Assembly: GCA_949752735.1 (NCBI GenBank) | Contig: OX457040.1 | Span: 3,947,583 to 4,011,582 of the forward strand | Source: Lumbricus terrestris | Taxonomy: Eukaryota > Annelida > Clitellata > Crassiclitellata > Lumbricidae | DNA length: 64,000 bases | Direction: 5' to 3' | Part shown: one piece after another, positions 1-64,000 of the stretch | Layout of the letters: each line of letters starts with the position of its first letter | Position numbering within the stretch: the first letter of the stretch is position 1 | Translations under genes and position numbers: made by a program | The notes under the pieces: model-generated | The model's database searches: none | Told to the model about the DNA's origin: nothing | What the model saw: only the letters and a program-made list of their open reading frames with translations

Positions 1-90
1 GGATGGATCCAGATTTGACCAGGGTCTATGATAACAGAGTTATCATGGACAGAAATTTGTTTTGGCATACTACAGCAAGATGCTAAGTGT
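1..90 (-). repeat. GGATCC-tailed retroposon fragment
   Basis: One of about nine copies in the window of a ~90-130 bp dispersed repeat with the core GATTTGACCAGGGTCTATGA followed by ACAACAGAGGCCGTT. Others lie near 8105, 26890, 27200, 33310, 34381, 36638, 38078 and 23970. On the opposite strand the core ends in GGATCC plus (ATCC)n, so that side is probably the 3' end of a LINE or SINE. The copy at 26890-27019 has a 10-bp target duplication, which supports retroposition. No coding potential is visible. Confidence 0.6.
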
Positions 91-639
91 TTCGTTTGGT
101 GACTTGATGAGGTAGCTTGATTTGAAGTTGAGGATTAATGTTTCGTAAGTGTTGTTCCTATTAAAGGTGTTTTATTCTATCTAATTAACAGCAATTTAAA
201 TGCGTGTGATATTGTTTCGATGTCGGATAGTACGCCATCCAACGATCTAGCGAACAAACACATAGCAATTTGACAACCGGGGATAGCATAGCGAAATGAC
301 AACATAAAAGGAACTTTAACACTGCGGAGCTTCATGTTGATACACTCCATACAAGACAATACGATGCAATGCAATGAAATGCAATGCAATACCACACAAT
401 ACAATAGGCATACAATTCAATATGATACAAAACAATTGTAAAATATAATGGTTATGAAAGTCTATCCACTCAGAAGCACCCGCGACCCAACCATGGCTAA
501 AGAGAACAATCTTATGGGTAGAGAAGAATGTTGTCTCAATGTCTATATATGCATACGTCGTATAGTCCCACACGGAGCCTTTTCCAGATTGCAGGGTCAG
601 CCACAGAAAAGGCGCTTATAACAGAAGTGTGCAACTTGG
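91..639. other. Gene-free interval with one M1 motif
   Basis: No credible gene. It holds an M1 motif (AAAGGTGTTTTATT, about 163-176) and a short degenerate run of AATGC/AATAC words around 363-410. The small frames here are built from that low-complexity run and resemble no protein I recognise. Confidence 0.4.
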
Positions 640-800
640 GAGGACTTACTTACTTAGTACTTAGTCCATCCCGTGCAGAACTGCACATCGGGCAACGCAG
701 CCTCTCCACTCCTCTCGGTAACGCAGCCTCTCCACTCCTCCCGGTAACTGGAGGACAATATGCTTTTATAACGAGCGGAGAGAGCCACGGTGCTGGATGT
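640..800 (-). repeat. LINE/SINE 3'-end-like fragment with an internal 23-bp duplication
   Basis: Read on the minus strand, a CCCGATGTGCAGTTCTGCAC hairpin-like segment runs into GGATGGACTAAGTACTAAG and then (AAGT)n, the layout of a retroposon 3' end with a microsatellite tail. Within it a segment beginning GGTAACGCAGCCTCTCCACT is present twice in tandem (about 690-750). Parent family not identified. Confidence 0.4.
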
Positions 801-1029
801 CTATGACAGAGCAGCAGAGCTTCTGTAAAGCATACGCAAGTGTCATACTTGCGAAACAATGCCAAACGAAGACTGAGATCCGGTAAGTTATTCTCTGTTA
901 GAAAGGAAGCCGATGTAAGATAACCCGCATATTGTACTCAGTGACGTGCCAAAATCACTGGATTCTACTAATAAGGCCTTTGTGCTCAAAATCCGATCCA
1001 AACACCCAACCGTAGACGCCGGAAAGTGC

Positions 1030-1057
1030 ACATATATATATATATATATATATATAG
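1030..1057. repeat. (TA)n microsatellite
   Basis: About 28 bp of alternating T and A, directly upstream of a minus-strand SINE. Confidence 0.9.
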
Positions 1058-1092
1058 ATGGCGCTGCAGTAGTCAAGACGAGAGATAATGTT

Positions 1093-1316
1093 TGTCTGTA
1101 TACGTGCATTTGTTATAGAACCCCTTCAAACTCTCTACTCAGAGGCGATCCCGACTGCAGCGCGGACACTGCATCGGAGTTTCACGCCGAAGCGCTGAGC
1201 AAGTGCATGTGAAGGACTTGCCCAAGGTCCCTACGCGGCGACATGAGGTGGATTCAAACCTGCAACCATCCGGCTGCAGGGCAACAACATGACCACTACA
1301 CTACCTCGCCCCACCC
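1093..1316 (-). repeat. tRNA-derived SINE, near full length
   Basis: On the minus strand it starts with a tRNA-like head (GAGGTAGTGTAGTGGTCATG, matching a pol III A box). A B-box-like GGTTTGAATCC follows, slightly mutated from GGTTCGAATCC. The body has AAGTCCTTCAC, AGCGCTTCGGCGTGAAACTC and CGATGCAGTG. The tail has CTCTGAGTAGAGAG and a degraded CGCTATAACAAGTGCGCATA. The same architecture recurs at 3020, 42645 and 51993. The tail shares its CTCTGAGTAG...GGCGCTATA segment with L2-like LINE ends in this window. Confidence 0.85.
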
Positions 1317-1379
1317 TGTGTGCGTAGCTGTGTATGTGAAGTGGGCAGACAGATTTTGAGAGAGCGTATATATATGAAG

Positions 1380-1833
1380 CAGTGATGTGGTCTCGAGACG
1401 GTCTCGAGACCAGAAAATTGCGGTCTTGGTCTTGGTCATGGTCTTGAATGAGGCGGTCTTGGTCTTGGTCTTGAAGGTCCGGTCTTGGTCTTCGTCTTGG
1501 TCTTGAAGGTACGGTCTTGGTCTTGGTCTTGAAGGCAAAAAAGGAATGTCATAAGAATTTTTCATGAAGGAAAAGACAGCAAATTTTAAAATTTTAATCA
1601 TCGGGCGACTAAAAAAAAGGGTCGTCAGAAATTTCAAGCCGGAAAATTGGAAAAATCCATGTATTTTTCAGAGAAATCATCAATCTAGCCTTTTTTCGGC
1701 CGGTCTTGGTCTTGGTACACTCGGTCTTGGTCTTGGTCTTGGTCTTGGAACACTCGGTCTTGGTCTTGGTCTTGGTCTTGGAACACTCGGTCTTGGTCTT
1801 GGTCTTGGATTTTTGGTCTTGTGCACAACACTG
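1380..1833. mobile_element. hAT-type MITE built from GGTCTT repeats
   Basis: The 454-bp element starts CAGTGATGTGG and ends GCACAACACTG, a short imperfect terminal inverted repeat. It is flanked by a perfect 8-bp duplication, ATATGAAG, at 1372-1379 and 1834-1841. CAGTG termini with an 8-bp TSD are typical of the hAT superfamily. The inside is mostly GGTCTT hexamers (about 1420-1540 and 1700-1820), with a palindromic GGTCTCGAGAC pair near the left end. A central segment (about 1605-1660) carries AAAGGGTCGTCAGAAATTTC, the reverse of a module that forms the 47.6 kb array. It encodes no transposase and would depend on one in trans. Confidence 0.85.
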
Positions 1834-1841
1834 ATATGAAG

Positions 1842-2890
1842 TGTTCTTTGTTACAGTCTCACAAACACTCACATAAGACTTAGTTACAATAATAATTGAC
1901 ACGCAGACACTATTGTAGCACTCACCCACAGTCACGATTGATAACAAAACAAATATATGTATATATATTTTTATATATTATATAAAACGGTTCATCAATG
2001 GTAGAGGTTCTTCATACTATTTTACAGCAATGCAAAACAATACAATAATCTTATCTGAAATTATATGAGCCAGCTTGCTATGTTTTAGACACCTTTTAAA
2101 TGTATTTTTCCGTCAAATAAGAACCTAGCGTTGTAACCGTTGACAATTCGTGACTTCGAGTGTTGCTATTATTTAGAAATGCAAATGGAGAATAACATTA
2201 CTGTTCAAACTAATTACTGCCCATCTCAGTAGATTACGATGCTGTTAGATATCCTTGAACCCTCCAGTCACTCTTCAACGACAGCACCGTATATCCTACC
2301 TGCGTCAATGCCAGTCCGAAGCCTGAAGTTAAGAGGAGGGTGACGCCTATTTTTTTATGAAACAACGTAATAGCGTCTTTTCGACACATTTGATTCATAA
2401 TGAGCCAATGCTACATAAGCATGGAACATGGAAATCTGCCCATAACGATCTGCCACTGCTTTCATTCGTCCATTCATTCACTCTAGAAGAGGCGCTATAT
2501 AAATTCTGGCAATGAACGAATGAAGAAAATGAATTGTTATTGCAATCAAGAAACTTGAATCCATTGGAAATAATATTATATATGCTATTCTCTTTATTCA
2601 ACAATCCGGTTGACAGACCGCAACTGGTTGCAGTGTACAATTATGCAGTTTAATAAACAATTCACAAGAATACACAACTCTTAACAATACTAACTGAGCA
2701 GACAGCCTGCAATATGACGACGATGATGTCCGGTGTTGATGGTTCTGGAGAGACACGCGTGATGAGTAAAACGAATAAATTCTGGTAAGAGAATGAAATT
2801 AATTCAAGTCGACAAACAGACGGACGGACGATTGCGAAGTGGAATGTATGGTTGACTAAGATAATTTATAACACATCTGTGTGTGAGTGA
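1842..2890. other. Gene-free interval with LINE tail and M3 module
   Basis: No gene. About 2276-2342 is a minus-strand copy of the M3 module (CAATGCCAGTCCGAAGCCTG). About 2465-2530 is a LINE 3' tail: AGAAGAGGCGCTATATAAAT followed by AATGAACGAATGAAG, the same ending as the L2-like fragments at 3940-4215 and 32485-32700. The rest is AT-rich with no recognisable feature. Confidence 0.5.
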
Positions 2891-2895
2891 GTGTG

Positions 2896-2897
<2 letters not shown>

Positions 2898-2932
<35 letters not shown>
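2898..2932. repeat. (TCTA)n microsatellite
   Basis: About nine consecutive TATC/ATCT tetramers, then degenerate TCTG units to about 2957. Confidence 0.9.
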
Positions 2933-3019
2933 GTCTCTACGTCTGTCTGTCTGTCCATCTTTTCTGTCCTTGATTCCATCCATCTGATGTTGTATGCGTT
3001 CGTCTCTCTGCCTCTGTAT

Positions 3020-3245
3020 TGTTTGTATACGCGCACTTGTTATAGCGCCCCTTCGAGCTCGCTACTCAGAGGCGCTTCCGAGAGTGGACATTGCATCGGA
3101 GTTTCACGCCGAAGCGCTGAGCAATTGCGAGTGAAGGACTTGCGCAAGGTCCCTAAGCGGCGACTTGAGGTGGATTCGAACCTCGAACCTTCCGGCTTCA
3201 AGGCAACGACGCCACCACTATATAATACTCCACCGCGCTCTGTAT
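3020..3245 (-). repeat. tRNA-derived SINE, full length
   Basis: Same family as 1093-1316. On the minus strand it reads a tRNA-like head with GTGGTGGCGTCGTTGCC, the B box GGTTCGAATCC (here followed by ACCTCAAGTC), then AAGTCCTTCACTCGCAATTG, GCTCAGCGCTTCGGCG and the 3' part GCCTCTGAGTAGCGAGCTCG plus GGGGCGCTATAACAAGTGCG. The intact B box sits about 60 bp from the 5' end. Confidence 0.85.
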
Positions 3246-3394
3246 GTACGTTTGTTTGTTTCTTTTCAACGTGTCTGTCCGTGTCTCTCTTCGACTATTC
3301 ATCTGTCTATTTATATCTTGTCTTTGTCTGCTTGCCTATCTGTGTTTCCGTGTCACCGTATTATTGTTGTTATTATTATTATTACATAAATTTC

Positions 3395-3700
3395 TTACGC
3401 GCTCAAGGTCACATCAAAGTGTAAATCTGGGGAGCGCGGATAGTCGGAGGAAGATGCAGTTAAAGGTCCATGTGCTTGAAAGCCAAAGAGAAATAGTGAG
3501 TTTTGAGCCCTTTTTGAAGGTAGAAAGTGAATTTGAGCAACGAAGAGAGAGTGGAAGTAGATTCCATTCTTTGGGAGCAGAGGCATGGAATGCACGCGAG
3601 CCCATAACAGTTCTGCATCGAGACTCAGCTAAAAGACCCATGCTTGATGATCGTAGGCAACGAGAAGGAATGTAAGGAGTAAGCAGTGACTTAAGGTAGG
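3395..3700 (-). pseudogene. L2/CR1-like LINE reverse transcriptase C-terminal fragment
   Basis: The minus-strand translation contains GSRAFHASAPKEWNLLP followed by a serine-rich and LSTFKKGSKL stretch. This matches the conserved C-terminal 'RSF..AAP..WN.LP..(I/L)R....FK..LKT' block found after the RT domain in CR1/L2-group LINEs. Only the last ~75 residues are recognisable and several frames are needed, so this is a dead 5'-truncated copy. Confidence 0.6.
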
Positions 3701-3934
3701 GAGATGTTCCTGTGGATAGGTATTTGTAGGCTAGACAGACCGATTTAGATTTTATCCTGAACTCGACAGGAAGCCAATGCAGCTGATGAAATAAAATTGA
3801 AGAATTTGAAGGTATTCGGACTCGCAGAACAACGTTTCGATAATGCCGAACTTATAGCGTTTTAATACTAATGGTTTTAAGGTGTGTAAGAAGATTTTTC
3901 TGGTGTTTTAACACCATTTCCAGGGTGCTCTACT

Positions 3935-4215
3935 ATTATACCCACGCCACATTTGTATGCCAAAATTCAAAGACGGAGATAGCTATATCCCTTTTGCACG
4001 AACTGCAACGACGCAGCATAGAGCGTTTTCTGTGATAGGCCCAGTTGTCTGGAATGGGCTCCCACAGGAGCTACGTCTACTTGCTGGGGTTATTACTGAA
4101 ATTTTTTTTATTAAGCTCAAAACTGTTCTTTTTGCCGTGCTAAAGTCGGGAGCGCTTCTGAGTAGTCCCCATGAAGAAGCGCTATATAAATTCTTGAATG
4201 AATGAACGAATGAAA
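3935..4215 (+). pseudogene. L2/CR1-like LINE 3' end
   Basis: Plus-strand frame 3957-4205 reads PFARTATTQHRAFSVIGPVV, then WNGLPQELR and LKTVLFAVLKSGALLSS, the conserved C-terminal tail of CR1/L2-group polyproteins. It runs into the nucleotide signature GGGAGCGCTTCTGAGTAG, then GAAGAAGCGCTATATAAAT, and a (TGAA)n-like tail. Truncated 5' just before this block. The same 3' signature is shared with the SINE family. Confidence 0.75.
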
Positions 4216-4900
4216 GCTATACGTATCGATAGGAGGAAAGGTTTGATATGAAAACCTGAATGAGTTACCTTGTGGTATCGGCTCTATTTATAAAATCATT
4301 TTTATGAGTGTTGAGGTGTGCGAAGCTATCGTTTTTTTTTCTTCCAAAACCTTTTAATATAATTAGGGCCGTGGTCTCCGATCTGGACGCATCCACGCGA
4401 CATAAATATTCAAACTGTTGAAAATGGTTTTATGGCACAATGTGGCATAGACTCCAAAAACTCGGTATAAAGTTGAGTTGTCATTTCTGGTATCTATTAT
4501 TTAGTTATTTTTCGCTTAACCGGTTATTGTACAATGCCATCGCTATCAATTGCCAGTTTAGACTCTTGTATATCGGAGGCAGGCTTAGTAGAAGTAGTGA
4601 CTTCATTCTTAAAACACCATAGCGCAACAAAAGATCACTAGGTCACCTGCCTCCTTTGTCCAGGCTTCGGACCGGCATTGCGCGCTACATTGTGCATACG
4701 AGGTTCTTCGATGCGTGAAATGGAAGCGAGAGCATTGCAAACTAAAACCATTTTATTTACACTCCTTAATAACCGATAAAAGCGGCATTATAAATTCACC
4801 CTGTAGTTCAAACTGGTCGTTTAATTCCTTTCTTTTTACCTTCCAATCTTTGCTCCGTCAAACAGGACAACAGGAGACCGCGTGCACTTTTCAGATGGGC
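4216..4900. other. Gene-free interval
   Basis: No gene recognised. It includes TTTATAAAATC with AGGTGTGC about 30 bp downstream (M1 at 4313) and a partial M3 module (GTCCAGGCTTCGGACCGGCA, about 4658-4677). Otherwise featureless. Confidence 0.4.
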
Positions 4901-4904
4901 AACG

Positions 4905-5150
4905 TTTCAGATTTCTGGTATCCAATGTGTCGTTCTTTGCGCTATGGATCGAACAGCAACCGTGAAGAATCGAGCCTTCTCTGTGGACGGTTCGGCAGTA
5001 GTAAAGCTAGTCTGTGCCCTGGGGCTTTTCCAGAACCATTCACCACTAAACTTAGACTGTTCCTTATGGGCTCGCAGGAGTCGGGAGCGTCTCTGAGAAG
5101 TTCCTTCATCGCAAAACTGCATAAGTTTCCGAATGAATTTCGCACAAGAA
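4905..5150 (+). pseudogene. Degenerate L2/CR1-like LINE 3' end
   Basis: Plus-strand frames retain EPFTTKLRLFLMGSQESGAS and SLRSSFIAKLHKF, decayed from the 'FK..LKTYLF...GSASE' ending of the family seen at 3935-4215. The nucleotide signature TCGGGAGCGTCTCTGAGAAG is still clear (about 5082-5101), then GAATGAAT. It is more diverged than the other copies. Confidence 0.55.
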
Positions 5151-5324
5151 ACAACTATTTCAAAGTGTCAAAGCAAGGTAGCAAAGTAGATGTTTGTGAC
5201 TTATAGCTTCTTTGACTTATTCAATTCTCTCTGTCGACAACATTCTCCTTCTTCATTATCAGGTCTTCCTAACTCCGTCACTGGCTGCACTCTGCCAGTA
5301 CCAGTGCCAGTCTCATGCATTGAT

Positions 5325-5450
5325 AAAGGAGGAGGAGGGCACTGCATCGGGGGAAACTCTGATGCAGTGTGCGCTCTGTAGTCGGGAGCGCCTCTGAGTA
5401 GCGAGCTTGAAGCGGCGCCCATAACAAGTGCGCATACGAACAAACAGTGA
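5325..5450 (+). repeat. SINE 3' fragment
   Basis: Contains GATGCAGTGTGCGCTCTGTA, GTCGGGAGCGCCTCTGAGTA and CATAACAAGTGCGCATACGA, followed by ACAAACAGTGAC. The tRNA-like head is missing. The M3 module lies just upstream on the minus strand (about 5265-5325). Confidence 0.7.
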
Positions 5451-6494
5451 CTGACGGGAACGTAGTAATCTTTCTTGTTTGCCGAGATTAACGCGACGTC
5501 ATTAATTTCGTCATCCCCGTTGCGTCATTATAGCTACGAATGTGAAATATTTTATATAGCACTTGGCTAGAGCGTCAAAGGTCATCAATCTGAAATCTCA
5601 TTAAAAAATTGATGGCCATCTACATGAGTATTGATTGTTGACTTTTTTATTTATCACCGTGTAAGGACCCGACCCATTATCATCATTCTTTCTAAATTGA
5701 TGTCGTTATCGTCAAACCTGAACTTATAAAATCACTAGCTACGATTTTGAGGTGTGCAAATACATAACTTTTGTTTTCGGTGTTTATGAGAATTTTAATG
5801 GTTCAATGAAAGTGCTTACGTCCGAATGGTTAATTGAAATACTTTTGGCTAAATAACCGATTTTATAACTTTATGTCGATCTGTTTTTGAGGTGTGCAAG
5901 TGCATCAAATAATTTCCAGTGTTTTTCAGAGAGGACGGACATTGCGTGAGGCATTGCGAGTGACCAGACCGTACATCCTTCCTTTAAACGGTAGACACTG
6001 TTTCCATTGAATCTGTATCTCAAACAGTGACCGTCCGTGGCTTGAAAGGCGACCGAAGTATCGCCCGACTTAGCAATGTTCAGTTTGTTCACACAAGCAT
6101 ACACTCAATGAGAGAACAATCGGTTGTTATTCTTCTTGCGTTGAATACCGATAAAATGTATTAAACGAATTAAAGGAAAAAGTTGCTTATTACAATTTCA
6201 TATTGAAATATATTCTATTAATAAATTGAACACTCCACATTATATACCGAGACCAAGAAATTGGAATCGTTGCCTATAATTGGCAACGTTGAGTAGTTGC
6301 AGTTAAATGTCACCGTGTGATGACAAAATTCGTTAGCGACGCCCTCCTCCTTCATCCAGGCTTGAGACTGGCACTGACAGAGTGCAAACAGTGACGCTTT
6401 GCAACATAACGATATGCAGGTGTTTCTTAAAATAGTGTGCTTAAACTGGAAGCGTTTTAGGACCCAGCTTATGATGCATTTCGGTCATTCATTA

Positions 6495-7471
6495 ACCCTC
6501 GGGCTACTAAGGGGGGGTGGTTGCCACCCCCCCCCCTAGGTTTTTCGCAAATCAAACGCGTTCCGTCTGGAATAAAATTTTGAAAAAATTGGTAGCTGTA
6601 GAGGGTTCATTGGGACACATTTTGAGGTAAAACTTTTGATGATGCCCCCTACCGTTCAAAAGTTACACCCGATATACCAAAGGTACCAGGGGGGGTGGAT
6701 ACCACCCTTCCTAGAATATCGTCTGTAACTTTTCCGCCCTTTAATATTAAGATACACAAATTATACCATTCTATAGAGGGAATGTGGGGCTACATTTCCA
6801 TGCTCACTGAGTTGTCTTTTGACAACCGGAAGTGCTCAAAATAAATTGAAATATATATAAAGGTGTTTTATTTTCATAAAATTGTCATGTTGTTTCTATT
6901 ATAACTTATCCATAATTTATTTTTTAATAGAAATAAATTATGCCATTCTGTAGAGGGCATTTAGGGCTATTTTCTGATACTAAATAATTTGTTTTTTGAT
7001 GACCGGAAGTGCTCAAAATAAATTAAAATGTATGAAAATGTTGGGGTTTTTTACAACGCAAGCCGAAATGTGTGCATAAACGTTTTTCAGCGGCAAAAAC
7101 ATGTTTTTTTGTTTTGATTGAACATAAAACAGACTTATTACTAGTTTTTATAGTTGAATATTGGACTTTATTATATGTAAACTACCTTTTATATATAAAT
7201 CATGTATAAAACACACAGAATCTAATATATTTCCTATGCGTAAGTATACATTTTGTGGAATCGACGGGTACCCATGGTAAAAAATTCATAATTTCGAGGG
7301 GCATTCATATTTTTCTAAACCTAAATATACCATTTTGTGCAGAAATGAATGCTGAATCAAATGGTGTATTACAAGTTATGATATCTCAAACCCAACCCAA
7401 AATCCAGGGGGGTGGTAACCACCCCCCCCCTTGGTAGTCAGTGTTACAAAAAAAGCTTGGTAGCCTGAGGG
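6495..7471. mobile_element. piggyBac-like MITE, copy A
   Basis: The 977-bp element is flanked by TTAA (6491-6494 and 7472-7475). Its termini are inverted: CCCTCGGGCTACTAAGG at the left and CTTGGTAGCCTGAGGG at the right. TTAA duplication with CC-starting termini is diagnostic of piggyBac-type elements. G/C-rich subterminal palindromes (GGTGGTTGCCACCCC) lie at both ends, and an internal CCGGAAGTGCTCAAAATAAA is present twice. No transposase frame, so non-autonomous. Copy B is at 20858-21837. Confidence 0.9.
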
Positions 7472-7475
7472 TTAA

Positions 7476-7795
7476 AATGGCTTTTTGATTCTTTTCTCTC
7501 TTTTTTCTTCTTCTTCTTCTGTCTTCTCTTTTATGTTTCGTTGTGCTTCTAGTTTATTCCTTCCTGTCACCACCATGACCCACTCAACTATACCCGAATC
7601 TCCCACCTGTACTACTAATTCAACAAACGTCATTTACTCATCATCTTTGCAATGAATAATCATGCATCTTCCCTCTAATACTAATCCTATTACTTGTAAT
7701 TATACCCAATTTTTTCTTCACTACATATGCAAGACAAAATGTGTAACTGTTTTATTTTTTCTTTTGTGGGAGCAATAAACTTGACTTGACTTGAT
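7476..7795 (+). mobile_element. 5'-truncated LINE 3' UTR
   Basis: This segment is absent from the other two tandem copies, where TCATTCATTA runs directly into TTTTGAG. It ends GTGGGAGCAATAAACTTGAC with a (TTGAC)n tail, the same layout as the intact LINE at 61650 (CAATAAATGAATTGAATTGA). It is pyrimidine-rich, has no RT coding and is best read as a 3' UTR-only insertion of a CR1/L2-group LINE. Confidence 0.65.
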
Positions 7796-8104
7796 TTTGA
7801 GTTTGCACCATCATAATGAGGAGCGAATTGTTTCACCATAGAGACCACTGAACTTGGATCATTGGATGTTGGAATTCGATTTGTCAACGCATAAACGAGG
7901 AAGCTATTTATAAGATATATAAATTACGATATAGAGGTGTGATGACGCCTGGGTGAACAAGGTCCGAGTTCCCAAACGAGTGACCGAGGTTGGGTGGAAA
8001 AATCGGCGAATTGCATCAAGGGTCATCACTCTGAAACTTCATTAAAATCGATGGTCATCGATGTGAGTCATGATTGTTGAATTACGTTTGGTAACTTTTT
8101 GTGA

Positions 8105-8190
8105 ATCATCGTGTCCTTGGATGGATCCGATTTGACCATGGTCTATGACAATAGAGGACAGAAATTTGCTTGGCGTACTACAGCACTTAA
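8105..8190 (-). repeat. GGATCC-tailed retroposon fragment
   Basis: Same family as 1-90: GGATGGATCCGATTTGACCA, then CTATGACAATAGAGGACAG and AAATTTGCTTGGCGTACTAC. Inserted within copy 2 of the 1.5 kb tandem unit. Confidence 0.6.
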
Positions 8191-9362
8191 GAGCAAGGTA
8201 CTGAACCAGCTGAATTTATAAAATCACGCTACTATTTTGAGGTGTGCAAAGACATAACTTTTTTCAATGTTTATGAGAATCTTCAGACCGATGATAATTA
8301 TAGCCCTTCCATCTCCAAGCCAATTTAGGCGTAAACCAGTTTAAGAACGTCTTTTAAAGTCATAGAACACTAAGCATGAGCCACCTGCCCATCCAATATA
8401 AAACTTTATTTTAATGTGTTTTGAGGTGTGCAAGTGCAACATATTATTTCCAGCGGATTTGACGGACGCAATGACCGTGAGACAGTGCGAGCGACCAGAG
8501 CGTACTTCCTCCTTTTAATCGGTAGACACTGTTTCCATTGTATTTGCCCCTCAAACCAGTGACTCTCCGTGGCTTCAAAGTCAACCAAAAATCGCCCGAA
8601 ATAGCAATGTTCACACAAGCTCAATGAGAGCGCAATCGGTTAAATGTTATTGCTTTGAAAACCAGTAAGATGTCTTTAATGAATGAAACGAAGAAGTTAC
8701 TTATTACAATTACACATTGGAATATATTCTGTTAAAAATTGGACACTACACGTTATATGCCGAGACCAAGAAATTGGAGTCGCTACCTATTGGCAACGGT
8801 GAGTAGTTGCAGTTTAACGTCACTGTGATAACAAAAATGGTTAGCGACGCCCTCCTCCTTTATCCAGGCTTGGGTCTGGCACTGGCAGATTGCAACCAGT
8901 GGTTCTTTGCAACATGCGATATGCAGGTGTTTCGTAAATGTGCTTAAATTGGAAGCGTTTTAGATCTCAACTTAAAACTTATTATGCACGTCGGTCATTA
9001 CTTTTTTTGAGTTTGCACAATCATAATGAGGAACGACATTCCTTCACCAAACAGACTAGTGACGCGGATATTTGAATTCGAATTGCTAATGATCGAGCGA
9101 GGAAGTTATTTATAAGATCTAGAATCCACGATATAGAGGTATGACGACGTCCGGGTAAACAAGGTCCGAATTCCCAAACGAGCGGCCGAGGTTGGGTAGA
9201 AAAGTGAAAGGTTGAAATGAAAGACTAAACTTACTAAAGAGTGAGAAATATGGTCTGAGACTGGAACGTAGAACAACGCGAGTGACAGTGCGGCTGGATT
9301 TACTGAAGGTCAAGATCACAGAAGAGGTCTACGAATGGGAAAGCGATGTGGTCCTGGGAGGA

Positions 9363-9420
9363 GAATGGTCATCATAGCTTGAAAGGGCGCTGTAACAAGT
9401 GCACATACAAACAAACAGTG
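9363..9420 (+). repeat. SINE 3' tail fragment
   Basis: AGCTTGAAAGGGCGCTGTAA then CAAGTGCACATACAAACAAA is the last ~50 bp of the tRNA-derived SINE. It joins the tandem unit at the same place as the SINE fragment ending at 5450, so it was probably part of the ancestral unit. Confidence 0.6.
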
Positions 9421-10799
9421 ACTTACGGTAACGTGGTAATCTTGCTTGTTTGCCGAGATTATCGCGATGTCATTAGTTTCGTCATCGGCGTTGCGTCATT
9501 ATAGCTTTGAATGTGAAATAATTTATATAGCGCTTGGCTAGACCATCATAGGTCATCACTCTGAAATTTCATTAAAATTGATGATCATGTAGGCCTACTT
9601 GAATCATGTTGACTTAGGCCTACGCGGATAACAGTTTTTATGAATCACCGTGTAAGACTTCGATAGTATTCAAATGTTTTAGCGTCAAAGCAGAATTTAT
9701 AAAATCACTTGCTACTATTTTGGGGTGTGCAAAAATATAACTTGTTTTCAGTGTTTCTGAGAATCTTCAGGCCGACGATGTAACTCTTCCACTTGCAAGC
9801 CAATTAAGGCGTAAGCCAGTTTAGGGACATCTTCTAAAGTCAGAGAACACTAAGCATGACCCATCTGCCCATCTTACCCACCATCCCACTTAAATTGCCA
9901 CCTGATTCAATGAAAGTGCTAACGTCGGAATGGTTGACTGAAAATTAATGCCTTTGGCTAAATAACGTTTTTTATAACATTAGTTCAATCTGTTTTTGAG
10001 GTGTGCAAGTGCATCGTATTATTTTCAGTGTTTTACAAAGACCGCGAGCGACCAGACCGTACTTCAATCCTTTAAACGGTATAGATACTTTTTCCATTGC
10101 ATTTTGCCACTCAAAACAGAGACCATCCGTGGCTTCAAAGGCGACCGAAATATCGCCTGACCTAGCAATGTTCACACAAGCAATGAGAGAGCAATCGGTT
10201 GTTTTTGTTCCTGCGTTGAATACCGATAAAATGTTTGAAATGAATTAAATGAAAAAGTTGCTTATTACAATTTCATACTGAAATATATTCTATTAATAAA
10301 TTGGACACTACACATTAAATGCCGAAACCAAGAAATTGCAGTCTTTACCTATTGGCAAAGGTGAGTAGTTGCAGTTTAACGTCACTGTGATAATAAAAAT
10401 CGCTAGCGACGCCCTCGTCTTTTTTGCAGGCTTGGGACTGGCACTGGCAGAGTGCAACCAGTGGCGCTTTGCAACATGCTATTATGCTGGTATTTCGCAA
10501 ATGTGCTTAAATTGGAAGCGTTTTAGATCTCAATTTAAAACTTATTATGCATTTCGGTCATTCATTATTTTGAGTATAAACAATCATAATGAGGAACGAA
10601 CTCCGTCACCAGAGACACCAGTGACACATGATGGATATGACAGATTCGCAAACAAATAATGGGAAGCTATTTATAAGATCTAGAATTCACAATATAGAGG
10701 TGTGACAACGCCCCGGTTAAAATTGAACAAGATCCGAGTTCCCAAAAGAGCGGCCGAGGTTTGGTGGAAAAGTTGACTATGCCGGTGAGATGGAAGATC

Positions 10800-11500
10800 A
10801 GCAGAGACTAAAGAGTGAAAAAATATGGACTGAGATTGGAACGTGAAACAATGCGAGTGACAGTACTTTTTGGTTTACTAAAGGTCGAGATGACAGAATA
10901 TCGCTACGTTTGGCGAAAATGAGAAGGACTGGAGCGGCAGGTTAAATAATATGAAAGAGATGTGGTCCTGGGAGGAGAATAGAGTAGCGAAATTCTTGCT
11001 ACATTCAGGTGCAAAAGCAGCACTACTAGGATACAGGTCAGCCAACTCTAGGATCACTGTAGCTTGATTTTATGGACAATCTCTGAACCTCTGAGTCATC
11101 CGGATAATTATATGCACACACGGCAGACAGCACAGAAGAAGAAGAAGACCTATTGAAAGAACACATTGAACACATTAAAAGACATCAAAATCATAATTAT
11201 GTAGGGACTGGAATGCAAAGCCGGGACAGGATGGGAGCGCATTATGCTATCGATCAAGAAATGAAAGAGGAAAGAGAGACTATTAGAATTTGCAGCCAAT
11301 CATGAATTGATAATTTCGAACACCAAATTAAAACAAAAGGACTGTATACTAGATATACTTGGACATCGCCAGGTGGGAACACACAAGCATCGCAGCATTA
11401 AAACAGTACTTTTCAGCCGATTTTGAGTCGGGAGCGCTCCTGAGTAGTAATCATGAAAGGGGTACTATATAAATCTCTATGTTGTGAGTTGCCCTGAAAA
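10800..11500. other. Gene-free interval with LINE-tail remnants
   Basis: About 11130-11147 has a CAGAAGAAGAAGAAG tail preceded by GTCATCCGGATAATTATATG, resembling a LINE 3' end. At 11425-11475 the L2-like/SINE 3' signature GAGTCGGGAGCGCTCCTGAG, then GGTACTATATAAAT, is visible. No gene. Confidence 0.4.
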
Positions 11501-12340
11501 TTTAGGTTTGTGACTGGCATTGCCTCGTCTCACTCACGCTCGATCCCACCCCCACATCCCGGCCCCATCCCGGTCCAACTTCATCCATCAACCCGCCCCC
11601 ACAATACTCACGGAAAAAGAATTTTAACGGTTCGAAGTGAAATAATTAAACACCTGAAAATGGTTTACATAAATATTATAAATAAAATTTTGGGTCAGCG
11701 AATCATTGATGAATCAGTCAAGTAGTGACGTAGTCGTCTTCGCGCATGCGTATCTTCTCAGGGAGGTAAACCCCTACGTAAATTTTAATTTCTTCAATGT
11801 TCAAAAATAACTCCTACATCTTACCTTAATAATTTCGTTGACATAGCCCGACATTTGCCGGAGTTACTGTAAAATATCATGGTTACTTTTTTTAGTGAAT
11901 CACCGTGCACTGGAGTTTTGCCTGTTCTACAGGACAGCTCATAACCAACATCACCAGTGGATTTGTATTTATATAAAACGTCGTATAAAATGCTTTAAAA
12001 GGTGTTTAACATTATTACGTTTTTCTTTTTCCTTCATTACAAACATCAGAGAATGCAATGTCAGATTTCAGCAGCGTTAGTATTCACCGCAGCTAGTAGG
12101 TTATAACGAATCTGAATGATAAGAAAGATCATTGGCAGTCCTCCTGTCTTTCAGGCTATGGTCTGGCACTGCCGTTGAGAAAGCAATGACATTAAATGTT
12201 GATATATTGCAAGTCACTATGTCGGACATGACCTATTTTATTCTATTAGAGACGCTATATGAGTCTACAGAAAAAAATACATTGCAAAACGAGACCGTAT
12301 TGTAGTACTTCAGAAACGTTCTCCCATTCCTTTTTGCTAT
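11501..12340. other. Gene-free interval with M1 and M3 motifs
   Basis: A C-rich patch lies at 11545-11605. M1 (AAAAGGTGTTTAAC) lies at about 11997-12009, some 45 bp after TTTATATAAAAC. A partial M3 (TTCAGGCTATGGTCTGGCAC) lies at 12150-12170. No gene recognised. Confidence 0.4.
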
Positions 12341-12354
12341 GTCAAGACCCGGGC

Positions 12355-12665
12355 TGTAATCAAGGGTATACGGCGTATACTGACCTCCGGGGAAAAGCGG
12401 CAACGCATACTCACCTCTTGAAAACCCGGGTATACGCGGGTAAAAACCAGGGTACACGGGTATACGCGAGTAAACCAGGGTACAGCGGCTCTTTAGATGT
12501 AACTCGGCTGAAATTCGGGACAAATGACTAAAAAAGGTAGTCAGTTTTTTCGGACGAGAAATTGGTGACATATTTACTGAAGATTTCGGCCGGATGACTA
12601 AAGAAAAATGTCGTCAGAAAATTTCGGGCAAAAAATTGTCGGCTTTTCTCCCGGTCAGCGTGTAC
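12355..12665. repeat. GTATACGCG-rich repeat carrying the GACGACC/AGTCATC module
   Basis: Several short words (GGGTATACGGCGTATAC, GGGTATACGCGGGTA, GGGTACACGGGTATACGCG) repeat over 12360-12485. They are followed by ATGACTAAAGAAAAATGTCG plus TCAGAAAATTTCGGGC, the reverse of the unit arrayed at 47634-48545. That array is itself followed by a GTATGCGCTGCATACCCGCG segment, so both belong to one family. Ends and TSD not defined. Confidence 0.6.
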
Positions 12666-12686
12666 TCACCTCAAAATTAACCAGCA

Positions 12687-12880
12687 TGGCCCTTGGCGGC
12701 GTAATGTCGAGAGAGTTCAGAATCCTCCACAAGGTACCTTGTATGGACCTTTGGCAAGTCCTACACTTGCAATTGCTCAGCGATTCGACGTGAAACTCAG
12801 ATAAGTGTCCGCGCTGCTATCGGGAGCGCTTCCGAGTAGTAATTTTGACGGGGCGCTATAGCAAGTGCACAAACATAAAG
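12687..12880 (+). repeat. Diverged SINE copy
   Basis: A decayed head (GGCGGCGTAATGTCGAGAG) is followed by CAAGTCCTACACTTGCAATT, GCTCAGCGATTCGACGTGAA, GTGTCCGCGCTGCTATCGGG and CGGGGCGCTATAGCAAGTGC. Its B box (GAATCCTCCAC) is no longer a match to the consensus. Confidence 0.7.
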
Positions 12881-14730
12881 TAGATTGGACATCTTGCGAC
12901 GTAAAACAAAGTAACTCTAACGTGCTGTTCTTAAGTGCTATTCAAACTACGAATGTCGTTAGACACCTTCAAAATCTTTACCACTTGGACAATAAATTTT
13001 AAAAATGAAGCAATACTTTCATTGACTCTAATATGTGTAGGTGTCTACCATTCAACATACATGTAGGCTTCGAGACACAATCATGATAGGCCACACAAGC
13101 CACTGCTTAAAAGCAGCATCGACAACCAGTTAGTTGTTCAAATTCATCCAAAGCAATAACAATTCGCGCACTCGGTTCTTTGACGTTTCTTGCGTTTATT
13201 GCGCAAAGATGAAATTTCAACGATGATCGTTCGGAAAAAATCCAACAAAAGGATATTTATGAAGAAATTATCGTAGATAATTATATAAATTTCAAACACT
13301 CACAGCTTTTCAGATTCTTAAATCCTGTTGCTTTATCAAATTTGGATATATACAGATAATGCAGTAGGAAATAATGCAACCTCAATACGAATGCTGTCTC
13401 GTCTGGTCTACCATGATGACCTACTTAATCGGCAAATTTCCACCAATGCATTTCTCCTTTCGTTGGAGCCAACACTTAGATAGATACATAAGTTCGGCAG
13501 TTAGATTACAAAGGCAGTGATATCGTTTTCATTCTTTATATGGACGCATCCATAGCTCGAGGGTACGCGCATCCAAAAATAGAATGCGTTGAAATGCGTA
13601 TACGTGCCTTTTACAACATAGAATAGGTATGGTACGTACCTTCGAACTTTGGTTGCATCCATGTACAATCGCCAGGCAAGGTGAGTGATGAATCAAAGAA
13701 GGAGGATGGATATTGCGAAGGAGGGAGGGAGAGACTGCACAGTTAGTGAGATATGAAGTGTGCCTTGATCAGAACCGTTGCTGTGATAGGTCCCTACACA
13801 CGAAATGGCATTCCCCTCTTTTACGGGCTAAGTTGATGCCTGGGTTCTTCCCTGTATAATCTCGTTCTGTCGAAATGTTTCTTTTTCTCCAGGAGCTTCT
13901 GTGATGAAAGCGTTTTATGAACAGTGTTTACTGCGAAAGGTCTATGAATTTTTATATGTAGTCGATACACTCAAGGCTAAGGGCAGAATAATAAAATTCT
14001 TCGTCGATTAATATTATTTATATAACTAATTCCAATCGTTTTGGAGGTGTGGTGAAAGGACCATATCGCTTGCAGTGTTTTTCCACATCTCAGGGTCATT
14101 GAAGTCAACATCACTACATCCTCAAAATTTAATAACATTTTATGAAGACAAAAGCACAACTTGAGAAGTTTTGTATAATGTTTTATTACCAGTTATATTG
14201 AACATCATCAAATATAGATCTGACTATTATAACGCCAGGCGATCGATAATGGAAGCAGCAGATTCAGTGGTAGTCACAATTTCTTTCGTCCATGTCGCTG
14301 GAATCTCAATTTTCTGATGTCTTAAGACACCGCAAAACGGTATGAATTATTTTTATAAATAACGCGCAGGCTTGAAAAACGATCGCTGTGTTCAACTTAC
14401 AGTAATGAACCAACTAATGTCGTTTAATAATTAGCACACAAAAATTAAGGCTCAGGGAAAATCAAGTCGCCACTGGCCGTGATCTGGTAGATTTAGTTCA
14501 AAGTGTCAAGAAAGTAGGAGGGCGAGGTTTGCCATGATAAAGTAGGCCTATCTTTAAAGTTTAAACGCAAAATACTCGTTAAGGTGCAATTTCGCCTTTT
14601 CCCAATGTAGTCCTGGGCAATTATAGGAGAAGTGGTTGAGGTACAGGAGGAAAAGTTACAATACGTATACGGCGCTGCATACATTAAATGTATGTATGTA
14701 TTTAAATTTTAAAGTTTTCAATGCATCAGC
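12881..14730. other. Gene-free interval
   Basis: About 1.85 kb without a recognisable gene or element. One M1-like site (TTTATATAACT, then GGAGGTGTGG at 14043) is present. Short frames here have no similarity I can name. Confidence 0.4.
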
Positions 14731-14759
14731 CAAGTGAATTTTCAGCACGCGTATGTTGC

Positions 14760-14905
14760 TCTTTGCGTGTGTGCTGCGTGTGTGCTTGTATACGAAAGAG
14801 TCTGTAGGCGTGTGCGTGCGTGCGTTTGCGGGTGCGCATATGCTTGTGTGTATGCGTGTGTGTGTGTGTGTGTGTGTGTCTGTGTGTGTGTAGGTGCGTG
14901 TGTGT
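14760..14905. repeat. (GT)n-rich low-complexity tract
   Basis: Imperfect GTGTGC/GTGCGT words pass into a pure (GT)n run near 14856-14880. Cys/Val-rich or Thr/His-rich frames across it are artefacts of the repeat. Confidence 0.85.
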
Positions 14906-14959
14906 ATTCGTTTAGTACTCAGTCTGAAGAACAGCGAGAAATGAAGCAGAAAGCGCACT

Positions 14960-15262
14960 AGATATTTTACGAAGAATATCCGGGAGCTCATTCCAGGTCG
15001 CAGGGCCAACCACTGTGTATAGCGTTGCAGCAGTCCAAGCGTGAAACTACAAACGCATGAACAAGTGTTGAGGCTGTTCTTGTAGTCAAAAAGCGTGAAA
15101 TGACCTTGAACTTTCCAAACTTGGAAGTAACAGCTGCGAGATAGAAGGTAAATGTGCTGCGTAAATGTGAGTTAATGGATAATACTGTTTTATAGTTTGG
15201 TGCTCGTGTTGCAGCGCAAAGGAAGCTCAACGTTAACGCAGGCATGTTTGTAACAGTTGGTG
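14960..15262 (-). pseudogene. L2/CR1-like LINE RT fragment
   Basis: The minus-strand frame 14988-15245 contains YKTVLSINSHLRST, then VISRFLTTRTASTLVHAFVV and SRLDCCNAIHSGWP. This is the conserved 'RSL....A..LVHAFV.SRLDYCN(S)L' block that follows the RT domain in CR1/L2-group LINEs. Another minus frame at 14985-15010 keeps the VGPATWNELPDIL ending, so the fragment spans an internal deletion. Dead copy. Confidence 0.7.
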
Positions 15263-15399
15263 AAGTTTAACAAATAACACATGGCATTTTACACCTTTAA
15301 AAATATGTTTTCACATCCAATAAATCATGGAATTTTACTTTAAATGCAACTTTATGTTGGTACCCCTTCTGCTCAACTCCTTGCAAGTCGAGATCTTCA

Positions 15400-16635
15400 C
15401 ATGTCTTCATCTTCTTCTTCATTGTCCATGGGCTGACAGCCCGTAGGTGTCCACTGCACACTTGACTACTCTCTTCCATGATTTTCTGTCCCGTGCTCGG
15501 TGTGTCAGCTCCTGCGCATTCATCCCACACCACTCTTCTATGTCCTGCAACCATTCTCTGCATGGTCTTCCCCTTCTCCCCGTTCCCTCCATGATTCCCG
15601 TCATTATGCTCTTTATCTTTCTATCATCACTCATTCTTTGGATGTGTCCGAATAGTTTCGGTTTCCTTTTCATTATGGTTTCTATCATATCTGATTTGCT
15701 GTTGAGTCTTCTTCGCACTTCTATGTTAGTTATTTTTTTGTGTCCAGTTGATCTGAAGTATTCTCCTATAACAGTACATTTCAAAAGCTAATGTCCTCTG
15801 CTTGTCCTCCTTTTTTAGTGTCCAGGTTTCGCATGCATACAATGCCGTACTGAATACGCATGTATCTAGTATTCTTTTCTTTATGCCATGCGACATTGTT
15901 TTACTCCTCCATATGTTGTTGAATCCCGCCATTATCCCTTTTGCTTTGTTTATTCTTCTTCTGATCTCCTTCGTGCAGCTGTTATCTGACGTTAGTAGGC
16001 TCCCTAAGTATACGAATTCTGTGACATTTTCGATGATTTCTCCTCTAACCTTGATGTTCTTTTCTATTTCTTCTTTTCCAAATGCCATTGTCTTTATCTT
16101 TCCGATGTTGATTTTCAAGTTTGCCTTTTCGCCCGCTCTATCCAGCAGTTCCACATTCTCTTGAAGTATGTCGAAATTCTCCTCTAGGAGATCTACGTCA
16201 TTCGCAAATCTTAGACTGTTAATTGTTTGTCCTTGCACCGATATTCCCGTCCCGTTGTCCTGTATCTCATCCATTACTCTTTCCAAGTATCCAATGAATT
16301 CAATGGGTGAGACTGGGTCTCCCTGCTTTGTTCCTATACTGATTTTAAACCATTCACCTAGTTCCTTGTCTATCCTTACTGCTGCCTTTGACTGTTCGCC
16401 GGTATTTTGCAAAATTTGCACCAGTTGTTTCCCCACTCCATAGGATCGGGGAGTTGCCCATATTACATTCTGTTTGACCGAGTCGAATGCTTTTTGGAAA
16501 TCTATAAAGCAGTTGTATATAACTCTGTCTTTCCTTTTTGCTTTTTCTGCTATTAGTCTTAACATCAGTATTTGTTGTACGGTACTTCTATCCCTTCTGA
16601 ATCCCTTCACATGTGGATGTCGTATAATCATGATT
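15400..16635 (-). pseudogene. Decayed RTE-like LINE: reverse transcriptase and 3' end
   Basis: Two minus-strand frames together cover the C-terminal half of an RTE-like endonuclease-reverse transcriptase. Frame 15726-16631 (301 residues) begins inside the RT fingers (GFRRDRSTVQQI, residues 10-21). It has YNCFIDFQKAFDSV with the first catalytic Asp (about 39-52), GTKQGDPVSP (100-109) and FANDVDLL (142-149) where FADD is expected. It then has VYLGSLLTSD and a TALYACETWTLKK block. After a frameshift near 15730-15780 the chain continues in 15419-15784 with LFGHIQRMSDDRK and GRRGRPCREWLQDIEEW. The 3' end is near 15402 with a (GAA)n-like tail. The 5' half, including the endonuclease, is missing. 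The mutated catalytic Asp and frameshift make it inactive. Confidence 0.85.
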
Positions 16636-16739
16636 GAGTGGCGTTAACAAAATTATTTATGACTGTTTGTGCAATAAACTCACAGGTGTCTAAAATGGAT
16701 GTCCTTTAAGGGACGTTATTTAACTGTTTCGGTCGTCGA

Positions 16740-16850
16740 TATTCATTCATTCATTCATTCATTCATTCATTCATTTATTATTTGCATTTATATAGCGCAT
16801 CTTCAAGGGAGCTACTCAGAGACGCTCCCAAACCTCAGCGCGGCCAAATA
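16740..16850 (-). repeat. L2-like LINE 3' tail with (ATGA)n
   Basis: A (CATT)n run (16742-16775) is followed by ATTTATATAGCGCATCTTCA then AGCTACTCAGAGACGCTCCC, the minus-strand version of the 3' signature shared by the L2-like LINEs here. Confidence 0.75.
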
Positions 16851-17084
16851 AAACTGTCTTAAGATGAGAGAGGCATGCCTGTGAAGGATTTTTACAAAGA
16901 TAGCGGAGGGTCAGATAAATACCATTTCATGCACAACCGAGACAGCACAGTTCTGCATAGTGGAAGTACAAGCAGAAGGGACAGAGAGCAGACTTTGTTC
17001 AGTCGAACGAAGATATACATGTAATTCATAACTCACCTCCGCGATGTTGAACGTGGTTAATTGCAACCATTCTGAGTTCACTTT

Positions 17085-17152
17085 ACGACTACAGCGTGGA
17101 CATTGCATCGGCGCTATAACAAGTTGGCTACACATACAAACAAACACAGTGT
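17085..17152 (-). repeat. Chimeric SINE remnant
   Basis: ACAGCGTGGACATTGCATCG (minus-strand SINE body) is fused directly to GGCGCTATAACAAGTTGGCT, ACACATACAAACAAAC (plus-strand SINE tail). The two halves are in opposite orientations, which suggests an inversion or two nested pieces. Confidence 0.5.
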
Positions 17153-18424
17153 CGTTAAACTGATACTAATGCTTCAGCAGTCTATCACTGCTACGTGATC
17201 AGATAGTGAACGTGACGTCATTCGATTGTCGTCTCCATTATATTATAATATATTATAATACTGCTCAATGGCTGTTTCACAACGTAGGAATTTCGATATC
17301 CAATTAAATATTATTTGCCATTGAAAAAAAATTCTATGATTAAAATGTGAGTGTAGGAAAATAGAGCATTAGGCCTACAATGTATAACAAACACTTTCAG
17401 TGTCAATGAAAAATGAAAGATTACTACCTTGTCACCTTGTGCCGTCGATTTTTGGAACCCTAGCAACAGAAAGATGGCAACGCATACCTTTTATTGCTGA
17501 ATTTTTAAATGATATATTTCTAGCAGTTTCTCAGAAGTCTAATCACCTGCGCAATTGAATTTTTTTTTTAATTAATAAAATGACTCAATCAAAGTATGAT
17601 AATTATAGACCAATGGCATCACCTATTAGGGGTGTTTAATCCAACCCACATTTATCGCCCTTTGCTTAGTGACATCTAACGTTCGACAGAGACGACGAAG
17701 ACGACTCCACATAAAATATTCACCCGACGAATAATATTTGATTCATTTTTCAATTGCTTACCATCATCTTGTGGTTGTCATGGTCGATGACGTCGACATT
17801 ACGTAATCAAAATCATGTTTAGCGTCATTTATAGGATTTATAACTCCGCCAGATTTCTATTGTTTAACGACATCTTGTGGCATCAAAGTCGATTGGAAAC
17901 AAACGGATCCAATATTTAACGACAGCTTATGACGACAGAGGCCATTGTCGCTCGAAAGAATTATTATTGGGATGAAAATCATTGGTCCTTTACATTCCGC
18001 AGCTCGATAGTTGAGTGGCTACAGCGGATATATAATATTGTCAATCGAAAGATCGGTGTTCAAAATGTGGTTAGCGGTTGGCTGTTCCGTATTCACCCAT
18101 AGACAACCCATGGAGAATGAATTCGCTGATCTACACTGTCGGTGGTAGGATGAGACGGCGAAGGAGAAGACTGACCATTGGCCACTAAACCTCGTGTGTC
18201 GACGCTAAGAAACTACGGAAGTTAATACTTCATTCTCATGGCTGCTTCAGGATTTAATTTTCATTCTCTTGCACCGTGGCACAGAATACACGAGCGACTC
18301 TAATAATGATTGTTTAGCGATGCTGTGTCATAGGAAAGATGGCTTATGCATATCGCTCCTGTTTGCGCAATCTTGTGACAGGAACTCGAATAGTTTATAC
18401 TTTATAGAAATCTATATCATACTA

Positions 18425-19386
18425 CACTGTGTCCGGAAAAAAGGGACCCATTTTGTAAATATGAAAATAAATAGTAAATATTAATCGATTTTCACAAATC
18501 AAACAGCATTTTAATCCTGACATATTTATCTAATATTGGTGAAAATATAAAAGTCCCATTCACAATGATGACGTCAAAATGACGTCATTTGCATCAAAGT
18601 TCATTTAGCCGGCCAGTATGCATGGTTTCGGCTGGTATATTGGCCCTTTGAAAAACGGAAATTCATTTAATTGAACCAGGAGTGAAAATAAATGCAGCTC
18701 ATTACAGGAATTGTCTGTTCCATATAAAATTGATGCCTAATATCCGGGAATACTCGGATTTATAAACAATTCAAAAAGATGATAATTAATCCAGTTCACT
18801 GAGCTCGTTAAACTGTTGACTAAGGAGACTCCAGATTTCATTCCTCCTATAATCTTTTACCGCCAAACGGCCCGAACTTAAAACCAGTTGATTATAAAAT
18901 TTGGAGACTATTGCGGGAGATAATGTACATGACAAGAAAAATAGACATTGAATAACTCCGTGAGCGAATTGTTAATGACTGCATGGGAGAATTTTGATAA
19001 GCTGGTTAATTATCGATGCTGCTGTTGGCTATTAGCGCGACCATTGTGAAGCTTGCGTTGAAGCCGAAGGTGGACACTTTGAGCACAAATTGCAGTATGA
19101 TATAATTCAGATATAAAAATAAAAGTAAACTAACATTTATTATTGATAAATAACATCTTTAAAAAATTGAAATTTTGGCTAATTTTGTGCACTTATCTCT
19201 TAAATTTGAATTTTTATGCAAATGACGTCATTATGACGTCATTATTGAGACTGGAACTTTTATATTTTCACAATTGTTGGACAACATATGTTAGGATAAA
19301 AAGGGTGTATGAATTGTAAAAATCGGTCAATATCTACTATTTATTTTCATATTTACAAAATGGGTCCCTTTTTTCCGGACACAGTG
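18425..19386. mobile_element. Tc1/mariner-type MITE
   Basis: 962 bp, flanked by TA (18423-18424, 19387-19388), with inverted repeats of about 60 bp that are almost identical (outer 20: CACTGTGTCCGGAAAAAAGG). TA target and CACTGTGTCC termini fit the IS630-Tc1-mariner superfamily. Near 18956-19095 it still encodes a broken transposase C-terminus: DHCEACVEAEGGHFEH is readable at about 19040-19090. The same region is better preserved at 61665-61790. It is therefore an internally deleted derivative of an autonomous element. Confidence 0.9.
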
Positions 19387-19559
19387 TAGTTACTGCTGCT
19401 TGACGACGTAATACTCAAAATTCCGTGGTATTTTATTTAATGCTGCTAGGATTTTTTTATTCAAGGTGTTTAATTGTGGCGTTGTACAATAAAATACACC
19501 TCTAAGACGTCACCACCTACACCACCACCACTCTGCAATAATATTATAAGCGCTAATTA

Positions 19560-20850
19560 AACACCTTTGTTAAGAGGTAACAAGACATTAGGCCTATAGT
19601 AATCCTTCACGCGGAATATTTCTCTAAATGCTGCTGCAAATCATAATTTTGGCGAGATGTCTGAGCAAGAATTTCTTAGTAATTTTAACTGAGAAAAAAA
19701 ATTGCTGCTCCATATTTGCCAACTACGCGATTCAGTTAGGAAACGTACACTGACATGCAATGTCGAAGGAAGGATGAAACGGCGAGGGAGAGGACTGGCC
19801 ACTCGTCCGTGCATGTTGGGAGTAGTAAAATAAAGCGACTAATGTTTCGTGCTCTACGTCATCTCCTTTCACGGAAGAACAGAATATTTGAACGAGTATT
19901 TGACTGGTTAATTATTGTTAAAAGCTGATGAAAGATGACTAACAACTGCGTCACGATCCGATCCTGCCTAACGTACTATTGAGGCTGGAACTCGAACAGA
20001 TTTTGCAGTTCAAAGTTATCTTTTAGTTTTTGAATCAAAGTACAAAATGTTTACAAACATTTTCATATTTAGCTTGCATTCTCAGTGCAGAACAAAATGC
20101 AGAGAAACGATGCAATACTAATTTAAAATGTCCTCGTCGATATTTTCTATTATTACGAAGTCTGTCATGATATTACGCAGTAGATGTACATTGCAGAGAT
20201 TAGTATTTATAAACGACTGCGACCATTTTCATTTTCCAAGACAATGTACAACAAAATGCACTGAAGCAATGCCCATTATTATTACAGAATGAGATGTTTA
20301 GTATCAGATTTGTAATAGCGTTGCTGAAAGGAACCGTACAGTCGATATCATAAGCGGATGCATCATAATTATATTGATTGAGACACGATTTGCAATGTTT
20401 AATCAACGTTATACTTATTACGCGAGGAACGAATAGCAATAGTTGAACAATTACAGTCGCGGATTTATAGCTGCTGATATCTCTTATTCTAGGTGTTTAA
20501 TTGTCGACTTGTCCGACTTAAATCAGCAACTCAGTTTTATCTGCCTTGCATCTTTCATCTTCAAGCACAATACATTAGTAGCGACAAGCGATGAATTTTA
20601 AGTTCTTAACTTCTTTCTTTCTCTGTGCAAAAGACATCCGTCGCTTATTGAAATGAAAGTAAATAATTTAGCCCCTCTGATTTTCCGTCAACATTTACGT
20701 CAAAATCAAAATGATTTTCCAGTTTCATACTCAAAATTATCTCATCAACGTTGTTCATTATGCCGTCAATCCCGCACTACATCATGAAAACAGATTTAAA
20801 AAATAACTGCATAATTTTTTAATGATAAAACTGACAGGACAAGCAAAAAA
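19560..20850. other. Old repeat DNA without genes
   Basis: Part of the degenerate ~1 kb repeat tract. It has opposed M1 motifs at 19556 (minus) and 20491 (plus) and M5 near 19760. The plus-strand M1 at 20491 is preceded by GGATTTATAGCTG about 30 bp upstream. No gene. Confidence 0.4.
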
Positions 20851-20857
20851 GTATTAA

Positions 20858-21837
20858 CCCTCGGGCTACCAAGGGGGTGGTGGTTGCCACCTCCCCCCTA
20901 GGTTTTTCGCAAATCAAACGCGTTCCGTCTGGAATAAAATTTTGAAAAAATTGTTAGCTGTAGAGGGTTCATTGGGTCACATTTTGAGGTAAAACTTTTG
21001 ATGATGCCCCCTACCGTTCAAACGTTACACCCGATATACCAAAGGTACCAGGGGTGGATACCACCCCCCCCTAGAATATCGTCTGTAACTTTTCCGCCCT
21101 TTAATATTAAGAGACACAAATTATACCATTCTATAGAGGGAATGTGGGGCTACATTTCCACGCTACTGAGTTGTCTTTTGACAACCGGAAGTGCTCAAAA
21201 TAAATTAAAATATATATAAAGGTGTTTTATTTTCATAAAATTGTCATGTTTTTTCTATTATAACTTATCCATAATTTATTTTTTAATAGAAATAAATTAT
21301 GCCATTCTGTATAGGGCATTTAGGGCTATTTTCTGATACTAAATAATTTGTCTTTTGATGACCGGAAATGCTCAAAATAAATTAAAATGTATGAAAATGT
21401 TGTTTTTTTTTACAACGCAAGCCGAAATGTGTGCGTACACGTTTTTCAGCGGCAAAAACATGTTTTTTTGTTTTGATTTAACATAAAACAGACTTATTAC
21501 TAGTTTTTATAGTTGAATGTTGGACTTTATTATATGTAAACTACTTTTTATATATAAATCATTTATAAAACATACAGTATCTAATATATTCCCTATGCGT
21601 AAGTATACATTTTGTGGAATCGACGGGTACCCATGGTAAAAAATTCATAATTTCGAGGGGCATTCATATTTTCTAAACATAAATATACCGTTTTGTGCAG
21701 AAATGAATGCTGAATCAAATGGTGTATTACAAGTTATGATATCTCAAACCCAACCCAAAATCCAGGGGCGGGGGTGGTAACCACCCCCCCCCCCCTTGAT
21801 AGTCAGTGTTACAAAAAAAAGCTTGGTAGCCTGAGGG
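20858..21837. mobile_element. piggyBac-like MITE, copy B
   Basis: 980 bp between TTAA sites (20854-20857, 21838-21841). Termini are CCCTCGGGCTACCAAGG and CTTGGTAGCCTGAGGG. Its interior is nearly identical to copy A (6495-7471) throughout, including the TTGCCACC subterminal palindrome and CATTCTATAGAGGGAATGTG, so both moved fairly recently. No transposase. Confidence 0.9.
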
Positions 21838-22196
21838 TTAATTACAATTTTTCACGATTTATCGATTAAATAATCGTTAGAGACCGCTGTTATTATGCAA
21901 CTGTAATGTATGACCAAAGCTGTTGATGCTTATTGTAAACTGACTGTATACCTATTAAAGGTGTTTAATTCCACTCTGAGTTTAACGTATGACTTCGAGA
22001 AATCGACGCCACATAATTTCAACAGTACAAAATTCGTTCGCTTATAAATTACTTAGTGGCATCTCTTGGTTGCCATATCTGATGACATCAACATAACCAA
22101 ATTGTGCTAAGCGTCATTGATAGTATTTCTAACAGGACTAGCTTTCAATAGTATGACATCTTATGGTATAAAGAACCGTTAAAGTCGAAGTAATTC

Positions 22197-22563
22197 CAGT
22201 GGAGGCGCAAGGATTTTCGCTTTGAGGAGGCTGGATTTTCGGAAAAAATTTTCCGTTTTCAGTCGCCAAAATTTCTGACAACATTTTTTTTAGTCATCGA
22301 CCAAAATCGGAAGAAAATTTTCCATTTTCGCCGTCAAATTTTCTGACGACCTTTTTTTAGTCATTTGATCGAAAAATCTTCAAAAATATTCCTTTTCCCT
22401 AATCCGCCAAACAGTCTGTCAACCCTCGTGGTTACCTTTACGGTTATTTGGGAGGGGGTTCAATGGGGTAAATCGCCCAAGTATTTCATTTTTGCATGGG
22501 GTAAAAATGGATCGCATTTTTTATGGGGGTTTAGCCCCCTTACCCCCCCTAGCGCCGATACTG
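22197..22563. mobile_element. hAT-type MITE (CAGTGG ends)
   Basis: 367 bp, with a perfect 8-bp duplication AGTAATTC at 22189-22196 and 22564-22571. It begins CAGTGGAGGCGCAAGG and ends CCTAGCGCCGATACTG. The interior carries two copies of the AAATTTTCTGACGACC plus TTTTTTTAGTCAT module (about 22265-22365) and a right part AAAAATGGATCGCATTTTTT, then TTAGCCCCCTTACCCCCCCT. Related right ends occur at 28285-28434, 28741-28882 and 41285-41362. Non-coding. Confidence 0.85.
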
Positions 22564-23513
22564 AGTAATTCCTATGCAGTTTTAAACCACAGATCGAGAG
22601 TTCAGTGTTAAGTGGACTCAGTTGTCAATCGAAAAGTTTGAAGTTCCCGACAAAGCAAAAATTTGGCTGGAGACTTTCTGATCATCCTTCGCGACATTGA
22701 CTTAACAACTAGAATGAGAATACTGATCTACACTGATGAGATGAGACGACGGGGAGAGGACTGACCACTCGCTATCGTATGTTGACGCTAAGACAAATAA
22801 CGTCGCAAATGCTAAACACTTATGTCTACTTCAAGACTTACTCAAGTTGCGGCTGTTCTTCAGCTTCTTACAGACTTTGACCTACACTGTCGGTGAGAGA
22901 TCGAAAGGTCGAGGGAGAGGACTCGTAAGCCGATTCTAAGAAAATTAAAGTGACTAATGCTTCAACTCATGATCGCTTATGTGCTTCTGCTTAAGACACT
23001 GTTCTTATTTATCATCTCACACCGTAGAACATAATTTTGAACGACGTACTTTCTTTGGCTAATATTATTATTGTTGTTTCGCGATGATGTGTCATCAGAA
23101 GGATGTCTTATAACAGCATCACTCTACTCTATTCTTGGGACAAGAGCTCGAGTAGAATTAGGCATAATATTATCTGGGTCATTCACTTTCGAAATCGTTT
23201 GGTTATAATTTGTCTGTAGTTGAAGTTTTGAACATTTATAGCTGTGGAGAGAATTTATTCAAGGTATGCAATTGGATCCGTAATTGCTTAATTTAAAAAA
23301 CACTTTTGTATCGGTTTTGCCAAAATCATCTTAGAGCTCAAGATATATTTTCCTTTACAGGAAGCGACAAGCGACGAGTTTTGAAGTTCTTACTACTTTC
23401 TGTTAACATAAAAATTCAGTCGAACTATTTATTGCGATGAAAGCAATATATTTTGTGTACTGATTCTCATCAAACAGCAAAGAATGATTTTCCCACTCAA
23501 GAGTTTTAAACTT

Positions 23514-23800
23514 CAAGGGCGGATACAGACATTTTCGACGGGGGGGGGGGGGGGGGGGGGGAAACTTATTGGATAACTGGGGAAGCTGTGGATGTTAATG
23601 AATCGATTAAGTGTTTGCTTGTTTCATCAGCTTAGTATATTTTTTTTTATAAAGCTATGATGATGTTTTACAAGGGCGGATCCAAAGGGGGGGCAAAATG
23701 GCCATGCCCCCATTTAGATATTTCTTAATTTTTTACCAGCTATTATGGCCCGAAAAGTTGACATGGCCCCCCTGAGTAGGTCCGTATGTCCGTCCCGCAG
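23514..23800. repeat. Two fragments of the CAAGGGCGGATCCAGG hAT family, plus a G22 run
   Basis: CAAGGGCGGATACAG at 23514 and CAAGGGCGGATCCAAAGG at 23671 match the left terminus of the hAT element at 54510. The first runs into an uninterrupted stretch of 22 G (23540-23561). A degraded right end (GGCCCCCCTGAGTAGGTCCG) may lie near 23766. No paired TSD found. Confidence 0.55.
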
Positions 23801-23819
23801 TTTTTTGGGCGGATGGCGG

Positions 23820-25340
23820 ATGGAAAAAAATTCGAGGCTGATTGTGAAAAAAGTCATCAGTTTTTTCGGCGACCAAGACGAATTTTTTTCCCTGTTTCCT
23901 GTACCAAGACCCTAAAGCGCTTACACTAATCACAAATTCCACGTTCTGGATTAAGAGCTCTATTATGCCAAACGAATTTGTTTAGAGGGAAACAACCTCT
24001 GTTGTCATTTGAATCCATCGTCAAATCTGGATGCATCCATTGCATGACTAGATGAGCTCCGATAAACATAATTCATCTCAGGATTACCAAACCCGTAGTG
24101 ATGTCATAATTATGACGTAAACGAAACATTGTACCAGATTAGTCTCATCATTTCAACGAACGACCACGTGACTCTAGATCGAGATGACTGTGACGTCGAC
24201 CGGATCAAGTTTATTGACGCTGTCCACCACTTGCTTGACCGACGGATGAGTGGAGGGTGCTGAGACCCTGGCGCTTCGACGTGGGAGTGGGCAACGTCCG
24301 TTGCGATCTTGAAATGAGAATATCAACGTCATGACATCCACCAAGATTAAGCAGCAAGACAGAGGACCGCTAAGACCACGCGCCCCCACCGCGCCCCCAC
24401 CGAGCCCCCACCGCGCCCCCCACCACGCACATTTGGGATTGGGTGGTAGCTGGGTGGGATACGAAACACCCTAAGTTTCAGTCACACAATAAAAATGAAA
24501 CATTATAATGGACAATTGGACATTTCACTTACTAAAATATGTAAATAATAATGTTTCATTTTATAAATTTTTATCTCGTCGATACTTCAACGGTGTAATG
24601 TAGTTTTCATTTTGATGTAGAATGCAAAGAAATGTAGTGTGGCGCTTTTATATTTGCGGTGAGTCAACTTAAGAAAGGTGTCTAAATAAAACGATATAGG
24701 TCATTGCAAGGTTTCACGTTGTGTGAGTTCTTTGTCTATCTACCGGGATGCCCACATTGCCCAGTTACCTTGTAAATTAAACAAATCTTGTACGTTTTAT
24801 AAGAACAGAAAGATGATTTCATTGTGTTACAATGATTGGCAGCTGATTAATTGTTGTTTCCTAAATGATTGTTTTGGTGACAATTGTATCAGTTGGCCTT
24901 TTACTTATCATGGCTAATTAAACATTTGTATCATTTTTCCTTTTACTTATCATGGCTAATTAATGTGCTATTCCTCACATGCGTGGATAGGACAACGAGA
25001 GGTTTGGGTGTTGCATCGTATGCCAACTTGCGCAGACCGATCCGAAGTATTGCCCCGTTTCCAGTGTTGCGCTGCACCGTCGCTGATCTTCGCTCTCAAT
25101 GAACTCTAAAGATTAATGTAGTTCTACGTCAGTAGCCTTAATTTCAGCCATGAAATAGGCCTAAACATGCAGTTAAAATCTTGATACAACTTTAAAATGT
25201 AAGGGTCTATTGGAGATGAGATGCTGAATGAGTCGATGTCAACAGTTCAATTGATCGTGAGTTGGCTCAAGACGCTGGAGAATATGCAATCAATGTCTTG
25301 AATTAAACACCCTCATTAAGAGCTCGCGGCGGTCACAACG
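23820..25340. other. Gene-free interval with short local repeats
   Basis: Holds a GGATCC-tailed retroposon remnant (about 23970-24050), a C-rich array of CGCGCCCCCAC-type units (24379-24428) and a direct duplication of CTTTTACTTATCATGGCTAA (24898-24963). M1 sites lie at 24676 (+) and 25301 (-). The hAT-like module AAAAAGTCATCAGTTTTTTC lies near 23850. No gene. Confidence 0.5.
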
Positions 25341-25349
25341 CAAAATTTC

Positions 25350-25575
25350 CAAACTAGAATCATTCGCGCAGCCATTCATAATATTAAAATGATTATTCGA
25401 AAGGCAGACACTCTACATGTTCAGATTGCTCTTTTTAAAAAAAAAGTTTATCCTATTTATCGATTGGAAACGTTTTTAGTATAAAATAAACAAAGCAGTT
25501 TTAATAATCATGTTAAGGCACGAAATAGCCAATTATGTGCTGAAGTGCCGTTAAACTCAATCAATCAATCAATCT
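25350..25575 (+). repeat. LINE 3' tail with (AATC)n
   Basis: AGAATCATTCGCGCAGCCAT leads through an AT-rich tail to TGCCGTTAAACTC(AATC)n at 25547-25573. The layout fits the 3' end of a CR1/L2-type LINE; similar ends exist elsewhere in the window. No RT coding is retained. Confidence 0.4.
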
Positions 25576-25808
25576 CTACATGTTGTAGAAGGTGCGAAAT
25601 AAAAATTATGCTTAGTGGAAAGTCATTACATGCACAGACTATGTTTGATTGCCATTATGATAGGTAGTATCCCTTTCAGTTGCAATTGACACAAGGTTGA
25701 CGCCAATGACCGCAAGATGTCGTAAGAAGCAATTTATGCAGCGAACGACACTGAAATAATCTGAACTGCCTAAATACCAGTTGCAACGGTATATGAGGCT
25801 GGAGGGCC

Positions 25809-25865
25809 AGTGGCGGCGCCAGGATTTCAGGTTTGGGGGGCTGAAGCCCCAAGCCCTCCTCCCTC
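25809..25865. repeat. Left-end fragment of a CAGTGGCGG hAT-type MITE
   Basis: CAGTGGCGGCGCCAGGATTT is followed by GGTTTGGGGGGCTGAAGCCC. It matches the terminus of 22197-22563 and the inverted form at 28870. No right end was found, so it is a solo end or truncated copy. Confidence 0.5.
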
Positions 25866-26379
25866 CCAGAAACGCAACTAGAACATTTTCTTCCCAGGGC
25901 GGTCATATTGCAATCGCGCGAGGCAGCGAGTGCCGAATGCATGAACGAAGCACATACCGACCAAGGGTTTTACAAGAAATTGTGCACTGGCACAAACGCG
26001 CTCCACATTGCAAGGTGTAGTTGAAGATTGAGTGGGTTATTTAAACGAGTTTTTTTTATTTTTGGTGTATCCGGCCGCAATCCTAGATTAAGTTCCGAAT
26101 TATCATAAACAAAGGTGTCCAACTAAGGTAGCAAAAGAGAATGGGAGGTCCTCAAACGCGTCCGCATAAAATCTATGCCGTGACCCCGCTGTACCCCGAA
26201 ATTTCAGTCATCTGAGCCGAGTTGGTGACCGAGCTGAGCAAAGGTGATACAGTATATACAGTGCGTGTGCACACAGTAGCCCGAGTAGCTATGTGGTGCA
26301 GACAGTGAGGTAATGTAAAGTCCCTATTGGCTTTGACATACCGATATGCAAGCACTCAAAAACCACGTTGACTAGAGTT

Positions 26380-27190
26380 CCAAGTTACCACAATAAAAGG
26401 TGTCCAACACCGAATTAATATTCAAAAATTCCACAATGCAATGGTGTGCAATTCAGTATTATTGTATAAATAATCAACCATGGACACATACTCGAGATCC
26501 AAGTTGTCACAATAAAAGGTGTCCAACACAGTATTAATATTCAGAAATTTTACAATAAAATGGTGAGCAATTCAGTATTATCGTATAAAAAAGTCGACCA
26601 TGGACACTGACTCGAGTTCCATGTTATCACAATAAATGAAGGTGTCCAACACAACATTAATATTCAGAAATTTTACAATAAAATGGTGGGCAATTCGGTA
26701 TTATCGTATAAAAAGTGGGCATTGGACACGGACCCGAGTTCCAAGTTATCACAATAAATTAAGGTGTCCAACACAGTATTAATATTCAGAAATTTTACAA
26801 TGGAATGGTGTGCAATTCAGTATTATCGTATAAAAAGTCGACCATGGACACGGACTCGAGTTCCAAGTTATCACCATAAATTACGGTGTGGAGTGGATCC
26901 GATTTGACCAGGGTCTATGACAACAGAGGCCGTTACCCTGGACAGAAATTTGCTCGGCATATTACAGCACTTATGAGCTTTCTTCTTTCGAAGTTTTTTT
27001 TAATTTTTTTATTTTTTTCATTACGGTGTCCAACACAGTATTAATATTCAGAAATTTTACCATAGAATGGTGTGCAATTCAGTATTAACGTATAAAAAAG
27101 TCGACCATGGACACGGACTCGAGTTCCTAATTATCACAATAAAGGTGTCCAACACAGTATTAATACTCAGAAATTCTACAATAAAAATTA
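26380..27190. repeat. ~120-bp satellite whose unit contains M1
   Basis: Six to seven units, each beginning AAAGGTGTCCAACACAG and containing ATTAATATTCAGAAATTTTA, then ATGGTGTGCAATTCAGTATT, CGACCATGGACACGGACTCG and AGTTCCAAGTTATCACAATA. Unit starts are near 26397, 26516, 26640, 26762, 26883/27024 (split by an insertion) and 27146. Note a second M1-like GGTGTGCAATT inside the unit. Confidence 0.9.
26890..27019 (-). mobile_element. GGATCC-tailed retroposon with 10-bp TSD
   Basis: A 130-bp segment interrupts one satellite unit and is bounded by the duplicated target ATTACGGTGT (26880-26889 and 27020-27029). On the minus strand it runs from an A-rich 5' portion through AAATTTCTGTCCAGGGTAAC and GGCCTCTGTTGTCATAGACC to GGATCCACTCC. 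A variable-length TSD and constant 3' end indicate retroposition of a short LINE or SINE end. Confidence 0.7.
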
Positions 27191-28280
27191 ATCACAATAA
27201 TGGATGGATCCGATTTGATCAGGGTCTATGACAACAGAGGTGAGATCTTGAGACCAGCAGTATATAAATAAAACAATCTGTCGGTATGTCAAACGCGATC
27301 CCTCCAGCCATGTCCCTTACGTACGGTTATGTCCTCTTTGCAGGAATTTTGTTTGCATCTCCACCGATCCTGTCTATCCGTTAGTGACAAAGTCATCGCA
27401 TGTCCATTCGCACACTATCTCTGAGAATGAACTATGCCGTGTTGTTGTAAAAACATAAAACTCCTCTCCTTATCGCTAACCAAAGCGAATAAACGCAAAA
27501 GATTCATTTTCAATTTGACGATTTCTAGTTCAGAATAATACTAATGCATATGAAAATACTCGGTAAAAGTGGATACCTGATTTCATGACGATACCTAGCT
27601 GTATTACGTCACGGAAATAAATTCTAAATTAAATAGAAAAAGGGTGAATTAAAATTATAGTACCCACTATTTTAATTATCTGCCTGCATATTACTAATGA
27701 CAGAAAACAGTTTAAGTTTCTTTAATACAAAAATATGCATGCTTAGATATATGCACACAATTATTTTATATATATTACATGTATGTGCTAATAGCACTAG
27801 GACTTTTTAGTTGACCATTATATCAAACGTAGACCTACATTCCCAGACAGTGGTGGTATACACTACAAGAATATAATAATTATTATACCGAAAATAACAA
27901 GAGCGCGCACATTTGAGGTGTGTAAGAGAAACATGACGCAAATCTGACAGCTACATTGTTGTATCAGAGGCATTTCTGGATAACCAGCAGTTACTGGTCT
28001 GTACTATCATTTTCATGCATGATGTGCAGTAGGCTACAGGTGCAACACTACTATGAGATACTTTAAAAATTTAACATACTGCAGAGCAGTAAGTGTACTC
28101 TAAATAGTTCAGCTCACTTTTGGTAGGGCTGACAGCTTCCATTTCATAAAGAATAAACGGTTTACAGTAGCCTACAGTAGGCAGCGACTAAATGCAACAA
28201 AACTGGTTCACTAAATTTGTAGCATTTGCTAGGCAACGAATTAAATGACCTATACAACTTAATATATAAAATATATTGTA
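27191..28280. other. Gene-free interval
   Basis: Another GGATCC-family fragment (GGATGGATCCGATTTGATCA) lies at 27202-27242. M1-type TTTGAGGTGTGTAAG lies at 27912. Otherwise AT-rich with nothing recognisable. Confidence 0.4.
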
Positions 28281-28284
28281 TATA

Positions 28285-28434
28285 TAGTTGATTTCGATGC
28301 CATTGACCATTGTCTAGCTTTCTTATTACGAAATAAGCCGAAATTGATATTTTTTGCTTTTTGCTTTGGGGCTGAGCCGCATTTAGAGGCTATAACCCCT
28401 AGCCCTCTGACGACGCCACTGGAGCAAGCATCTA
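28285..28434. repeat. Right-end fragment of a hAT-type MITE, copy 1
   Basis: The segment from TTTCGATGCCATTGACCATT to CGACGCCACTG is repeated at 28741-28882, about 80-85% alike by eye. It ends with the inverted CAGTGGCGKCG terminus after a GGCTGAGCCGCATTTAG segment. No left terminus found. Confidence 0.6.
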
Positions 28435-28740
28435 CGCTATGATTATATAGGAGGGAGAAAATCCTAAACATTCTTTTGTGACGATGATAAATTTTGTGAA
28501 ATATGCGAAAAATCAAGAGAAAATACAGCTTTGCACCACTTTTTGAAGGACTAGGCAATTTCGATATTTCTATACGTCTAATACTTATAAAACGGGAAAC
28601 GAGGTGTCTAAGAGCCATGTTGTTTGGTCGACAATTTCGACAACCCTGTCCCGTTGTATGGTCGAAAGGTAAGGGTGCAAACTTGTCACCCGTTTTCATA
28701 GATTGAGGTCAAGAAATGAAGTCGCTAACTTCATTCTCAA

Positions 28741-28882
28741 AGTAGATTTCGATGCCATTGATCATTGTCTAGTTTTCTTATTACGAAATAAGCCGTTATA
28801 GGCATTTTCCGCACTTTGTTTGGGGGGCTGAGCCGCATTTAGGGGGCTTAGCCCCCTCCAGCCCCCCTGGCGCCGCCACTGT
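28741..28882. repeat. Right-end fragment of a hAT-type MITE, copy 2
   Basis: A second copy of the 28285-28434 segment, with the better-preserved terminus CCTGGCGCCGCCACTG. CAGTGGCGGCGCCAGG at 25809 is the exact inverse, so a ~3.07 kb composite 25809-28880 bounded by perfect inverse termini is conceivable. I saw no matching 8-bp flanks. Confidence 0.6.
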
Positions 28883-29243
28883 GGAGGGCTGCTCGAGGAT
28901 GGTCTTTGTTACCACACAGTGACGTTAAACTGCAACTACGACTACTAATGGCAGGTGGTAACAAACTCCGCAGGACACGGCACGCATTGCTGCTGACAGG
29001 CGCCAGCAGTCTGTCATCGGCTTCGTGAACCACGCCCAAGGCGTCGGGCGCATCGCATGGAAGATGGCCAATTGGACGAGTTCTTTGCAGAAATCTGATA
29101 AACTGGAGAAAGGCGACAACGATCTCTTTATCATCACACGAAGTCGTTAAACTGAAACCACGCGGTTTCTTTATTTACATTTTAGAATATCATACAAAAT
29201 GTTCCTAGTTGTATCGAATGAAGAAAGACAACCACGTCTTTAA

Positions 29244-29959
29244 CCTTCATCCTACCAACACATTTTACATACGTTGTTTACCAACTGGGGTCCGAACGGA
29301 CCCCAAACATATATACATACATACTTGTATATATACACACAAACATACATATATAATTGCATGTATCTATGTATATATATGTAGCCTATGCATGTATGTA
29401 TGCATGTCTATAAATGTATGCATGCATGTATGTTTGTAGGTAAGTATGTATGCATGCAGTGGTGTATGTATGTATAATATGCATGTATATGTAATATTAT
29501 GTATGTGACTGTGAATGTATGTATGCATATATGTATGTATGCATGTACATGTATAATTATGTATCATATATACATACATATCAACATACATACATACATA
29601 CATACATAATGTATATATGTATGTATATACATACGTACATACATACATACACACACATGTATGTATTGTATGTATGTATGTATGTATGTATTTATGTACT
29701 GTATGTATGTATTGTATTTATGTGCCATACATACAACACATACATACATGTATGCATGTATGATACATACATTTATACATACACACACATATATACATAC
29801 GTACATACATACGTACATACATACGTGCATACATACATACATGTACATACATTATGTATGTCTGTATGATGATGTATGTATTGTATGCATTGTATGTATG
29901 TATTGTATGTATGTGTTGCATGTATGTAGGCATGTATGTGTGTATGTATTTATGCATGC

Positions 29960-29992
<33 letters not shown>

Positions 29993-30779
29993 TGCATGTA
30001 TGTAAGCAATATGTATGCATGAATGTCTATATGTATGCATGTATGTGTGAATTCCCAAATGTATGCATATACGTATATATGTATGTAAGTTCGTTCGCAC
30101 ATACATACATACATGCATACATACATACATGTATACATACATACACACATACATATAAACATACATACATTCATGCATGCATCAATATACATACATACAT
30201 GATGAGCAAACAATTGTCAAACATGCAGGTATTCGTTCGTGAATGTATGCATGTATGTATGCATGTTATCTTGTATGTATGCTTGCATGTGTTTGCATAT
30301 TTGCATGTATTCGTGTCTGAATATATGTTAGTATTCAGCATGCATGTATGCAGGCATGTAGTTTTGCTTGTATGTACATACGTTCGTGATAAACATAAAC
30401 ATGCATTTATGTTTGTATGTATGTTTGTGTGTATGTTTGTATGTATGCATGCATGTATTTTTTCGGGTTATGGACATAAATAACATTACCTTGACAAATT
30501 GTCCTTTGAAAAACAGTTCTAGAACCCAAATCTTGTAGTGCAGAGTTGCAGAAATCCAGCTCTGCATTGGCTAAAAAGCTCATGCGTAAGCTGTTTTACG
30601 TTGGGGTCCGTTCGGACCCCAACAGAAATTTTTTTCTAAGACGTAGCTACAGCATATCATGTAGGACAGTCCTATAGAGAAATTCATAAAATGCCGACTC
30701 TTAATCATTTATCGAAAAAAAGTGGCACAGCAGTTTATGTGCTTGGGGTCCAAACGGACCCCACTTGGTAGGATGATGG
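29244..30779. mobile_element. piggyBac-like MITE with expanded CATA/TATG tract
   Basis: 1536 bp between TTAA sites (29240-29243, 30780-30783). Termini CCTTCATCCTACCAA and TTGGTAGGATGATGG match at 14 of 15 positions when inverted. The 18-bp palindrome GGGGTCCGAACGGACCCC (about 29288) recurs as GGGGTCCGTTCGGACCCC (30603) and GGGGTCCAAACGGACCCC (30745). Between about 29300 and 30470 it is almost entirely imperfect (CATA)n/(TATG)n. Long Tyr/Met/Cys/Val or His/Thr/Ile frames here are tetranucleotide artefacts. Non-coding. Confidence 0.85.
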
Positions 30780-31077
30780 TTAAAACATAAACTTCAAATA
30801 ATGAGGCATGCATAAATGTATTATCACGAGACAAATATAAAACTCATGTAATAAGAAGTGTCTGCAAGCATAAAAGAGAGAACTTCTCAGTCATTTTTTA
30901 CTGCATTCTAATTTATGCTAACCCGTCAACGTTTTTCACTCTGACAGCGCCAGTCCCCAGCCTGGATGAACGGGGAGGGCGACACAGCTGGTCTTTGCTG
31001 TCACATAATGTTGTCAAAATGTAAATTCTCGCACAATGTTCGGACTCTGACAATGCAAATCGCCAGCCCAGGTTTAA

Positions 31078-31730
31078 CCCTCGAGTGCCCAAGGAGGGGG
31101 TCCGACCGGACCCCAGGCCCGTTTTTTCCGGAAAACTTTTTAACGGCTATAGATATGCCAAAATGCTTTTAAGTATTCCTAGAGCAACCATTTGGGCATC
31201 GAATGGTATATTTTGCGTGAGTATTGTCCAACCCTGTACCCCACAACCACATCGTATACTAAGGGTACCGCAAGATTTGCTGCTATTCCTTCGCTAAATG
31301 ACGCAGGCAAGCATTTTACTGTGTATCATGAGATTTTTACGCTATTATTTTGCACCAGGTGGTGCTATTGTGATATAAGATACATCAGTCGACTGAAAAT
31401 TCATTTTGGATTACATAGAACTAAATTCTGTTATGATATTCCAATCCCTTCTAAAGATTTTAGCATGAAAACGATAGACTTCCTTCGGCAAATGACGCAA
31501 GCAAGCATAAAATGTGTATCAAGAGATTTTACACTATTATTTTACACCATGTGGTGTTATTGTGGTATAAGTTACATCAATCGATTGCAAATTCATCTGG
31601 GAATACATAGAACTTAATTCTGTAACAATATTCCAATCCCTTCTCAAGATATTACCATAAAAACGCTGGGGTCCGCGCGGACCCCCCCTTGGGCCTTCGT
31701 GTACCAAAAAATACCTTGGGCACTCGAGTG
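31078..31730. mobile_element. piggyBac-like MITE, third family
   Basis: 653 bp between TTAA sites (31074-31077, 31731-31734). Termini CCCTCGAGTGCCCAAGG and CCTTGGGCACTCGAGTG match at 16 of 17 positions when inverted. Subterminal palindromes GGGGTCCGACCGGACCCC (about 31097) and GGGGTCCGCGCGGACCCC (about 31668) share a format with the 29244 element. Two internal direct repeats of about 130 bp start near 31297 and 31486 (AAATGACGCA(G/A)GCAAGCAT, then TGTGTATCA). No transposase. Confidence 0.85.
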
Positions 31731-31734
31731 TTAA

Positions 31735-32480
31735 AGAGGAGATCTACCGTATTGATTTTTCTTATCACAGATTATCGTGATAAGAAAACTGTTTTGAACG
31801 AAGAAAGAAAACAACTGTTGAAAGACAAAATTTAACTTGGAATAATCACGAGGCTACAATTAGTCACCTCTAAAAAGAAGTCTCCACATCTATAAAAGTG
31901 GGAAAATGCTGAACATTTTGTATTTCTGACCCGCCGTCTAGGGACTCTAGTCATCATCAATCAATCAAAAATTATCGTCAATAATGGATTTCCATTATGC
32001 AAGTTAGATGCAACAAAAAAGGTTTAAACCAGGACAGAGGCGCCACTTGCTTATTTCCCATAATCGTAATAATCGTAATACTAATTGTAATGGCAATTAA
32101 AGATTTATGAAGCGACGAACGGAAATTTAGCGACATAGAAGTCAGCGCTTTCTCCTACCAAATAAAATAGTTAAATAAAACAAATAAAACAAATCCTAAC
32201 CCTCGCCTTAACAGTTTTCAGGCGAGCGATAAAGAAGGTTGAGCAGCTGAAGCCTCCCAAGGGAATATGGATGCAGTCATAGAGGATCCAACACGAGCAA
32301 AGCGTCTTGATTGGCCAGTGATCTAAATCACACAATGACGTCAGCGGCCAAAGCGGTTACTGGATGTCGCTGAACAATAGAAATAAAATCGTCATTGCAA
32401 TTGAACTTTTTACATATCGTCATTCAACTATCCAGAGGAGCATGGGATGAATTGATGATTATTAGCGGAGTTATTACTTA
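31735..32480. other. Gene-free interval
   Basis: No gene recognised. A possible LINE tail (CATCAATCAATCAAAAATT) ends near 31972, and an M2-like GGATGTCGCTGAACAATAG lies at 32362. Short AAATAAAACAAATAAAAC repeat near 32160-32195. Confidence 0.4.
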
Positions 32481-32484
32481 CTGT

Positions 32485-32705
32485 GATGCAGTACCTCCAT
32501 CATGCACAGTCGTGCTTTTTCTGTGGTTGGCCCAGTGGAAGGGAATGCCCTCCAACTTGAGCTGCGCATGTTCCCTAGATCACTCTCTGACGCATTCTAT
32601 AAGCACTTAAAAACTGTTCTGTTTGTCCGTACTGGAGTTGGGAGCGGCTCTGAGTAGTTTCCTTGAAGAGGCGCTATTTAAATACTCGAATGAATGAATG
32701 AATCG
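32485..32705 (+). pseudogene. L2-like LINE 3' end
   Basis: Broken plus-strand frames read SFSVVGPVEGNALQLELRMF and FYKHLKTVLFVRTGVGSGSE, the family's C-terminal tail. The nucleotide ending TTGGGAGCGGCTCTGAGTAG, then GAAGAGGCGCTATTTAAATA and a (GAAT)n tail, follows. Well-preserved 3' end, 5'-truncated, frames interrupted. Confidence 0.75.
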
Positions 32706-33309
32706 TGGATCGACGCCAACAGAATCATCGACCGCAAGATGTCGTTTATCGCTGATAACTACGTAAAGAATAACGCTGGAATTATACACCTTTAATAATA
32801 CTACCAATTTTATTAGAATATTCGTCAGCTAATTGACGCTTCAATTCCAACGCCAAATCGTATTACAAACAGAAGCTGATTTAAGTATTAAGTATTTATC
32901 TACACTTTTGTTGCGTCAGACACAAGGATGGGGCATAGATGATTGCGATGTTGGCAACTGTTTTAAGCTCTAGTAAACTTGAATAAAATAACTACAATCA
33001 TGAATCAAGTAATCACTTCAAGTGCCAGTCCCAAGAGTGCATACAACAGGTGAGCGACGTCAGTCAAGCATCATTCCTATGAAGCATAGCCTAATCATTA
33101 AACCATCGAATAGTAGGGTTACTGGTTCTTATAATATACCTGGTCCTTCCACTTTCTCTGCAGATGAATTGCTTCGGATGATTTCATGCACGTGTGATGG
33201 AAAACCATCGAACGAAGTGTACTGTACAAGATGCGTCTTTTCCTCTGCGTTCCAGCATTGAGCACACCTTTTTTAAGGATTCCAAACCAATACTTGCGAC
33301 TGAACTTCG
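32706..33309. other. Gene-free interval with M2-M1 pair
   Basis: GACCGCAAGATGTCGTTTAT (M2, 32731-32750) is followed about 30 bp later by ATTATACACCTTTAATAATA (minus-strand M1, 32781). This is the same order and orientation seen at 37009/37042 and 44452/44505. No gene. Confidence 0.5.
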
Positions 33310-33412
33310 TCGAATGTAATATGCCGAGTAAATTTCTGTACAGGGTAACGGCCTCTGTTGTCATAGACCCTGGTCAAATCGGATCCATCAGTCCATCCAT
33401 CCATCAAATAAG
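33310..33412 (+). repeat. GGATCC-tailed retroposon, plus orientation
   Basis: AAATTTCTGTACAGGGTAAC, GGCCTCTGTTGTCATAGACC and CTGGTCAAATCGGATCCATC, then (ATCC)n. This is the reverse orientation of the copy at 1-90 and shows the microsatellite 3' tail. Confidence 0.65.
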
Positions 33413-34180
33413 CTGACCATCAAACAGAAAGTCGAGTGACCTTCCCCCTCTACCACTCTTTGTTATTGTTAACATTCTAGACAATTTAGCCACTTTTTAG
33501 TTAATGCATTTTGCAGTATACTCAATGGGCGTTATCAACCTGCCTTCCTAAAGCGGTTCATCGTTTTCCCAACCCTGTAAATCAGAATTTATTTAGCACC
33601 CGAGGTATATATGATAGATCAAAATGCCTGTCACAATTTCCGATATATTTCTCATTCAATCCTAACTGAGACCTTTGAGAGATTAGTTTCACTCCAGCTT
33701 CTTCTTTTTCGTAATTACCGTCGACTCACTCAGGAGACCAGTCTAGGGAGCTGTGCAGAATAACTTTTCTGTAGACGTCCAAGTTCTTTTTTCCATGATA
33801 AGTCGTTAAAAATCTTGGTCCAGCTTCAGCATATAGCTTTATTCAACTATTTTATTTTATTACTGTTACTTTGTTAACGCCCGATGTATACAAAATTATG
33901 ATTCATTAGCTTTAAAAACAGTAATGAAAGCTTTGTTGTTCTGGAGTTAACGCTCATTCTCATCGGTCAAATATGCAAACGTACCTTGAAATGCGACAGC
34001 AATAAACTTCTGCGTGCAAATTGAGAGTCGCTGAAACAAGCGCGCTGTCTCTTGCGGGTGCCCAGAAACAATGGTCAAACGCCGACCTAGCTCTGACAAA
34101 GAATTCCCGGCCCTGAGTGCTAATGGGCCCTATGTTTTCCAGTGCCGCTGGAATTAAATCATGGGTAGTGAGGGTTATTA
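33413..34180. other. Gene-free interval before the gap
   Basis: No gene or element recognised. Frames that cross into the N run are not interpretable. Confidence 0.4.
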
Positions 34181-34380
34181 NNNNNNNNNNNNNNNNNNNN
34201 NNNNNNNNNNNNNNNNNNNNNNNNNNNNNNNNNNNNNNNNNNNNNNNNNNNNNNNNNNNNNNNNNNNNNNNNNNNNNNNNNNNNNNNNNNNNNNNNNNNN
34301 NNNNNNNNNNNNNNNNNNNNNNNNNNNNNNNNNNNNNNNNNNNNNNNNNNNNNNNNNNNNNNNNNNNNNNNNNNNNNNNN
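34181..34380. other. Assembly gap (200 N)
   Basis: Exactly 200 N, a placeholder-size scaffold gap. The true length is unknown. The right edge resumes inside a GGATCC-tailed retroposon (34381-34430, GTTGTCATAGACCCCTGCAT then GGATCCATCC), so the gap may have been caused by repeats. Confidence 0.95.
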
Positions 34381-34430
34381 TTTGTTGTCATAGACCCCTG
34401 CATGGTCAAATCGGATCCATCCATCCATCG

Positions 34431-36630
34431 ACGCTAATTAAAACTCCAACCATAAAGCGCATAGCAGACTTTTTGCGTCTGTTTTCAGCAACCTTGTTAT
34501 CCATCCATTGCATAAAATTATTAACGCTGAACAAGCAAACTCGAGGGCCGATCCCATGACCATGAGCTCTGCATGATTGACAACCTTATCCAAAAATGCT
34601 TCCTTGCCAGGTTAATATACAAACAAACAAGGTTTTCCCTACATAGTTATATTGTCATTAAGCTCTTCTTTTAACTCTTCCTCCTAAATGTCACTCTTTT
34701 CTATACAGTATAATGTGTCTCATTTGCTTACTTGCTTACTTGCTTGTGCACTTATTCTGTTAAAAAGGCGTTTAAATGTATGAAGTTTGACATGTAAACG
34801 TACATTGTCGTACGTTTAATAAATTATATTTGCTAACTTATTACATTGTAACACTGACGCTTTGTATAGCTATGTAATGTTGGTCAAAGTCGACTCATTG
34901 ACCCGGGCTGACAAAATATGTCCTTCATTATTTAAAATCTACTCTTGCTGGTATTTGGAGAACGTTTAAATAGTTACTGTAACGTAGGGTGATGTAATCT
35001 ACTGTTAGACCACAAGAAATGTGGAAACTATTCCTTATAAAAAATGCGTGAATTTAACACCTTTGTTAAGCGGTATCCAAAAGCCATAATAAACACAGAA
35101 TGCTCACAGCTGCTATTAAGTTTCAAGAGTGTAGTAAGTTGCTTCAGTCTGTTTACAGTTGACTATCATTTGGCAGAGCTGCTATGATTATGATCCTAAG
35201 GGCCATGATTATAACTATATTATAATTGTGTCCAGTGGTCAATATAAACCTGAAATTTAATGACCTCAATAGAAATAAGGAGGTTCAGAATTCAAGATTA
35301 AGGGTAAGAAAAGTAAATCTAAATGAAAGACCCAATCCCATGAAGAATCATCAAAATGGTTATTGTAATTTAAATAAAGTCAGAGACAACATAGATAATT
35401 TATTGTTAACTTGTCAAAAAGAAAATATATCTACCACTTTAATTAAGAGATTCGTGTGTTTCTTTTAATGTAGACTAACACCAGGAATTTGCTTGATACT
35501 GATTAAATGCAAAGTGTTGTTTATAGGCTTATAAACCGAATAAACAAAGGAGAAATTGTATAAACACTGTCATTTGTAAGACAGTGTAAACAGTTTATAC
35601 ATTGTGCATGAATCATCTATTAAGATGTGCATGCACCATAATCTGTGAAGCATTGCTTTATTTCTGAATGTTTGTTATTATTTTATATGTCATTTTATTT
35701 TCTCGTTAATTTTGAGTGTCAATTTAAACAATAGAACACGAATTGCACGATGGCTGATAGAGACTTAGACAACGTTAGCAATTTTGATCAGTTGTTAAAC
35801 TTAAGAAAATAAGGAAAACGATTTCATTTGTGTGACAGTGTGTTAAAACTGATGGAGAGTCTGTTTGTTTACATTGAGTGTCGTTCAATTACAATATGGC
35901 TTTATCTGATTATTGTTTATGGCATTTGCTCTTCTATAAACTTTTAGTAGGCTATCCATGATATTTAAATCAATAAATCAATCGCCGTCGACGCAATCAA
36001 AATGGCGCAGATCTCTGCCAATATTGTGACAATTGCGAAACAAGTTTCTTTTAAAATAAACGTGGTGGGGTTGTGGTATAATTCACCTTCATCTTGGTTG
36101 CCATGAGGTTAGGATAGGTCGGTTAACTGTACTTACAACAACAAGATGTCGTTGAACGATAGAAAAGTACAATTATATTATTCGGTCTATAGAAATGTAC
36201 GTCGACTATGACGTCATTGACTCAAGCGGTGTTGGTTGAAGCTTTCATGGATCAAATAAGATAACCTAAGAGTGTTGAAAGACACCCTTAAAAAGGTGTG
36301 TTATAACTCTACAATGAACATCAGTGTCGCCATTCGTCGTCTCTTACAGTCAATGTGTACAACATCTTGCCGTTGTCTGTGTACGACGCAGAAAGGAGAC
36401 AACGAATAACCATAATTATGTGAGCATCATCCAAAAAGAATCGCTATTAGAAAAAAGGAAGCAACATAAGTAAAATTCTTTTCCGAAGTATGCCCGTGGG
36501 AACATTCTCCAAGAATAGAGAATATTAAAATAATTTTTAAAGTACACTTTCAAATTCGCCTCAACGAAATATTTTTGGGAATTTGAGTCTGAAAATCACC
36601 GGTATATAGGTCAACAGTGTACCATGTTGC
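34431..36630. other. Gene-free interval
   Basis: About 2.2 kb without a recognised gene. M1 on minus at 35053 (ATTTAACACCTTTGTTAAG), M2 at 36140 (CAACAAGATGTCGTTGAACG), and opposed ACACCCTTAAAAAGGTGTG at 36282-36300, which is a near palindrome. AT-rich. Confidence 0.4.
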
Positions 36631-36637
36631 TGATGGA

Positions 36638-36735
36638 TCCAGATTTGACGAGGGCTTATGACAACAGAGGCCGTTCTCCTCGAAACAAATTATTTGGTAT
36701 AATACCGCTCTATTATCAATTGCTGCTGAAGTTTA
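36638..36735 (-). repeat. GGATCC-tailed retroposon fragment
   Basis: GATGGATCCAGATTTGACGA, GGGCTTATGACAACAGAGGC, CGTTCTCCTCGAAACAAATT. Diverged copy of the 1-90 family. Confidence 0.6.
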
Positions 36736-37385
36736 TAAATTATAATAAATAATATTCGCTTGCGTAGCTATTCAGTTACAAATGATTTGTCTATAGCAAA
36801 CGAACGGCAGTTCCTGTTTTAAAATACGGCTGTCAATTTAAACGATTTATTAATCGATTAAATTTATGCTTATTCGACAAACTCCTTAATATTTTTCAAA
36901 GTTATATTTATGATGCGTGCGGCCACTTTTAGAATTAAAAACATATTGAACAATGATGATGTGGACTTTCTGAGTTACTTAGTCGTCTCTGTTGACCGTT
37001 AGATGTCGCTAAAAATGGAGACTTTGTTAATATAGAGTGGCATTAAACACCTTTATTAGGTAACCTATATAATTTATTAAAGTTTGCCAAGCGTATTTTC
37101 TCTATTATAATAAACTGTCTCCTGACAAGATGGTAATCAGAGCTGTTAGCGGTCAAAACATCATTATTGATTTAATATTCCTGGAATGCATCCTGGAAAC
37201 GGGTCAAAATTCTCATTTCCCGATAGGCATTGCGTTCCAGCTTTCTTAGAATTTCTTCCTGAACTCAAAAAATCTTTCTTTTGCTTGTAGCACCAAAATG
37301 CACAGTGCTGGGCTAAAAGATCGGACTATTCAGCTGTAATAATCATCGTAATGATTTATGGCAAAACAGCTCTTTGCTGACGACC
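36736..37385. other. Gene-free interval with M2-M1 pair
   Basis: GACCGTTAGATGTCGCTAAA (37000-37019) and, about 25 bp later, GGCATTAAACACCTTTATTA (37039-37058). Then TATATAATTTAT about 15 bp further on. No gene. Confidence 0.5.
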
Positions 37386-37389
37386 TCTG

Positions 37390-38050
37390 TTCAATCAATC
37401 AATCAATCAATCACATGAATTTATATAACGCCTCTTCAAGATCTCTACTCAGAGGTGCTCCCAACCCAGGCCTGGTCAAAGAGAAAGGTCTTGAGAAGAC
37501 GGTAGAAAGAGCCAGCAGAGTCACGGGGAAGCGAACGGAGAGCCGCAGGGAGGCCATTCCAGCTAGCTGGACCCACCACGGAAAATGCTCTTCGCTGCAT
37601 AGTAGCGGTACGACAAAAAGGGACAAGAAAGTCACCGCGGGCAGCTGACCGCAGCGAACGACGGCCCAGAGAAACCGAGACTGGAGTAAAAAGCTCACAT
37701 AGGTAGGATGGAGCTTGAGACAGAATGCAGCGCCAAGCTATAGACGAAACTCTATAAGCAATGCGTTGCTGCAGTGGGAGCCAGTGGAGGTCGTCCCTCA
37801 TGAAGGCAGAAACGTCATAAGCTGTCGCTAAAATACGAATGTATCCATCTACCCAGACAAACTTGTGTCTGTATATAATTACAAAAAGCAATGCTTCATG
37901 ATTATATTTACAAAAAATAAGAAACGAACGACAATGACACCAAACGTGTTCTCGATTGGAAAACTGACAGAGTATAGACAAGAAAACAGAAGGAAACACG
38001 GAAACGACAAATGCACACAGATAATTATTATGATTCATCACAAGACAGTG
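37390..38050 (-). pseudogene. L2-like LINE C-terminal RT fragment and 3' end
   Basis: The minus-strand frame 37445-38056 carries the family's C-terminal region: LHWLPLQQRIAYRVSSIAW, then LCELFTPVSVSLGRRSLRSA, FCRTATMQRRAFSVVGPASW, NGLPAALRSL and FYRLLKTFLFDQAWVGSTSE. Order and spacing match CR1/L2-group LINEs. The recognisable part begins near 37840 and ends at the 3' signature GAGTAGAGATCTTGAAGAGG plus CGTTATATAAATTCATGTGA and (TTGA)n at 37385-37410. The upstream ~70 codons of the open frame look unrelated. This is the longest uninterrupted L2-like tail in the window. Confidence 0.8.
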
Positions 38051-38075
38051 AAGCAATAATTATTATCCCAAACAA

Positions 38076-38145
38076 ATTTCTGTCGAGTGCTACGGCCTCT
38101 GTTGTCATAGACGCTCGTCAAATCCGGAAGCATCCCATCCATCAA
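38076..38145 (+). repeat. GGATCC-family retroposon fragment
   Basis: AAATTTCTGTCGAGTGCTAC, GGCCTCTGTTGTCATAGACG, CTCGTCAAATCCGGAAGCAT, then CCCATCCATC. Diverged plus-oriented copy. Confidence 0.55.
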
Positions 38146-38147
38146 AA

Positions 38148-38245
38148 TGAATTCGTCATCATCATCATAATCTATTGGCTGCAAGCCCGTAGTTGTCCAA
38201 TGCACACTTCATCACCACTTTCCACAGTCCCCTGTCCTGTGCATA
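38148..38245 (-). repeat. RTE-like LINE 3' end
   Basis: CATCATCATCATAATCTATT, GGCTGCAAGCCCGTAGTTGT, CCAATGCACACTTCATCACC and CCCTGTCCTGTGCAT align with the 3' end of the RTE-like copy at 15402-15500 (GGCTGACAGCCCGTAGGTGT). It is a severely 5'-truncated copy of that family in the same orientation. Confidence 0.65.
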
Positions 38246-38529
38246 TACAATTATATAGGGTGTCTCGATAGGTCGTGAACGATTTTGAATGCAGATAAAT
38301 ATATGTTATACACAAGATAATGTGGAAAGTTGTATACTGGCGGACAGGTTGTTCAAATGAGAATGTTTCGCATATAAAATTAGATCACTAGCTCACTTAT
38401 TCAAATTTTAGCGCCAATATCCGTGACGTCATCAAATTCGTGCCAAGTAAACGTCCAGTTATGCAGGCCGAAAAAAAATTGTGCGACCATCATTGTTAAT
38501 CCACACATAATTAATTAATTAATACAAAT

Positions 38530-38790
38530 TATCATTTAGTATTTAATAAGGTTTCCTTTACTCTTTATTACAGCCTCAAGTCGATTAGGCATCGAGCCAA
38601 TTAGATTTCTCAGAGTTGTCAGAGGTATCGATGTCCATGCCTTATGGTACGAAGCCGACGTTTTAAGGTGTTCAATGTCTGGGGTTCGGGATCGGCATAA
38701 ACAGTTGCCGTCATAATACTCCAAACATTTTCTATTAGTGACAAATCCAGCGAATTAGGCGGTCAGTCCCCCGGTGAGATGTATCCATTG
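38530..38790 (-). pseudogene. Tc1/mariner transposase C-terminal relic
   Basis: Two minus-strand frames joined by a frameshift preserve the end of a Tc1-type DDE transposase. First comes PPNSLDLSLIENVWSIM, corresponding to the conserved 'SPDLNPIENVW' with the third acidic catalytic position. Then TLNTLKRRLRTIRHG, and after the shift IPLTTLRNLIGSMPNRLEAV and IKSKGNLIKY, the usual 'L..SMP.R...VI...G..T.Y' finish. Surrounding sequence starts GGGTGTCTCGATAGG at 38259, and GAGACACCC occurs near 39547. A ~1.3 kb element is plausible, but other repeats lie inside, so the boundary is uncertain. Inactive. Confidence 0.75.
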
Positions 38791-39920
38791 ATTTTTTTCT
38801 TTATGCAAACGGAAGTTAATTTACAAAAAAGTAAACACACGATGAAATGACTTTTCTCAACTTTTCTTCATCTGGAAAATGCAATTATTACGAGGCATGC
38901 TCTACTTTGTGACAAGGGTCACACAATAATGAGAATCATCTTATTTGACAGTTATAATTTTAATTAAAATTTTATGCCCACTTGTAGCATGTTCTTTTTG
39001 CTACTTTAAAATTATATGCGTGTTGGCACCGTATGCGATTTTGATCACTTCCAATAAAAACATAGAAAAAACACGCCGATGAACCTAATAACCTCGAGAT
39101 GTCGTTAGGCACTAGGGTAAAAAAAACTCGTATTAGGCACCTTCTTTAAGAATTCACAGCAATTATAAACTCCTGGAAATCCGAACATTCAACAATATCA
39201 ACTTCTTAAAACAAAATACTATTACGATCATAAACTGGCGTATTTCTGTTAGTGCCAGCTCCATAATTTTACGAAGTAAGGAATGGGTGACAGAGACAAA
39301 GACACTGGGACAGATTCACACAGACAGACTGAGACGCAAGCAGGCCGACGAAAGCGGACAGACAGCGAAAAAGACACACAGACAGACGGAGGATTGATGT
39401 GTAAATTAGCGAGATAATTACTATGTTTTCCAATCGCAATCGTCTTATTGTTTATCTGATCTCTTGAATTTCACTGTCTTCACAGAATTTGTTGTATCGC
39501 TTTAAAAAAAATAAAAAAAGAGTCAAAGTCTCATAAACTTGGGTTGAGACACCCTGAATAAGAAACATTAACACCTCCACACGACCATCTTCATCACGCT
39601 CTCCATGTCCCGTCAAAACCATCAACACAGACACCGTCTCTTCTTTTATAGCGCCAATGAACTGTTAAAATCTATTGGATTTCATCGACCTGGCATTTCG
39701 GATTCTAATGGATTGAGATTTCTTGATCGCGATATTAGTGTAGGCGACAATCGACTGACGTCGCGATTTTCTGATGACGTAGAAATGCCAGATTGCTGTT
39801 TTGATTCAATGACACTGTGTGGTAGAAAAGAACATAAGGATTGAATAATTTTGAGATAGCAAACTGATGCAGACCAACTTGGGGCGCCAGTTACTAGCGA
39901 AGAGTGTGTCAATTCATTAA
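38791..39920. other. Gene-free interval
   Basis: Includes M2 (CTCGAGATGTCGTTAGGCAC, 39092) with minus-strand M1 (ATTAGGCACCTTCTTTAAG, 39133). A degenerate M3 (AGTGCCAGCTCCATA) is at 39250 and an AC/AG-rich CAGACAGAC tract at 39300-39395. No gene recognised. Confidence 0.4.
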
Positions 39921-39924
39921 CTCA

Positions 39925-39985
39925 TTCATTCATTCCGAGTATTTATATAGCGCCTCTTCAAGAAATCTACTCAGAGGCGCTCTCT
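39925..39985 (-). repeat. L2-like LINE 3' tail
   Basis: (CATT)n followed by GAGTATTTATATAGCGCCTC and TTCAAGAAATCTACTCAGAG, then GCGCTC: the minus-strand 3' signature only. Confidence 0.75.
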
Positions 39986-41280
39986 GCGCTAACTAGCCGA
40001 AAGTGATGTTAAGTGTCATAACAACAAGAAAACTTCATGAATTAGTAGGCCTAAAATAAGTCACAGTACGTGGGCCCGAAACAGTCATCGGTGGCGATCC
40101 CTCGCAGACACGTAGAATCATCCAACGAAATTTCGTCGACAGCCTTCAGATTGTGAATGTGTGAATGTTCAGAGTGTCAATGGAGGGACCTTATTTCAGA
40201 GTGCAGGACCAAAAGGAGATAAAAGTTCGAACTTTGTCCAAAGTAATGCTTACTCGAAACACAATGCGCTCATGTCTGTTACGTTAGCATAGTGAACGAA
40301 GAAGGATGCTGATGAGGTCTTCAGGCGGATGAGATGACGAAGATACATGGGCGCAAGAACAGAGTAGGACCGGTTAATTAAAGTACTGTAGCCTACTCGA
40401 GATGAATTCGAGCTATGTGGGATCCATATAAGTTGACCAAACATGAAATAATAGCAACCTGAGATATGAGCTGTTAGATAGTCTGTATTAATTGTCACGT
40501 CGCTCTAATATATATGTCGACAACGTTATAGGGGTGTCTAAACGCTCAACGAATGTGTTACCCACGTTTTATTCGTCATGCTCTCTTTTGCATAATACTA
40601 GACTATAATAATAAAATTATACCAGGCAAGTTGTGAAAGTTAAAAGTCGAACCCTGTTCTTAAATCGAGCAATGAAGGTGATCAAAAATGAAGGGCTATA
40701 ATTATGTCAGACGAAAGATAAAGTCGGGCTGTTGTTCTGGAAGCTACATTTAGAATGGAATGTGACGAGAACATGAAAAAAAATTGCAGTAATCAAGGCC
40801 GATCTAGAGCGATAAAAGCCATTTCCAGACTCGGTCGATTGGTGGTTAGCGACCTTCATCGGTTTATAGACATTGTTTCCTAACATGGAAGATTTGTGTC
40901 GCCCTCCTCCATTATTTCGGATTTTGACTGGCACATCAGCAGGTAGCCTATAGGGACGTAAACGGTAATTGAATGCAGAGTTTAACGTCATATTATGCCA
41001 TCCAAATCCGTTGACGTCTTTTTAGTTTCTTTAAGCAGCTTTCTAGATGCCATAACCAAAAATGCTATCAAAACGGAGACTGTGCTAAGCTGTGACTTTG
41101 TCGATAACCGATTATAAAACGACTGTGGCGTCGCACTCTTATATGTCACATGAAATCGTTATCTGGGTGTTTTAGTGCTCGATCACTTAGTCCACCGCAT
41201 TAGTATTTTTATTATTAGTTTATAATTCAAAAGTTCAACGAAAACTAAGCAACAAAGTTTTTCTGACGTCATTGAAGTTT
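39986..41280. other. Gene-free interval
   Basis: M1-like GGGGTGTCTAAACGC at 40532 and M3 (GCCCTCCTCCATTATTTCGG, then ATTTTGACTGGCACATCAGC) at 40900-40940. No gene or RNA recognised. Confidence 0.4.
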
Positions 41281-41284
41281 TAAA

Positions 41285-41362
41285 TGTATATGCATGGGAA
41301 AAAATGGATGGCCTTTTTTAGGGGAGGCTTAGCCCCCCTAGCCCCCCTAGCGCCGCCACTTT
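41285..41362. repeat. Right-end fragment of a CAGTGG hAT-type MITE
   Basis: GGGAAAAAATGGATGGCCTT, GAGGCTTAGCCCCCCTAGCC and CCCCTAGCGCCGCCACTTTG resemble the right part of 22197-22563. The final CACTG is mutated to CACTT. Confidence 0.55.
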
Positions 41363-41469
41363 GGTTGGGTGCGGTGGCCTGGGTGGGGCTGGATGGGTTG
41401 GGGAGCGGGCGGTTGGGGAGCCGGCAGTGAGGGTGGACAAGGAAGGTATTGACTGGGAGCTGGGCGAAT

Positions 41470-42278
41470 CCTATATTTCCCGGGAACCCCAGCTAGTTGC
41501 CCATAAAGGTGTTGAGTCGACACTGTTGACCTTTTCAATATGCTCTCTGCAATGCACCACATAGACCACAAAAGTGTAGAGTGGTATCACAGTATATTCT
41601 GGTTGGTTTTGAATGCTGCCTGTGTCAAATGCTACTACTCACAACTTGCAGTAGGGATACCTGAAAAAGACAGGCTGTGTCGTCTTAGCTTCTTTTCCCA
41701 AGTTTTGCAGTGTTTTATTGTAGCAGAGAAGCCTACTTCTCTGGTTAAAACCGTGCTTCAAGCACACGGCCTAAAACTCAGGAAAAGAGTGACTAGACCA
41801 TTGCAAGCCGAAGGGAGACGAGGAAAGTCACAAGAGTCCACTCACTTAAATTAGCTTGGACAGCTTCGGGCACCTGTTTTTTATAGATCAGACCAGGGAA
41901 CTGTAGAAATTGCGGGAAATCCATCATTCATACCACATAGGACAAGTGTGAATTCAATCTGTGCCCCATGTCTAAAAAAGAACTGCTATACTTAGACTAC
42001 CAGTGCATGTCATAAATTGTCATGTGAAATAATAGACATGCAATATGCAGTCGTTTTTAGGTTTCCTATGCTATTTGGCATGTTACTCTATCATTGTTGC
42101 CATATGGAAACTTTTCCATGCATTCCCATTGTTGCCAAATGGCAACACTAATTAATTTTAATTAGGCATTGCCTAATTACTAAATATTTTATGTGGCACA
42201 ACATATTGGTCATACCTCTTCAAAAAACACTTCAAATATTTTTTGGCTGCTCTAGAAATAATTCGGACACGAAAGGGT
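41470..42278 (+). pseudogene. piggyBac transposase C-terminal relic
   Basis: Plus-strand frames joined by frameshifts give REPQLVAHKGV then DTVDLFNMLSAMHHIDHKSV and EWYHSIFWLVLNAACVKCYY. This is the piggyBac 'GGVD..D.....Y.....S.KWY..IF...L..A..N.(W)..Y' block. Frame 41540-41854 continues through LSFFSQVLQCFIVAEK. Around 41900-42025 another frame reads NCRNCGKSIIHTT (stop) DKCEFNLC, the spaced cysteines of the C-terminal zinc-ribbon of piggyBac transposases. The 3' part has ATTGTTGCCATATGGAA-type palindromes and may end at CGAAAGGG followed by TAAA near 42276. It is frameshifted, with a stop in the Cys-rich end, so inactive. Its termini do not obviously match the MITEs here. Confidence 0.7.
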
Positions 42279-42279
42279 A

Positions 42280-42640
42280 AACACATAATTTTTTTCTGTT
42301 TCAAAATTGACGATATGATGATTTTTTGGTCTTTCGATCCAAAATCCTTAAGCTTGAGACTTTTTGCTCGACTTTCGTATATTTTTAACCTCGAAATGTC
42401 ATTTTTAACCTTAAAAGTCTGAAAATTTTACTTAGATTCTGACCAAAAACCTTAGAAACCTAGACAAGGCAGAAAAACCTAGATCTTGGTGTAAAAAAAT
42501 CATGAAAGGCCCTGTCAGTTTATGCAAAAATATCCCATGTTCCGCGCTTATGTAGCATCGGCTCAAATCTTATGAAAGGTGTATAAAAAGAAGGTATTGT
42601 CGAATCAACGGTAGATCGGTAACGTGGAAATTTACGCTGT
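42280..42640. other. Gene-free interval
   Basis: Short repeats of CTTAAAAGT/CCTAGA words near 42350-42485 and an M1-like GAAAGGTGTATAAAAAG at 42565. No gene. Confidence 0.4.
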
Positions 42641-42644
42641 TTCT

Positions 42645-42875
42645 CAAAAGGCGCGGTAATGCAGCGGGTATATTCGTTGCCCCGAAGGGTTGGAGGTTCG
42701 AATCCACCTCAAGTCGTCGCGTAGGGACCCTAGGCAAGTCCTTCACTAGCAATTGCTCAGCGCTTCGGCGTGAAACTCCGATGCAGTGTCCGCTCTGTAG
42801 TTTGGGAGCGCCTCTGAGTGGAGAGCTTGAAGGGGCGCTATAACAAGTACAAATACAGACATACACAAATACAAA
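42645..42875 (+). repeat. tRNA-derived SINE, near full length
   Basis: GGCGCGGTAATGCAGCGGGT (A-box region) is followed by GGAGGTTCGAATCCACCTCA with a perfect B box GGTTCGAATCC. Then AAGTCCTTCACTAGCAATTG, CGCTTCGGCGTGAAACTCCG, TTTGGGAGCGCCTCTGAGTG and GGGGCGCTATAACAAGTAC, and a (CATA/CAAA)-rich tail. Confidence 0.9.
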
Positions 42876-43084
42876 CATATATACGGTAAATCAATCGTCG
42901 AAATTGAGATTGCTTTGAACAATGGAAGCTGCGTATTGAATTGAAAATATAATAAACACCATTTTTAGCATATCACCCAATGTTATAATAATCAGCACTT
43001 GCATATTTACTGTAATTTCGTCGACGAGACTTGCCATCCACAGCAATAATGAAGAGGATTTCACGAAAGATTAATCTAATATAT

Positions 43085-43210
43085 ATTTTCGTAAGTCTGG
43101 TGGGAGGGTGGGATGGAGGGAGCGTGTGAGGGAGGGAGGGTGAGAGAGTGGGAGGGATGGAAGGAGTGTGGGAGGGATCGTGGGATGGAGGGAGGGACGG
43201 ACGGAGGGAT
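43085..43210. repeat. GGGA-rich low-complexity tract
   Basis: Imperfect GGAGGGA/GGGAGGGT units. Pro/Ser-rich minus-strand frames across it are artefacts. Confidence 0.8.
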
Positions 43211-43439
43211 TGGCGGTGAACGGCCCGAATCCTAGAATTCCAGTGCAACGCCGGGTACTCCAGCTAGTAAATAAATAATTGGTTTCAAATTTAAAATGGA
43301 ATGAGTGAATCCAATTATAGAGTTTTAGTCAGAATTATAATTATAATTATATGTAGTATCCACTTGTAGCAGAGATTTGTTTATATATCTAACTAGACAA
43401 ATTTGTATTTGGGCCAATTCATTTGGTTGGGCACTATAA

Positions 43440-44195
43440 TAGGCAACAGCTGTCTAAGCTCGACCTGTGCTTATCAATTCCCATCCATGACCTTTTCTTC
43501 GGTGGTGCGTGACCTTGGAGTGCTCCTGGACTCTGAACTCACCCTTGCATCTCATACAGATCAGGTGTGTCGCAGCTGCTACTACCAACTGCGGCAGTTC
43601 AGGGTCATTGCTCGCTCTCTGACTTCTAAAGCTGCAGCTTCTCGTGTCCATGCATTTGTGCTGAGCCGCCTTGACTACTGCGCCTCCTTCTTTGCTGGCC
43701 CCCCGCGGGTACGGATTGAAAGGCTGGAGAGGGTCCACCGGGCTGCCGCGCGACTTAGTTCACCAAGTTCGACCGTGTACCCCAATATATGTGCGAGGTC
43801 TTGCACTGGCTTCCTTTCCCGCAGCGCATCTCATTTAGAATTGTATCTTTGGTGTGGCGTCGATGCTTATCAGGCTGGGCATGCACCCTCTAATCTGTGT
43901 GTGCTTTGCCTCCCTCTTTCCACTTGCATAGGCCGCCGCGCACTGCGCTCTGCTGTCCATGGTAACTTAATGTTTCCTATCACTCGCTCTGCAACAATGC
44001 AGAGGCGTTCGTTCTCTGGGGTTGGCCCAACAACCTGGAATGGAGTTCCCTTGACTATGCGACACCTCCCAAACTGTTCTCAATTCACAAACTGTTGAAG
44101 ACTGGTTTTCGCTTGATTTCGGCCGAGAGCGCCTCTGAGTAGGTACCTTGAAGAGGCGCTATATAAATTATGATTGATTAATTAACTCGCACAAT
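43440..44195 (+). pseudogene. L2/CR1-like LINE C-terminal region
   Basis: The plus-strand frame 43403-44098 has FSSVVRDLGVLLDSELTLAS, HTDQVCRSCYYQLRQFRVIA, RSLTSKAAASRVHAFVLSRL and DYCASFFAGPPRVRIERLER, the post-RT region of CR1/L2-group polyproteins. After a disturbed stretch come GRRALRSAVHGNLMFPITRS and ATMQRRSFSGVGPTTWNGVP. The polymerase core with FADD lies upstream and is missing, so the copy is 5'-truncated near 43440. The 3' end carries GCCGAGAGCGCCTCTGAGTA, then AGAGGCGCTATATAAATTAT and (GATT)n at 44170-44185. This copy best shows that the CTCTGAGTAG...GCGCTATA signature belongs to the LINE. Confidence 0.85.
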
Positions 44196-44775
44196 TTCCT
44201 ATTTGTTGTGATTGCATCAACACTCTTTTGTTAAGGTGTGTGAATCATTATACAGGAATAGTGTCAGTTGAACTTCTTTGTAATTTCTATAGGAAGTTGA
44301 AGATTACTTTGATGGTGTCTTTTGGGTTCTATAAGTTTCTTGTTTTTATTGCATCGTAAATTTTCTGCATTGTTGCCAACGGCATTTCAAAACATTAGAC
44401 GACTTAACCTTTGCATTAGTAAAACTAAAAATTTGAAATTGACCTTTAAAGATGTCGTGAAACAATGCAGCGCGGTATGTTAACTCAATAGTGTAATTAA
44501 ACACCTCTACTAAATTGCACTGTGATTACATATTAACGATCAATTATGACATTCAATACGCTAAATGTCATCTAACACTGTTACTTTACAAATCAGACAA
44601 GTTAGGGTAAAAAGTCATTGGACAAACCATATTACTTCTGAAAGCAACTTAATTTTTTTAATGGGCGTTGCTATTATAGGTATCAGTTACGGTATTTATG
44701 AGAAAATTCATCTGAATGACAAAAAGGAATACAATGCACAGTAACATATTTTATTAATCCAAATTACTTGTTGAT
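44196..44775. other. Gene-free interval with M2-M1 pair
   Basis: GTTAAGGTGTGTGAATC (44232), M2-like AAAGATGTCGTGAAACAATG (44447) and AATTAAACACCTCTACTAAA (44505). No gene. Confidence 0.45.
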
Positions 44776-44944
44776 AATTAATTAATTAATTAATTAATTA
44801 ATTAATTAACAATTTACCCTAAGTTAATTAATTAATTAACAATTTATCCTAAGTTGTTAATTAATTAATTAATTAATTAATTAATTAATTAATTAATTAA
44901 TTAACAATTTACCCTAAGTTAATTAATTAATTAATTAATTCATT
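44776..44944. repeat. (TTAA)n satellite with ACAATTTACCCTAAG spacers
   Basis: Four runs of (TTAA)n separated by CAATTTACCCTAAGTT or CAATTTATCCTAAGTT. It abuts the 3' tail of the minus-strand L2-like LINE and may be an expansion of that tail. Confidence 0.85.
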
Positions 44945-45790
44945 CATTCGTTCATTCATTCAGAGCATTTATACAGAGACTGCTCAGAAGCGCTCCCAGC
45001 CCAGCCACGAACAAAAAAGAATTGAGAGACTTTTAGAAATCAGCCGGATGGACCTAAAAAGTAGAGAGGGAAACGTAAACCGGAGGTCTTCCAGTCAGTA
45101 TACGCCTCACGATCGAGACCCACGGCGCTGCTGAATAGACAAGCAAGCCCGCGGGACCAACCAGAGGCTCACCCTTAGCCGAAGTGAAAGAGAGCGGGAG
45201 ACCACCCGGAGCCGACGAAGCTGATAATAAGCACTCGGCGCAATCAAGTTCGGATGCTGGGACAGAGTGAGTTCAGAATCGTGGGTAAGTCCCAGATCAC
45301 GAAATGTGAGGGAAAAGAAGATATGAGGAAGGAGCAGAGCATGTTGGGAGTGGTCAACACCCTGGAGTTGCTTACGGCCACCCAATCAAATAAACTGTGT
45401 TTTGGATGGATTTAAGAGTATAATAGCCGATTGGAAGCCATCCAGAGAGAGAGGACATCCATTTTCCTACACATCTGGCTGACAGCGGCCACCGCATCAG
45501 CCGAATAGGTATGGATGTAGGCTTGCACATCATCAGCAAACAGCTGTTGCAGAAGCCCCTGCGATGCCAGTAAGGAGCAGATATCTGCAAAATAGAGAAG
45601 ATACAACAGCAGACCCAAGACGGAACCCTGGGACACCCGAAAAGACGGGCATGGACCCAAGGAGACATGGACGACCCAAGAACTTCACAGTTTGAACGGT
45701 CAGTTAAGAGGGACATCAACCTATCAAGGGCTGGTCCACTAAGCCAAAAGAAGACAGCAACACAAGACGTTGCTTCCTGGATGATGCAAA
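44940..45790 (-). pseudogene. L2/CR1-like LINE with RT core, frameshifted
   Basis: Minus-strand frames in order retain FRVSQGSVLGLLLYLLYFAD (RT motif GVPQGSVLGPLLF), LLQQLFADDVQAYIHTYSAD with the catalytic FADD, and MDVLSLWMASNRLLYS. After a frameshift comes FRDLGLTHDSELTLSQHPNL, IAPSAYYQLRRLRVVSRSLS. The 3' signature GCTGGGAGCGCTTCTGAGCA and (GAAT)n follow near 44940-45000. At least two frameshifts make it a dead copy. It is the only L2-like fragment here other than the intact LINE that still shows the polymerase active-site motif. Confidence 0.8.
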
Positions 45791-47633
45791 ACTGACAGAG
45801 GAAACCGTCTGCAGTAACAGAGTACATAAAAACTGTAATAATATATTTTCAGATAAGAGAAATAGGCGAGAAAAATAAAACTGTGTTTTTAGATTATTTT
45901 AATTGAAGGCTGCAATTCTACACCTTGAATAAGGCGTTTCCTCATCTATATAAATTTTAAACTACGCAATTTTTTGTATTAGATTCGAAGTAGGCCGTCT
46001 TTCTTGCGTCGTCAATTAGTCCAGAAGTGCATTAAGCTGGAGAGAGGGAGACAGTACTAGTCATCTTTCCAATGAAACATTATTTGCTCTTGCTACAGAC
46101 GATGCCACTGAAATTCACAGACATCAACGTTAAACAATGAAAATTAAATCGCTCAAGTATTCTGTGCAACGATGTAAAAAAGACGATGAAGAGCAATCTA
46201 TTGAGTAGCCCTGAAGCAGCCATGAGTATAATTATTCAGTATTAGCGACTTCATTTTCTTTGCCTCTGCATATGAGGGCAAGTGAACAGTCTTCTCACTC
46301 GCCGTCTCTTCCTCTCACCGACAGTGCAGACCATTTCAATCATTCTACATGTAGCTGAGTTGTTTAGGTGCAAAGGCGGAACAAACAACATGTAGCGTTT
46401 AAATTTGCATGAGCTCTTATCAAATAAAATAATAACAAAACTTGTTAATCTACTTATAATGAGTAGGAATTAAGCAATGTATAGCTATATAAGCTAAGTC
46501 GTGGCGCATTTTAAATAATTAATGATTTAATGTGGCTTATGGTGGATAAAATAAGAAAATGCGACATTTATACAATGATTATTTAGCCAAACATAGTCCA
46601 GTCGTTCCATAGATGAGTCGTTCCAATATTCTGTGCTGTGGCACGTTGTTAGAGGATGAAGAAGTAACCATTTTAAACGCGAGTATCCCTGAATCAGCCA
46701 CGAGTACGAAGCAATATTGTCTTGGTATTATTTTTAGCCTCAGCATAAGAGGACGAGTGAACAGTCCTCTGCCTCGCCGTCTAATCATTCCAACTGAGTC
46801 GTATAATAGGGGCAAAGCAGAAAGCCTTGGTTAACCATGTCCATTAAGGCAATAGCCACTAAACTATCGACTTGCGATTTAAAACTGTCGACGAATTTAT
46901 TCCCTCTTGACTTCATCTTTGATGCCTTAAGGTGATGAAAGCTGAAAAAGGAAACCGTCTGCAGCAACAGAGTACATAAAAACTGTAATAATTTTCAGAT
47001 AAGAGAAATAGGCGAAAACAATAAAACTGTGTTTTTAGATTATTTTAATTGAAGGCTACAATTAAACACCTTGAATAAGAAATTTCCTCGTTTATATAAA
47101 TTCTAAAATACGTAATTATTAAATTCGAACTTTGCTCGACGCAATTCTCGAGAGTTCATTAAGCTGGATAGACGGTGACACCAGTTACTGTTACTAGTCA
47201 TCTATCCAATGAAACATCATTTGCAGCTTGCTACTGTAACAGACGATGCCACGGAAATTCACAGACATCAACGTTAAACAAAGAAAAGTCAAATCGTTCA
47301 AGTATTCTGTGCAACGATGTAAAAAGATGATGAAGAGCATTCCAATGAAGCGAATAGCCCTATAGCAGAAATGAGCACAATTAAGCATTAGCGACTTCAT
47401 TTTCTTAGCCTCTGCATAATTATGAGGGCGAGTCACTGAATAATCCTCTCACCGACAGTGCAGACCATTTCTGCATGAGCTGTTTAGGTGCAAGGGCGGA
47501 ACAAACAACCTATAGCGTTTAAATTTGCTTATCAAATAAAATAAATGATAATTTAATGTAGCTTAGGGTCATAACTGTTCTCAGAACTTTTGAGATGAGT
47601 ACACGCTGCTTCCGGAAAAAATTGACTTTTTTG

Positions 47634-48545
47634 GCCCAAAAATTTCTGACGACCTTTTTTAGTCATCGAAATTTCTTAAGATCTTTTTTTAGTCATCGAA
47701 ATTTCTTAAGACCTTTTTTAGTCATCGAAATTTCTTAAGACCTTTTTTAATCATCGAAATTTCTTACGATCTTTTTTTAGTCATCGAAATTTCTTAAGAT
47801 CTTTTTTTAGTCATCGAAATTTCTTAAGACCTTTTTTAGTCATCGAAATTTCTTAAGACCTTTTTTTAATCATCGAAATTTCTTACGATCTTTTTTTAGT
47901 CATCGAAATTTCTTACGATCTTTTTTTAATAATCGAAATTTCTAACGATTTTTTTAATCATCGAAATTTCTTACGATCTTTTTTTAATCATCGAAATTTC
48001 TGACGACCTTTTTTAGTCATCGAAATTTCTGATGACCTTTTTAGTCATCGAAATTTCTAACGATTTTTTTTTAATCATCGAAATTTCTTACGATCTTTTT
48101 TTAGTCATCGAAATTTCTTACGATCTTTTTTTAATAATCGAAATTTCTAACGATTTTTTTATTCTTCGAAATTTCTTTCGATCTTTTTTTAATCATCGAA
48201 ATTTCTGACGATCTTTTTTAGTCATCGAAATTGTCTGACAACCTTTTTTAGCCATCGAAATTTCTGACGACCTTTTTTAGTCATCGAAATTTCTGACGAC
48301 CTTTTTTAGCCATCGAAATTGTCTGACGACCTTTTTTAGCCATCGAAATTGTCCGACGACCTTTTTTAGCCATCGAAATTTCTGACGACCTTTTTTAGCC
48401 ATCGAAATTGTCTGACGACCTTTTTAGCCATCGAAATTTTTGACGATCTTTTTTAGCCATCGAAATTTTTGACGACTTTTTTTAATAATCGAAATTCCTG
48501 ACGACCTTTTTTTATCATCGAAATTTCTGACGACCTTTTTTTAGT
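47634..48545. repeat. ~30-copy tandem array of a ~30-bp unit
   Basis: Unit: CGAAATTTCTGACGACCTTT followed by TTTTAGTCAT, with two main variants (TCTTAAGACC/TCTTACGATC on the left and TCTGACGACC towards the right). The unit is far too uniform, with no unique spacers, to be CRISPR. The same unit occurs singly or doubly in other elements at about 1605, 12540-12640, 22265-22365, 23840 and 54590. The array is bounded on the right by GTATGCGCTGCATACCCGCG, as in the 12.36 kb repeat. Confidence 0.9.
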
Positions 48546-48951
48546 AATTTATTTCGTAATTTGCGATTTTTGCCTGCGTGTACGCACTTGGTCGTACGGA
48601 GGTGGGTATGCGCTGCATACCCGCGTGTACCATTGAGTAACAAGCCTGCGTAGGGCGGATAAAAATATGAGAAAATGAGACATTTCTATAATATTCAGCC
48701 AAAGAAGATCCAGTCGTTCAAAATACTATTCTGCGGCACGTTTATAGAGGATGAAATTACCATTTTAAAAGCAAGTATCCCTGAATCAGCCATGTGTACG
48801 AAGCAATATCGTCTTGGTATTATTTTTAGCCTCAGCATAAGAGGACGTGTGAACATTCCTCTGCCTCGCCGTCTACTCATTCCATGGACTGAGTCGTATA
48901 GGGGCAGAGCAGAAAACCTTTAACCAAGTCCACTAAGGCAATAACCACTGA

Positions 48952-49747
48952 CATAGATTGAGTATTCGTGACTTTTGGGTTTAATATTCGTAAATATTCG
49001 TGAATATTAATATTTTTTAATATTCGTAAATATTCGTAAATATTCGTTAACGGATTAAAGTGAACCATCGAAACCGCAATGTCACCCGGTAAAGCAGTTC
49101 AAGTTTCTGCATGTGTCCATGACATTCACTGGCATTCAGGGCAAGTATGAATTAAAATATGCGATGCGCTTAATATGCTGAGATCGGGATAATTTTTGCT
49201 TGTTATAATCTTTCCTGCGTTGGCATTTATATTTACTCATCCTGCTACACTGATATAAAACTACTTTATCAATTTACAGCTACTATTATAGTCAGTCAAA
49301 GTTTATTTCTAATTTAGCCTACCATTGCTGCTAGGCCTACTTGCCAACTGCCATCGGTGACTGTCTCTTTTCAGTTGCGGAGTATAATTATGGTCAGGAG
49401 TCAGGCAAAGTGACTAACATGATAAGTATCGAATGTGATATGAATGCCGCATGGTCACATTGGCCAGACCCAGCAGAGACCTGGAAGTTTTAAACAATAA
49501 ATCTATTAAAGTTATTGTCACTGACAATAACTATATTGTAACTATATTATAGGCAAACTCAAATTTGTACAATTCATTCAGTAAAAGTTAAACATTTTCA
49601 TAAATAACAAAATAAAAATTATAAAGAATTTCCTGAAAGAATATAATATTTTACGAATATAATATTCGTTGGCAGTTTTAATATTCGTTAATATTCGTGA
49701 ATATTTGAAAATCTTAATATTCGTAATATGCGAATATTCAATCTATG
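48952..49747. mobile_element. hAT-type MITE with ATTCGT repeats
   Basis: 796 bp, with a perfect 8-bp duplication ACCACTGA at 48944-48951 and 49748-49755. Terminal inverted repeats are CATAGATTGAGTATTCG and CGAATATTCAATCTATG. Subterminal arrays of AATATTCGTAAATATTCGT lie at both ends. The paralogous copy at about 46853-46860 has the uninterrupted target GCCACTAA, a natural empty site. Non-coding. Confidence 0.9.
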
Positions 49748-49815
49748 ACCACTGAACTATCGACTTGCGGTTTAAAACTGTCGACGAATTTACTCCCTCT
49801 TGACTTCAACTTTGA

Positions 49816-51985
49816 TGCCATAAGATGTGGTTGAACTATCGAACGCTGGCGCAGTAATAATATCCTTTCAATGACAGCCGCTAGATGTCCGCTAAGTTAT
49901 TTTAAAGTCAATGAAATAATTATTATTCATCGCGTAGAAATTTATGTCGCATCTACTTCGTCGTCTATGTCTACCGCTAGATTTCGCAAAACAATGAAAG
50001 GTGCACGCTAAGTTTAGAGTGGCATTAAACACCTCTGATAGATGGTTCACAATTATTATAAATATTAATTTCGGAAAAAAAATGTGTAATAGGATGTAAC
50101 AGGGTTTGGGTAAGCGCAACAGAACAAATCGATGGCCCAAGAGATTGGGCTTCAGAGTCTATATATACATGTAATTTTTATATAAAAAATAAACCACATG
50201 CGTACTCAATTTCTTTGACTCTGAGACTGTTCGTCATTTGCACTATTTCCCTACACTTTTACTGTGATCATAGAACATTGGAATAATAGGGAACATAATA
50301 TTTGATTGGATTTCAAAATTCTTAAGTTGAAAAAGTGTCATTAATCAGTAATAAATGAATTTAAACAGTTGGCATATACATTGAAGAAAATACCTTGGCG
50401 AAACAGGAAATTTCCACTAATTTACCATATGCAAAAAGACAACCCTAATAGCCGCGAGATGTCGTTATGCACTGACAATGATTCACAACATTAAATCGAT
50501 TGTTACATAAATTGTGGCTATGTATTTCTTCGCTTATGTACATGCAAATGTACATAAGCGTACACATGAAAATGTTAAACGTTTTTCTTCATCACATTTT
50601 GAGTTAAAAATCAACGCATAGAAAATTTATGGAGAAGAAAAAAACGATTGAAAATGTCGAAGGCTTTGTTCGTACGTTTGTATTGGTCTGCTTGGTGGAA
50701 GTATATGTGGTTTTAACTACCTTAGGTCCGGAATATCACCAGACAATGATTGGTGCCGTTTCAGGAAAGACAATAAAAACGAAGTGGCCATGGTGAACAC
50801 TGATGATGTGCAACTTATTCTGAGTAGAAAGCTAAGAAATCATTTTGCATTTGATGCTATTTCTGATGTAAAAATCAGACGGGACCAAATTAATTAGTTT
50901 AAATGTAAAATACATTTCGACTGAGGTCTTCAATAAAGTACATGTAGATCTCGCAACCCGTGTTAAAGGGCACATTTATCCTTGTGGCATACGGGTAGGA
51001 TTCTACTGACACTGAAACGCTTCCATATTCAACAAACTCCCAGGTTTCTTATGAAATACATATATATATATATATATATATAATACAAAGTTATCCAATT
51101 GCATGCAAGCAAACAAACAATTATCCTAACTACCTAGTGTGTCGAGTTATCTAAGGAATATTTTATTTGTGCTTATCTATCGAGTTGTATGACGATACTC
51201 GATTGACTTCGGTTTCTCTCCGTCAACAATCTTCTCCTTAACTAAGAATGTAGTCATGGAAGGAACCACATCAACTGTCTTACTCGTATCTTGCCGTATC
51301 ACGATTGCTCGTAAGGTGAACCGTCGTATTTACCTTACAGCCTTCCTCTTCTGTAGACCAAACGTCCGTTAGTTCACACCGGCCGATCAGCTGCTCTTTC
51401 GTCGATTCAAAAGCACGAGTCTAAAGACCGTTGCATAAGAGTTCGTCAGACTAAGTCTTCACGAGCGCTTCCCTTCACTCTATAATAAAATGTGCATCAA
51501 CGCGAATTCTCTTTCAAATTCCGTTGCATCCAATGCACGACACTTTGATCTATCGTGGACTTTCCAATATTATTAGACCAATAAGCTTCGTCTTCACTCT
51601 TGAAAATAATATAACTTTAGATTGACCGCTGTTGCGAATCAATTTTCCATTTCCAGTCATACCAGTCATATCGTCTCTTTTGCTGACGTCAGTTTTCCTG
51701 CGTCACGGCATTCGTTTCCAGGTTGCGCACATCGTTGATAGGCTAAGCGTCCTTTGGTTGGAATGATAACCTTGAAATCCTCACTGCGTTTGGCTTCAGG
51801 CCTTGATATTTATGTATCTCATTTGTTATATTTGCCACATACTATCTAAACTCGCCAATTAAATCGTCTAGCATAAATATTACTTAGAATTAATAATAAT
51901 TATGAATACATAGCAATTGTTTAATTTGATAAGCGTTTATTCTAACCGCTACAGTAGTAAGTACATGCATGTGCACATACATTTG
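49816..51985. other. Gene-free interval
   Basis: M2-like CCGCTAGATGTCCGCTAAGT (49880), CCGCTAGATTTCGCAAAACA (49975) and minus-strand M1 (50022). Another M2 (CCGCGAGATGTCGTTATGCA, 50453). A (TA)n run at 51058-51083. The rest, including 50.5-52 kb, has nothing I recognise. Confidence 0.4.
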
Positions 51986-51992
51986 CATACGT

Positions 51993-52225
51993 GAGGCGCG
52001 GTGGTGTAGTGGTGGCGTCGCTGCCTTGAAACCGGAAGGTTCGGGGTTCGAATCCACCTCGCCGCGTAAGGACCTTGGGCAAGTCCTTCACTCACAATTG
52101 CTCAGCGCTTCGGCGTGAAACTCCGATGCAGTGTCCGCTCTGCATTCGGGAGCGCCTCTGAGTAGAGAGAGCTTGAAGGGGGCTATAACAAGTGCGCATA
52201 CAAACAAACAAAACAAACAAGCATT
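51993..52225 (+). repeat. tRNA-derived SINE, best full-length copy
   Basis: GAGGCGCGGTGGTGTAGTGG contains the A box (TGGTGTAGTGG). The perfect B box GGTTCGAATCC is at 52045-52055, about 42 bp downstream, the spacing of a tRNA internal pol III promoter. Body: CAAGTCCTTCACTCACAATT, GCTCAGCGCTTCGGCGTGAA, ACTCCGATGCAGTGTCCGCT. 3' part: TCGGGAGCGCCTCTGAGTAG and CTATAACAAGTGCGCATACA, then a (CAAA)n tail. It would be transcribed by RNA polymerase III and mobilised by a LINE. Since the 3' CTCTGAGTAG...GGCGCTATA segment matches the L2-like LINE 3' end, that LINE is the probable partner. Confidence 0.92.
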
Positions 52226-53540
52226 TCTAGAGTCGTCGATTGTCTGTATATATAATATTGTGCTAGACACTAGACAGGCTAGATTGGAAGGACGGACGAA
52301 AACTGCGCTGTTGGAATTAATCCATTAATTAAAGACTGCAATTAAACACTTTCAATAAGAATATCACTAGCTATAAATTAAAAAAAAAATTGCGAGTCAA
52401 TTATTCTTTGTCGCTGCAGCTTTTACAGTAACGTGCTTAGCCTAAATGTGGATAGGAAATTTAGATTGTGCAATGACTCAAGTGTCTAGACTCTAGAGGT
52501 CACACCACTGTTTCTTTCTCGCTTAAAAACTGCCTTATTTAGCCGTTGTTGGACTGGGAGCGTTTCTGAGTAGACTACCTTGAAGGTGCGCTATATAAAA
52601 AGTCAATAATAACGAGAATGTGGAACTTTTGAATAAGAAATCATTTTGCATATGATGTAGAATTGTAATGCTGGCGTAAAAATCGGATAATGCTAGATTC
52701 ATTTACTTCAGTGCAATATATTATACTATATTATATTATACCGAGGTTTTCTGTACAAGGCAGAACTCAAAACTCGTCGCTTGTCGCTTACTATTTATTG
52801 TGCTAGAATATTAATAAGTATGATTAAAAGAAAAACTGCACTTGATTTGCATAATCTATTCGAGTGCTAGTCCCAAGGGTGTGCTAAGCAGGATGGTGGC
52901 GTCATTTTTGGCCGTTTTATGTTAAAACCAACGTTAAACAGCAATTAGCCAAATAGTCTGTGCTGTAGTGTAAGGAGATGAAGAAGATTAGGAAGCATCA
53001 GTGGCTATACTTCCTTAACATCGACTTTCGATGGCGCGTGGCAAGTCCTCTCCGTCGCCGTCACGTCCTACCACCGACAATTTAGGCCATTGTACTCATT
53101 ATAACTGAGTTGTCGAGGTGGCGAAGTCGGAGAAGCAAACTTAGAACCACATTGGAGCATTCCTACAGCATGTAATTTTGAAATTTCAAACGTTTTTATT
53201 GTCTAACTAATCCTCCAAAAAACTCTAGGCATCTGTTGAGCTCTTAATGCAGCCACATTTCGAGTCAAGGATTGTTATAATGTAATTACACTTCTTAACA
53301 AAGGTGTTTAATTCACGCATTTAACTAAACAGAAAATTTTCTACGCTGGGTGACATCTTACAGCCAATTGACAGTTGATGTCAAAAAAATTTGCGAGAAT
53401 TTAAGATACCAAAGTATAAATCCTGTGGGAGTGAGGAGGCGGAGGGAATAGGAGAGGAAGAGGAACAGGAAGAAAATGAGGTTGTAGAAGGTGATGAAGA
53501 AAAAGACAAGGAATAAATAATGATGACGTTAATGCTAATG
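52226..53540. other. Gene-free interval with LINE tail and old repeat modules
   Basis: L2-like 3' end at 52505-52612 (CGCTTAAAAACTGCCTTATT, GGGAGCGTTTCTGAGTAGAC, GGTGCGCTATATAAA). Minus-strand M1 at 52339 and plus-strand M1 at 53299, about 50 bp before GGGTGACATCTTACAGCCAA (M2, 53348). M3 (CGAGTGCTAGTCCCAAGGGT) at 52860 and M5 in reverse near 53045-53100. This is another degenerate copy of the 17.6-23.4 kb repeat. Confidence 0.5.
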
Positions 53541-53543
53541 TTA

Positions 53544-53616
<73 letters not shown>
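53541..53616. repeat. (GAT)n microsatellite
   Basis: About 25 uninterrupted GAT triplets. The minus-strand poly-isoleucine frame is an artefact. Confidence 0.95.
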
Positions 53617-54949
53617 GATAGAGGAGAAGGAGTAGTGATATGAATAGTAAATCAGTTGAGAGGCATCTAATTCTCACCATCTCCATGTTCTCTGCCTTGG
53701 CACACGACTGTAGGCTGACGGCCTAACATATTCAACACTGTTATGATTTCGCCAATAGCTTGAATAAGACACCTTTAATATGTATCTTTCTTTTACAATA
53801 ATATCCGTGAAATTCATACTACCATCAGCATAACACACATTAACCTTTATCACTCATGAGACCGCTCACAGCGGACATTTGAAAAACCGCTTTAACTCAT
53901 ATGTCCGGTGTAGGCGGACATTAGTTTGTGAAGGCCGAAGGAGTTCCTATGATACATATGATACATGATATATATAATATATATGACATATATCATATAT
54001 ATATGATATATATATGATATATATATGATATATCTCATGTATATATATCATATATATATGATTTATATATGATAAATATAATGATAAATAGTATAAATAT
54101 CATATACACATATCATTTATATATCATATATATCATGTATATATCATATATAATATATATAATATATATCATATATGTCATTTATATATGATATATACAT
54201 GATATATATGATATATATCATATATATTAGATATATTATATATATGATATATATATTATATATATCATATATATGTTATATATATGATATATGTTACATA
54301 ATGATATATATATCATATTTATCATATATCTACATGATATAGAGGATGTATATATTTATCGTATATATAATATATGATATATATCATATATCGATATGTA
54401 GACATATATGCTACTGCTATATAAATATGATATATATGATATATATATGATATAATATCATATATATTATATCTTTTATAATATACATATGATATATATC
54501 ATATATGAACAAGGGCGGATCCAGGAATTTTCGAAGGGGGGGGCCAAAAAATTTTTGGGCTGGGGTCGGAAATTTTTTCGTTGATCTTTCGCCGAAAAAT
54601 CTGATGAACTTTTTTAGTGGTTTTTGGCCGAAACCAGAGTTTAATTTAGCCCCCACCTCTGGGGGAATTGAGGTTTTCGGAGGGGTAGATAACTGACCGT
54701 CTGAAGACAATCATGAGGCGCGCAGCGCCGATAGTGGTAGGGGAGGGGTGTGGGGAGGGGATATGCCCCTCCCCACCAGAAACTTTTTGAATTTTCACAT
54801 TGCAATGGTAGCATTTTAAGCTGTTATCTTAACAAATTAGCTGTACTTTTCAGTGCTTGTAAGAGTGCCATAAGGTCTCAATAAATATAGACTTTACTTA
54901 AAAACTTCTTTCCCGAAAACTAGATGTTCTTTTTTAAGTAATCCGCCGG

Positions 54950-55215
54950 AAATCTTCAAAAAGGGTGTTCAATTTTCCTTCCCAAAACACTGATGAAATT
55001 TTTTGGTCATCCGTGCGAAATCTTAAAAAAGGTGTTTAATTTTTCGTCTAAAAAGAGTGAAGACTTTTTATTCATCCATGCGAAATTTTCAAAAAAGGTG
55101 TTTAATTTCGCATCCCAAAAAACTGATGACTTGTTGTAGTAATCCCTGCGAAATCTTAAAAAAGGTGTTTAATTTTTCGTCTAAAAGGAGTGATGACTTT
55201 TTAGTCTCCCGTGCG
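54950..55215. repeat. M1-containing tandem array in hAT copy 1
   Basis: About four half-units of 64-68 bp, each with AAAAAAGGTGTTTAATTTTT or AAAAAAGGTGTTTAATTTCG, then (C/A)TGATGACTT and CATCC(A/G)TGCGAAAT. Two alternating versions form a ~132-bp higher-order unit. Confidence 0.85.
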
Positions 55216-55257
55216 AAAGTTTCAATTCGAACCATTGGATTTGTTTAGGTTTCGCAA

Positions 55258-55571
55258 AAATTGGCAATTACACACCTTCTTTAGTGTTGGCAAAAATTGG
55301 CAATTGCACACCTTCTTTAGTGTTGGCAAAAATTGGCCATAGCACACCTTCTTTAGTGTTGGCAAAAATTGGCAATTGCACACCTTCTTTAGTGTTGGCA
55401 AAAATTGGCCATAGCACACCTTCTTTAGTGTTGGCAAAAATTGGCCATAGCACACCTTCTTTAGTGTTGGCAAAAATTGGCCATAGCACACCTTCTTTAG
55501 TGTTGGCAAAAATTGGCAATTTCACACCTTCTTTAGTGTTGGCACACATTTGCAGTGGGACACCTTTTTAT
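55258..55571. repeat. 36-bp tandem array, nine copies, M1 core
   Basis: Unit TTGGCAAAAATTGGCAATTG followed by CACACCTTCTTTAGTG; its reverse contains AAGAAGGTGTGCAATTG, an M1 variant. Two unit types (GGCAATTG and GGCCATAG) are mixed. As 36 is divisible by three, several frames stay open across the array (for example ANTKEGVLWPIF repeats), which should not be read as protein. Confidence 0.92.
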
Positions 55572-56261
55572 TATAATTGCAATAATGAACAATTCGAACC
55601 AATGGTAAATTACTTCTAAAGGGAGGACAATGATATTTTGGCTAGTTTTAACTGTACGTAAGTGCTTCTACAAATGCACAAATTCGATTACAAATGCACA
55701 TTTTGTGTATAGCTGCACGTTAAAAAAGCCCTGCCGGGTACCCGGCTAATGTTCTAATATAGCGGCAGTTTTCTGATTTTATTGAATGCCAGATACGATT
55801 GCAACAATTATTATTCAAAAGCTTAACTACATGTACATCATGTGACCACATTGACTATAGGCCTACTCACTGCCATACCATATAACAATTAAGGAAGTTT
55901 TATTACATTTCGACAAAAAATACTTAACATCAGATTTTTGAACACAGACAAACATACTTTTGCTTAAATCGGAGTTGGATTGTTCATCAATGCAACCCCA
56001 GTTTAAGGAAGAACATTTTCAGCAATCCAGCTCCAATGAAATTTAATTGTGGTATTACCTAATACGAATAAAAACCAGCTTTGACCCTTTCAGATCAAGT
56101 GAGGAGTGTACGTCGAACATACATTCTGAGCTATTTCGGGCATAACTTTTGAACGGCGTGGAATATCATCACAAAATTTAACTCAAAATGTGCGTAAATG
56201 AACCGCCTAAAATTACCTACAATTTGATAATTTTTATACTTTAGAATGAGGGAGAAAAAAA

Positions 56262-56352
56262 TTCCGGCGCCAAAACGTCCGGCGCCAAAACGGCGGTGCC
56301 AAAACGGCGGCGCCAAAAAGTCCGGCGCCAAAACGGCGGCGCCAAAACGTCC
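56262..56352 (-). repeat. (GGCGCCGCCGTTTT)n array, reverse orientation
   Basis: Six to seven units of CGGCGCCAAAACGGC/GTCC. The same array occurs in the opposite orientation at 63402-63510 within the other copy of this hAT family. Confidence 0.85.
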
Positions 56353-57252
56353 TGCTTCGCGAATAACATACATTCCATGCCATAAATCATAGTTGGATAC
56401 TGTTGAAAGATTGTTTCATTTCGATGCTTTATATAAAGACAATGCAATTGCGTGAGAGACTTAGATTGGATTTTAATTACATTTACACAGTATTTTTATT
56501 ATAGGTTTTAATTACATTTATACATTAATTCTCCTGTGCATGACTGACACCCTGAATTTTTTTTGCTCCACCATGGATGGGGGGGGGCCACGTCCCATGG
56601 TGATTTGAAATGGGGGGGGCCATGGCCGGATTGGCCCCCCCCTGGATCCGCCCTTGTATATGAATATGATAGATCTGTGATATATATACGATATATAATA
56701 TATATGATATATAATATATATAATATATGATATATATATATATATCATTTATATATATAAGATAATTTATATATATTTATCGTTTATATATGTGATATAT
56801 TTTATATACATATGATATATTTATGACATATATACGATATATATATATAATATATATGATAGATGTCATAGATCATGTAAATGATATATATCATATATGA
56901 TATATGTATGTGATTTATATGATATATATGATGTATCATTTTTATATTTCATATAATATGATATATAATATATATATGATATATAAGATATATGTATGAT
57001 ATATATATGATGTATATGACATATATTATTATATGATATATATCACTTATATGATATATATCACAGATATATATGATATATATCATATATTTGATACATA
57101 TGTATCACATATATCATATATGTCATATATATCATAGCTGGAATAATGTTGTTTGGTGAAAATAAATGTTGAACTGTGACTACTATTTACGGCAATTTAA
57201 TTCTGATCTGGAGGGGTTGGCGCGAAAAATAAATTTGAGTGGTAAAGGTTAA

Positions 57253-57689
57253 TGCGTCTAATTCAAAATTCGTCTAATCAAGACTTCAGGCTTGCAAAAC
57301 GCAGCCTGTTGCATAATTATAACTAAGTTTACAAAGGATTGTACGTGCATGTTCAGCTCAGTTCAGATGCAACAATGATAAATCCTGGGTTTGAATTATT
57401 ATTAATTGACCTGATTTTGTTGTAAAATTTGCCAAGTTAAAAAATGCTTTTAGAATTATAGCACTGTAGAGATAAAGTTGCAATTGTCTATTTTCCGGAG
57501 GATAGAAGTCATGAGCCAGAGGACGGAGCTCATGACCATAACCAGGAATGACGAGGAGAAAAGAATAATCGATGGAGAAGATGCAGTTGCAGTTTATCAT
57601 TGCGTGCAGAATTAAGCAGAGGTTCATCGGTTTCATCTGCCATCTCTGCTGCACTGGTGGATTTTGATTGTCGGTATTGTCTACATCTA
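57253..57689. other. Gene-free interval; one unexplained minus-strand frame
   Basis: A minus-strand frame (57358-57756) reads YGHELRPLAHDFYPPENRQL and onward, and another reads SAAEMADETDEPLLNSARND. Neither resembles a family I can name with confidence. The first runs into the Tc1/mariner terminus at 57690, so it cannot be an intact gene. It may be a LINE tail or an exon relic. Confidence 0.25.
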
Positions 57690-58014
57690 CACTGTGTCCG
57701 GAAAAATTCCAAGGTTCTAAAATATGAATGAAAAAACTATAGTAGATAATAATCAATTAATAAAGTTAAAAACCTTTTTGATCCGTACATAATTAAATCC
57801 TGTTGATTATAAAATTTGGGAGTTATGCAGGAGAAAGTATACAAGACAAAGGTCAGAAACATCGAAGAACTCCGCGAGCGATATTTGCTACAATCTGATT
57901 TTTTTAAATGCATTTTTGATCCGAGATTATCTTCGACTGTTTTGTTGCTGTAGCGCTTACCAACATATGTTTACTTCTAATCACTGTATGTTACGACCTA
58001 GTTAAGACTGTTAT

Positions 58015-61000
58015 ATGCATAGAATGTTGCTATCAATGGTACATGCTTCTGTTTGTGCCATCTCCTCTAATTATCTTATGTCTAAGGACAAGTTAAGTCC
58101 TTGCTGTTTGTGTTTACTTAATTTTGATACAGTGCCTAGGGTTGTTACCTGTGTAGTATGTAGAAATCAGTGTCATTATGAATGTTATGCTGATTCATGT
58201 TTATCGTGTGCGCCTGTGGAATCTTGGATATGCTCTCCATGCTTGACAAACATTTTTCCTTTTAATGGGATTGAAAATAATGAAAATTTTATGAGCTCTA
58301 TATGTGATAGCAAAGTTAAACTACAAACAGATATTAGCGAGCTTGATAGAGCCCCGAAACTTGAAATATTTCCTAGTGACCCTGAAAACCACTCCCCTTT
58401 AAATAGCAATGATATTGACCCGGATATTAACCTATTTTCAAATCTGTCATGGGACAGCCACTACTCTACACCTGATTCTCTCACCACCCTACTCAATACT
58501 CCTCGCCTGTTCACTACTATGCACCTGAATTGTCGAAGTATGCAGTACAAAATAATGGATATAACTGATTTATTAAACACTCTCCCTGTTCCTATTCTGG
58601 CTTTAACAGAAACATGGCTGGATGCAGACTCGGTTGATACAATTAATATAGCAGGTTATCAAATTGTTCACAAATCTCGAGATTCAAGAAGAGGAGGTGG
58701 AGTAGGATTTCTCATAAGGGAGGATATTACTTACGAGCTGCTTGATCTATCAATTTTTAATATGACCCCCAAAACATTTGAAGGAATATTTATTCGTGTG
58801 CGGATGAGTAAGGGCAATTGTCTAATTGGAACTATATATAGACCCCCAGGAAATAGTCTGGAAGAGTTCACTCTTGAACTTGAACAGTTATTGTCCAAAA
58901 TTGCAAATAAGGAGAAACACGTGATAATTATGGGTGACTTTAACATTGACCTGCTTAAAGTTGAGGATCACTTTGGCACTAGTTCCTTTTTCGATAGTAT
59001 GTCCTCCTATAATCTTCTCCCGACCATAACCAGACCCACAAGAATTACCACTCATTCGTCAACGCTAATTGACAACATTTTCACAAATGCTTGGTCTAAT
59101 ATTATTGAATCTAAGATTGTTGTATCTGATATCTCTGACCATTTGCCTGTCTTAACCTCCTTTGATTTTGAAATGCCTAGTTCTAGGAACTCCTCATTTG
59201 AGGAATCCCGAATTATTAACGAAGAAGGAAGGGCTAATTTTAGCAATTATCTTTCTGAAGCAGACTGGACTCCTGTTTTTGAAACCTGTCGCTTGAAAGA
59301 TGCTAACAAAGCATATGACTTGTTTATGAAAGAATATAAAAGAAACTATGATAAGGCGTTTCCAATAAAAACTAATATAAATAAAGGAAAACCCATGCTT
59401 AAACAACCCTGGATGACTCCTGGACTTCTCAAATCTAGTAAGAAAAAAGCTAAACTTCTTTTAAAATATGTAAAGGTCCCTACCCTTGCCAATAAAAATA
59501 AGTTTGTTTCATACAGGAATAAATTTAAAACAATTAGAACGAAGGCTGAAAAGCATTACTATGCTGTTGAATTTACCAAGCATGTTAATAATTTAAAGAA
59601 AACTTGGACCCTCATTCGAAGTATAATTAAAATGGATGAACAACATATTAAAATTGAAGCACTAAAAATCAATGGAATAAGAAATGATGACCCTAAAGTG
59701 ATGGCTAATACTTTTAATAATCTCTTCTCCGACATTGCTCATACTCTTGCCAAACAAATTCCTGCTCCTAAATCTCCTTTTAACAAATACCTTGACCCGC
59801 CACTTCCTTATTCTTTTGGCTTGGTTCCTACTTCACCCGAGGAAATAACAAATTTGAGCCACTTGATCCACGACAGTCACAGCCGTGGCGTTGATGATAT
59901 CGACCCCCATATTGCTAATTCTTACATTTCTCAAATCGCAACTCAACTAGCTGAAATAATTAATTGCTCCCTCAATACTGGAGTTGTACCTGATGCTATA
60001 AAAATTGCAAAAATAGTCCCTATTTTTAAAAAGGGTGACAGGGAGAACCCTTCTAACTATAGGCCCATATCCATTCTTCCTTTTTTTGCCAAGTATTTTG
60101 AAAAAATAATGCATGATAGGCTCAATAAATATGTAGAAAAATCTCATATTATTTTTCCATACCAATATGGCTTTCAATCTGGTCGATCTACTTTTATGCC
60201 TTTAATTGATATGTATGATAAAATTTCTAAGGCCTTTGAAAACAATGAATATTCTATTGGTATCTTCTTCGATTTAGCAAAGGCCTTCGATACCGTGAAT
60301 CATGAGATCCTATTAAAAAAATTAGCTAATTATGGCATCAGAGGCATCCAATTAGCTTGGTTTGCCAGTTATCTCGAAAGACGTCTCCAGTGTGTTTCCT
60401 GCAATGGAGCTCTCTCAGACTTTAGAGTAGTTAGATATGGTGTGCCCCAAGGTTCTAATCTCGGACCCTTGCTTTTTCTTCTATACATTAATGACTTGCC
60501 TAATATATCTCCTACTCTTTCATTCATCTTGTTTGCTGATGATACAAATGTCTTCCATTCACATAAATCCTACCAGAGTCTAATACAAACAGTAAACAAT
60601 GAGCTTGTCTTCATAGCCGAATGGTTCTCTGCTAATAGACTCTCCTTAAACATAGATAAAACTAACTTTATGCTCTTTCGAACTAATAAAAAGATGTGCC
60701 CCCTGAATGAATTGCAACTGTCTATCAATGATACCTCCATAACGCAGGTTAGCTCCACTAAATTTCTTGGTGTGTACATAGATCAACACCTCACATGGAA
60801 CGATCATATTAAATATATCTCTGCCAAGGTTGCAAAAAGTGTTGGTATCCTTCGTCGAACTTCCCATATACTCCCCCCCACTATCCGTGTTAAATTGTAC
60901 TACTCATTAATATATCCTTATCTCTCATACTGTAATTTAGTTTGGGCATCTACATATAAATCCAGACTCAATAAATTAGTACTTCTCCAAAAACGTGCAA

Positions 61001-61371
61001 TACGTATCATAGCTGGAGTTAAGCCTTTTATTCACTCTAGTCCTTTATTTCAATCATTTAATTTATTAAAGTTTCACCAAATAATGACTTTCCAGATAGG
61101 AGTCTTTATGTATCGGTTCACCCATGATCTTCTTCCCCTTAACTTTGCAGGGTATTTCCAAAAAGGATCTGAAATACACTGCTATTCCACCAGGAACTCC
61201 TCTCATTATCGAGCCATATCCGCTCGTTTAAACTCAAGAAGATTCCATATTAAATATACTGGACCAGGTATATGGAACTCGTTTCCTAATCATGTTCAAC
61301 AAGCTTCCAGTTTACAAAGAGCAAAAACACTACTGCGTAACTACTTGGTTAATGACTGCAACGATATTTAA
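58015..61371 (+). CDS. LINE polyprotein: zinc finger, endonuclease, reverse transcriptase
   Basis: This 1118-residue ORF encodes what the element needs for target-primed reverse transcription. Residues ~30-76 hold a PHD/RING-like Cys/His cluster (CCLC, CVVCRNQCHYEC, CLSC, WICSPC), probably nucleic-acid or protein binding. Residues ~168-385 are an exonuclease-endonuclease-phosphatase domain that nicks DNA. It has HLNCRSM (Asn), LALTETWL (Glu), GTIYRPPG, MGDFNID (Asp/Asn) and ISDHLPVL (catalytic Asp-His). Residues ~655-900 are the reverse transcriptase: IVPIFKKGDRENPSNYRPIS, FFDLAKAFDTVNHE (first Asp, ~752-761), YGVPQGSNLGPLLF (~808) and FADDTNVF (~839-846). The C-terminal part has the usual TKFLGVYIDQHLTWNDHI and IWNSFPNHVQ blocks. 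All catalytic motifs are present and no stop interrupts. The start is the first Met of the frame; the Met at residue 22, just before the zinc cluster, is an alternative. Clade (L2, CR1, Daphne, Crack) not decided by eye. Confidence 0.92.
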   Translation: MHRMLLSMVHASVCAISSNYLMSKDKLSPCCLCLLNFDTVPRVVTCVVCRNQCHYECYADSCLSCAPVESWICSPCLTNIFPFNGIENNENFMSSICDSKVKLQTDISELDRAPKLEIFPSDPENHSPLNSNDIDPDINLFSNLSWDSHYSTPDSLTTLLNTPRLFTTMHLNCRSMQYKIMDITDLLNTLPVPILALTETWLDADSVDTINIAGYQIVHKSRDSRRGGGVGFLIREDITYELLDLSIFNMTPKTFEGIFIRVRMSKGNCLIGTIYRPPGNSLEEFTLELEQLLSKIANKEKHVIIMGDFNIDLLKVEDHFGTSSFFDSMSSYNLLPTITRPTRITTHSSTLIDNIFTNAWSNIIESKIVVSDISDHLPVLTSFDFEMPSSRNSSFEESRIINEEGRANFSNYLSEADWTPVFETCRLKDANKAYDLFMKEYKRNYDKAFPIKTNINKGKPMLKQPWMTPGLLKSSKKKAKLLLKYVKVPTLANKNKFVSYRNKFKTIRTKAEKHYYAVEFTKHVNNLKKTWTLIRSIIKMDEQHIKIEALKINGIRNDDPKVMANTFNNLFSDIAHTLAKQIPAPKSPFNKYLDPPLPYSFGLVPTSPEEITNLSHLIHDSHSRGVDDIDPHIANSYISQIATQLAEIINCSLNTGVVPDAIKIAKIVPIFKKGDRENPSNYRPISILPFFAKYFEKIMHDRLNKYVEKSHIIFPYQYGFQSGRSTFMPLIDMYDKISKAFENNEYSIGIFFDLAKAFDTVNHEILLKKLANYGIRGIQLAWFASYLERRLQCVSCNGALSDFRVVRYGVPQGSNLGPLLFLLYINDLPNISPTLSFILFADDTNVFHSHKSYQSLIQTVNNELVFIAEWFSANRLSLNIDKTNFMLFRTNKKMCPLNELQLSINDTSITQVSSTKFLGVYIDQHLTWNDHIKYISAKVAKSVGILRRTSHILPPTIRVKLYYSLIYPYLSYCNLVWASTYKSRLNKLVLLQKRAIRIIAGVKPFIHSSPLFQSFNLLKFHQIMTFQIGVFMYRFTHDLLPLNFAGYFQKGSEIHCYSTRNSSHYRAISARLNSRRFHIKYTGPGIWNSFPNHVQQASSLQRAKTLLRNYLVNDCNDI

Positions 61372-61666
61372 CCTTGTAGGCACTGATTTTATTTTATTAT
61401 TATTTGTTGTGTTTGTTTTGCGTTCTTTAGTTAAGTTTTCTGCATTAATTGTCATCTCATGCTGTTCTTTTAGCCTATTGTTCAATTCATTATGTCAACC
61501 GTCTAGCCATCTGTTAAAATTGCATATGTAATTAGGTGTCCCTGTTAGCGGGATATTCATCCCTTAGGGCCTTCCTTGTTGCCATCCGATTATGTGAAGC
61601 ATGTTATACTATGTCTATTGTGTATGTTGATGGTTGGTTACAATAAATGAATTGAATTGAATTGAA
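61372..61666 (+). other. LINE 3' UTR and tail
   Basis: Contains GTTAGCGGGATATTCATCCC and ends with CAATAAATGAATTGAATTGA. AATAAA here may act as a polyadenylation signal before the (TTGAA)n tail. The same arrangement (GAGCAATAAACTTGACTTGA) ends the LINE fragment at 7795. Confidence 0.6.
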
Positions 61667-61901
61667 TTGTTAATGCTTGGGATGAACTTGATCAACTAAC
61701 TGGTCGTCGATGCTGCTGTTAGTCAGTGGCGTGTACGTCTCGAAGCTTGTGTTGAAGCCAATGGCGGACATTTTGAACATAAATTATAGTTCCATAATAT
61801 TTCAGGATTAAACTGTTTTTGGAATTTTAAAAATCTATTAATGTTTACTAATTATTTTCATATTTACCATAAAGCCTTGGAATTTTTCCGGACACAGTGT
61901 A

Positions 61902-62328
61902 TTATAGTGCCGTACTGGATCAATCCACCAATTCACTAATACTCGCAGGCAATTGAAATTACTATACGGCTCGGTTCGAGACTCACCTACTCTGATAACA
62001 GTGGTTGTGCCAGTCCAAACCACGGACAAAAGAGGGACGACGTATATAATCTTATTATCCTCGTTCGCGGAAGGCTATTCGTTCTCAGTCTCTGTAGCTA
62101 CAACATGGGATGGTCTCCTGTCACACCGCGCTTATTGCCCAGATGGTACTCCACTTCTTCCTTTAAGAACATCAAAACCGTCCTGGTTAGCCGTGGTGTA
62201 GTCTGGAGGATTCCTGCGTTGGCTGTACAGACGAGACGCCATATCGTATCTTAGATAATAAATTATAATGTTGATCCTTGTTAAGGGAGGGCGGTGCAAA
62301 ACAGTAAACGAGTACATTAATAACCATA
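61902..62328. other. Gene-free interval
   Basis: No gene or element recognised between the Tc1/mariner relic and the second hAT element. Confidence 0.4.
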
Positions 62329-62774
62329 TATGGACGCAAGGGCGGATCCAGGAATTTTCGAAGGGGGGGGCCAAAAAATTTTTGGGCTGGGGTCGGAAAT
62401 TTTTTCGTTGATGTTTCGCCGAAAAATCTGATGAACTTTTTTAGTGGTTTTTGGCCGAAACCAGAGTGTAATTTAGCCCCCACCTCTGGGGGAATTGAGG
62501 TTTTCGGAGGGGTAGATAATTGACCGTCTGAAGACAATCATGAGGCGCGCAGCGCCGATAGTGGTAGGGGAGGGGTGTGGGGAGGGGATATGCCCCTCCC
62601 CACCAGAAACTTTTTGAATTTTCACATTGCAATGGTAGCATTTTAAGCTGTTATCTTAACAAATTAGCTGTACTTTTCAGTGCTTGTAAGAGTGCCATAA
62701 GGTCTCAATAAATATAGACTTTACTTAAAAACTTCTTTCCCGAAAACTAGATGTTCTTTTTTAAGTAATCCGCT

Positions 62775-63355
62775 GGAAATCTTCAAAAAGGGTGTTCAAT
62801 TTTCCTTCCCAAAACACTGATGAAATTTTTTGGTCATCCGTGCGAAATCTTAAAAAAGGTGTTTAATTTTTCGTCTAAAAAGAGTGATGACTTTTTATTC
62901 ATCCATGCGAAATTTTCAAAAAAGGTGTTTAATTTCGCATCCCAAAAAACTGATGACTTGTTGTGGTAATCCCTGCGAAATCTTAAAAAAGGTGTTTAAT
63001 TTTTCGTCTAAAAGGAGTGATGACTTTTTAGTCTCCCGTGCGAAATTTTCAAAAAAAGGTGTTCAATTTAGAATTAAAAAACTGATGACTTTTTGTAGTC
63101 ATCCGTGCGAAATCTTAAAAAAGGTGTTTAATTTTTCGTCTAAAAAGAGTGATGACTTTTTATTTTTCCGTGCGAAATTATCAAAAAAGGTGTTTAATTT
63201 CGCATCCCAAAAAACTGATGACTTGTTGTAGTCATCCCTGCGAAATCTTAAAAAAGGTGTTTAATTTTTCGTCTGAAAGGAGTGATGACTTTTTAGTCTC
63301 CCGTGCGAAAGTTTCAAAAAAGGTGTTCAATTTAGCATCCCAAAAACTGATGACT
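62775..63355. repeat. M1-containing tandem array in hAT copy 2
   Basis: About nine half-units of 64-68 bp with AAAAAAGGTGTTTAATTTTT/TTCG, alternating as in 54950-55215 but with five more. Copy-number difference between near-identical elements indicates expansion or contraction after transposition. Lys/Ser-rich frames across it are artefacts. Confidence 0.88.
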
Positions 63356-63401
63356 TTTTAAGACTAGAATAAATAAAATACTTCCGGTACGTGACTTTTT
63401 G

Positions 63402-63510
63402 GCGCCGCCGTTTTGGCGCCGCCGTTTTGACGCCGCCGTTTTGGCGCCGCCGCTTTGGCGCCGCCGTTTTGGCGCCGCCGTTTTGGCGCCGCAGTTTTGG
63501 CGCCGCCATT
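63402..63510 (+). repeat. (GGCGCCGCCGTTTT)n array, forward orientation
   Basis: Seven to eight units of TTTTGGCGCCGCCG with single changes. Opposite orientation to 56262-56352. The embedded GGCGCC palindromes make the array self-complementary in part. Confidence 0.88.
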
Positions 63511-64000
63511 GCGCTATAACATTTGCGTTTTGCAGTCTATTTCCGGTTCAGTGTATACGACGCGTGAAACAAATTGACGAAATCCTTGCTGAAATAGAAA
63601 GTGAATGTACGGCTTGTTGTTGCGTTAATTGAGGCTGGATCGATGAAAATATTCCTGGTTTAATTGGAGCTGGATTTATTAAGCGAACGCATGAGAAATG
63701 GAAGATATGATCAAGAAAAGAACGCTTGAGATTTGTAAGCTCGATGAAGAGTCTTTTAAATGCGAAAAAGCGGCGGGAGTTCCGACGAATGCTTTAACAA
63801 TTGAAGCTGAAAGGAGATTTTTTTGCCGGTGAAATAGAAGCTGGATTTTTTAAACAAATGCTTTATTTAATAACAAATTATAAGACATGTGAGGTAGCAG
63901 ATTAATAAAGTACAAGCGATCAAAGCAGAGGATGTCACATCGAATGATTGAAAAAACAGGCCCACCAAAGAGAGAAAGTCCCGCTAAGACTGGGCCTATT
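63511..64000. other. Unassigned right edge
   Basis: A loosely repeated GAAGCTGGATTTTTTAA/GGAGCTGGATTTATTAAGCG word with AACGCATGAG/AACGAATGC follows (about 63660-63860). It suggests a diverged tandem repeat of about 90 bp. No gene recognised. Confidence 0.35.

Follow-up and report, generated by a model that had tools for sequence, protein, structure and literature searches.

The 64-kb stretch of DNA analysed here (the window) carries, in its first 54 kb, an array of dispersed copies of a motif with an AGGTGT core, which reads ACACCT on the opposite strand. A matrix scan placed sites that resemble a proximal sequence element (PSE) on both strands. The array, one group of tandem duplicates within it and its 19 strong units are listed below with the strand that each unit is predicted to face, the predicted initiator or start and the matrix score.

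1..54000, both strands: array of 57 PSE-like sites including tandem duplicates, 34 facing minus and 23 facing plus (matrix scan)
5400..10918, minus: three diverged tandem duplicates with at least 8 PSE-TATA units (duplicate alignment)
9945..10008, minus: unit with PSE 9991-10008, TATA, initiator ~9945 (score 29.3)
15287..15349, plus: unit with PSE 15287-15304, predicted start ~15349, no exact TATA, no ATT (score 25.2)
17576..17639, minus: unit with PSE 17622-17639, TATA, initiator ~17576, AGATGTC upstream of PSE (score 27.7)
19412..19473, minus: unit with PSE 19456-19473, initiator ~19412, no exact TATA (score 27.0)
19557..19618, plus: unit with PSE 19557-19574, initiator ~19618, no exact TATA (score 27.1)
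20440..20500, minus: unit with PSE 20483-20500, TATA, initiator ~20440 (score 25.4)
21907..21968, minus: unit with PSE 21951-21968, initiator ~21907, no exact TATA (score 28.9)
23209..23271, minus: unit with PSE 23254-23271, TATA, initiator ~23209 (score 25.3)
24623..24685, minus: unit with PSE 24668-24685, TATA, initiator ~24623 (score 27.3)
31860..31922, plus: unit with PSE 31860-31877, TATA, initiator ~31922 (score 35.1)
32782..32844, plus: unit with PSE 32782-32799, initiator ~32844, no exact TATA, AGATGTC upstream of PSE (score 28.0)
35053..35115, plus: unit with PSE 35053-35070, initiator ~35115, no exact TATA (score 28.6)
37043..37104, plus: unit with PSE 37043-37060, initiator ~37104, no exact TATA, AGATGTC upstream of PSE (score 29.3)
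45916..45978, plus: unit with PSE 45916-45933, TATA, initiator ~45978, tandem duplicate of the 47062 unit (score 25.3)
47062..47123, plus: unit with PSE 47062-47079, TATA, initiator ~47123 (score 35.4)
50025..50088, plus: unit with PSE 50025-50042, TATA, predicted start ~50088, no ATT (score 29.9)
52342..52403, plus: unit with PSE 52342-52359, TATA, initiator ~52403 (score 27.0)
53248..53311, minus: unit with PSE 53294-53311, TATA, initiator ~53248, AGATGTC upstream of PSE (score 34.4)
53765..53827, plus: unit with PSE 53765-53782, predicted start ~53827, no exact TATA, no ATT (score 31.2)

Recurrence of the motif in the window

The window contains 51 matches to AGGTGTTTAATT with at most two mismatches, compared to a mean of 12.7 and a maximum of 21 in 100 shuffles, and 64 matches to GGTGTNNAA, for which 50 block-wise Markov shuffles gave 8.6 and at most 15. 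The final list holds 57 motif sites; it held 58 at first, and 3901, which lies 21 bp from 3880, was dropped. The original prediction that the motif recurs more than 30 times, above chance, is thus borne out, and 35 of the 36 positions it gave lie within ~10 bp of a site in the list. Its coordinate 44232 has a matrix score of 7.1, which is under the cut-off. For cross-validation, each half of the array was used in turn to train a matrix, which was scored on the other half at a threshold of 10, with 60 shuffles. The matrix from 19 left-half sites gave 20 matches in 31-54 kb compared to 1.57 (largest 5) in shuffled sequence, and that from 10 right-half sites gave 15 matches in 0-31 kb compared to 0.88 (largest 4). 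No excess over chance was found in 54-64 kb, where there was one match at a threshold of 6 compared to 1.7 in shuffled sequence, and none at 7 or above.

Not all AGGTGT copies belong to one class. Some sit in a minisatellite (54.9-55.6 and 62.8-63.4 kb) that belongs to a hAT-like element, or in a 122-bp tandem repeat at 26.37-27.2 kb, and these have no TATA at the corresponding place. The hAT-like minisatellite, the 122-bp tandem and microsatellites were masked before later counts. Strict cores (RGGTGTNNAA), picked irrespective of TATA, number 34 among the dispersed copies; 21 of them have a TATA-like word at -31 to -17, whereas each of eleven control offsets gave between 0 and 5. Copies resemble each other strongly in register (z 8 to 21) solely in windows covering -20 to +40, which agrees with the earlier view that the core is kept as the flanks drift. 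In a TTTAATT subset of sites, weaker in-register similarity (z about 3 to 5) reaches as far as -60 and +80, and a faint signal lies at -360 to -280.

Architecture and direction of the units, and the genome's own snRNA genes

Read on the opposite strand, ACACCT is followed by a TATA box mostly 21-22 bp on, a gap found in 18 of the 25 exact-TATA sites in the window. At these 25 sites, TATAWA faces away from AGGTGT in 16 and towards it in 8. An ATT lies 31 nt past the TATA in 19 of 48 sites compared to 4.3 expected, and none of 100 random-shift sets was as strong. This ATT initiator, whose position the motif matrix does not span, climbs with motif score: it lies ~58 bp from ACACCT in 13 of the 17 strongest sites (score at least 25), compared to a control mean of 1.6 and a largest control of 5. 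Under a score of 25 it is near chance (6/31, with control means summing to about 3.1), which leaves perhaps 20-30 genuine or intact sites. Taken by itself, the right half has the initiator in 8/20 sites, equal to the largest control. Exact TATA and ATT are both present in 17 of the 57 listed sites, and exact TATA is absent from 8 of the 19 strong units. Set beside the YRNT initiator of nematode type-I piRNA genes, the window gives a YATT-like form, with Y at -1 in 16 of the 24 sites that have ATT, a preference that is weaker outside the window. In a check for a distal activating element, ACATCT was seen at +40 to +59 on the strand of the original prediction in 7 of 49 sites compared to 0.28 expected; outside the window, AGATGTC-like occurrences number 4 in 23 units, with controls of 1 and 0. 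A further box, CACGGTGATTCANNAAAAAGT, lies near 4 units, too few for it to be kept as an element.

The TATA words that had been noted near many copies are present and form part of one promoter with the motif, but both TATA and initiator are oriented opposite to the first reading: the predicted direction of the units is away from AGGTGT, and the strand first proposed was wrong. Read forwards, the same sites would be TATA promoters with AGGTGT at the start site. TATA does lie 25-26 bp upstream of AGGTGT in 18/25 sites, GACATCT is found at +41 to +50 of five sites, and a 230-bp block that recurs 9 times beside units follows a copy, read forwards, within 1.2 kb in 8 of the 9 cases. However, the TATA flanks and the initiator point the opposite way, and the sense strand of the genome's U1, U2 and U6 genes has ACACC ahead of the RNA. 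Because of this comparison with snRNA promoters, the forward reading is nearly refuted and we regard it as very improbable.

In the same 1.06-Gb genome, ACACC was found at -57/-58 in 11 of the 12 U1 genes read, at -57 (once -55) in all 8 U2 genes read and at -60 in 4 of the 7 U6 genes read. Since most of the U1, U2 and U6 genes read carry ACACC at -55 to -60, we identify the motif as the PSE of snRNA genes. By eye, the gap from ACACCT to TATA is 19-23 in those U1 genes (6 of the 11) that have an exact TATA there, 21-22 in the U2 genes (TATAG in 5, TATGTA in 3) and 27-29 in the four U6 genes. The PSE-TATA gap of the array thus matches that of U1/U2 and not that of U6. A matrix built from U1 and U2 only gave 23 sites in the window at a threshold of 12, compared to 3.6 (largest 7), just 8 of the 23 being in the 57-site list. 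At a threshold of 11 it gave 2-18 matches in 10-kb stretches of the cluster described below and 0, 1, 2, 2, 5 and 16 in stretches elsewhere. The units resemble the genome's U1/U2-type promoters in PSE core, PSE position, PSE-TATA gap and A at +1. They differ in being many tandem and dispersed units with differing, unrecognised predicted RNAs. The PSE departs somewhat from that of U1/U2 in its 3' half, and the TATAAATA form is also somewhat different; the array consensus, TTAAACACCTTNAATA, has AATA in its 3' half, unlike U2 (TTTATT). In Drosophila, according to a passage of PMC4227766, a PSEA of ~21 bp occupies about -40 to -60, and in U6 it is separated from TATA by 12 bp.

Type 3 RNA polymerase III promoters (U6, 7SK) likewise combine a PSE with TATA. 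The array differs in its gap, mostly 21-23 compared to 27-29 in this genome's U6 genes, and downstream T-run terminators showed no clear excess (first T4 run within 20-150, 0.64 vs 0.50; T5, 0.32 vs 0.26); neither trait fits a type 3 assignment. The U1/U2-like gap, together with the lack of a clear T-run excess, favours RNA polymerase II.

These comparisons support the original prediction that the motif is a bound site rather than chance, the element being a predicted PSE whose core is common to the genome's own U1, U2 and U6 genes. The alternative that it marks a mechanistic end, such as that of a transposon, is not supported, as the copies have promoter elements at fixed spacing and no common ends. 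A cluster of T-box or other half-sites acting as an enhancer is extremely unlikely. The T-box half-site begins with the six bases AGGTGT, but T occupies +6 in 42% of sites and +7 in 78%, which does not give a GTGTGA consensus; the TATA spacing is fixed and the core is that of the snRNA PSE. The array consensus does not match the T-box site AGGTGTGA, and the proposed T-box link was dropped.

Distribution across the genome

Of 29 exact matches to the composite pattern in the genome, 16 lie within 2.63-4.42 Mb of sequence C6 (1.8 Mb of 1,056 Mb), where a control pattern has 2; one of the 16 is in the window and 13 of the 29 lie outside this main cluster. Stretches of the cluster totalling 70 kb contain 44 sites compared to 2 in 60 kb elsewhere, six of the seven cluster stretches having been chosen at a known match. 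Near exact matches, further sites scoring at least 16 occur at 0.55 per kb outside the cluster vs 0.43 inside, and those scoring at least 20 at 0.16 vs 0.39 per kb. Among 23 strong units outside the window, 16 of the 18 that bear TATA have a gap of 21-23. ATT at the initiator place is weaker there (4/15 in the cluster and 3/13 at other loci, compared to control means of 1.3 and largest controls of 6 and 4, respectively), and AAT at 57-58 was found in 10 of the 23, where controls average 2.4 and reach 8 at most. In one family, on C14, the unit promoter precedes a U6-like antisense stretch. A 3' module common to array and C14 units proved to be a common dispersed repeat.

Divergence of the units and their candidate products

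The array has grown partly by tandem duplication. In 7/7 pairs, from three of four tandem sets, identity is 0.15-0.60 in bins from -20 to +30 of the predicted start beside 0.82-0.89 in the promoter bin. Set B duplicates have no clear dip around the predicted start, downstream recovery of identity is absent from some pairs of the other three sets, and the dip at 8240 includes a dispersed repeat. The longest unbroken identity run in the three-way duplicate alignment, 20 columns by eye, is the motif itself. The last result bears on whether the units are relics, that is, dead copies of RNA genes with snRNA promoters or duplicated promoter-bearing repeats now out of use. Many sites do lack TATA or initiator, and some units lie away from the main cluster, as in the C14 family. 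That the promoter elements hold register while most else drifts, with the motif as the longest run of identity, argues against this, and we consider relics improbable.

It is also unlikely that the sites are promoters of a tandem gene family, protein-coding or long noncoding, that evolves fast and has a PSE-like upstream element by happenstance. Such genes would fit the tandem duplication, the 230-bp block beside units and the ATG-ORFs of at least 50 aa within 150 nt of the predicted start in 10/48 units, compared to 10.9% in controls. By eye, however, ORFs of at least 40 aa after the predicted starts share no peptide, some being transposon pieces, and strong splice donors within 0-300 number 1 in 48 (controls 0 and 0). 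The 230-bp block was rejected as a protein-coding exon, as most copies have stops (two are open over 74 and 83 aa), and as a structured RNA, with almost no common fold and 4 weak pairs; the three pieces scanned had no Pfam match.

No RNA and no ORF common to the units was found, and similarity or complementarity of the predicted RNAs to other window sequence was no better than in controls. Rfam listed 61 matches on the window, all under gathering scores; they include miRNA-like matches in microsatellite sequence, one weak snoRNA-like match in that same repeat, and twister-like matches. Searches of a viral collection turned up neither relatives of the LINE nor the exact composite pattern, and a prokaryote collection yielded no relatives of the LINE.

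The sequence and spacing of the elements, their direction and the core that they have in common with the PSE of the genome's U1, U2 and U6 genes are read directly from the DNA. Taken with the divergence of the units, they make it likely, in our view, that the motif is a PSE heading a dense array of predicted snRNA-type units that make short noncoding RNAs, much as in nematode type-I piRNA clusters. A unit would consist, in order, of AGATGTC at times ~45-50 bp upstream of the PSE, the PSE TTAAACACCTTNAATA with ACACCT at about -58, a gap mostly of 21-22 bp, a TATA element at about -31 that is TATAAATA or a degenerate version of it, and an initiator with A at +1. SNAPc would bind the PSE, TBP would bind the TATA box, and a short noncoding transcript would be started by RNA polymerase II. 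The transcripts may be many different short RNAs, under little sequence constraint or under pressure to diversify, and by analogy they would most likely be precursors of a small-RNA repertoire.

The RNA sequence of nematode type-I piRNA (21U-RNA) genes is unconserved. Passages of PMC6436959 describe their clusters as dense, two-stranded and Mb-scale, made of single-promoter units, with an upstream motif that derives from the snRNA SNAPc motif. The array appears similar in its upstream motif, which is akin to the genome's snRNA element, and in its Mb-scale clustering, its use of both strands and its diverging predicted RNA segment. It differs in that its consensus lacks the GTTTC (Ruby) core, in having TATA, in the distance from the PSE to the predicted start (~58 bp, compared to ~42 bp from the PSE-like motif to the 21U in nematodes) and in its genome of 1.06 Gb. 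Excerpts from the open PMC literature mention no snRNA-promoter-driven small-RNA gene clusters outside nematodes, and on these excerpts such clusters seem to be a nematode speciality in print. More tentatively, a non-nematode animal may have turned a U1/U2-type snRNA promoter, independently or from an older common state, into a Mb cluster of diversifying small-RNA genes, most likely piRNA precursors; we hold this as a possibility with the balance somewhat against it. If true, the snRNA promoter was recruited for an RNA repertoire on more than one occasion or long ago, and the genome would serve as a natural experiment on how spacing and PSE sequence direct a single promoter type to snRNA or small-RNA duty. 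The array gives a concrete map of predicted start sites, with a median spacing of ~860 bp.

Dispersed and tandem copies of the motif

The original prediction of over 30 copies of AAGGTGTTTAATT, set in DNA that otherwise differs, was borne out. With up to two mismatches, AAGGTGTTTAATT matched the window 51 times compared to 12.7 expected from shuffles, and GGTGTNNAA matched 64 times compared to 8.6 in shuffled sequence. The matches were of two kinds, tandem-repeat copies and dispersed copies. The tandem-repeat copies lay in a 122-bp tandem at 26.4 kb and, near 55 and 63 kb, in the 67-bp minisatellite that a hAT-like element carries. They lacked TATA at the position where dispersed copies have it and were masked ahead of later counts. 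A TATA-like word was present 17-31 bp to one side in 21 of 34 dispersed strict cores, selected irrespective of TATA, compared to 0-5 of 34 at eleven control offsets. The dispersed copies form an array in the first 54 kb, in and around which other elements were identified.

Other elements in the window
54510-56655 and 62337-64000: two elements with hAT-like ends, 99% identical over their first 300 bp
58015-61371, plus strand: uninterrupted LINE reading frame of 1118 aa with endonuclease and reverse transcriptase
Nine places within the array, including 18068, 19694, 46836, 48926 and 53149: 230-bp dispersed block (about GGATGAGACGGCGAGGGAGAGGACTG)
47640-48541: 30-bp tandem unit AAATTTCTGACGACCTTTTTTAGTCATCG, ~30 copies, between duplicated blocks
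5266-5340 (+), 6342-6383 (-), 8846-8896 (-), 10408-10475 (-) and 30915-30983 (+): type-P1 twister ribozyme matches (Rfam)

Judging by their ends, we take the first two elements to be hAT-like; their 67-bp minisatellite has an exact AGGTGTTTAATT, without TATA. The LINE, presumably CR1-like, has a GAATT-type repeat tail, and its closest relative among 120 listed, on a JGI contig, shares 92% identity with it across 72% of the query. Most copies of the 230-bp block have stops, and there is almost no common fold. The five twister matches retain much of the core at 29-39 bits, all under the Rfam cut-off of 67.2, and three of them lie at the equivalent place in the three tandem duplicates.

Promoter direction and relation to snRNA genes

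The TATA noted near the core was confirmed beside dispersed cores, but the promoter direction was opposite to that first read. Among 25 exact TATA words, taken irrespective of their flanks, 16 fitted TATAWA on the strand opposite to AGGTGT and 8 on the AGGTGT strand. The conserved TATA side faces away from AGGTGT, the box being TATAAATA on the opposite strand.

A matrix covering the motif and TATA region was cross-validated between the array halves, giving 20 sites in the untrained half compared to 1.57 in shuffles, and 15 compared to 0.88 in the reverse test. After refinement, the matrix found 58 sites in the first 54 kb (57 after removal of one overlapping site), of which perhaps about half are decayed or false; in the last 10 kb of the window, sites were not above chance. 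Copies in register were strongly similar only across ~60 bp, and some units were tandem duplicates, which were collapsed for position counts. On the strand opposite to AGGTGT, ATT was found 31 nt beyond the first T of the TATA box, a position outside the matrix, at 19 of 48 non-redundant sites compared to 4.3 expected, and none of 100 random-shift sets was equally strong. The two array halves gave 11/28 (largest control 7) and 8/20 (largest control 8). Agreement increased at top matrix scores (2/9, 2/8, 2/14 and, at scores of at least 25, 13/17). Outside the window the initiator was weaker, with ATT at +31 in 4/15 cluster loci and 3/13 other loci, and AAT was found at 57-58 in 10/23 units (control mean 2.4, largest control 8). 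The TATA flanks and the fixed place of ATT together indicate that the motif is an upstream element, ACACCT, ~58 bp ahead of a predicted start site.

The same core was found in snRNA genes of this genome. Of the 12 U1 genes read (from 19 matches), 11 had ACACC at -57 or -58. All eight U2 genes read (from 46 matches) had it at -57 or, in one case, -55, and four of seven high-scoring U6 genes (from 16 matches) had it at -60. Since the genome's own snRNA genes have this core at the same place, the comparison indicates that the motif is a proximal sequence element (PSE). Counted by eye, the gap from ACACCT to TATA was 19-23 in those U1 genes that have an exact TATA at this position (six of 11), 21-22 in U2 (TATAG in five, TATGTA in three) and 27-29 in the four ACACC-bearing U6 genes. 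The gap was 21-22 at 18 of 25 exact-TATA sites of the window array, and 21-23 in 16 of the 18 units with TATA among 23 strong units on other stretches of the same contig (C6). The array gaps match those of U1 and U2, and the array spacing is thus of U1/U2 type.

At threshold 12, a matrix from 19 U1/U2 elements alone found 23 window sites, shuffles giving 3.6; no more than 8 of the 23 were on the 57-site list. At threshold 11, it gave 16 matches in a non-cluster stretch at C6:10.0 Mb, and the array elements have a 3' half of their own, unlike U1/U2. Array and snRNA elements are thus related but distinguishable.

Proposed mechanism and products

The units have a defined element, spacing and direction, share their core with the snRNA PSE and are clustered. 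In the mechanism we propose, SNAPc would sit on the PSE and TBP on TATA, Pol II would start at the A, termination would be short and the products would be many different small RNAs. The nematode piRNA upstream motif is a derivative of the snRNA SNAPc motif, and in C. elegans the piRNA genes, each a single-promoter unit giving a short capped precursor, are grouped in clusters of Mb size (PMC6436959). The Drosophila PSEA spans ~21 bp between about -40 and -60, and in U6 it stands 12 bp from TATA (PMC4227766); in human genes, Pol III is selected by a TATA beside the PSE (PMC6004067). In contrast, U1 and U2 genes of this genome often have a TATA-like word themselves, so the human rule cannot simply be carried over.

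No conserved feature was found downstream of the units in checks of ORFs, Rfam and Pol III terminators: no shared ORF was seen by eye, no Rfam family exceeded its cut-off in the window, and no clear Pol III terminator signal followed the units. In all seven pairs of tandem duplicate sets A, C and D, identity was 0.82-0.89 in the promoter bin and 0.15-0.60 in bins -20 to 0 and 0 to +30. The clearest pairs (5750/9723, 9137/10698 and 45916/47062) regained an identity of 0.74-0.93 further downstream; this recovery was missing in others. One set A copy has a dispersed repeat inside the dip region, and in set B the dip around the predicted start was not clear. The pattern, the weakest link in our reading, is consistent with RNA genes with a product that can change freely or is under pressure to do so. 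Complementarity of the predicted RNAs to other window sequence was not unusual.

Genomic extent

The window (C6:3947583-4011582) lies in a genome of 1.056 Gb, in which the exact composite pattern had at least 29 matches and a reversed control pattern at least 2. At least 16 of the matches were in a cluster at C6:2.63-4.42 Mb (one in the window), and 13 of the 29 listed were outside it. Stretches of 10 kb in the cluster, six of seven picked at an already known match, had 3-10 sites each at scores of at least 20 (44 in 70 kb), compared to 0, 0, 2, 0, 0 and 0 at C6 2.0, 5.0, 10, 30 and 45 Mb and C12 20 Mb. Near the outside matches, such sites were sparser than in the cluster (0.16 vs 0.39 per kb), but sites at scores of at least 16 were not (0.55 vs 0.43 per kb).

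A small related PSE-TATA family was found on contig C14 at 9.1-12.7 Mb (loci L050-L056), also revealed by U6-like matches at 9-13 Mb. Its promoter is followed by a stretch antisense to the central part of U6 snRNA (read in L054 and partly in L055 and L056), an arrangement we read as probably one event, then copied. A U2 snRNA gene array was observed at C9:29.54-29.81 Mb, along with many scattered U2 copies, and some U2-like copies at C6 2.08-2.41 Mb adjoin the promoter cluster.
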